In this document: positions 1 through 32,240 of the stretch, piece after piece
Layout of the letters: every line of letters begins with the position of its first letter
How positions within the stretch are numbered: position 1 is the first letter of the stretch
Assembly (NCBI GenBank): GCA_017694495.1
Contig: JADIMU010000055.1
Span: forward strand, 1-32,240
DNA: 32,240 nucleotides
DNA from: Candidatus Aphodenecus pullistercoris
GTDB taxonomy: Bacteria; Spirochaetota; Spirochaetia; Sphaerochaetales; Sphaerochaetaceae
Direction of reading: 5' to 3'
Position numbers and translations under genes: made by a program
Notes under the pieces: generated by a model
Told to the model about the DNA's origin: nothing
The model's input: only the letters and a program-made list of their open reading frames with translations
Databases searched by the model: none

Positions 1-501
1 GAGGTAGTCGATGCTGCCCAGATAGCGTTCCACCTGACGGCTGTCGAGCCCCTCGCGCAGCTTCATGCGCGAAAGCTGCGATGTTATGAAGTCCATGTTG
101 AGTCTTCTGATGCCATGGCGCGCCTCATCCAGCGCCTGGGCCAGATGGCGGGGATGGTGGAAGACTGCGCACTCGAAGAGCGTCTTCTCAAGCGGATGGT
201 CCTTGAAGAAGAGCTCACGGGCCATGAGGAAGAGCTTGATGTTCTCAAGCGCATGTGGTCCGTCGAGTTTCGGCGCCTCAGCCTCGATGTACTGGCACAG
301 GAGGACGAAGGTGTGGCCGACGCACTCGAGGAATAGGTCGTCCTTTCCTCTGTAGTAGTGGTACATCATGCCCTTCGAGATTCCATGCTTTCGGCAGATC
401 AGTTCGACGCTGACGTTGTCGTATCCCAAGGTCCCGAACTCTTCAGTGGCCGCCTGTATGATGAGGGCGCGGCTCCTTTCCTGCCTTTCCTTCTGTGTCA
501 T
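1..501 (-). CDS. TetR/AcrR-family transcriptional regulator (C-terminus cut by window edge)
   Basis: Reading the minus strand from ATG at 501 gives 167 codons open to the window edge. The protein begins MTQKERQERSRALIIQAA and continues with a typical TetR helix-turn-helix near residues 28-52 (VELICRKHGISKGMMYHYY, then KDDLF). The rest is helical, as expected for a ligand-binding and dimerisation domain, and the stop lies outside the window. Family members are usually about 190-210 residues, so roughly 30 residues may be missing. The start lies 2 bases after the TAA of the antiporter gene, so the two are probably co-transcribed and translationally coupled. The likely role is local repression of the antiporter, with the palindrome at 1759-1776 as operator. 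The ligand is unknown. The fold call is firm; the target is inferred from context. Confidence 0.9.
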   Translation of the reverse strand, partial: MTQKERQERSRALIIQAATEEFGTLGYDNVSVELICRKHGISKGMMYHYYRGKDDLFLECVGHTFVLLCQYIEAEAPKLDGPHALENIKLFLMARELFFKDHPLEKTLFECAVFHHPRHLAQALDEARHGIRRLNMDFITSQLSRMKLREGLDSRQVERYLGSIDYL

Positions 502-503
502 GC

Positions 504-1736
504 TTATGCTGCCTTCGCCTTGCCAAGCTCTCCTGCCCACTCGAAGCCCTTCTTCGCCATGAAGACGGCTATGATCTCGTTGATGACGGCCGCCGCGGCT
601 ATCGTGCCCTGGATGATCTGGGCAAGCTCGGGGGCTGGCCCTTCCAGGACGCCGGCGGCGATTCCGGTGAAGACCAGGGAGACGCCCGAGTGGGGCAGAA
701 GGGTGAATCCCAGGTACTTCCTGACCGTGTCAGGCATGTGGGTGACGGTGGCGCCGAACCAGGCGCCGCTGTACTTGCCTACTGCACGGGCGATGATGTA
801 GACGGCTGTGTAGATGCCGGCTCCAAAAATCAGATGATAGTCCAGCGGGGCTGCAAGGTCCAGAATGACGACGATCATCGCGAAGCCGATGATGGGGTTC
901 ATGACCTTCATCATGCCATCAAGCTGCTCTTTGGTGACCATGTTGGCGAAGACTGTGGAGAAGGACATGCCGATGAGCATGAAGTTCAGCACAGGCGTCG
1001 GCAGCGCGCTGTTGATGGCGAAGCCGATTCCCGCCGACAGGAGGAGCATTGCGAGCATGACGGCAAGCGTAGTGGAGGCCTTCTTCGTATGCTGGAGCAT
1101 TTTGCCGGTGATGAAACCTGTGATGATGCCTATGATGACTGGCAGGAAGACGAGGAAGAGGACGCCTGCCACCGGTATGCCTGCACTCGAGATGTGGGCC
1201 GAGACAAGGGCTATGACGGTGAAGAAGACGAGCGCTCCAACAAGGTCGTCCAGCGCCGCCATGGGAATCAGGGTGCGCGTCACGGGGCCATCGGCCTTGA
1301 GCGAGGTGACGACGGACAGCGAGGGTGCGGGTGCCGTCGCGAGGGCGATGCCGCCGAACATGAAGGCCAGATAGACCGGGATGTCGGCGAAGGCGAAGAT
1401 GATGCCGAAGACGAGAGAGACCACGATGAAGGTGCCAAGCGATTCCGTGATCGTCGTGACGACTATCTGAGACCCTGCCTTCTTCATGTCGGCCCAGATC
1501 ATCTCGGTGCCTATCATGAGGCCGAAGGTGCACTCGAATATGTGTTCCGTTATGCCGAACCAGGACGAATCCATGATCGAGGTCCTGAGGATGTTCAGGG
1601 CGTGCGGTCCGATGACTATTCCAGTGATGAGCCAGCCGAGGATGGCAGGCAGCTTGGCCTTTGAGACGAGCTTTCCGGCGAAGTATGCGATGACGATCGA
1701 AATGGCCAGAAGCAGCAGATCCACCAGCAGATTCAT
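504..1736 (-). CDS. CPA2-type cation:proton antiporter (Kef/NapA-like, membrane domain only)
   Basis: This 410-residue protein is almost entirely hydrophobic, with about 12 predicted membrane segments. The CPA2 hallmarks are visible: an ATAPAPS stretch near residues 133-139, which corresponds to the broken helix, and an Asp pair in MAALDDLVGALV (D163, D164), the ion- and proton-carrying dyad of electrogenic antiporters. There is no C-terminal TrkA-N/RCK domain, unlike full-length KefB/C. Proteins of this type exchange Na+ or K+ for H+ across the inner membrane; the ion cannot be told from sequence. The ATG at 1736 is preceded by AAGGAGAG at good spacing. The TetR gene follows 2 bases after the stop, suggesting a small regulated operon for ion or pH stress, or for export of an inducing compound. 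Confidence 0.9.
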   Translation of the reverse strand: MNLLVDLLLLAISIVIAYFAGKLVSKAKLPAILGWLITGIVIGPHALNILRTSIMDSSWFGITEHIFECTFGLMIGTEMIWADMKKAGSQIVVTTITESLGTFIVVSLVFGIIFAFADIPVYLAFMFGGIALATAPAPSLSVVTSLKADGPVTRTLIPMAALDDLVGALVFFTVIALVSAHISSAGIPVAGVLFLVFLPVIIGIITGFITGKMLQHTKKASTTLAVMLAMLLLSAGIGFAINSALPTPVLNFMLIGMSFSTVFANMVTKEQLDGMMKVMNPIIGFAMIVVILDLAAPLDYHLIFGAGIYTAVYIIARAVGKYSGAWFGATVTHMPDTVRKYLGFTLLPHSGVSLVFTGIAAGVLEGPAPELAQIIQGTIAAAAVINEIIAVFMAKKGFEWAGELGKAKAA

Positions 1737-1757
1737 GATGAAAAACTCTCCTTGAAA

Positions 1758-1812
1758 AGTAGACGCTTCCGTCTACAACAGGCCAATCTACACAAAACAG
1801 ACGGAATCGTCC
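1758..1812 (-). promoter_or_regulatory. Probable TetR operator overlapping the antiporter promoter
   Basis: A perfect inverted repeat, GTAGACG-CTTC-CGTCTAC, lies at 1759-1776, about 22 bases upstream of the antiporter ATG. A weaker copy of its core, GACG-GAAT-CGTC, lies at 1800-1811 with its centre 38 bases away. On the minus strand a possible -35 TTGGCC (1786-1781) and -10 TCTACT (1763-1758) are 17 bases apart, which puts the palindrome in the spacer and -10. TetR-family operators commonly have this GTAGAC-like form, and the TetR gene lies in the same operon. The promoter boxes are weak; the palindrome is solid. Confidence 0.6.
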
Positions 1813-1875
1813 ATATGTCTTTCGCGGTTTTCTCCGACTCCTCCGGAATATGTGGAATTACTGTCCCTTGTCGTT

Positions 1876-1902
1876 TTGACGCGAAAAGGGGTGGATTATG
1901 CC
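1876..1902 (+). promoter_or_regulatory. Tentative promoter region of carbohydrate cluster 1
   Basis: The 234-base gap between the divergent antiporter and permease genes must hold the promoter of cluster 1. The best candidate is TTGACG (1876-1881) with TATGCC (1897-1902), although the 15-base spacing is short. The same spot carries CGTTTTGACGCGAAAAG (1872-1888), which resembles the direct repeats upstream of the cluster 2 sensor kinase, so it may instead be a regulator site. Confidence 0.25.
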
Positions 1903-1970
1903 TGAAGTCGAAAATACATATTGCGGTAAGTCCACGCGGTGCTAGGGTTTGGTCAAAAGGGAGCGGAAAA

Positions 1971-2900
1971 GTGAGGAAAAAGGAAACACAGGAACACAGG
2001 CTCTCCGTCAAGGCGGACTGGCACAAGTACAAGTGGCTCTACTGGATGGTCATTCCGGTCGTCCTGTACTATGGCATCTTTATGTACATACCCATGTTCG
2101 GCCAGGTCATCGCCTTCCAGGACTATCGACCTGCAAGGGGAATACTGGGCAGCGACTGGGTAGGCTTGGAGAACTTCATCGACTTCTTCAGTTCGCCATT
2201 CGCCTGGCGTGTGATAAGGAACACAATCATAATCTCGTTCAATGAGATACTCTTCGGCTTCCCCGCGCCAATCATCCTGGCGCTGTTGCTGAACGAGATG
2301 AGCTGCCGCGGCTACAAGAAGGCATTGCAGACGGTCTCATACATCCCGCACTTCGTCTCCCTCGTCGTCATGTGCGGCATCATAGTCGACTTCACCAGCA
2401 GCCGCGGCGTCATCACACACATCATGGAGTTCTTCGGAGTCGAGAACCAGAACCTCCTGGCAAACAGCTCCTACTTCGTCCCGATCTACGTGATTTCGGG
2501 AATCTGGAAGAACATTGGCTGGGGCTCGATCATCTACCTGTCGACGCTCTCCGGTGTCGACGAGAACCTTTATGAGGCCGCCGCCATAGACGGTGCGGGC
2601 CGATGGCAGCGTCTGCTGCACGTCACGCTGCCATCCCTTGTCCCGATCATCGCGATTCAGCTGATCATGCGTGTAGGAAACATCATGAGCGCCGGAGCTG
2701 AGAAGATCATCCTCCTCTACTCACCGGCGGTCTATGAGACGGCAGATACGATTGCAAGCTATGTCTACCGGTCAGGAATCCAGGAACAGAGCTATTCGCT
2801 GGCCGCGGCGGTAGGCATGTTCAACTCCGTCATCAACCTGGGTCTTGTGGTCTTCGCCAACTGGTTCAGCCGCAAATTCGTCGACGAGAGTCTCTGGTAG
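1971..2900 (+). CDS. Carbohydrate ABC transporter permease, LplB type (cluster 1)
   Basis: This 309-residue inner-membrane protein has about six membrane segments. It carries the LplB-family N-terminal pattern (KYKWLYWMVIPVVLYYGIF, then MYIPMFGQVIAFQDY) and the permease EAA loop YEAAAIDGAGRWQRLLHVTLP, which docks to the ATPase. GTG at 1971 is chosen because AAAAGGGAG lies 7 bases upstream and the family's start pattern begins just after it. The frame stays open back to 1752, but that extension would add 73 residues unlike any membrane N-terminus. The second permease starts 13 bases after the stop. LplB/YtcP pairs import oligosaccharides with a large binding protein and a shared MsmX-like ATPase; no ATPase is encoded here. 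Confidence 0.93.
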   Translation: MRKKETQEHRLSVKADWHKYKWLYWMVIPVVLYYGIFMYIPMFGQVIAFQDYRPARGILGSDWVGLENFIDFFSSPFAWRVIRNTIIISFNEILFGFPAPIILALLLNEMSCRGYKKALQTVSYIPHFVSLVVMCGIIVDFTSSRGVITHIMEFFGVENQNLLANSSYFVPIYVISGIWKNIGWGSIIYLSTLSGVDENLYEAAAIDGAGRWQRLLHVTLPSLVPIIAIQLIMRVGNIMSAGAEKIILLYSPAVYETADTIASYVYRSGIQEQSYSLAAAVGMFNSVINLGLVVFANWFSRKFVDESLW

Positions 2901-2913
2901 GGGAGGTGGAAAG

Positions 2914-3780
2914 ATGAAAAGGACAAGAAGCGACAGGATCGTCGACGTCATCATCGCGGTGGTGGTCACATTCATATGCATCCTCTGCCTCTACCCGATG
3001 CTCCACGTGCTGGCCGCATCCTTCTCGGACCCGATGCGCCTGATGAACCACCAGGGAATCATGCTCTGGCCGGATGGCTGGTCGCTGGACGGCTACAAGG
3101 CCATCATGAGGAACAAGGGCCTGTGGACCGGTTATCTGAACACAATCATATACCTCGTCTTCGGAACTGCAATCAACATGGTCATGACAATCATCGGAGC
3201 CTACGTCCTCTCACGCAAGGGTTACCGCTGGAAGAAAGCCATCACATTCTTCATCGTCTTCACGATGTACTTCACCGGTGGAACCATACCCAACTTCCTG
3301 CTGGTCAAAGGACTTGGTCTGCTGAATACAAGGCTCGCCCTCCTGCTGCCGAACGCGATTGCGACCTGGAACCTCCTGGTCCTGAGGACAGGCTTCGCCA
3401 GCGTTCCGGAGTCTCTGGTCGAGGCGCCCAAGATCGACGGGGCCAACGAGCTGCAGGTCCTGACGAGGATCGTGCTGCCGGTGAGCAAGGCTTCCGTCGC
3501 CGTCATCCTGCTCTTCTACGCGGTCGGCCACTGGAACAGCTGGTTCAACGCCATGGTCTATCTGCCTGCCGCCAGGGACCTCTATCCCTTGCAGCTCTAC
3601 CTCAGGGAGATCCTGATCTCCAACTCCGAGGTCGCGGCTGGCGACAACAGCATCAACTACATCGGTGAGCTGGTGAAGTACTGCGCCATAGTCGTGTCCA
3701 CGGTCCCCGTCCTGTGCATCTACCCCTTCGTGCAGAAGTACTTCGTCAGTGGTGTGATGATGGGATCGGTCAAAGAGTGA
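2914..3780 (+). CDS. Carbohydrate ABC transporter permease, YtcP type (cluster 1)
   Basis: This 288-residue inner-membrane protein has about six membrane segments and is the partner subunit of the LplB-type permease. The N-terminus has the pattern DVIIAVVVTFICILCLYPML, then LAASFSDP. The EAA loop reads LVEAPKIDGANELQVLTRIVLP, with P in place of the second A (EAP for EAA). The C-terminus (YPFVQKYFVSGVMMGSVKE) is the conserved end of this family. ATG at 2914 follows GGGGAGGTGG, and an in-frame extension back to 2845 overlaps the previous gene and looks non-protein-like. The binding-protein gene starts 25 bases downstream. The heterodimer forms the import channel; the substrate is inferred from the enzymes of the cluster. 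Confidence 0.94.
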   Translation: MKRTRSDRIVDVIIAVVVTFICILCLYPMLHVLAASFSDPMRLMNHQGIMLWPDGWSLDGYKAIMRNKGLWTGYLNTIIYLVFGTAINMVMTIIGAYVLSRKGYRWKKAITFFIVFTMYFTGGTIPNFLLVKGLGLLNTRLALLLPNAIATWNLLVLRTGFASVPESLVEAPKIDGANELQVLTRIVLPVSKASVAVILLFYAVGHWNSWFNAMVYLPAARDLYPLQLYLREILISNSEVAAGDNSINYIGELVKYCAIVVSTVPVLCIYPFVQKYFVSGVMMGSVKE

Positions 3781-3805
3781 ACTACAATACAAAAGGAGAT
3801 AAACA

Positions 3806-5416
3806 ATGAAAAAGACTTTGACAGCAATCATCGTCCTCATCCTCTCGCTCATCCCCCTCTATGCAGGTGGCAGCGCGGAGAGCACGGCGGACAATGTGGC
3901 CGTCGCCGAGGATTTCGTCGTCAGCTATCCGGTCGCGAACGATGGACAGACTCTGGACATCTGGTGCCCGATCCAGGCGCCTGCGGCCAAGTACATCACT
4001 TCCTACAATGAGCAGGAGATCTACAACGAGATCGAGAAGAACACTGGCATTTCGACCAACTACATCCATCCTGCCCTTGGCCAGGAGAAGGAGCAGCTTG
4101 GCCTCCTTATCGCCGGCGGTGATCTGCCGGACATCATCCAGATCCGTGACCTGTACAGTGGCGGAGCTTCCAGTGGAGTCGACGATGGCATCTTCTATGA
4201 TCTGACCGACCTGGTGAAGACCTATGCGCCGGATTATTATGCATTGATCACGCAGGATGATCTGATGTACAAGCTCGCAACCGACAACGATGGGCGCATC
4301 GTCGCCTTCCATCTGCTGAAGTCGACCGCCCCCGAGTTCTACCGCATCAACTTCACCGATGCAGTAATCGAGAAGTATGGTATCGAGGAGATGCCTGTCA
4401 CTCTCGACGACTATGAGGAGATCTTCTCCAGAATGGCGGCCGACGGGCTTGCAGGATTCGCTTTGCCGATGAATGGTCAGCTTGACCAGTTCATGTGGCC
4501 CTTCGGCATCACACCAGGCTTCTTCCTTGACGAGAATGGCAATGTTGCCTATGGCGCATACACGGAGGAGTACAGAGATTACCTTGAGTTCATGCATGAC
4601 TGGTATTCCAAGGGCTACATCTACAAGGACTTCATGAGCAACCTCTCGACAAACCAGAGACGCGCCCTCTATTCGAACCTCCAGGTCGGAATGCTCTACG
4701 ACGCCGTCGATCTGGCGAAGAGCCAGGCCGAATCGGCAGGCTTGAAGTCATATCCTGCGAACTATCCCCGCCAGTACGAAGGTCAGAAGATTCCATTCCG
4801 CACCGTCTACGAGGAGACGTTGCCCGTCACGCAGTCTGGCAGTTCGATGGCGACTGTCGTCACGACCAGCTGTGAGAATCCTGAGCTCGCCGTCCAGTAC
4901 CTGAACTATTTCTACACCCAGGAAGGCGCCGACCTGTGCAACTGGGGCATCAAGGACAAGGCCTATACGGTCGACGAGAATGGCCAGAAGCACTTCACCG
5001 ACTACATGCTGAACAATCCGGACATCGCTCTTGGAGACGTCCAGACACTGTTGAAGATCCATCTGACGGCCAAACTTGCCGAACCGGATGTCGTGTGCAA
5101 TCCGAACGTCATCTCCAACGAAGAGGCCCTCGAGCTCAGGATGATGTACTCGGATGATCCGAACGTCGACGATTCTCAGGTCCTTCCCGTCTTCGAGCTT
5201 TCCGCTGAGGCGGCCTATGACAGGTCCAGAATCCTCAGGGACATCACGACATACATCGACGAGATGACCGTCAAGTTCATTACGGGTGCTACACCGCTTA
5301 CGGAGTATGACAGCTACATGGCCCAGCTGAAGAGCATGGGCATCGAGGATGCCATCGCAATCACCCAACAGGAGTATGAGACGTTCATGTCCAAGCCCGG
5401 ACTCGAGAGCCTTTGA
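3806..5416 (+). CDS. Large extracellular solute-binding protein for oligosaccharides (cluster 1)
   Basis: This 536-residue protein has a clear signal peptide, MKKTLTAIIVLILSLIPLYA, followed by GGSAES. There is no lipobox cysteine, so cleavage by signal peptidase I after LYA is expected. The size and motifs (IDIWCP-like WCPIQAP, GGDLPDIIQI, WYSKGYIYKDF) match the roughly 500-residue binding proteins that pair with LplB/YtcP permeases, such as those for alginate or glycosaminoglycan oligosaccharides. ATG at 3806 follows an excellent AAAAGGAGAT. A strong hairpin follows the stop, which may stabilise this part of the message and keep the binding protein in excess. It should act in the periplasm, delivering the ligand to the two permeases just upstream. 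Confidence 0.93.
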   Translation: MKKTLTAIIVLILSLIPLYAGGSAESTADNVAVAEDFVVSYPVANDGQTLDIWCPIQAPAAKYITSYNEQEIYNEIEKNTGISTNYIHPALGQEKEQLGLLIAGGDLPDIIQIRDLYSGGASSGVDDGIFYDLTDLVKTYAPDYYALITQDDLMYKLATDNDGRIVAFHLLKSTAPEFYRINFTDAVIEKYGIEEMPVTLDDYEEIFSRMAADGLAGFALPMNGQLDQFMWPFGITPGFFLDENGNVAYGAYTEEYRDYLEFMHDWYSKGYIYKDFMSNLSTNQRRALYSNLQVGMLYDAVDLAKSQAESAGLKSYPANYPRQYEGQKIPFRTVYEETLPVTQSGSSMATVVTTSCENPELAVQYLNYFYTQEGADLCNWGIKDKAYTVDENGQKHFTDYMLNNPDIALGDVQTLLKIHLTAKLAEPDVVCNPNVISNEEALELRMMYSDDPNVDDSQVLPVFELSAEAAYDRSRILRDITTYIDEMTVKFITGATPLTEYDSYMAQLKSMGIEDAIAITQQEYETFMSKPGLESL

Positions 5417-5433
5417 GGCATGATGATTCTGGG

Positions 5434-5453
5434 GGGAGGGCGTGGGCCCTCCC
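5434..5453 (+). promoter_or_regulatory. GC-rich hairpin between SBP1 and GH43 genes
   Basis: GGGAGGGC and GCCCTCCC form a perfect 8-bp stem around a GTGG loop, 17 bases after the SBP1 stop. Outer ATGAT/ATCAT arms could extend it. No T-run follows and the next ribosome-binding site comes right after, so it is more likely an mRNA stabiliser or partial attenuator than a full terminator. Confidence 0.6.
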
Positions 5454-5471
5454 TCATCATTTGGAGGTCAT

Positions 5472-6482
5472 ATGACAGAGGAAAGAAGACGGATGCTGAT
5501 GGACTTCGCAGATCCGGCATCCCTGATACCCGAGAGCGTCACTCCGCTCTTCGACTATTGGATACGCGATACGCACATAGCCCTTGGCCAGGATGGGTTC
5601 TACTACCTGACAGGTACGACCCGAAGTGAGGGGGAAGAGGCAGCCTTCCGCTTCAACGACGGCATCAGGTTGTGGAGGAGTCCCGACCTGAAGAAATGGG
5701 AGGATCTTGGTCTGGTCTGGTCCTTTGAGCGAGATGCGACCTGGCAGAAGGTCTGGTATACGGAGATGGGTGGATGGAAGGAGTCCTGTGCCGACGATCC
5801 GAAGGCCCACCGGGCCCTCTACGCACCGGAAATCCAGCAGATTGGAGGCGACTACTACATCACGGCGAGCATAAACTGGCCCAAACAGGAAGTGGGGGAC
5901 GAGGGCTCGTGCACCTTCCTCCTCAAGAGTGCGAGCGGACGCCCCGAAGGACCATATGTCGACGCCCATGGCGGTCCCCTGACCAGACGCATCGACTCAT
6001 CGCTCTTCATCGACGATGACGGGACTGTATATTACCTCTGGCAGGACGGTCGTATAGCCCGAATGAGACGCGACATGAAGGGCTTCGCCGAGGATCCCCG
6101 CTGGATTGTGCAGCAACACTACAATCCTGAACCCTACTGTGAGGGTGTTTCGATGTTCAAACACGATGGGCTATACCACTTGATCCTTGCCATATGGACA
6201 ATGGACGAGGGTGGGCGTGCCGGCTACTTTCCAGGAAGCAGAGAGCAGAAGCTTTCATACGACTGCGTCATTGCGACGAGCCGGAACATATATGGCCCCT
6301 ACAGCGAGCGATACACCGCAATCACAGGAGGTGGACACAACACAATCTTCCGCGACAAGGAAGGACGCATCCTGGCGACCATGTTCGGCAATCCGGTGAA
6401 TGACAGTTTCGCACCCTTCTACGCCAGGCCTGCAGCCATAGAGATGGAGTATCGGGATGGCAGACTCCATCCTAAGAGGTGA
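5472..6482 (+). CDS. GH43-like glycoside hydrolase (five-bladed propeller), cytoplasmic
   Basis: This 336-residue protein has no signal peptide. It carries the expected family-43 catalytic triad pattern: RDTHIALG near residues 32-39 (D33, candidate base), RIDSSLFIDDDG (D175, candidate pKa modulator) and YCEGVSMF (E224, candidate acid). LYAPEIQQIGGDYYI near 116-130 is also typical. Family members remove alpha-L-arabinose, beta-xylose or beta-galactose residues; the related GH117 family cleaves anhydrogalactose. ATG at 5472 sits behind TTGGAGG. The upstream in-frame codons from 5442 run into the hairpin and are rejected. Only 4 bases separate its stop from the sulfatase start. This enzyme has no counterpart in cluster 2, so the cluster 1 substrate probably has an extra side sugar. 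Family is likely; the exact sugar is unknown. Confidence 0.82.
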   Translation: MTEERRRMLMDFADPASLIPESVTPLFDYWIRDTHIALGQDGFYYLTGTTRSEGEEAAFRFNDGIRLWRSPDLKKWEDLGLVWSFERDATWQKVWYTEMGGWKESCADDPKAHRALYAPEIQQIGGDYYITASINWPKQEVGDEGSCTFLLKSASGRPEGPYVDAHGGPLTRRIDSSLFIDDDGTVYYLWQDGRIARMRRDMKGFAEDPRWIVQQHYNPEPYCEGVSMFKHDGLYHLILAIWTMDEGGRAGYFPGSREQKLSYDCVIATSRNIYGPYSERYTAITGGGHNTIFRDKEGRILATMFGNPVNDSFAPFYARPAAIEMEYRDGRLHPKR

Positions 6483-6486
6483 GGTG

Positions 6487-8019
6487 ATGGATCATATTCT
6501 GTATATCATGACGGATGAGCAGAGCCTCGAGACGATATCCGCGCTCGGGGCGGCGACGCACAGTACGCCGGCGATTGACCATCTGGTGAGGAATGGCACC
6601 TTCTATTCCAGGGCGTATACGGCTTCTCCCGTCTGTCTGCCATCACGGTGCGTCATGATGACTGGCATGATGCCGCACATTTCCGGCTCGATGAGCAATA
6701 CGACCGGAGCCTCGCTTTCTCTGGAGCATCCGAACCTCTTCACGATTCTAGGCAATGCCGGCTTCCGGACAAGCCTCCATGGCAAATGCCACTTCATTCC
6801 CGTGCCATATCCGGCGACGAGAAGTGACCAGACCCTCGAGTACGAACACTTCATCACGTACTACAAGGCTCTGGGCATTGAGCATCTCGACCTCCAGGAC
6901 GGGAAGAACAACTCCCTATGGTATTACGACGACTATTCGAAGGAAATGGAGAAGAAGGGGCGTCTGAAAGCCTATCGTGACGAGATACACATGAGCCCCG
7001 GCAAGCATGCACTTTCCGACTTCCCCTTTGGCGAGGATGACCATCCGGACGCTTGGGTCGGCAGGAAGGCCTGTGAGCGGATCGATTCGCTCGCCAGAGA
7101 TGAGAAGGCCTTCGTCTGGGTCAGCTTCTCAGGACCCCATTACCCTGTGGATCCTCCAGCTGAGTATATGCCGCTGGTCGATATGGCGAAGGACAGGGGG
7201 CGGGTCTTCTCTTCCGACGAATGGGATGATGAAAGCAAGTATCATTACAACGGCTTCCATGGTCCCGGTACGACAGAAGGCAGCGGACATGCGGATGACC
7301 ATGCCCAGAAGAACTATAGCGAGGACTACTGGAGGGCTTGGCGTCACCGCTATTTCGCCAACATCGTCCTGATTGACCGCTGGATCGGGAGGATACTCGA
7401 GTCCGCCAAGCGCAAATGGGGAGACGACTTTGCCGTCATCTTCACAAGCGACCATGGCGAGATGATGGGCAACCACAGTCTCTGGGGCAAGAACGGCTCC
7501 CTCTTTGAGGATGTCCTCCGTGTACCCTTGGTTGTGTACCAGCCGGGACAGGAAGGTCGTGTCGAGGATGCACTGGTCTGTTCTGACGACATCTTTCCGA
7601 CCATCATCAAACTCGCCGGAGCCGATTGTCCTTACGACCCACGACGCAGAGGCTTGCCATTGGATGAGGATGTTGCCAGAGGAGGACGAAAGGAGATTGT
7701 CAGCCTATGTGATGGCAGGCTTGCCATTGTCAGACCTCCATACAAGCTCGAGTGGAACCGCTATGAGCGTACTGGACGCATCTACAAGGAGTTCTATGAC
7801 CTCTCAAAGGATCCGCATGAGTTTGTAAACAGTTACATGGATGAGGATTACAGGGGCATCATTGATGAGATGGAGGTCAGACTCGAGCAACTTGAAAAGG
7901 AAGAGGGACTTTTGTCCTCTGTCTTCTATGTGAAAGGTGGAGGGGCAATGCCCTTCTATGTCGATTTCGGAGAAGGCGCAGGCTACTGGAACAACCATGG
8001 CCTGGATGTCGCCAGATGA
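6487..8019 (+). CDS. Type I sulfatase (formylglycine-dependent), cytoplasmic (cluster 1)
   Basis: This 510-residue alkaline-phosphatase-fold sulfatase has the catalytic signature SPVCLPSRCVMMTG. C50 is the residue converted to formylglycine, and R54 is the conserved arginine. The N-terminal metal site is MTDEQ (D10, E11), where most relatives have DD. The second metal motif is TSDHGEMMGNHSLWGK. No signal peptide is present, so it should act on imported sulfated sugars in the cytoplasm and release sulfate. ATG at 6487 follows AGAGGTGAGG; the in-frame frame back to 6457 overlaps the GH43 gene. Cys-type enzymes need an FGE or a radical-SAM anSME maturase, and neither is in this window. The regiochemistry of sulfate removal cannot be read from sequence. 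Confidence 0.92.
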   Translation: MDHILYIMTDEQSLETISALGAATHSTPAIDHLVRNGTFYSRAYTASPVCLPSRCVMMTGMMPHISGSMSNTTGASLSLEHPNLFTILGNAGFRTSLHGKCHFIPVPYPATRSDQTLEYEHFITYYKALGIEHLDLQDGKNNSLWYYDDYSKEMEKKGRLKAYRDEIHMSPGKHALSDFPFGEDDHPDAWVGRKACERIDSLARDEKAFVWVSFSGPHYPVDPPAEYMPLVDMAKDRGRVFSSDEWDDESKYHYNGFHGPGTTEGSGHADDHAQKNYSEDYWRAWRHRYFANIVLIDRWIGRILESAKRKWGDDFAVIFTSDHGEMMGNHSLWGKNGSLFEDVLRVPLVVYQPGQEGRVEDALVCSDDIFPTIIKLAGADCPYDPRRRGLPLDEDVARGGRKEIVSLCDGRLAIVRPPYKLEWNRYERTGRIYKEFYDLSKDPHEFVNSYMDEDYRGIIDEMEVRLEQLEKEEGLLSSVFYVKGGGAMPFYVDFGEGAGYWNNHGLDVAR

Positions 8020-8040
8020 GCAGAAAAAGGAGGAAAGCTC

Positions 8041-9069
8041 ATGGATCAGAACTACAGGATGTCGGCCTTCAAGGGGGCTGTCTACTTCCCATCACGCGCC
8101 TACAACGCATATCAGACCTACGAGTATTTTGATGCGGACGAGATTGACCGCGACTTCTCATATGCCCAGAAGGCTGGCATAAGCGCGCTGAGGATCTTCA
8201 CAAGCTTCGAGCAGTATGAGAAGGGCCCTGGAAGTTTCTTCGACAAGTTTGACGCCCTGTTGTCCGCAGCGGAAAGGCACTCCGTCAGTGTGATGCCAAT
8301 CCTTTTCGAGAATTGTGGACGGGACTTCACCATCGAGGCCGCTATGGACCGTGATCCCGATACCGCCGTATGTGTGAAGTCGCCTTCGCTTGCAACAATC
8401 CAGCATCCTGACAGGTGGGAACCGTGCCTCGCCTTCGTCGAGGCATTCATGCGCCGTTATGGCGATGATGCGAGGCTGGTCGCAATCGAGGTCATGAACG
8501 AACCTGAGTACGGCATTGGTGACGTCGACTTCGCCTTGGCCATGCTGAGGAGAGCCAGAGAGTTCAAGAAGTCGGTTCCGCTTTCAATCGGCTGCGTCTC
8601 GATCGAACAGTGCCTATACTATGGAGATCTCATAGACGTCTACCAGTTCCATGACAACTTCCCGACTACGAGAGAGGCGTTCAAAAAGAAGCTTGATTTC
8701 GCTTCCAGCGTAAAGGCTGTGACAGGAAAGCCTGTCTGGATTTCTGAGTGGCAGAGGCTTCGTGTCAGTGGCCCCGGCTGGAACCAAGCCGTCATTCCGG
8801 AAGGTGACAAGTGTCCTGATCTGGCATCTCTCGCCGACCTGGTCTATTCCAGCGGCCTCGGCTCTTTCTTCTGGTGTCTGATGGTGAAGCCTGCCTACCT
8901 TTCAACACAGAGGCCTAATGGAACATTCAATGGTCTGTTCCATGAAGATGGATCCGTATACTCTCTGGAGGACTATAAGGCCGTGTCTGGCAAAGATGAT
9001 GTCACCGTGAGGAAGGAGCTGCCTTCCTGGTTCATTGAGGAGCGGAAACGGAAGGAGGCAGATAGATGA
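8041..9069 (+). CDS. GH5-like (clan GH-A) glycoside hydrolase, cytoplasmic
   Basis: This 342-residue single-domain TIM barrel has no signal peptide. The two clan-A catalytic glutamates are visible: VMNEPEYG (E154, acid/base after strand 4) and KPVWISEWQR (E236, nucleophile after strand 7). HDNFP near residue 204 sits where clan-A enzymes carry a conserved His/Tyr. It retains the anomeric configuration by family rule. GH5 is the nearest family by motif, but other clan-A families cannot be excluded. ATG at 8041 follows AAAAAGGAGG. Its TGA overlaps the GH2 start in an ATGA junction, so the two enzymes are coupled. No counterpart exists in cluster 2. It probably trims the backbone of the imported oligosaccharide. 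Confidence 0.82.
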   Translation: MDQNYRMSAFKGAVYFPSRAYNAYQTYEYFDADEIDRDFSYAQKAGISALRIFTSFEQYEKGPGSFFDKFDALLSAAERHSVSVMPILFENCGRDFTIEAAMDRDPDTAVCVKSPSLATIQHPDRWEPCLAFVEAFMRRYGDDARLVAIEVMNEPEYGIGDVDFALAMLRRAREFKKSVPLSIGCVSIEQCLYYGDLIDVYQFHDNFPTTREAFKKKLDFASSVKAVTGKPVWISEWQRLRVSGPGWNQAVIPEGDKCPDLASLADLVYSSGLGSFFWCLMVKPAYLSTQRPNGTFNGLFHEDGSVYSLEDYKAVSGKDDVTVRKELPSWFIEERKRKEADR

Positions 9070-10811
9070 GAATCGACAAGTCTCTCCATCCGAGGCCGCA
9101 ATTCTGCCGCGACGAGTGGATGAGCCTCGATGGAATCTGGACATGCCACATTCCCCGGAGGCCGATGTGCTATAGAAGGAAGCGGCCTGATTCGGAAATC
9201 GTCTTGTCCAAGGGCTTTGAGGACGAAATCCGCGTGCCATTCGCCCCTGGCACGCCCGCTTCCGGTCTTCCCGTCAAGGAGATTGTGGATACGATCTACT
9301 ACCACAGGAAGCTGTCGTCTCCTGCGCAGTGGGCTGGCCGCCGGCTGCTTCTGCATTTTGGTGCTGTGTTCTATCATGCCGAAGTCTTCATTGACGGGCA
9401 GCCCGTCGGCTTCCACGATGGAGGAAGCTCATCCTTCTGCCTTGATGTCACCGAGCCTCTTGGCGACTGCCGGGAGCACGATCTCGTCGTAAAGGCTACA
9501 GCCAATCTGCAGGACGGTTCGATTCCTTCCGGGAAACAGTCGAGCTATGTGTCCTCCTATGGCTGTTACTACCAGCGTACGACTGGCATCTGGCAGACTG
9601 TCTGGCTTGAACCTGTCTCACAGACAAGCCTCGACTCGATTCTCATGGTCTGGAGCGAGGCCGCTTCGTCAATCATTCTGACACCGCGCTTCAGGGGCCC
9701 TCTGGATGGAGGAATGAGGTTTGAGGTCGAGGTCGGCAATGCCTGCCCGCCGGTCAGTTGTCCGGCATGTGATGGCCAGAACCTTGTCATCAGAATCGCA
9801 AAGCCACGGTTATGGTGGCCCGGCAAGCCCCATCTTTACGACATCACTTTGAAGCTCAAGGACGCAGATGGTGGGCTTCTGGACAATGTGTCCTCATATT
9901 TTGGACTCAGAACGGTAGAAATCCACGATGGCTTTGTATACATCAACGGTAGAAAGCTCTACCAGCGCCTTGTTCTGGACCAGGGATTTTACCCTGAAGG
10001 AAACTGGACAAGTCCAAGCGATGCCGCTCTTGAACGGGACATCAGACTATCGATGTCTGCCGGATTCAATGGAGCACGCCTACACCAGAAGGTGTTCGAG
10101 GAAAAGTTCCTCTATCAGGCCGACCGGCTTGGATACATCGTCTGGGCGGAAAGCCCATCCTGGGGACTGGACTGCAATGATGCCGGTCTGCCAGCCAGGA
10201 ATTTCCTGTGTGAGTGGCGCGAGATTGTCGAGCGGGACAGAAATCACCCCTCGATAATCACCTGGACGCCGCTCAACGAGACTTGGGATGTTGAGGATGC
10301 ACTGGCACACAGGCGGCTTCACCGTGACGCCTATATGCTCACGAAGGATCTTGACCCGACCCGGCCTGTCAACGACGCGAGTGGCTATATCCATTTCGTC
10401 ACAGACTTGTGGACAGTGCATGACTACGAACAGGATCCTCCCAGATTGGCTCAGCAGCTGGCAGGCCGCTACGTACGTTTTCCGGATTACGAGAAGCCTG
10501 AGCCAGGGCAACCATATCTGATCGACGAGTTCGGAGGAATCCGCTGGGATCCGAAGGCGCTCAGGGACAGGGACAACCTTTCTTCATGGGGCTATGGGAA
10601 TTCCCCTGCAGGGGTTGAAGAATATTTCGAACGTCTCCGTGGTCTGGTCGACAGCGTCCTTGCAAATCCTGACATATGCGGTTACTGCTATACCCAGCTG
10701 ACCGATGTTGAGCAGGAGAAGAATGGTGTGTACTACTATGACCGGCGGCGGAAGTTCGATTCGAAACGCTTCAGGGCGATATTCTCGCGAAAGCCTGAGG
10801 GCTTCATCTGA
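9066..10811 (+). CDS. Glycoside hydrolase family 2 enzyme (cluster 1), cytoplasmic
   Basis: This 581-residue protein has the family-2 layout: a jelly-roll sugar-binding domain (about 10-180, with FHDGGSSSF), an immunoglobulin-like domain (about 185-285) and a TIM barrel. The catalytic residues appear as TPLNETW (E405, acid/base) and PYLIDEFGG (E488, nucleophile). There is no signal peptide. Family activities include beta-galactosidase, beta-glucuronidase and beta-mannosidase, and the motifs do not decide between them. The ATG at 9066 overlaps the TGA of the preceding gene (ATGA). The protein is a close paralogue of the GH2 at 13034-14803, with long shared stretches such as NLQDGSIPSGKQSSY and QRLVLDQGFYP. 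It is the last gene of cluster 1 and ends 3 bases from the stop of a convergent gene. Confidence 0.93.
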   Translation: MRIDKSLHPRPQFCRDEWMSLDGIWTCHIPRRPMCYRRKRPDSEIVLSKGFEDEIRVPFAPGTPASGLPVKEIVDTIYYHRKLSSPAQWAGRRLLLHFGAVFYHAEVFIDGQPVGFHDGGSSSFCLDVTEPLGDCREHDLVVKATANLQDGSIPSGKQSSYVSSYGCYYQRTTGIWQTVWLEPVSQTSLDSILMVWSEAASSIILTPRFRGPLDGGMRFEVEVGNACPPVSCPACDGQNLVIRIAKPRLWWPGKPHLYDITLKLKDADGGLLDNVSSYFGLRTVEIHDGFVYINGRKLYQRLVLDQGFYPEGNWTSPSDAALERDIRLSMSAGFNGARLHQKVFEEKFLYQADRLGYIVWAESPSWGLDCNDAGLPARNFLCEWREIVERDRNHPSIITWTPLNETWDVEDALAHRRLHRDAYMLTKDLDPTRPVNDASGYIHFVTDLWTVHDYEQDPPRLAQQLAGRYVRFPDYEKPEPGQPYLIDEFGGIRWDPKALRDRDNLSSWGYGNSPAGVEEYFERLRGLVDSVLANPDICGYCYTQLTDVEQEKNGVYYYDRRRKFDSKRFRAIFSRKPEGFI

Positions 10812-10814
10812 CGG

Positions 10815-12947
10815 TCAGTCTCCACCCCTGTGCTGGGCTCGATACTGGCCAGGGGTGATGCCCTCGTGCTGCTTGAACTTCCTCAGATAGTTTGCGACAT
10901 CCATATATCCGCAGTCCGTGATGATGTCCTTGATTGGCCTGTCGGTCTCCCTCAGCTCTTTCTTGACCTGGCTGAACCGCAGCTCTGTAGTGTAGCTCTT
11001 GAAAGTTGTGTCGGTTTCTTCCCTGAAGATTTTGTTGATGGAAGAGAAGGACAGCTTGAAGATCGAGGAGAGTTTGTCGAGGGAAAGATCCCTGTCTGCG
11101 AAGTGCTCCTGGACATAGCTGACGAGCTCATGTCTTGTCCGCTCATCCTCCTCCGCGCCCTTCTTCGTGATCTCCTCCACGAGCTGCCGGACCAGCTCCT
11201 CTAGCCATTCATGCAGCTGGGCCGGATCGCGGAATGTCATGAGCCGGTCAATCAAACCTTCATCGACGTCTTCCCTCACCTCGACACAGAGCTTGCCAAT
11301 CGTGTTGATGAGTTCATAGCTCATTCCCTTCACCATATTGGGTGACGGAGTCTCGTCGATGATTCTGAAAAGCTCGTCCAGGGCTCCCAATGCGGCGTCG
11401 AGGGAGCCGTTGCGCACTGCCTGCATTATGATTGACCGCTCCTGCTCGCGGTACTTGAAACTCTTCGACTCCAGTTTTTCCTTCATGAAGAAGTGCATGC
11501 CAGCCTCGTCTCCAGGACTGCGGTCCTTCATGAAGCACGCCTCGATGTAGGAGTTGTCCACCTTGAATGCCGAGTCGACACCTCCTCCTGCGTAGACTCT
11601 CACGGAACCTGTGAATGGTTTGGCTGCCTCGCTGACTGCTTTGGCCACCATTGGGCGTGAGATTGATTCTTCGTAGTTCGCCAGCAGAAGGAGTACACCA
11701 CGAACTTCAAGCTGGCATGCCGCAAGCGAGAAGTCAGTGTCTCTGGTCGTGTTGAGTCTGTGCTGGAGTGTGTAGACCTGATCCTCTTTCATGTTGACGG
11801 GAATATCCAGCAGAAAGACCGCGAACAGCGGATGGTGGAAGCTCATGTTCGCACATTTCAGGTTGTACTCCAGCGCCTTCTCGTCCCCGTCCCGGATTGA
11901 ACCGTCGACCAGTTTTCTGATGACCATCTCCTTGATTTGGACCGTCTTGAGTGAGAGTGCGCGCTGAATGCGGCTCTGTTCCTGCTTCTCTTTGAAGAAT
12001 GTCTGATACCAGTTTTTGGCTATCAGCAGCGAAATGACGACGGAGAAGATTCCGAGCACTGCGGTCAGGACCATCAGCATGGTCAGTGATGTGCGGCTGT
12101 CGGCATGGAAGGCAGCTTCGTCGGCTATAATGACATAGGAGAATCCGGTCTTTATGCTACGGCTCTTCATTACCGCATAATCCTCGCCGCCAGCGCCTTC
12201 GTACATTGCTAGACCTACTGGTGCTCGTGATACTCTGTCGACTACTCCTTCCATAATCGAGTCGTCCCAGTCCTCTTTCATGTATATGCAATCGGAGTAG
12301 GCTGTGAGGATCAGCAGCTGGCTGTCGAGCATTGAGAAGTATTGTTCATAGATTTCGTCGAAATAGTCGCTGCGGACCAGAAAACAAAGCGTTCCTGTGA
12401 TGTCGGTGCCAGTCAGGGGAACAGGAAAAAAAACGGCTGTTGAATAACCTGCTGCATTTCCGCTTGGCCTGATGGCAAGATAATATGGGGTGAGCACGCT
12501 GCACAGCCTGGTATAGATGCCTGAAACCGACAGGGAGATGTCGTATAACTGTGAGTGTTCGAAATCGTTCCAGTCCATGACCTGGTCGTCTACATAGACT
12601 TTCTGCGAGTGCCGGGGATAGTAGAGCATCAGGACATTGTCATCCAGCTGTGAGTCATAGCGGTGCAGAATGTCCAGAAATGCGTCCTCCTCCGCCTTCG
12701 TCGCATCCTCGTCAGGCAATGGCCCCTCCCGTGACATGCTCAGTGCAAGATCCTGGAGGGAGGAGTAGAACAGGTCGATTTCCTGGCTGAACTGAGTGAA
12801 GAGGCTCAGTTGGAAGTCCTCTGTCTTCTCCTTTTGGACAAAGTGCTGGTAATAGAGGAAATAGGAGGCTAGCACCAGAATTGGGACGATGAAAACCAGT
12901 AGATATTTTGCAAATGTACGCCTGTAGTCCTTTATCCTTGTGCCCAT
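10815..12947 (-). CDS. Membrane-anchored AraC-family regulator with extracytoplasmic sensor domain
   Basis: This 710-residue protein has two membrane helices (about 15-33 and 288-310) flanking a roughly 250-residue extracytoplasmic sensor domain, probably Cache-like. A linker region follows, then a C-terminal AraC DNA-binding domain over about the last 100 residues (LSLDKLSSIFKLSFSSINKIF; IKDIITDCGYMDVANYLRKF; GITPGQYR). This is the one-component design of YesS-type regulators of polysaccharide use. ATG at 12947 is chosen because TM1 follows directly. No ribosome-binding site is visible, and a good promoter ends 6 bases upstream, so the mRNA may be leaderless; GTG at 12980 is the alternative. 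It sits downstream of the cluster 2 GH2 gene and converges on cluster 1, so it may control either or both. Confidence 0.9.
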   Translation of the reverse strand: MGTRIKDYRRTFAKYLLVFIVPILVLASYFLYYQHFVQKEKTEDFQLSLFTQFSQEIDLFYSSLQDLALSMSREGPLPDEDATKAEEDAFLDILHRYDSQLDDNVLMLYYPRHSQKVYVDDQVMDWNDFEHSQLYDISLSVSGIYTRLCSVLTPYYLAIRPSGNAAGYSTAVFFPVPLTGTDITGTLCFLVRSDYFDEIYEQYFSMLDSQLLILTAYSDCIYMKEDWDDSIMEGVVDRVSRAPVGLAMYEGAGGEDYAVMKSRSIKTGFSYVIIADEAAFHADSRTSLTMLMVLTAVLGIFSVVISLLIAKNWYQTFFKEKQEQSRIQRALSLKTVQIKEMVIRKLVDGSIRDGDEKALEYNLKCANMSFHHPLFAVFLLDIPVNMKEDQVYTLQHRLNTTRDTDFSLAACQLEVRGVLLLLANYEESISRPMVAKAVSEAAKPFTGSVRVYAGGGVDSAFKVDNSYIEACFMKDRSPGDEAGMHFFMKEKLESKSFKYREQERSIIMQAVRNGSLDAALGALDELFRIIDETPSPNMVKGMSYELINTIGKLCVEVREDVDEGLIDRLMTFRDPAQLHEWLEELVRQLVEEITKKGAEEDERTRHELVSYVQEHFADRDLSLDKLSSIFKLSFSSINKIFREETDTTFKSYTTELRFSQVKKELRETDRPIKDIITDCGYMDVANYLRKFKQHEGITPGQYRAQHRGGD

Positions 12948-12953
12948 GGATTG

Positions 12954-12982
12954 ACTATAGCTCAGGCCGCTCAAGCACACAA
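12954..12982 (-). promoter_or_regulatory. Probable sigma-70-type promoter of the membrane AraC regulator
   Basis: On the minus strand TTGTGT (12982-12977) and TATAGT (12959-12954) are separated by exactly 17 bases. Only CAATCC lies between the -10 box and the ATG at 12947. Transcription would start at or next to the ATG, which fits the lack of a ribosome-binding site. The promoter follows a hairpin at 12999-13025, so the regulator could be its own transcription unit. Confidence 0.5.
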
Positions 12983-12998
12983 GGTCAAAAGCCTGTCC

Positions 12999-13025
12999 GG
13001 GGCGCCGGCGATTGCCTGACGCCCC
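12999..13025 (-). terminator. Possible terminator after the cluster 2 GH2 gene
   Basis: GGGGCG and CGCCCC pair across a 15-base loop, 8 bases after the GH2 stop on the minus strand. The sequence beyond contains only a short CTTTTG, so a U-tract is nearly absent and termination would be partial at best. It separates the enzyme operon from the regulator promoter. Confidence 0.35.
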
Positions 13026-13033
13026 GATTCGGC

Positions 13034-14803
13034 TCAGATTTCATAACCTTCAGGCCTGCGGGAGAATATAGCACGGAAGCGTTCCGTGTCGAACTTCTTC
13101 GAGCGGTCGTAGAAGTAGACGCCGTTCTTCTCCTGCTCGACATCGGTCAGCTGCGTGTAGCAGTAGCCGCAGATATGGTCCTCGGCGAGGATGGCTTGAG
13201 TCAGCTTCTCAAGCCTGTCGAAGTACTCGTCCTCACTCTGGACTGCATCTCCATAGCCCCAGGACTGGAGGTTCTGCGACTTCGAAAGGCTGCTGTTCCC
13301 CTGCGTCTCGGGATCCCATTTGATGCCTCCGTATTCGTCGACGAGGTAAGGCTGTCCTTCGTAGTCCGCTTCCAGGTCAGGATAGTTCCTGAAGGGCTTG
13401 CCGTCCTTGAGGCTGAGCGTCTGTGAAAGCTTCTCGGGGTCCTGGATGTAGCTGTGCACAGTCCACAGGTCCGTCATGTAGTGGATGTAGCCGCTTGCGT
13501 CGTTGACGGGGCGTGTCGGGTCGATTGTCCGGCACAGCTCATACGCTTCCTTGTGGAGCCTCCTGTGGGCCAGCGCGTTGCGGAAGTAGAAGGTCTCGTT
13601 CAACGGAGTCCAGGCTATGATCGAGGGATGGTTGACATCACGTTCGACGATCTCCTTCCACTCACTCAGGAAGTTCCTTGCTGGTAGGCCGTCATCATTG
13701 TAGTCCAGTCCCCAGGACGGGCTTTCCGCCCAGACCAGGTAGCCGAGCCTGTCAGCATGGTAGAAGAAGCGCTCCTCGAAGACCTTCTGGTGGAGGCGTG
13801 CCCCGTTGAAGCCTGCAGCTATCGAGAGTCTGATGTCGTTCTCGAGCGCCTCGTCGGAGGGTGCGCTCCAGTTGCCATCAGGATAGAAGCCCTGATCGAG
13901 GACGAGGCGCTGATAGAGCTTCTTGCCATTGAGGTATATCTGATTGCCCTCGACCTCGATGGTCCTGAGTCCTGCGTAGGAGCGCACCTCATCGATGACG
14001 AGCTCTCCGTCAAGGAGCCTGTATGTGATGCCATAGAGTGCGGGATTGCCAGGCTCCCAGAGTTCAGGCGAGTCGATGTGCACATGGTAAGTGGCCTGGG
14101 CCGAGGCCTTCGTCCTCGTCTGGAAAACCTTGCCCGAAGGAGAGCGTACTTCAGTCTCCAGGACGAGACCGCGCTTCAGTGCCCTGAACCTAGGGGCGAA
14201 GCACAGCTCCTGGGTGTCCGCATTCCAGTTTGTCCTGACTGTCTCGAGGGAATAGCGGCTGACCCTTTCGATCCAGACCGTCTGCCAGATTCCGGTCGTC
14301 CTGTGGTAGAAGCATGTATAGCTCGTCATGTAGCTCGACTGCTTTCCTGATGGTATCGATCCGTCCTGGAGGTTGCTTGTCGCCTTGACGACGAGGTCGT
14401 GGACTCCACCTGAGCATACATGCTCTGTGATGTCGAATGAGAAGGAGGATGATCCTCCATCATGGAAGCCGACCTGCTGGCCATCGATGTAGACCTCGCA
14501 ATGGTGGAAGACCGCGCCGAAGTTGAGTATGACACGCTCATTCCCGGCCACACTTTCAAGCTCGAGCTGTCTGTGGTAGTAGATGCAATCTATGACATCC
14601 TGGACACAAAGGCCGGAAAGAGGCGTCTCAGGAGCGAAGGGAACGAGGATCCTGTCCTCGAAGCCTTTGCTCTCGACCCTTTCCCTATCGATGTCGCTGT
14701 TGCGGTAGCACATGGCCTTGCGGCTGATATGGCAGGTCCACCAGCCGTTCAGGTTGATGAACGAGTGCCTCTCGAACTGCGGTCTGGGGTACTTTTCCTT
14801 CAT
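13034..14803 (-). CDS. Glycoside hydrolase family 2 enzyme (cluster 2), cytoplasmic
   Basis: This 589-residue protein has the same domain order as the cluster 1 GH2: sugar-binding jelly roll with FHDGGSSSF, immunoglobulin-like domain, TIM barrel. Catalytic glutamates are E403 (TPLNETF) and E490 (YLVDEYGG). There is no signal peptide. ATG at 14803 is preferred over an in-frame ATG at 14824, because AAAAAGGAGGGAC lies just before it and it forms an ATGA overlap with the sulfatase stop. The paralogues are most alike in the barrel (for example VWAESPSWGLD, NGARLHQKVFEE) and least alike in the middle domain, which suggests related chemistry with different contacts outside the active site. Linkage specificity cannot be read from sequence. 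Confidence 0.93.
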   Translation of the reverse strand: MKEKYPRPQFERHSFINLNGWWTCHISRKAMCYRNSDIDRERVESKGFEDRILVPFAPETPLSGLCVQDVIDCIYYHRQLELESVAGNERVILNFGAVFHHCEVYIDGQQVGFHDGGSSSFSFDITEHVCSGGVHDLVVKATSNLQDGSIPSGKQSSYMTSYTCFYHRTTGIWQTVWIERVSRYSLETVRTNWNADTQELCFAPRFRALKRGLVLETEVRSPSGKVFQTRTKASAQATYHVHIDSPELWEPGNPALYGITYRLLDGELVIDEVRSYAGLRTIEVEGNQIYLNGKKLYQRLVLDQGFYPDGNWSAPSDEALENDIRLSIAAGFNGARLHQKVFEERFFYHADRLGYLVWAESPSWGLDYNDDGLPARNFLSEWKEIVERDVNHPSIIAWTPLNETFYFRNALAHRRLHKEAYELCRTIDPTRPVNDASGYIHYMTDLWTVHSYIQDPEKLSQTLSLKDGKPFRNYPDLEADYEGQPYLVDEYGGIKWDPETQGNSSLSKSQNLQSWGYGDAVQSEDEYFDRLEKLTQAILAEDHICGYCYTQLTDVEQEKNGVYFYDRSKKFDTERFRAIFSRRPEGYEI

Positions 14804-16368
14804 TTGTCCCTCCTTTTTGGACATTCAATTGGATGATACACGACTGTGGGATCCTTATCGACATGGAATTCATCGTCGAAGAAGTAGCGCCTCGGATGGT
14901 TCTTCGTGCGGTAGCGGTGGGCACAGGAGGGAATGTCGTCCGATTTGCGCATCATCTCGGCGGCAAGTTCACGCGAGAGGTCGTAGGCTATGGGTATCAT
15001 GTCCTCGCGTCCGATCAGGTTGTTCCTCTCGAGCGGATCCTTCTCAATGTCGTAGAGCCATTCCTGACCCATCATGTTCAGTATGTACTTGTAGTGTCCT
15101 TTGACGACCATCCTGGTCTGGCCGCTCTGCGTCCAGGTGTTCAGACAGTCGAAGGTGCTGTAGCACTCCGTGGCTCCTTCTTCGACAGGAGTCAGTGCGT
15201 CTTTTTCCCTGTCCCAGAAGAGCCCGCCGAAACCTGATTCACTATAAGCGATTGAGAAATCCTTTTTCGGATATCTATCACCGGAAAGTATTGGTAAAAA
15301 ACTCTTGCCTTGGACGCCGAAGGGTATGTCGACTCCAAGCATGTCGCATATGGTCGGGAAGATGTCTATGATGCTGACGAAGTCCTTATCGTCGATTCCT
15401 CGCTGACTTACGCCATGCCCGAGGATGACCATCGGGATGTGTGCAAGCAGCTGGGCGACGTTGCATCCCTTGCGTATCAGGCCGTATTCGCCGATGAACT
15501 CGCCATGGTCGGAGAGTATGATGATGAGTGTATCGTCCAGAGCTCCGCGTGCCCTTATGCCTTCGACCAGGCGTCTGATCTGGTCGTCGATCAGGGAGAG
15601 CATCCCGTAGTAGTTCGATCTGTCGCGGAGTATCCGCTCCTTTCTGTCCTCCTTGTAGACCCTGTCCCAGGCCCAGTCCATGAATTCGTAGCTCTGGTCC
15701 TTTCCTTCAAGGTCATCACGTGATGTCTCGATCTCAGGCAGGCTGTGCGGAGGAAACTTGTCGAAGTATGGGTAGGGGACCTGGTAGGGATTGTGTGGCT
15801 CAGCGAATGACAACCATGTGAACGATGGTTTCCCTTCGGCCCTGCACTTGTCGAAGAAGGTGAAGAAGTCGCTGACGTTCCTGTAGGGCAGCTGCTCCTC
15901 CACAGACTGCGGCGAAGGTGTCGCACTGTCGCAGAAGTCCAGAGTCTTGAGGAAGTCGTCGACTTCCTGCTCCTTTTCATTGATTTCATGTCCATCTTCG
16001 ATGCCAAGGTGTCCGTTCACCCTGGCGAAATCGAAGTCGGATGGCCTGAGATGGCTGTGGTTCTTGCCGCACAGAGCAGTCCTGTAGCCTAGGCTTTTCA
16101 GCACGTCGAGCATGTCCTGTGTGTAGACTGCGTCCTGTGCGTTGTGGTTCGTCCGCACATGATGTGCGGATGGGACACGGCCTGTGAACATGCTCACCCG
16201 GGCCGGCATGCATGTCGGATTGGGCGTGTATGCCTTGTCGAATTCGAGGCCTTCGCTGGACAGACTGTCCAGGTAGGGCATGGTATCGAGGGCGAATCCC
16301 TTCGACTTGCGCAGGTCGAACCTCATCTGGTCCGACATGCATATGACTATGTCTGGTCTATTGCTCAT
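14800..16368 (-). CDS. Type I sulfatase (formylglycine-dependent), cytoplasmic (cluster 2)
   Basis: This 522-residue sulfatase has the signature NPTCMPARVSMFTG, with C53 as the formylglycine precursor and R57. CMPAR is the alanine variant of the usual CxPSR. The N-terminal metal site is CMSDQ (D13) and the second metal motif is LSDHGEFIGEYGLIRKG. No signal peptide is visible, so it should work in the cytoplasm like its cluster 1 counterpart. The two are clearly different outside the motifs and probably remove sulfate from different positions or sugars. The ATG overlaps the upstream permease stop (ATGA), and its own TGA overlaps the GH2 start (ATGA). This tight coupling implies that transport, desulfation and hydrolysis are made together. 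No maturase gene is nearby. Confidence 0.92.
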   Translation of the reverse strand: MSNRPDIVICMSDQMRFDLRKSKGFALDTMPYLDSLSSEGLEFDKAYTPNPTCMPARVSMFTGRVPSAHHVRTNHNAQDAVYTQDMLDVLKSLGYRTALCGKNHSHLRPSDFDFARVNGHLGIEDGHEINEKEQEVDDFLKTLDFCDSATPSPQSVEEQLPYRNVSDFFTFFDKCRAEGKPSFTWLSFAEPHNPYQVPYPYFDKFPPHSLPEIETSRDDLEGKDQSYEFMDWAWDRVYKEDRKERILRDRSNYYGMLSLIDDQIRRLVEGIRARGALDDTLIIILSDHGEFIGEYGLIRKGCNVAQLLAHIPMVILGHGVSQRGIDDKDFVSIIDIFPTICDMLGVDIPFGVQGKSFLPILSGDRYPKKDFSIAYSESGFGGLFWDREKDALTPVEEGATECYSTFDCLNTWTQSGQTRMVVKGHYKYILNMMGQEWLYDIEKDPLERNNLIGREDMIPIAYDLSRELAAEMMRKSDDIPSCAHRYRTKNHPRRYFFDDEFHVDKDPTVVYHPIECPKRRDK

Positions 16369-17270
16369 CCTTTCACGGCTCCTATCATTACGCCCTTGGT
16401 GAAGTATTTCTGCACGAAGGGGTAGATCAGCAGGACAGGTACTGAGCTCACGACGATGACGGAATACTTGATGGCCTCAGCCATCTTCAGCTTGTCGCCC
16501 ATTCCGACACTGTTGGAGCCCATCTGCTCTGTCTGACCGATCAGAAGTATATTCCGGATTATGATCTGGAGCGGATAGAGATTGTCGTCATTCAGGTAGA
16601 TCAGGGCATTGAAGTATGCGTTCCAGTAGTCCACCGCATAATAGAGGACGAGAACGGCGAGGATTGCGGTCGACAATGGGAGGACGATGGAGACCAGAGT
16701 CCTTATGTCTCCACTGCCGTCGATCATTGCGGATTCGTACATCTCCCTTGGTATGCTGTTCTCGAAGAATGTGCGCGCCACGATGAAGTTGTAGGTGTTG
16801 ATCGCCACCGGAAGGATGACTGCCCAGAATGTGTTGTACAGCCCGATGTCCCGCACGAGCATGTAGGTCGGAACCATTCCTCCATTGAAGTACATCGTGA
16901 AGAGGATGATCAGGGTCAGCGCCCTTCTGTGCGGCATGTCCTTCCTGGAGAGGGGATAGGCCAGACAGATTGTGAGCACCATGCTTGTAATCGTTCCGAC
17001 GACAGTGTAGAGGATGGAGTTCCTGTATCCTGTCCAGATGTCGCTGTTCTGGAAGACCATCTTGTACGGTTCAAGCGTGAAGCCCTTCGGGTAGATGGTG
17101 ACTTCTCCGTTGACGACGTAGTCGGGATCCGAGAACGATGCCGCAAGGGTGAAGAGGAGCGGATAGAGGACCACGACGATTATGACGACTGCGATGATGT
17201 TGATGACCAGGTCGAAGATCCGGTCTCCACCGGTCTCTCTGATTGCATTCCTGTTCTTTGTCCTTACCAT
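16365..17270 (-). CDS. Carbohydrate ABC transporter permease, YtcP type (cluster 2)
   Basis: This 301-residue inner-membrane protein has about six membrane segments and the family N-terminus (DLVINIIAVVIIVVVLYPLL, then LAASFSDPDYV). The EAA loop reads MYESAMIDGSGDIRTLVSIVLP, and the conserved C-terminus is YPFVQKYFTKGVMIGAVKG. It is the counterpart of the cluster 1 YtcP-type protein. The ATG lies inside the end of the LplB-type gene with a 7-base overlap, and its own TGA overlaps the sulfatase ATG. With the LplB-type subunit it should form the import channel fed by SBP2. The ATPase subunit is not encoded nearby, as is usual for this transporter type, where one ATPase can serve several importers. 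Confidence 0.94.
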   Translation of the reverse strand: MVRTKNRNAIRETGGDRIFDLVINIIAVVIIVVVLYPLLFTLAASFSDPDYVVNGEVTIYPKGFTLEPYKMVFQNSDIWTGYRNSILYTVVGTITSMVLTICLAYPLSRKDMPHRRALTLIILFTMYFNGGMVPTYMLVRDIGLYNTFWAVILPVAINTYNFIVARTFFENSIPREMYESAMIDGSGDIRTLVSIVLPLSTAILAVLVLYYAVDYWNAYFNALIYLNDDNLYPLQIIIRNILLIGQTEQMGSNSVGMGDKLKMAEAIKYSVIVVSSVPVLLIYPFVQKYFTKGVMIGAVKG

Positions 17271-18172
17271 AGGCTGTTCCCCGTCACTTTCTTTGACACT
17301 TTGTTCGCGATGAAGAGCAGGGCGCAGTTTATTGCCGAGTTGAAGAGGCCAGCCGCTGCGGCGTAGCTGAACTGTCCCTGCTGTATTCCGTTCCTGTAGA
17401 TGAAGGTGGAGATGATGTCGCTGGTCTCCATGTTGATCGGGTTCTGCATCAGCAGGACCTTCTCGAAGCCGACGTTCATGATCGAGCCGATGCGCATGAT
17501 CAGGAGTACCATGATCGTCGGAATCAGACTTGGCAGCGAGATGTAGAGTATTTTCTTGAAGCGGCTTGCTCCATCGATCGTCGCCGCCTCATAGAGTGCG
17601 GGATCGATTGCCGACAGTGCCGCTATGTATATGATCGAGTTGAAGCCCATGTGCTGCCAGACGTTCGAGAAGACGTAGAGCGAGCGGAAATGGTCGGGTT
17701 TCGCCATCAGGTCGACAGGTTCCAGACCGAAAAGTCCTCCTATGCTGTTGAAGAGGCCATAGTTCGGGTTGCTGAAGATGGTGAGCATGCTGACGATGAC
17801 GACGACCGAGAGGAAGTGCGGTATGTAGGTTATGTTCTGCACCGCCTTCTTCAGCCCCGTACCCTTTATCTCGTTGATTATAAGGGCAAGGATGATTGGA
17901 ATCGGGAAACCGACTGCCAGGGTGTAGAGGGACAGGAGTATCGTGTTGCGGGTGATGTCCGTGAAGTAGTATGAGTTGAAGAACTGCTTGAAGTACCTGA
18001 AGCCTACCCACTCGCTGCCTGTTATGCCGAGTGAGGGGTTGTACCGTTTGAAAGCGATCTGCACTCCATAGATGGGCACATAGTAGAAGATCAGATACCA
18101 GATCATGGGGATGGCGACGAGCGCGAAGAGCCCTCCCTTTCCTATGTACTTCTTCTTCCAGTCTTTTTTCAT
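17264..18172 (-). CDS. Carbohydrate ABC transporter permease, LplB type (cluster 2)
   Basis: This 302-residue inner-membrane protein begins MKKDWKKKYIGKGGLFALV, followed by the family pattern YYVPIYGVQIAFKRYNPSLG. The EAA loop is YEAATIDGASRFKKILYISLP. ATG at 18172 is chosen because AGGAGAAG lies just upstream. The frame stays open to 18358, but that stretch crosses two strong hairpins and part of the SBP2 gene and is rich in Pro, Gly and Arg, so it is not coding. The overlap with the next permease gene couples the two subunits. Six membrane segments are expected. It is clearly related to the cluster 1 LplB-type protein but not nearly identical, which argues against a very recent duplication. 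Confidence 0.93.
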   Translation of the reverse strand: MKKDWKKKYIGKGGLFALVAIPMIWYLIFYYVPIYGVQIAFKRYNPSLGITGSEWVGFRYFKQFFNSYYFTDITRNTILLSLYTLAVGFPIPIILALIINEIKGTGLKKAVQNITYIPHFLSVVVIVSMLTIFSNPNYGLFNSIGGLFGLEPVDLMAKPDHFRSLYVFSNVWQHMGFNSIIYIAALSAIDPALYEAATIDGASRFKKILYISLPSLIPTIMVLLIMRIGSIMNVGFEKVLLMQNPINMETSDIISTFIYRNGIQQGQFSYAAAAGLFNSAINCALLFIANKVSKKVTGNSLW

Positions 18173-18194
18173 TTTTCTTCTCCTGTTGGTTGTG

Positions 18195-18232
18195 ACAGGA
18201 GGAGGGGGCATGGTCATGGCCATGCCTCCTGT
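18195..18232 (-). promoter_or_regulatory. Hairpin upstream of the LplB-type permease gene
   Basis: On the plus strand, GGCATGG (18207-18213) pairs perfectly with CCATGCC (18220-18226) around a 6-base loop. ACAGGA (18195-18200) pairs with TCCTGT (18227-18232) as an outer stem, leaving a 6-base bulge. It lies 22 bases before the permease ATG in the message. With no T-run it is more likely to set mRNA stability or translation than to terminate. Confidence 0.5.
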
Positions 18233-18262
18233 TCTCCTAATGCGTCTTTTGTCTGATGAAGG

Positions 18263-18286
18263 GCCCCCGGGCTGTGGCCCGGAGGC
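18263..18286 (-). promoter_or_regulatory. GC-rich hairpin just after the SBP2 gene
   Basis: CCGGGC and GCCCGG pair perfectly around TGTG. Outer GCC/GGC arms extend the stem past one C-A mismatch. It starts 10 bases after the SBP2 stop, matching the position of the hairpin after SBP1 in cluster 1. A role in protecting the binding-protein part of the transcript from 3' decay, or in partial attenuation, is likely. Confidence 0.55.
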
Positions 18287-18296
18287 TGTTTGGGAA

Positions 18297-19889
18297 TCAG
18301 TTGGCCAGAGTCCTGTCGTATGCCTGCTGATAGATCTCCTCGAGGCGGGGCAGTCCAATCTGGTCGAGCGTCGAGCAGTACTCGTCCCACATGTCGAAGG
18401 ACCACTCGCCGACGATGAAGCGGGATGCCGCCTGGTCGCGGTAGGTGTTGAGGTCCTGGCTGATCATGAGGACCTCCTCATTCTCCTCAGGTGTGAAGCT
18501 GGGCGGAACAAGGGCCTCATCCGTGTAGGGCAGCATGGCCGCGGCGACTTCCTTGGTGAGGTTGCTGGCGACCAGTCCTTCCGTCTGGCTTGTGATCAGG
18601 CAGGGGAGGTTGCCGCCAGGTACGAGGCAGATCTCGCCGAGGGCGGTCATGAAGCCCCTCTCATCGTTGGCGATGTCCTCGTTCATCTGCGGGTAGCCGT
18701 TCTCGTCGAAGTAGAAGGTCTCGCCTTCGATGCCGTAGCGGAAGAAGAGGGAGCCTTCAGGCGAGTAGAAGTAGTCTACCCAGCGGCATGCCGCCTCGGG
18801 ATTGCTGCATGTGTTGCTGAGGGCGAAGGCGAAGGCTGTCGTCTCGACACCTGTCTTGGAGCTGGCCCAGAAGACCTCTCCGTCATAGGGGCCGCCGGCA
18901 GGACCTTCGACCGGGAGAAGAACGGTCATCTGGTCCTCGACGTTGACGAAGACGTCGGAGTAGGGCATGTAGAAGACTCCGAAGAGGGCGTTGGCCAGGT
19001 TGGACCTCCAGGCCGGCAGATCCCTCTTGTAGAAGTCGGACCAGAGCAGACCTTCCTCATACAGCTGGTTGAGGAGCATGAGGTATTCCTTGAAGGCCTC
19101 GTCCTGCAGCCAGAAGTGGACTTGACCGTCCTCGATGTTTACCGGCTGTGCGAACATGTAGTGCAGGCCGTAGGCGCTGCCGAGGGTCTGGAAGATGGAA
19201 CCGATCTCCCTGAAGCCGAGCGGAATCTCGTCGGCCTTGCCGTTGCCGTTGGGGTCCTGGGTCTTGAAGGCCCTGAGGACTTCGACGAGCTCGTCGATGT
19301 TGGTCGGCATCTCAAGTCCGAGGGCCTCGAGCCAGTCCTTGTTGATCCACTGCTTGAAGTCGATCTTTCCCGTATTCGAGACGTCGATCTGAGGCAGGGC
19401 GTAGATGTTGCCGTCGGCGGAGGTTATAGCCTGCTTGATGCCCGGGTCGGCCTCCATGAGGGCCTTGAAGTTGGGCATGTACTGGTCGATCAGGTCGTTC
19501 AGCGGCATCAGCTGTCCGCTCTCGATGCCGTAGCGGGTGAGCTCATTCTGCGTGAAGACGGGGCGCAGGAAGATGTCTGGGAGGTCGTTGGAGGCGAAAA
19601 GGAGGTTCTTGTTCTCCTCCTTGCCCTGATCGGGGACTTCCTGATAGTCCATATGGATGCCGGTCATCTCCTCATATTTCTGGAGGACGAAGACCTCGTC
19701 CCAGTTAGCCTGGTTGGCGTCCCTGATGCCGAAGACCGTCATCGTGAGCGGTTCGTTGACGATCGGGAATCCTGTAGGATTGACCGGAACCTTGGGCTCT
19801 GAGGCTGCAGAGCTTTCGGAGGAGCCGCCGGCGAAGAGGCTGAGGCTCACTGCGAGCAGGATGGTCAGAATGGCAGAGAATCTTTTCAT
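18297..19889 (-). CDS. Large extracellular solute-binding protein for oligosaccharides (cluster 2)
   Basis: This 530-residue protein starts with the signal peptide MKRFSAILTILLAVSLSLFA, followed by GGSSESSAASEPKVPVNPTG. As in SBP1, no cysteine is present at the cleavage site. Visible features typical of the large LplB-partner binding proteins are FASNDLPDIFLRP, DPNGNGKADEIPLGF (a calcium-binding-loop-like DxNxNxxxDE near residue 205) and YSPEGSLFFRYGIEGETF. ATG at 19889 follows AAAAGGAGCG; an open extension to 20084 overlaps the response-regulator gene and is rejected. The calcium-like loop also occurs in alginate-binding relatives, so an acidic sugar ligand is plausible. It delivers substrate to the two permeases downstream and is the first structural gene after the two-component system. 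Confidence 0.93.
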   Translation of the reverse strand: MKRFSAILTILLAVSLSLFAGGSSESSAASEPKVPVNPTGFPIVNEPLTMTVFGIRDANQANWDEVFVLQKYEEMTGIHMDYQEVPDQGKEENKNLLFASNDLPDIFLRPVFTQNELTRYGIESGQLMPLNDLIDQYMPNFKALMEADPGIKQAITSADGNIYALPQIDVSNTGKIDFKQWINKDWLEALGLEMPTNIDELVEVLRAFKTQDPNGNGKADEIPLGFREIGSIFQTLGSAYGLHYMFAQPVNIEDGQVHFWLQDEAFKEYLMLLNQLYEEGLLWSDFYKRDLPAWRSNLANALFGVFYMPYSDVFVNVEDQMTVLLPVEGPAGGPYDGEVFWASSKTGVETTAFAFALSNTCSNPEAACRWVDYFYSPEGSLFFRYGIEGETFYFDENGYPQMNEDIANDERGFMTALGEICLVPGGNLPCLITSQTEGLVASNLTKEVAAAMLPYTDEALVPPSFTPEENEEVLMISQDLNTYRDQAASRFIVGEWSFDMWDEYCSTLDQIGLPRLEEIYQQAYDRTLAN

Positions 19890-19914
19890 TTGTTCGCTCC
19901 TTTTGTGTTTCTTG

Positions 19915-19961
19915 ATTCCATTCTCCCTGCCGATTTCTCGAATTGTCCAAAGGAATGGAAT
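19915..19961. repeat. 9-bp inverted repeat between response regulator and SBP2 genes
   Basis: ATTCCATTC (19915-19923) and GAATGGAAT (19953-19961) are perfect reverse complements separated by 29 bases. They occupy most of the 82-base gap. They could be paired operator half-sites for a regulator that drives SBP2 separately, or arms of a large-loop hairpin in a read-through message. No convincing promoter boxes were found here. Confidence 0.5.
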
Positions 19962-19971
19962 GAACGAATCC

Positions 19972-21015
19972 TCACTTTCGCTTAACGATTCTGACCTTCT
20001 CCCACATGCTCTGGTAGTCTCCTGGAGAGAGTCCCTGCATACGCTTGAACAACTTGAGGAAATAGCTGTAATTCTTGAATCCACAATTGAATGCGACTTC
20101 CTTTAGCGTCTGGCCATCCCTCAGCATCTTGCGGGCGTGCTTCATCCTGACGCCGTTGAGGTATTCGATGAATGGCACGCCAACTTCCTTTGAGAACTGT
20201 CGGGAGAGATAGTCCGCATTGACGCTCAGGACGTCAGCCGCGTCCCTGAGTGAAAGGTTCATTGCCCAGTTGGTCTCTGTCAGGTCGATTGCGAGCTTGA
20301 CCATCTTCGAGAAGTCCTGTCTGTAGTACTGGCTTATTCCGCACAGCCGCAAGGCTTCAAGCAAGGCATTGCAGAAACCCTCAAGATCGCCTTCGCCGAG
20401 CAGCTGCCCTAGTCCGTCACGTCTCAGGACGAGTATGTCGATGTAGAATTCGCTGCGTTTCATTCCATCGACCAGTGCGATCAGCGCGTCCAGCAGCTCA
20501 CATCGCGCCGCGCCGTCCGGCAGTGGTGTGAAGAGCTCCATGATGAGATTGGAAAGGGCCCTTTCGTCTCCTGAGGCGACCGCTTTGACAAGCTCCTCCT
20601 CCTTCTGCGCGCTGAAGGCCTGGCCGAAGCGTTCGAGCCTGATACGGTCTGTGATCTTTCCTAGGGCAGCCTTCAGACTGGCCCTGTCGAGCCGGTGTTT
20701 GAGAAGGTAGTCGCTTGCTCCATTGAGCAGGATTGTGCGCACATAGTCGTAGTCGTCGTAGCTCGAGAGTGCCAGAATCTTAACATCCGGCTTCTCCTCA
20801 TGGACGATCTGGGCGAGCTGCGTGCCCGACATTTCGCCCATCATGACATCTGTCAGCAGGATGTCGACAGGCTGGCGTCTTATCGTCTTGAGCGCCTCAC
20901 GCGCAGAAACGGTCCTGAGCACGAGTTCGAGGTCCAGCTCCTCCAAGGGCAGGAGGGAGACGATGTAGTCAAGGAACTGCGACTCGTCGTCGACAACCAC
21001 GATCCTGTATGCCAT
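19972..21015 (-). CDS. Two-component response regulator, YesN type (receiver plus AraC output)
   Basis: This 347-residue protein has an N-terminal receiver domain (about 1-120) with acidic pocket D9/D10, phosphoacceptor D56 (ILLTDVMMGEMSG) and conserved K106 (DYLLKHRLD). A variable linker follows, then a C-terminal AraC domain with two helix-turn-helix units (LSLRDAADVLSVNADYLSRQF; LKEVAFNCGFKNYSYFLKLFKR; GLSPGDYQ). It should bind DNA upstream of the transport genes when phosphorylated by the kinase encoded just before it. The ATG overlaps the kinase TGA by one base (TGATG). Candidate binding sites are the direct repeats at 22825-22874 and the inverted repeat in the gap downstream. YesN-type regulators typically activate polysaccharide-use operons. 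Confidence 0.95.
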   Translation of the reverse strand: MAYRIVVVDDESQFLDYIVSLLPLEELDLELVLRTVSAREALKTIRRQPVDILLTDVMMGEMSGTQLAQIVHEEKPDVKILALSSYDDYDYVRTILLNGASDYLLKHRLDRASLKAALGKITDRIRLERFGQAFSAQKEEELVKAVASGDERALSNLIMELFTPLPDGAARCELLDALIALVDGMKRSEFYIDILVLRRDGLGQLLGEGDLEGFCNALLEALRLCGISQYYRQDFSKMVKLAIDLTETNWAMNLSLRDAADVLSVNADYLSRQFSKEVGVPFIEYLNGVRMKHARKMLRDGQTLKEVAFNCGFKNYSYFLKLFKRMQGLSPGDYQSMWEKVRIVKRK

Positions 21016-22697
21016 CAGAAGACAAGCTCCACTTTTGTTCCGCTGTTCCTGCCTGAGGCGATGTCGAAGGTGAATGCATCGCCGTAGAGCAGTTCCATGC
21101 GCTCAAGCACATTCGAAATCCCGATGCCGTAGAGCCTGCCGCTCCTGTCAGGATCCGTCTCGAATCCGACTCCATCATCCAGCACCTGAATGTGGGTTCT
21201 GCCTTCTTCTTGGAAGGCCTTTATCACGATGCGTCCCGTCTGGCGGTCCTCGAAACCATGCAGACAGGCGTTCTCTACAAGTGGTTGCAGAATTAGGGTG
21301 GGCACCTGGATGTCGGCGAGCGTCCCGTCCATCTCGACCTCCAGGTTTATCTGGCAACCCTTGCGGAAATCGTGCAGATATACGTATTGCTTGGCGAAGC
21401 CTATCTCATGTTCCAGCGTCGTGTAGCGGCTTTCCTTGCCTGTGACCGCCCTTAGGATGTCGACCAGGGCTGTAATGGCCTTCGCCATGTCCTCCTCATC
21501 ATGCTGCAAGGCCATGACTTTGACCAGGTTGAGCGTGTTGTATATGAAGTGGGGCTGGATCTGCATGCTCAGATAATCCTGCTCGAGCTTGCGCTTTTCG
21601 ACCTCCTTCATCGCGGTCTCGCTGATCAGGCTGTCCATCTTGTCCATCATGTTGTTGAAGATGATTGCCAGATCCTTGATCTCGACGGCTCCCGGAATCT
21701 CGGTCCTCTCCCTGATGTCCCCCTGGCTTATTCTGAGCATCGAGATCCTCAGGCTCCTCAAGTCCTTCGTGATCAGGCGGGATAGGAAGTATGAGATGAG
21801 TACGGATAGCCCGATTGACAGAATGATGACCAACAGCGCGGTATAGAGGATTCTATATGACTCCGAGAAGAGGTTGTGGTAGGAGACGATGGCCACGGAT
21901 CCCAGTCCTGTGTCTGGAATGTATTCCAGGGCACCGAGGAAGCGTCCACTGTCGGTCCTCATGACTTGGACACCTCCTCCCGCCTCGAGCATTGGCATGT
22001 ACTTGCCCAAATCGTCAGCCGCTATGCTGTTGTATGGAGTCTGGGCGAAGAGTTGTCCGTTGTCGCTCAGGACGAAGATGTCCATGTTCGTGAAGCTGGA
22101 GCGCTGGAAGATGGAATCTATCGACTCTTCATCCATGTCGGCCACTACTATGGCGTCCATGCCCGCCTGCCCGACGTAAATCTGTCTGTAGCAGAAGATC
22201 TCGCCGTCGATGGAGAAGAAGGTGCCTTCGGTGTGGGAAAGGCAGTCCTCGTAGAGCGAGAGCGCATCGTCCCTCATCATGATCGGGTTGCCGGAGAAGA
22301 AGGCCCTGCCGTCGCTTCGGATGATGACGATGCGCTCGATGAAGCCTTCGTCAGCCATGTAGTTCCTGATCAGGGTGTCGATCTCGCGGAACTGTTCGTA
22401 CTCCTCATAGGATGCGAGCTCTGGCTCCAGCGAAATGGTCGTGCGCACCGTCTCATTGATGGCGATTTTCAGCAGGATGTTCATCGTCCTCGTGTGAAGG
22501 TCCTGTATCTGTCTGTTGAGTGTACGCAGTGTTGTGGACATGAAGGTCAGGGCAGAGTCCTTGATGACGCTGGACGAGTTCAGATAGATCAGCAATGTCG
22601 TGAGTATGACGACGATGCTCACCACCAGCGTGATGCAAAGGAAGATCTTGTTCTGGATCGAGTCCAGAAAATGGTGCTCGCCCTTCTTGTCCTTCAT
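21015..22697 (-). CDS. Sensor histidine kinase, YesM type
   Basis: This 560-residue inner-membrane kinase has TM1 (about 18-40), an extracytoplasmic sensor region (about 41-283, probably Cache-like), TM2 (about 284-306), a HAMP linker (about 307-360), a His-kinase domain of the LytS/YesM class and an ATPase domain. The phosphoacceptor is H383 in QIQPHFIYNTLN. The N box is PLVENACLHGF and a glycine box is DDGVGFETD. ATG at 22697 follows GGGGAGC; the frame is open to 22748 but that extension lacks a ribosome-binding site and overlaps a hairpin. It probably senses an oligosaccharide, directly or through SBP2, and phosphorylates the response regulator encoded in the overlapping next gene. Confidence 0.95.
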   Translation of the reverse strand: MKDKKGEHHFLDSIQNKIFLCITLVVSIVVILTTLLIYLNSSSVIKDSALTFMSTTLRTLNRQIQDLHTRTMNILLKIAINETVRTTISLEPELASYEEYEQFREIDTLIRNYMADEGFIERIVIIRSDGRAFFSGNPIMMRDDALSLYEDCLSHTEGTFFSIDGEIFCYRQIYVGQAGMDAIVVADMDEESIDSIFQRSSFTNMDIFVLSDNGQLFAQTPYNSIAADDLGKYMPMLEAGGGVQVMRTDSGRFLGALEYIPDTGLGSVAIVSYHNLFSESYRILYTALLVIILSIGLSVLISYFLSRLITKDLRSLRISMLRISQGDIRERTEIPGAVEIKDLAIIFNNMMDKMDSLISETAMKEVEKRKLEQDYLSMQIQPHFIYNTLNLVKVMALQHDEEDMAKAITALVDILRAVTGKESRYTTLEHEIGFAKQYVYLHDFRKGCQINLEVEMDGTLADIQVPTLILQPLVENACLHGFEDRQTGRIVIKAFQEEGRTHIQVLDDGVGFETDPDRSGRLYGIGISNVLERMELLYGDAFTFDIASGRNSGTKVELVF

Positions 22698-22738
22698 TGC
22701 TCCCCATGATAGTCCAAAATCGGAGAAAGTTGTAGAAA

Positions 22739-22770
22739 AACATGGCAATATCCATTCTGATGGACATGTT
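22739..22770 (-). terminator. Terminator-like or attenuator hairpin in the sensor-kinase leader
   Basis: On the minus strand AACATG and TCCAT pair with ATGGA and CATGTT, with a 6-base bulge on the 3' side. The structure runs into TTTTTC. It ends about 40 bases before the kinase ATG. It could end transcripts coming from the methyltransferase gene or attenuate the kinase message. The bulge makes it weak. Confidence 0.35.
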
Positions 22771-22824
22771 TCGACTATTTTTCACGCATCATTTGAGGTA
22801 GTGCATTCTTCATCAGGCATCACA

Positions 22825-22874
22825 TTCGTCCTCAAAACGTGCAAAACTGGCTGCTTTTTCGTCCTCAAAACGTG
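22825..22874. repeat. Tandem direct repeats upstream of the sensor-kinase gene
   Basis: TTCGTCCTCAAAACGTG occurs exactly twice (22825-22841 and 22858-22874), 33 bases apart, about three DNA turns. Both copies are followed after 4-5 bases by ACTGGC. A degenerate third copy, CCTCAAAC, begins at 22887. The repeats lie 128-177 bases upstream of the kinase ATG. AraC-type regulators often bind direct repeats on one face of the helix, so this is a good candidate for autoregulation by the YesN-type protein. Confidence 0.7.
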
Positions 22875-22923
22875 ATACGACTGGCCCCTCAAACAAATTT
22901 AGGCAACCTGTTTCGTCGCTGTC

Positions 22924-22948
22924 GTCCTGTCTTTTGCCAGGACTTTTT
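22924..22948 (+). terminator. Rho-independent-type terminator facing plus strand, with no recognised gene
   Basis: GTCCTG and CAGGAC form a 6-bp stem with an 8-base loop, followed directly by TTTTT on the plus strand. No plus-strand protein gene lies upstream of it in the gap, so it may end an unannotated short transcript or block antisense reading of the methyltransferase gene. On the minus strand there is no T-run, so it is not an obvious terminator for the methyltransferase. Confidence 0.4.
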
Positions 22949-22961
22949 CAGGTGATTGTGC

Positions 22962-23543
22962 TCAGACCTTGAGCGCCATCACGTTCAGCCATCTCTCGTC
23001 ACTCCTGCCGGGCCTGGCGTCGTTGGTGGTCCAGATTCTTGTTGGGGTGAAGAGGGGAGGAAGCAGTTTCTCAATGCCATCCTCCGTCAGGTCTGTGAAG
23101 AAGCGTCCGTTGCGCTCTCCTTCGAAGGTGCCGTACTTGAACGAGCAGTAGAGCAGGCCTCTTCCCTTCAGTGCCCTATGTATGAGTGCGAAGATGTACG
23201 GAAGTTCCTTTGAAGGGACGTGGAGAAGGGAAGCGCAGGCCCAGACGGCATCGAAGGCTTCGATGTAGTCGAGGTCCTTGAATAGCAGCTGACGCACCTC
23301 AAGTCCTGTGTTGGCCTTTGCAATCGTGCACATCTCTCCCGATCCGTCGACTGGTGTGACTGCGAAGCCCTTCGAGAGGAAGAGCTTCGTGTCCCGTCCA
23401 GAGCCACATCCCAAATCAAGGATGTGGGCACCTGGTTCCAGTTGGCGGATGAAGGCCTCCTGGATTGAGGACATGTCTGTCGTGACAGTGTCGGCAGTGA
23501 ATGCGGCGGCATGCTCGTCGTAGTAGCGCAATGTCTTGTCCAT
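22962..23543 (-). CDS. Class I SAM-dependent methyltransferase, small stand-alone type
   Basis: This 193-residue protein has motif I, HILDLGCGSGRDTKLF (about residues 40-55), the acidic motif II region TPVDGSGEM, and motif IV-like FDAVWACASLLHVP. The fold is a Rossmann-like class I methyltransferase with no extra domain and no signal peptide. The target could be a small molecule, lipid or protein; nothing in the sequence decides. The ATG at 23543 has only a weak ribosome-binding site (GGAAGAAG is distant). It lies after the terminator of the ankyrin gene and 264 bases before the sensor kinase, so it may be a single-gene unit not tied to cluster 2. Confidence 0.88.
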   Translation of the reverse strand: MDKTLRYYDEHAAAFTADTVTTDMSSIQEAFIRQLEPGAHILDLGCGSGRDTKLFLSKGFAVTPVDGSGEMCTIAKANTGLEVRQLLFKDLDYIEAFDAVWACASLLHVPSKELPYIFALIHRALKGRGLLYCSFKYGTFEGERNGRFFTDLTEDGIEKLLPPLFTPTRIWTTNDARPGRSDERWLNVMALKV

Positions 23544-23581
23544 GTCTTGGATGATGCTTCTTCCGCTTGCCGGAAATGAAT

Positions 23582-23608
23582 GGGAGGAGCGTTGTTTGCG
23601 CTCCTCCC
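23582..23608 (-). terminator. Terminator hairpin of the ankyrin-like gene
   Basis: GGGAGGAGCG and CGCTCCTCCC form a perfect 10-bp stem around a 7-base loop, 10 bases after the ankyrin-like gene's stop. On the minus strand it is followed by ATTCATTTCC, which is T-rich but interrupted. The strong stem and position make termination or 3'-end protection likely. Confidence 0.65.
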
Positions 23609-23618
23609 TTGTGATGTC

Positions 23619-25301
23619 CTACTGGACTTCTGCCGTCAGTGCGGCGATCAGGTCGGTAGTGGCGGTGGAGATTGCGAGTTCAAGCGCTGTGTAGCCGTAG
23701 TAGGTTTCCTCTGGATCGGCTCCGGCAGCCAAAAGCTTCAATGCGAAGTCCGGCTCTCTGTCGTAGATCGCCTGGGCGACCAGTCCCATTCCTTCGATAT
23801 CCGCTCCAGCATCCAGGAGGATTTCCGCGAAGTCGTACTCTCCTTCATCCATGGCGATCTCGATCGGTGCCATTGAGTAGTAGGTGGCGTTGATGTCGGC
23901 TCCTCTGTCGAGCAGCGCCTGTGCGAGCTCCATCTCTCCGTAGTAGATGGCATCTGCAATCAGGTTCATACCCTCGAAGTCGGCTCCCGCATCGATGAGT
24001 GTCAGGACGAAATCATAGTATCCGTCATCCATGGCGATCTCGATCGGCGCCATTGAGTAGTAGGTGGCGTTGAGGTCGGCACCTCTGTCGAGAAGCTCCT
24101 GTGCAATCTCCTCCTCTCCATAGTAGAGGGCATCGGCAATGAGGTTCATGCCATCGAAGTCGGCTCCCGCATCGATCAGTGTCAGGGCGAAGTCGTACTC
24201 TCCTTCATCCATGGCGGTCTCGACCGGTGTGGAGTAGTAGTATGTGGCCTCGATGTCGGCACCTCTGTCGAGAAGTTCCTGCGCAAGCTCCATCTCACCT
24301 TCGTAGATTGCCTGGGCCAGCAGGTTCATTCCTTCGATGTCGGCTCCTGCGTCGATCAGTGTCAGGACGAAGTCGTACTCGCCTTCATCCATGGCGATCT
24401 CGACCGGTGTGGAGTAGTAGTATGTGGCCTCGATGTCGGCACCCGCGTCGAGGAGCTTCTGGGCAAGCTCCATCTCACCGGCGTCGATAGCCTTGGCCAG
24501 AAGGTTCATTCCCTCGATGTCCGCACCAGCATCAAGAAGCGTCGCGACGAAGTCGTACTCCTCTTCGTACATCGCGGTCTCGATCGGAGTGGAGGAGTAG
24601 TACTCGGCGTTGAGGTCGGCGCCCGCGTCAAGCAGCTTCTGCGCCAGCTCCATCTCACCGGCGTCGATGGCCTTGGCCAGGAGGTTCATGCCTGTGATGT
24701 CCGCACCGGCATCAAGAAGTGCCGCGACGAAGTCGTACTCCTCTTCGTACATCGCGGTCTCGATCGGAGTGGAGGAGTAGTATGTGGCCTCGATGTCGGC
24801 GCCCGCGTCGAGGAGCTTCTGGGCAAGCTCCATCTCACCGGCGTCGATGGCCTTGGCCAGGAGGTTCATGCCTGTGATGTCCGCACCTGCATCCAGGAGT
24901 GTCGCGACGAAGTCATACTCCTCTTCGTACATCGCGGTCTCGATCGGAGTGGAGGAGTAGTACTCGGCGTTGAGGTCGGCGCCCGCGTCAAGCAGCTTCT
25001 GCGCCAGCTCCATCTCGCCGGCGTCGATGGCCTGTGCCAGGGTATTGTTTCCTGTTACATTGGCGCCCGCATCGATGAGCGCGATTGCCAGATCGACCTC
25101 TCCTGCGTTGACGGCGGCCTTGATCGGGCTGTAGCCCAGGTAGTCCGCGTCCAGGTCGGCGCCCTCGGCTATGAGTCCCATGGCAAGGTCGATCGCATCG
25201 TTGTAGATGGCCTTGGCCAAGCTGTTGTCGGATGCGAAGACTGGCGTCAGCATAAGAGACGTCAGCATGATGATTGCGATTGTCTTCCAGATTCTGCTCA
25301 T
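23619..25301 (-). CDS. Secreted acidic ankyrin-like repeat protein
   Basis: This 560-residue protein starts with a signal peptide, MSRIWKTIAIIMLTSLMLTPVFA, followed by SDNSLAKAI. The rest is about 17 ankyrin-like units of roughly 30 residues, in pairs of 60. One unit type reads STPIETAM, then YDFVATLLDAGADI; the other reads GMNLLAKAI, then MELAQKLLDAGAD. Units are slightly shorter than the 33-residue ankyrin norm. The protein is strongly acidic (many Asp/Glu, few Lys/Arg) and has no other domain, so a periplasmic or surface protein-binding role is likely. ATG at 25301 follows TTTTGAGGG; an open extension to 25505 lacks a start signal. It follows two barrel genes on the same strand, and a possible terminator lies in between. 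Confidence 0.85.
   Translation of the reverse strand: MSRIWKTIAIIMLTSLMLTPVFASDNSLAKAIYNDAIDLAMGLIAEGADLDADYLGYSPIKAAVNAGEVDLAIALIDAGANVTGNNTLAQAIDAGEMELAQKLLDAGADLNAEYYSSTPIETAMYEEEYDFVATLLDAGADITGMNLLAKAIDAGEMELAQKLLDAGADIEATYYSSTPIETAMYEEEYDFVAALLDAGADITGMNLLAKAIDAGEMELAQKLLDAGADLNAEYYSSTPIETAMYEEEYDFVATLLDAGADIEGMNLLAKAIDAGEMELAQKLLDAGADIEATYYYSTPVEIAMDEGEYDFVLTLIDAGADIEGMNLLAQAIYEGEMELAQELLDRGADIEATYYYSTPVETAMDEGEYDFALTLIDAGADFDGMNLIADALYYGEEEIAQELLDRGADLNATYYSMAPIEIAMDDGYYDFVLTLIDAGADFEGMNLIADAIYYGEMELAQALLDRGADINATYYSMAPIEIAMDEGEYDFAEILLDAGADIEGMGLVAQAIYDREPDFALKLLAAGADPEETYYGYTALELAISTATTDLIAALTAEVQ
23641..25200 (-). repeat. 180-bp in-frame tandem repeats encoding paired ankyrin-like units
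   Basis: The coding repeats recur with an exact 180-base period and no net length change over about 8.5 copies. For example, GGCCTTGGCCAGGAGGTTCA recurs at 24669 and 24849. Central copies (about 24421-25020) are nearly identical, while end copies are diverged. Blocks 360 bases apart match better than neighbours 180 apart in several segments, pointing to a higher-order two-unit duplication. Confidence 0.9.
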
Positions 25302-25571
25302 CGTTCCCTCAAAACTGCATTTCGAAGAGGACGGTCCGGCTCTTCCATAGGCCGTATCAAACCTTCCCCTCAACTGACAGCCTAACATCGATTTTGTTGC
25401 CACGCAACGAAGAATCCACCCCTCTGCTGAACATCCCCACGGAAATCGGACGAAAGCCCGATGTGGAACTTGGCGTAAAAGAACTGTCTGGAATTGGCCG
25501 GACAATGGCTTCTGCCGGAGTGGTATGCTTCAGGACCAGGACTGGTGTCTGGCATCAGCCCTGGTGGTCGT
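25302..25571 (-). other. Intergenic region between frameshifted barrel gene and ankyrin-like gene
   Basis: This 270-base gap holds no convincing gene. It contains a possible terminator for the barrel genes: GTCCGG, CCAATT loop, CCAGAC on the minus strand (25503-25486), followed by AGTTCTTTTACG. A second hairpin, ATCGGGC-TTTC-GTCCGAT, lies at 25462-25445. The ankyrin-like gene's own promoter should be nearer its start; a weak candidate is TTGAGG with a -10-like TATGGA 18 bases on. The ribosome-binding region GTTTTGAGG shares 9 bases with the repeats upstream of the sensor kinase. Confidence 0.4.
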
Positions 25572-27316
25572 TCACAGGACAGCGATGCTCATTCCGATTG
25601 CCAGCTGGATGTCCATGCCCTCCGGCTCTTTGGCATCTGTACTTCCCTTCAGCATGAAGCGGTCGATGATCGAGATGTTGGAGAAGAAGCTGATGTCGAG
25701 GATGTGTGCAATCGATGGGAAATGGTAGTCACCTGCCAGGCTTCCAATCAGTGTGCAGCTGATGTCAGGACCAGTCGGTGTACTGCCTTCCTTGTTCGGG
25801 TAGCCATCGTTGGCGTCATCCTTGTTGTCATCCTTGTTGTGGCTTTGCATCATGTCCATGGATCCATGCACCACAGCCCTTAATGCAGATGATATCCCCC
25901 AGACTCCCGGCTGGCTGTAGGAGAGGTCCAATTGCATCGCAATGGTGTCTCCTCCATAGGGGAAGCCCACGTAGAAGAGCTTCAGGACATCTCCTCCTGC
26001 AAGCTGGGTCGCAGTGCGGTGTGGAACGATGAAATCGACCTTGTCCCTGCGATAGATGAGCGGTGTCGTATATGCGGCTTCGAAGCCGGCTTCAAGGACT
26101 CCCTTTCCTATCAGGTGGGTGTAGTCCAAACCGCCCAGTACAGCCCATGCATCCCGTTCGCTGGCACTTTCCTGTGGATGTTTGCCCTGGTCTATGGCGA
26201 ACTGTGCGTAGATTTCCAGTCTTTGAACGGAGCGATGGACAGTTCTCCCCAGGCAAGCGCATTGAACATGTCCCTGTTGTTCAGATTGTGGAAGATGAAG
26301 GCAGGATTGAGGCTCTGGCCTTCCAGTACGCTTGACCTGTACATGATGTTTTCCGACAGCGTGAAACTGATCCAGTCGGCTGGCCGGAAGGCAATCCTAT
26401 GGGCCATCAGCATCTTGAAGGAGTCCGACTCATGAAAGGCCCCAGACCAGTCATCATCAAAGAAGGAGAACATCACCTCATATTCGAAGACGTTCTGCGT
26501 GTACAACTTCAGTCTGAGCGCATCATGGTATTCCAGACCATCGTCAATGAGGAGGTTTCCTATTCTCGCATTTCCCCAGTTCATCCTGTCCCTGCCGAGT
26601 GTCAGGGACCAATGGGGGCCTGCGAAGGCGATGAAGGCGCGCTTTGGCCAGTCGAACTCGAAGGTCTCCGGAAGGATTGGGAAGTTCGTGTTGTGCTCAT
26701 CAGCCCAGCTGATGGAACCTGCCGGGATGTGGAGCGTTTTGTCATCTGGAGCTATGCCAGCTCCAATGCCGTTTGGATAGTCCGCGTCCGGATCATAGTA
26801 CCAGATTCCATCGTTTCTTCCGTCCCAACGTCCTTTCGTGTATTGCGCGTTCGCTGTCGTATAGAACCAGGAGAACACGCTCATCTCAAGCTCGAGGTTG
26901 AGGAAGGGCTTCCTGTGCTCGTAATCCCAGACCCAGTCCACATCGTTGTCGAATCTTGAGTTGTCATGCCAGTAGTATTCCGGGTTCAGTGATACTGTGG
27001 TGCTGAGTCCGAAACTGTCCTCATCGATCATCCAGGTAGGTTCTTCCCGTGCGAGCAGCTCTTCAACAGACCTGTAGAAGTTGGACTCACCGCTGTCCAT
27101 CCCCTCAGCATCTACGTGTGAGAGGATGTGTCTGGCCTCCGCAACCGTCCAGGGACGGGATGTGGAAGGGGAGGCCATTCCATTGATCGCATACAATGCG
27201 TCCATGGCTTCGTAGACGGGTGAGGACAGGGGAATCACATAGGCGTCCACTCCTCCCGCATAAGCCGCCCCACATAGCAGGGCGGCAATGGTCAGTATGC
27301 TTGCAAGTTTTCGCAT
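25572..27316 (-). pseudogene. Wzi-like outer-membrane beta-barrel protein gene, broken by one frameshift
   Basis: The first part (27316-26192) encodes 374 residues: a signal peptide (MRKLASILTIAALLCGAAYA), an N-terminal helical region and barrel strands. It ends abruptly at FKDWKSTHSSP. Reading on in another frame from about 26213 gives IYAQFAIDQGKHPQESASER, then joins an open frame continuing to 25572 and ending DIQLAIGMSIAVL. The rejoined product is about 581 residues, matching the 578-residue paralogue just upstream in length and in its ending. The simplest event is loss of one G in TGG(G)AAATC near 26214-26217, which would have read DWEIYAQF. It starts 4 bases after the paralogue's stop, so they form an operon. 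Wzi-like barrels bind surface polysaccharide or resemble porins. A sequencing error cannot be excluded. Confidence 0.82.
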
Positions 27317-27320
27317 ATGC

Positions 27321-29057
27321 TCAACCTGCGAACATCCTTACGGGATCGAATGAGAAGCCTATGTAGAGCTGGACGTCGAAGAACTGCTCTCCCGGAGAGA
27401 GGCGGTAGTTCCAGACCTGGAGGAGGCCAAGTCCCGTATTCAGACTCAGGCCTTCGACTGGCATCCAGCTGGATTTCAGCGTGGCCTCGATCCTGTGTTC
27501 GGCTTCGTCCAGGGGGACGGAGAGGGGGAATGCCGCCACATCGCCTGGATTATAGGGCTCAAACTTGTCTCCATCGCTCCCTCTGGCCGCGACCGTGTAG
27601 TTGTAGCCTAGGCCATATGCGCCGTGGATGACGTAGTCGACTTCTCCGCTGAGCGAGAATGCCCCCAGCTTGCCGAAGTCCAGACCGAGGGCGAGGACGA
27701 TGGAGTCTGGACCATATTTGTAGCTTGCGTAGTCGATGTCGCCGTCGTTGGCAGCATTGTAGCCCCACATATGGTAGCCGACGATGTAGTCGTAGTTCGG
27801 ATTGTAGTTGTCTTTTTTCATTTTGTTGTTCAGGTAGGTCGCAGGCATCGTGTATGCCGCCTCGACCCAGCCTGTCAGATAGTTTCCATCGATGATCCAG
27901 CTCGTCTCGTAGTTGACGAGGCCGCCCAGTGCCATCGGCATCGATTTCGACTCTCCTCCAATCTGGATCTGGTCCGATACAAGCTGGAGATTGAGCCTGT
28001 GGTGGGGGAGGAAGGTCCATCCAAGCTCGATGGCAAGGATGTTGTTCGCTTCGTCGCCGGTATTTGAAATCTCGGTTTCGTCTGCGTAGTTGTTGAAGCC
28101 GTGGACGAAGAGGAAGGGGTTTAGAAGCCTCACGTCGAAGACGCTGTCGATGAGCATCATCGCACCCTCGACGAGGGAGATGGAGAGGCTGTCGGCGATC
28201 TTGAAGTCGAAGCGGTGCAAGGGGAAGACTTGCTGAGGAAGTTCGAACGACTCGTCGTTTGATGCCATCTTCAGGTTGGAAGAGGGGTCAGCCGAATCCG
28301 TGTAGGCCATCTTCCCGTATCTGGTGAGGGTATATGTGTAGTCGAACCATCGGGAGAAGGTGTGCATCCTGAGGTATTGCTGCCTGAGTAGGTTGTCGCC
28401 GAGGACGAGGTTTCCAGAGTGGCCATAGCCCTGTTCCTGGCGACCGCTCATGACCGAGAAGTTCATCCAGTCGTTGCCGAAGAGGATGCCTGCAGTGAAG
28501 GTTCCCTCATGGGATGTGGCGAAAATGTCACCTTCGATCAGTTTGTTGAGGTTCGTATCGAAGCGCTTGTCATAATAGCTTGTGATCATCGGGGAAAGCA
28601 TCAGCCAGTCCACGAAACCGTAACCGACGTCTGCGAACTTGAAGCCGAAAGCGAGATCCAGAACTTCAGTCCTGTCTTCCCTTGGGATGAGCAGATCCTT
28701 CTCGCTGTCTGGAATTGCAGTCTGCGTGAACATATCGACACCTATTGTCGGAGTCGGGTCGATGCCGAAGAGGTCGTACTCGAGCACAGGATGGTATTCG
28801 AGGGCCTCCATCAGCTCATCGTAGAGATCCCTTTCCGCCTGGGTGAGCCTCGCCTTGTCGATCCTTGAGAGCGACTGGGCCAGAGCCGCTCCCGTAACAG
28901 GAGTGACGGGTGAGGGCGGAAGCACTCCTGCCGAGATGCACAGCGCATATGCAGTCTGGTACTCGGTGCTCTGACGGCTGTAGGTCTTCTGCATGTTGGC
29001 TCCGACAAGGAGGCATGCGACAAGCATCAGGACAAGTGTTGTGGTCAGTTTCTTCAT
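27321..29057 (-). CDS. Wzi-like outer-membrane beta-barrel protein (capsule-assembly family)
   Basis: This 578-residue protein starts with a signal peptide, MKKLTTTLVLMLVACLLVGA. A short helical region follows with the pattern LPPSPVTPVTGAALAQSLSRID, then alternating hydrophobic and aromatic strands typical of an outer-membrane barrel (WMNFSVMSGRQEQGYGHSGNL; WFDYTYTLTRYGKMAYTD). The C-terminus, FFDVQLYIGFSFDPVRMF, has the aromatic ending of barrel proteins. The overall pattern resembles the Wzi capsule-assembly family common in spirochaetes, but recognition is by pattern only. The second, frameshifted paralogue follows 4 bases later. A promoter ending 6 bases before its ATG suggests a leaderless or very short leader message, although GGAG lies close to the start. 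Confidence 0.8.
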   Translation of the reverse strand: MKKLTTTLVLMLVACLLVGANMQKTYSRQSTEYQTAYALCISAGVLPPSPVTPVTGAALAQSLSRIDKARLTQAERDLYDELMEALEYHPVLEYDLFGIDPTPTIGVDMFTQTAIPDSEKDLLIPREDRTEVLDLAFGFKFADVGYGFVDWLMLSPMITSYYDKRFDTNLNKLIEGDIFATSHEGTFTAGILFGNDWMNFSVMSGRQEQGYGHSGNLVLGDNLLRQQYLRMHTFSRWFDYTYTLTRYGKMAYTDSADPSSNLKMASNDESFELPQQVFPLHRFDFKIADSLSISLVEGAMMLIDSVFDVRLLNPFLFVHGFNNYADETEISNTGDEANNILAIELGWTFLPHHRLNLQLVSDQIQIGGESKSMPMALGGLVNYETSWIIDGNYLTGWVEAAYTMPATYLNNKMKKDNYNPNYDYIVGYHMWGYNAANDGDIDYASYKYGPDSIVLALGLDFGKLGAFSLSGEVDYVIHGAYGLGYNYTVAARGSDGDKFEPYNPGDVAAFPLSVPLDEAEHRIEATLKSSWMPVEGLSLNTGLGLLQVWNYRLSPGEQFFDVQLYIGFSFDPVRMFAG

Positions 29058-29063
29058 GACTCC

Positions 29064-29092
29064 AGTCTAAGGTCCTTTCTCCAAGACTTCAA
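29064..29092 (-). promoter_or_regulatory. Probable promoter of the barrel operon
   Basis: On the minus strand TTGAAG (29092-29087) and TAGACT (29069-29064) are 17 bases apart. Only GGAGTC separates the -10 box from the ATG at 29057, so transcription should begin at or beside the ATG. The -35 overlaps that of the divergent helicase promoter, so the two genes may compete for RNA polymerase. Confidence 0.5.
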
Positions 29093-29116
29093 ATTGAATT
29101 TTCTGATTGTTATCAT
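29088..29116 (+). promoter_or_regulatory. Probable promoter of the helicase-nuclease gene
   Basis: TTCAAA (29088-29093) and TATCAT (29111-29116) are 17 bases apart on the plus strand. The expected start near 29123 leaves a short leader that contains the GGGGAGGG ribosome-binding site before the GTG at 29149. Confidence 0.45.
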
Positions 29117-29148
29117 CTGATAGGATTGTGGCCAGGGGAGGGTGTGCA

Positions 29149-31896
29149 GTGGACAGGTCGCAATGTCTGGTCTATCTGAAGCAGGTCGAGAAGACGGAAG
29201 AGATCGCAAGCCTATCCTTCGACAGGCAGAGGGGGCTGTGGGACGTCACCTTCATCGATGGATCCACATACAGCTACAAGAGTGGGAATGTGGCTGTGTT
29301 CCGGCCAGAGTATCTGGATCCTGCCTTCCATACGGTCCTGTACAAGGGTGCTCCCTTCACAGGCCTCTCTGGAATCTACCGCTACAAGAAAGTGGGGCGC
29401 TGTCTTCTCGTGAAAGGTCAGGAAGAGTTCCTGCTGCCTGAATGTGGGCTGACGATCACACATTCCATCCTCGAGGACGGCAAGGCTTCGACCGTCCTGT
29501 CCTATCTTCAGGAGGTCGCTTCCGTCAACAGACTGGGGTTGGAGGAATATGGAGAGCGCATCCTCGCATCCCGCTTGGGGCGCATCGCTTTCGTATCCGA
29601 CGAGTCGATGCTCTCGGCCTATCTCACAGGCACAATCGCTGATGATGCCGTGCCACAAGGACCTGAGCCCATCTTCCCTTTCGGGTGCAACCACTCTCAG
29701 AAGAGGGCTGTCGACAATGCGCTCTCTCATCGCCTCAGCATCATCCAGGGACCACCGGGGACGGGAAAGACCCAGACGATCCTCACGATAGTCGCGAACC
29801 TGCTGCGAGAGGGCATGAGCGTCGAGATCGTCTCGAACAACAACTCCGCTGTCGACAATGTGCGGCAGAAACTCGAAGCGGAGGGACTCGGCTTCCTGCT
29901 CGCTCCTCTTGGCAGCCAGGCGAACAAGGAGGCCTTCCTCTCTTCCCAGACTGGCTTCTGGCCAGACCTCTCATCCTGGTGCCTCAATGAAATGGAAGTC
30001 TTCAGACTTGAAAGCAGGGCTTCTCTGGCGCTGAGGGAACTTTCAGAGTGCTTCAGCCTTCAGGAAGAGCTTCAGCTTGCCCTTTGCGAGCAGGAGAAGC
30101 TGGACGTGGAGATGAGGCACTTCACCCGGCTTGTCCAGGAACCTTGGGATGATGGAGGGCTCTTTGACAGCTCACGTCTCCTTTCGATGGTCCGCAAGTA
30201 TGGCAGCATCCTGGAGTACAGAGAAGGACTGTCCATGGTGAGGCGCCTCCAGGCGGTCTTCGTCGACAGGCTCTTCGGATGGAAGGAGTCGGGCCGGCCT
30301 GGAACTGCACTTCTCGCCAGCTTGCATGCACGCTTCTATGGCAGGAAGAGACGTGAGCTGGAGGAGAGGATTGGGGACATCAGGAGAAGGCTCTCCTCCT
30401 TCAAGCCGCAGGAGCGTCTTGCCGAGCTCTCGTCTCTCTCGATGAGATTGCTCAAGGCCTCGATTGCCAGGCGCTTCGACTGGAAGAGGGAAAGGCCTGT
30501 CTTCACAAGCGAGGACCTGTGGAGGCGGGGAGGGGACATTCTGGAGGCCTATCCCATCGTGACGAGTACGACCTTCTCCTCATCGGCTTCCCTGCCCGGT
30601 GTCATGTACGACTGCGTCATCATGGACGAGTCGTCGCAATGCGACATCGTCGCAGGCGCCCTTTCCATGCTTGAGGCGAGGCGCTGCGTGATCGTGGGCG
30701 ACAGCAAGCAGTTGTCCAATGTCGTGACGAGGGAGGATCTGGCCCGGTCGGACTCGATCTATGCCAATTACAAGCTTCCGGAGGCCTACAGGTATGGCAC
30801 CCACAGTTTCCTGACTTCCATCACGACCCTTTTCCCGGACTCGCCATCCGTACTGCTGAGGGAGCACTACCGCTGCCAGAGCGGAATCATAGGTTTCTGC
30901 AATGAGAAGTTCTATGGTGGAAGCCTTGTCGTGATGACGGAAGGGCAGGAAAATGCAAGTCCACTTGGCCTCTACTTGACGGGCGAGGGCCACCACAGCA
31001 GAGGAAAGGTGAACCAGCGCCAGGCCGATGTCATAGCTGAGGAGGTCCTGCCTGCCTTGCCTGACGATTGCGGGAGCATTGGAATCATCACGCCATACAA
31101 GGACAATGTCGCAGCCATACGACGGACGATAGGCCGGGATGATGTCCTGGTCTCGACGATACACAGTTTCCAGGGGCGGGAGATGGACACGATCATCTTC
31201 TCGACGACGGATGACGTCGTCACCGACTTCTCCGATGACTCATCGCTCATCAATGTCGCCGTCTCCAGGGCGAAGAAACGCTTCATCCTCGTCGCTTCAT
31301 CGGAAGCTCAGCCGGCTGGAAGCAATGTGGGCGACCTGATCGCCTACATTTCCTACAATGGCGATGGCCCTGTACGCAGTCATGTGATGTCGGTCTTCGA
31401 TCTGCTGTACAGTCAGGCGACGGACGAAAGGCTGGCCTTCCTCGCATCCCACAGGAAGGTCTCGCAATACGATTCGGAGAATCTGATGTACGCACTGCTT
31501 GAGGACATTGTCCACTGCGAACGCTTCAGGAGCTGGAATCTCGGTCTCGTCGCCCACTATCCTGTGCGTTACCTTTTCGATGACAGCCCAGTCCTGACCA
31601 GTGAGGAAAGGCTCTACCTTTCACGTACAGGCACCCATGTGGACTTCCTGGTCTACAGGGTGGTAGGAAAGGTGCCTGTGCTTGCTATCGAGGTGGATGG
31701 ATTCGGCTTCCACAGGAAGGGCACGAGGCAGTATGACCGCGACAGGCTGAAGGATTCGATCTTCAGGAAGAATGGACTGCCGCTGCTGCGCTTCGCGACC
31801 AATGGAAGCGGGGAGGAGAAGGCGATCGTCCAGGCGCTTTCGGCTTCTGCTGAGACGACAGGAGCGGCCCCTCGACCGCTCCCACCCCATTCGTGA
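29149..31896 (+). CDS. Superfamily 1 (Upf1-like) helicase with C-terminal PD-(D/E)XK-like nuclease domain
   Basis: This protein has 915 residues. An N-terminal domain of about 180 residues is not assigned; it begins with a small beta-rich part (SLSFDRQRGLWDVTFIDGSTY). The helicase core has Walker A GPPGTGKT (residues 201-208), Walker B VIMDESSQ, motif III VIVGDSKQL, motif IV LREHYRCQSGI, motif V STIHSFQGREMD and motif VI NVAVSRAKKR. Between Walker A and B lies a roughly 280-residue helical insertion. The last 100 residues have THVDFLVYR, LAIEVDGFGFH, RLKDSIF and GLPLLRF, a D...ExD...K layout like DUF2726/PD-(D/E)XK nucleases. GTG at 29149 follows GGGGAGGG and is preferred over TTG at 29107. 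Upf1-like helicase-nuclease fusions occur in phage-defence systems; function here is inferred. No partner gene is evident. Confidence 0.9.
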   Translation: MDRSQCLVYLKQVEKTEEIASLSFDRQRGLWDVTFIDGSTYSYKSGNVAVFRPEYLDPAFHTVLYKGAPFTGLSGIYRYKKVGRCLLVKGQEEFLLPECGLTITHSILEDGKASTVLSYLQEVASVNRLGLEEYGERILASRLGRIAFVSDESMLSAYLTGTIADDAVPQGPEPIFPFGCNHSQKRAVDNALSHRLSIIQGPPGTGKTQTILTIVANLLREGMSVEIVSNNNSAVDNVRQKLEAEGLGFLLAPLGSQANKEAFLSSQTGFWPDLSSWCLNEMEVFRLESRASLALRELSECFSLQEELQLALCEQEKLDVEMRHFTRLVQEPWDDGGLFDSSRLLSMVRKYGSILEYREGLSMVRRLQAVFVDRLFGWKESGRPGTALLASLHARFYGRKRRELEERIGDIRRRLSSFKPQERLAELSSLSMRLLKASIARRFDWKRERPVFTSEDLWRRGGDILEAYPIVTSTTFSSSASLPGVMYDCVIMDESSQCDIVAGALSMLEARRCVIVGDSKQLSNVVTREDLARSDSIYANYKLPEAYRYGTHSFLTSITTLFPDSPSVLLREHYRCQSGIIGFCNEKFYGGSLVVMTEGQENASPLGLYLTGEGHHSRGKVNQRQADVIAEEVLPALPDDCGSIGIITPYKDNVAAIRRTIGRDDVLVSTIHSFQGREMDTIIFSTTDDVVTDFSDDSSLINVAVSRAKKRFILVASSEAQPAGSNVGDLIAYISYNGDGPVRSHVMSVFDLLYSQATDERLAFLASHRKVSQYDSENLMYALLEDIVHCERFRSWNLGLVAHYPVRYLFDDSPVLTSEERLYLSRTGTHVDFLVYRVVGKVPVLAIEVDGFGFHRKGTRQYDRDRLKDSIFRKNGLPLLRFATNGSGEEKAIVQALSASAETTGAAPRPLPPHS
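31861..31882. terminator. Hairpin at the end of the helicase-nuclease gene
   Basis: GGAGCGG and CCGCTCC form a perfect 7-bp stem with an 8-base loop inside the last codons of the gene. No T-run follows on either strand. The next gene converges with only 10 bases between stops, so this hairpin may serve as a shared 3'-end structure rather than an intrinsic terminator. Confidence 0.3.
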
Positions 31897-31906
31897 CTTC
31901 AGCACT

Positions 31907-32240
31907 TCACTTGTCCTTCTTGGCCGCAAGCTCTTCGACCACTTCCCTGGCGAGACTTGTGCCTTCTGCGACCATGTCCAGTGGAAGCCCCATCGAAATG
32001 AGTCTCTCCGCAATCATGCGGGCTTTCTTGTCGGCAGTCTCCCTCTTCATCTCTTCAAGTTCCCTGCACATCCTCTTTCTTCCCTCCTTCGTCGTCTTGT
32101 AGTGGCGCACCTGCCTCCTGAGCTCATCATAATACATGTCCTCGGCCCTCGTCTGCACAAGGTCGTGCGCCAGACGGCCAAGGGCGCTGTCGTCCGCCGC
32201 ACCCACGTTCATGAAGGCAGTGTGGCTCCCGTCGTCGTAG
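31907..32240 (-). CDS. Rpn-family recombination-promoting nuclease/putative transposase, C-terminal part only
   Basis: The minus strand is open from the window edge to TGA at 31907, giving about 110 residues. It begins YDDGSHTAFMNVGAADDSALG, continues with LAHDLVQTRAEDMYYDELRRQVRHYK and ends in a lysine-rich helical tail. These are the well-conserved C-terminal signatures of Rpn (PD-(D/E)XK nuclease family transposase) proteins, which are multi-copy in spirochaete genomes. The nuclease core lies beyond the window, so activity cannot be judged. The in-frame ATG at 32212 is not the start because the family pattern begins upstream of it. Rpn proteins are DNA endonucleases linked to recA-independent recombination and, in some cases, phage defence. 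It converges on the helicase-nuclease gene. Confidence 0.85.
   Translation of the reverse strand, partial: YDDGSHTAFMNVGAADDSALGRLAHDLVQTRAEDMYYDELRRQVRHYKTTKEGRKRMCRELEEMKRETADKKARMIAERLISMGLPLDMVAEGTSLAREVVEELAAKKDK

Follow-up and report, generated by a model that had tools for sequence, protein, structure and literature searches.

Facing gene clusters in a spirochaete suggest import of sulfated oligosaccharides ahead of intracellular desulfation

Two gene clusters of the gut-type spirochaete Candidatus Aphodenecus pullistercoris combine importer genes with genes for sulfatases and glycoside hydrolases. We consider it likely that they encode paired importers followed by cytoplasmic desulfation and hydrolysis, and that both serve one pathway for related glycans. 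In the proposed mechanism, two ABC importers of the AlgQ/Smon0123 kind, each dependent on a solute-binding protein (SBP), would bring oligosaccharides into the cytoplasm intact. There, a Cys-type sulfatase, matured by an anaerobic sulfatase-maturing enzyme, would take sulfate off the terminal sugar. Exo-acting hydrolases, namely the pair of GH2_19-like enzymes, a GH43 and an unclassified GH-A enzyme, would dismantle the sugar from the non-reducing end. Importer and sulfatase B would form a conserved module beside a two-component system, devoted to a sulfated glycan, and the cargo of importer A would be a related glycan that need not be sulfated. Arabinofuranosyl or galactofuranosyl units are probably part of the glycan.

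The operons face each other within the stretch of 32,240 nucleotides that we analysed (the window). ORF and domain calls place cluster A on the forward strand (1971-10811), beginning at the GTG start of permease A1, and cluster B on the reverse strand (13034-19889), bounded at 19889 by the ATG start of SBP-B (Table 1). Both contain a large SBP predicted to be exported, two CUT1 permeases, a Cys-type S1 sulfatase and a GH2 enzyme; only cluster A adds a GH43 and an unclassified GH-A hydrolase. The preliminary description had listed a large SBP, LplB/YtcP permeases, a Cys-type sulfatase and a GH2 enzyme for each cluster, and these ORFs and domains were found as stated. It mentioned neither the AraC regulator between the clusters nor the histidine kinase/response regulator pair adjoining cluster B (19972-22697). 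No RNA families or tRNAs were detected across the window.

Table 1 Features of the two facing clusters and their regulatory genes.
Feature	Position	Strand	Evidence
Permease A1 (CUT1, LplB-like)	1971..2900	+	PF00528 58 bits; 44% identical to permease B1
Permease A2 (CUT1, YtcP-like)	2914..3780	+	NCBIfam CUT1-type permease models, all below cut-off; 47% to permease B2
SBP-A, signal peptide, predicted exported	3806..5416	+	SBP_bac_1; signal-peptide-like N-terminus
GH43 glycoside hydrolase, no signal peptide	5472..6482	+	PF04616 99.7 bits; only weak PDB matches
Sulfatase A (sulA), S1 Cys-type, CLPSR, no signal peptide	6487..8019	+	PF00884 137.5 bits; PDB 7OZ8 closest
GH-A-clan hydrolase, no assigned family, no signal peptide	8041..9069	+	AF2 TIM barrel; invariant Glu residues
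GH2 enzyme A, GH2_19-like, no signal peptide	9066..10811	+	PDB 7XYR E 3e-153; PF00703/02836/02837
Membrane-anchored AraC-type regulator, between clusters	10815..12947	-	HTH_18 63.6 bits; hydrophobic segment near N-terminus
GH2 enzyme B, GH2_19-like, no signal peptide	13034..14824	-	PDB 7XYR 518 bits; 60% to GH2 A
Sulfatase B (sulB), S1 Cys-type, CMPAR, no signal peptide	14800..16368	-	PF00884 150.4 bits; orthologues adjoin SBP-B orthologues in 6/6 genomes
Permease B2 (CUT1, YtcP-like)	16365..17270	-	PF00528 30.6 bits
Permease B1 (CUT1, LplB-like)	17264..18172	-	NCBIfam permease models below cut-off; 44% to permease A1
SBP-B, signal peptide, predicted exported	18297..19889	-	SBP_bac_1 59.8 bits
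Response regulator with AraC-type HTH	19972..21015	-	PF00072 and HTH_18; kept beside SBP-B in relatives
Histidine kinase, YesM-like (Cache-like sensor, HAMP, His_kinase)	21015..22697	-	PF06580, PF00672; PF02743 below cut-off; kept in relatives

The GH2 enzymes (60% identical) match subfamily GH2_19. Searches against the PDB matched both to 7XYR (GH2 A, E 3.4e-153; GH2 B, E 3.6e-154), and GH2_18 structures were found at about 1e-58 to 1e-64; these E-values are not on the scale of the published GH2_19 network, which used a threshold of 1e-59 (PMC12243196). GH2_18 includes 9J6M, a beta-D-galactofuranosidase, and 7XYR was placed in GH2_19, where it is uncharacterised (PMC12243196). Alignment revealed that both enzymes keep the NE acid/base motif (PLNET) and the nucleophile motif DE(F/Y)GG. 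A YTQLTD motif is also invariant and, at the level of the linear sequence, fits Thr replacing the -1 subsite Trp of GH2_19. We discarded a beta-glucuronidase or beta-galactosidase assignment: the ‘beta-glucuronidase’ label of 7XYR is a PDB annotation only, the structure itself is placed in GH2_19 (PMC12243196), and NCBIfam matches were far below cut-off.

The four characterised GH2_19 members act on furanosides, either alpha-L-Araf or beta-D-Galf (PMC12243196). Because both GH2 enzymes match this subfamily, our best guess for the substrate is a sulfated arabinofuranosyl or galactofuranosyl oligosaccharide, a guess that draws on a subfamily in which four members are characterised and on weak neighbourhood clues. 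The main text of PMC12243196 ties no GH2_19 member to sulfated glycans, and the string ‘sulfat’ is absent from it. The protein encoded at 8041-9069 had no Pfam or NCBIfam match. Its AF2 model is a TIM barrel (pLDDT 75.8), and its profile weakly matched GH2 and GH5 barrels. GH5 membership was not indicated, as there was no Pfam Cellulase match and close relatives scored 17 bits (cut-off 23.5). Glu154 (NEP) and Glu236 (SEW), invariant in the alignment, are the probable catalytic residues. GH-A paralogues adjoin CUT1 importers, an AraD-like epimerase and RpiB, a weak clue to a pentose.

Comparison with relatives supports a strong link between transporter and sulfatase in cluster B. Of 139 family genomes, 6 contain SBP-B orthologues, and precisely these 6 contain sulB orthologues; they span four genera, and the two genes are adjacent in every one. 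Gene order is also kept across genera, which argues that the clusters are not chance assemblies. For cluster A the picture differs. A congener (G001) retains the permeases, SBP, GH43, GH-A and GH2 at 71-81% identity, with an AraC gene (46%) adjoining GH2, and has no sulfatase in the cluster. No sulA remnant was found in the gap, and no sulB orthologue in that genome at E<=1e-60. Sulfation is therefore probably optional for A, whose glycan may be unsulfated or may vary in its sulfation.

The congener also raises the question of whether most of the glycans are unsulfated furanosyl oligosaccharides (e.g. from arabinans, arabinogalactans or microbial galactofuranans), with sulfatases accessory for occasional sulfated variants or acting on another ester. 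Non-spirochaete GH2_19 loci, mostly without sulfatases, fit this idea: sulfatases accompany GH2_19 in 5/5 Spirochaetota loci (L062-L066) vs at most 3/75 others, so GH2_19 substrates are not sulfated as a general rule. L066 is a locus of the culturable relative Breznakiella homolactica. We nevertheless regard this explanation as unlikely, since sulB is never parted from SBP-B across the 6 genomes, and both the window and locus L064 carry two divergent sulfatases, which would be expected if sulfate is removed from two distinct positions.

Clusters A and B could also serve unrelated substrates and be neighbours by chance. Identity is just 23% between the SBPs and 25% between the sulfatases, and each cluster occurs without the other (B without A in G009, G012, G090 and G020; A without B in G001). 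However, L064 (G181) joins both in a single direction, permA1-permA2-sbpA-sulA-GH2-kinase-regulator-sbpB-permB1-permB2-sulB-GH-A, which suggests one pathway. The two GH2 enzymes are also much more alike than the SBPs or sulfatases, and the same GH-A/GH2 pair lies in cluster A of one species (G001) and in cluster B of others (G009, G012); phylogenetically, the GH2s of these pairs are closely related sisters. Unrelated functions therefore seem quite unlikely to us. A further reading is possible but rather doubtful. This would be an undescribed cytoplasmic pathway for sulfated Galf/Araf oligosaccharides, in which GH2_19 enzymes and a new GH-A-clan family act after intracellular desulfation, and sulfatases are gained or lost around a constant importer/hydrolase core.

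AlgQ1 and AlgQ2 belong to the alginate oligomer importer of Sphingomonas sp. A1 (structures 1J1N, 1Y3N and 4TQU), a system without a sulfatase. By SBP similarity both clusters share this transporter type, and each encodes an AlgQ-like SBP and two CUT1 permeases. The nearest solved structure to SBP-A is Smon0123 (5XS8/5GUB, E 1e-15), followed by AlgQ2; SBP-B is nearest to pneumococcal SP0092 (5G5Y/5G5Z, E 1e-50) and also matches AlgQ2 and Smon0123. Just one TOBE_2 ABC ATPase was found in the genome and none within the clusters, and both importers would probably be powered by a shared MalK-type ATPase encoded elsewhere.

In Streptobacillus moniliformis, sulfated disaccharides are imported by an AlgQ/Smon0123-type transporter and the sulfatase is predicted to be cytoplasmic (PMC5430744). 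Its glycosaminoglycan (GAG) cluster encodes SBP Smon0123, permeases Smon0121/0122, ATPase Smon0120, sulfatase Smon0126 and GH88 Smon0127 (PMC5430744), as well as lyases (PL8, PL12). Clusters A and B resemble it in pairing an AlgQ-type large SBP with two aldouronate-type (LplB/YtcP) permeases, and in the predicted intact import of sulfated oligosaccharides to a sulfatase and glycosidase in the cytoplasm. Unlike it, they have no polysaccharide lyase or GH88 among their proteins and no ATPase gene, and their region carries GH2_19-like, GH43 and unclassified GH-A enzymes, paired importers and a two-component system.

GAG disaccharides are highly unlikely as the substrate of both clusters, even though SBP-A is nearest to a binder of sulfated chondroitin disaccharides and GH88 and heparinase II/III genes adjoin other sulfatases in the genome. 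Those genes lie on contig C26, outside both clusters. Besides the missing lyase and GH88, Smon0123 Arg204, Arg393 and Trp284 (sulfate contact/stacking) correspond to Leu, Leu and Ala of SBP-A, albeit in a low-identity alignment, and we rejected a GAG substrate on these grounds. The GH2s also fall in a furanosidase-type subfamily and not in glucuronidase groups. The substrates first proposed (mucin, chondroitin, heparin and algal galactans) are unsupported by the enzymes of either cluster; a mucin-type gene (lacto-N-biose phosphorylase) likewise lies outside them, accompanied by other sulfatases.

Signal peptides were called with a hydropathy heuristic (12-residue KD mean) and the position of the catalytic core. 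In both SBPs, the n-region is basic and the hydrophobic core carries no charge (KD mean 3.1 for SBP-A and 2.6 for SBP-B). By the same measures, the two sulfatases and four hydrolases have no recognisable export signal, as had been claimed: their N-terminal KD peaks reach just 0.4-1.1 and include charged residues, and none of the in-frame starts further upstream would add a signal peptide. The catalytic core begins at residue 3-6 in the window's sulfatases (residue 3 in sulfatase A). Sequence alone cannot reveal non-classical export, but periplasmic desulfation followed by import is extremely unlikely, because 9/9 sulfatases of this genome begin at or near the core while its SBPs carry clear signal peptides, and in L129, a Bacteroidetes locus, the sulfatases encoded next to GH2_19 do have them, as in Bacteroidetes-type extracytoplasmic desulfation. 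The sequences favour uptake before desulfation. The earlier proposal of intact uptake and cytoplasmic processing has stronger support for cluster B, given its sulfatase-SBP linkage, and weaker support for A, given the congener. Calling this an unusual strategy was an overstatement, considering the genome's uniform sulfatases, the Streptobacillus precedent (PMC5430744) and the lack of secreted GH2 enzymes in Spirochaetota (about 10% of GH2_19 are secreted; PMC12243196).

The principle of import and internal desulfation is already known in other bacteria. What is new is the enzyme set, which is different, partly uncharacterised and not a GAG set. Our literature search on spirochaete sulfatase clusters yielded nothing directly relevant. 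If correct, our interpretation would provide a spirochaete case in which desulfation and depolymerisation both stay intracellular and neighbours receive neither the sulfate nor the sugar. This would be the reverse of Bacteroidetes systems that secrete their sulfatases. The GH2_19 pair, the GH-A hydrolase, two divergent sulfatases and two SBPs would then give a concrete starting point for identifying the glycan. Comparing G001 with this genome, which differ in sulfatases around one importer core, makes it testable whether SBP specificity shifts when a sulfatase joins or leaves the operon.

Recent gain of sulA was considered from composition. GC3 is lower in GH43, sulA, GH-A and GH2 A (0.64-0.68) than in the transporter genes (0.75-0.84), but this is not decisive because the AraC gene is similarly low. 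Both sulfatases have the C-x-P-x-R signature in alignment, and their PF00884 scores far exceed the curated cut-off of 25 bits. The closest PDB chains score <=130 bits, too distant to assign a subfamily, and we dropped that approach; this includes 7OZ8 (E 1e-36, 130 bits to sulA), which is Bacteroides BT1918, an S1_46 sulfatase for 3S-GlcNAc (PMC10154620). On contig C23 the genome encodes an anaerobic sulfatase-maturing enzyme (TIGR03942, 365 bits; cut-off 349), adjoining two other sulfatases. An FGE family match is also present on contig C42.

The window, contig C43, comes from a draft genome (2.07 Mb, 98.6% complete). Among named organisms, its closest relatives are uncultured Spirochaetales MAGs; a Sphaerochaeta MAG and Breznakiella are more distant. 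Open reading frames and domain matches bear out the two facing clusters of the preliminary description, each with a solute-binding protein (SBP), two permeases, a sulfatase and a GH2 enzyme. An AraC-type regulator gene separates the operons, and short overlaps of a few bases between several adjacent cluster genes resemble those seen where translation is coupled within an operon.

Genes of clusters A and B in the window
Cluster	Feature	Position	Strand
A	Permeases	1971-2900, 2914-3780	+
A	SBP	3806-5416	+
A	GH43	5472-6482	+
A	Sulfatase (sulA)	6487-8019	+
A	TIM-barrel (GH-A) hydrolase, without Pfam family	8041-9069	+
A	GH2	9066-10811	+
B	Histidine kinase and response regulator	19972-22697	-
B	SBP	18297-19889	-
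B	Permeases	17264-18172, 16365-17270	-
B	Sulfatase (sulB)	14800-16368	-
B	GH2	13034-14824	-

Typical signal peptides were predicted at the N-termini of both SBPs. As already described, the two sulfatases and four hydrolases of the clusters have no visible signal peptide, and upstream in-frame starts add none. In all nine sulfatases of the genome, the first catalytic strand lies at the N-terminus or close to it, as it does in most sampled sulfatases of relatives. Spirochaetota reportedly have no secreted GH2, and about 10% of GH2_19 is secreted (PMC12243196). Because of these sulfatase starts and GH2 secretion data, import before desulfation looks like the rule in this genome, and would not be special to these two clusters. 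A Bacteroidetes locus (L129:273-7469) is an extracytoplasmic counterpart; its GH2_19-like protein and two sulfatases all carry signal peptides, unlike the window enzymes.

The transporter-based strategy proposed earlier is favoured as an import-first reading but is not peculiar, given the apparent genome-wide rule and a precedent. In Streptobacillus moniliformis, an AlgQ/Smon0123-type transporter imports sulfated oligosaccharides, with predicted cytoplasmic desulfation afterwards (PMC5430744). Intact import followed by predicted cytoplasmic desulfation is known already, and the window clusters would be a variation on that principle. Read from its genes, the window system would work in the same import-then-desulfate mode, yet membership in the GAG system was rejected because both clusters lack a lyase and GH88, and Arg204, Arg393 and Trp284 of Smon0123 align with Leu, Leu and Ala in SBP-A (low-identity alignment).

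SBP-B and sulB orthologues occur in an identical set of 6 of 139 family genomes, spanning four genera, and adjoin each other in all six. Five relatives (L062, L063/L168, L064, L065, L163) share the order kinase-regulator-SBP-permease-permease-sulfatase, accompanied by a GH2_19 gene in all five and the GH-A gene in three. In the Sphaerochaeta UBA6084 MAG, the sulB orthologue (L065:18137-19657) reads SMPAR, with Ser replacing Cys at the formylglycine position, and is a predicted Ser-type sulfatase within an otherwise Cys-type orthologue group.

In L064, which probably corresponds to contig C35 of genome G181, permA1-permA2-sbpA-sulA-GH2 continues directly into kinase-regulator-sbpB-permB1-permB2-sulB-GH-A. 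The GH-A gene, a member of cluster A in the window, belongs to cluster B in L062/L063. Likewise, the cluster A GH2 of the congener G001 is a close sister of the L062/L063 cluster B GH2 in the GH2 tree. This fusion and exchange indicate that clusters A and B take their hydrolases from a common stock and, most likely, act in a single pathway. Within the window, A and B are 60% identical in GH2, 44-47% in permeases, 23% in SBP and 25% in sulfatase; similar terminal enzymes with dissimilar SBPs and sulfatases are expected if the two glycans are related but differ in size or in where they carry sulfate.

Cluster A recurs in G001 (permeases, SBP, GH43, GH-A and GH2 at 71-81% identity; AraC regulator at 46%). 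Its sulA site is a 262-bp gap with no recognisable sulfatase remnant, and G001 has no sulB orthologue at E<=1e-60. Among the 139 family genomes, sulA orthologues were found in this genome and G181 only. This distribution suggests that importer A can do without a sulfatase; sulfation of its substrate would be optional or position-specific.

Both window GH2s match 7XYR, a solved GH2 placed in GH2_19, a subfamily with known activities on furanosides, far ahead of other solved GH2s (A, E 3e-153; B, 4e-154); both keep the NE motif, where 7XYR differs. The GH-A hydrolase matched no NCBIfam or Pfam family. It has a predicted GH-A-type barrel (pLDDT 75.8) and possibly represents a new glycoside hydrolase family; its Glu154 and Glu236 are retained even in a Bacteroidetes relative at 23% identity. 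Paralogues of this hydrolase in other spirochaetes (37-41% identity) adjoin CUT1 importers, an AraD-type epimerase and RpiB. Because these neighbourhoods and the 7XYR match point there, we tentatively consider a furanosyl or pentosyl glycan as substrate. Galactofuranosidases occur in GH43_31 and GH5_13 (PMC10115798); the window GH43 was placed at family level only.

One clear anaerobic sulfatase-maturing enzyme was found in the genome (TIGR03942, 365 bits), its gene adjoining two sulfatase genes outside the window. Neither cluster has an ATPase gene and the genome yielded one MalK-type (TOBE_2) ATPase, so a shared ATPase is likely. Elsewhere, L003 (G000:C23, 693-7789) lines up the maturing enzyme, a pair of sulfatases that lack signal peptides and a lacto-N-biose/galacto-N-biose phosphorylase, likely a cytoplasmic route for sulfated mucin-type disaccharides. 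L004 and L005 (G000:C26, 1-30000), with four sulfatase matches, two GH88, one heparinase II/III-like and one SBP gene, are likely a GAG locus and resemble the Streptobacillus system more closely than clusters A and B do. SBP genes also accompany sulfatases outside the window, and these associations make uptake of several sulfated glycans by the organism probable. Since neither cluster A nor B encodes a secreted endo-enzyme, it may scavenge oligosaccharides released by others.

Outside the clusters, an ankyrin-repeat protein (window 23619-25505) with many near-identical repeat copies and a hydrophobic N-terminal segment is probably exported. Two successive proteins (window 26192-29057) have signal-peptide-like N-termini; the first has a below-cut-off match to capsule-assembly Wzi, the second has no Pfam match, and both are possible outer-membrane barrels.
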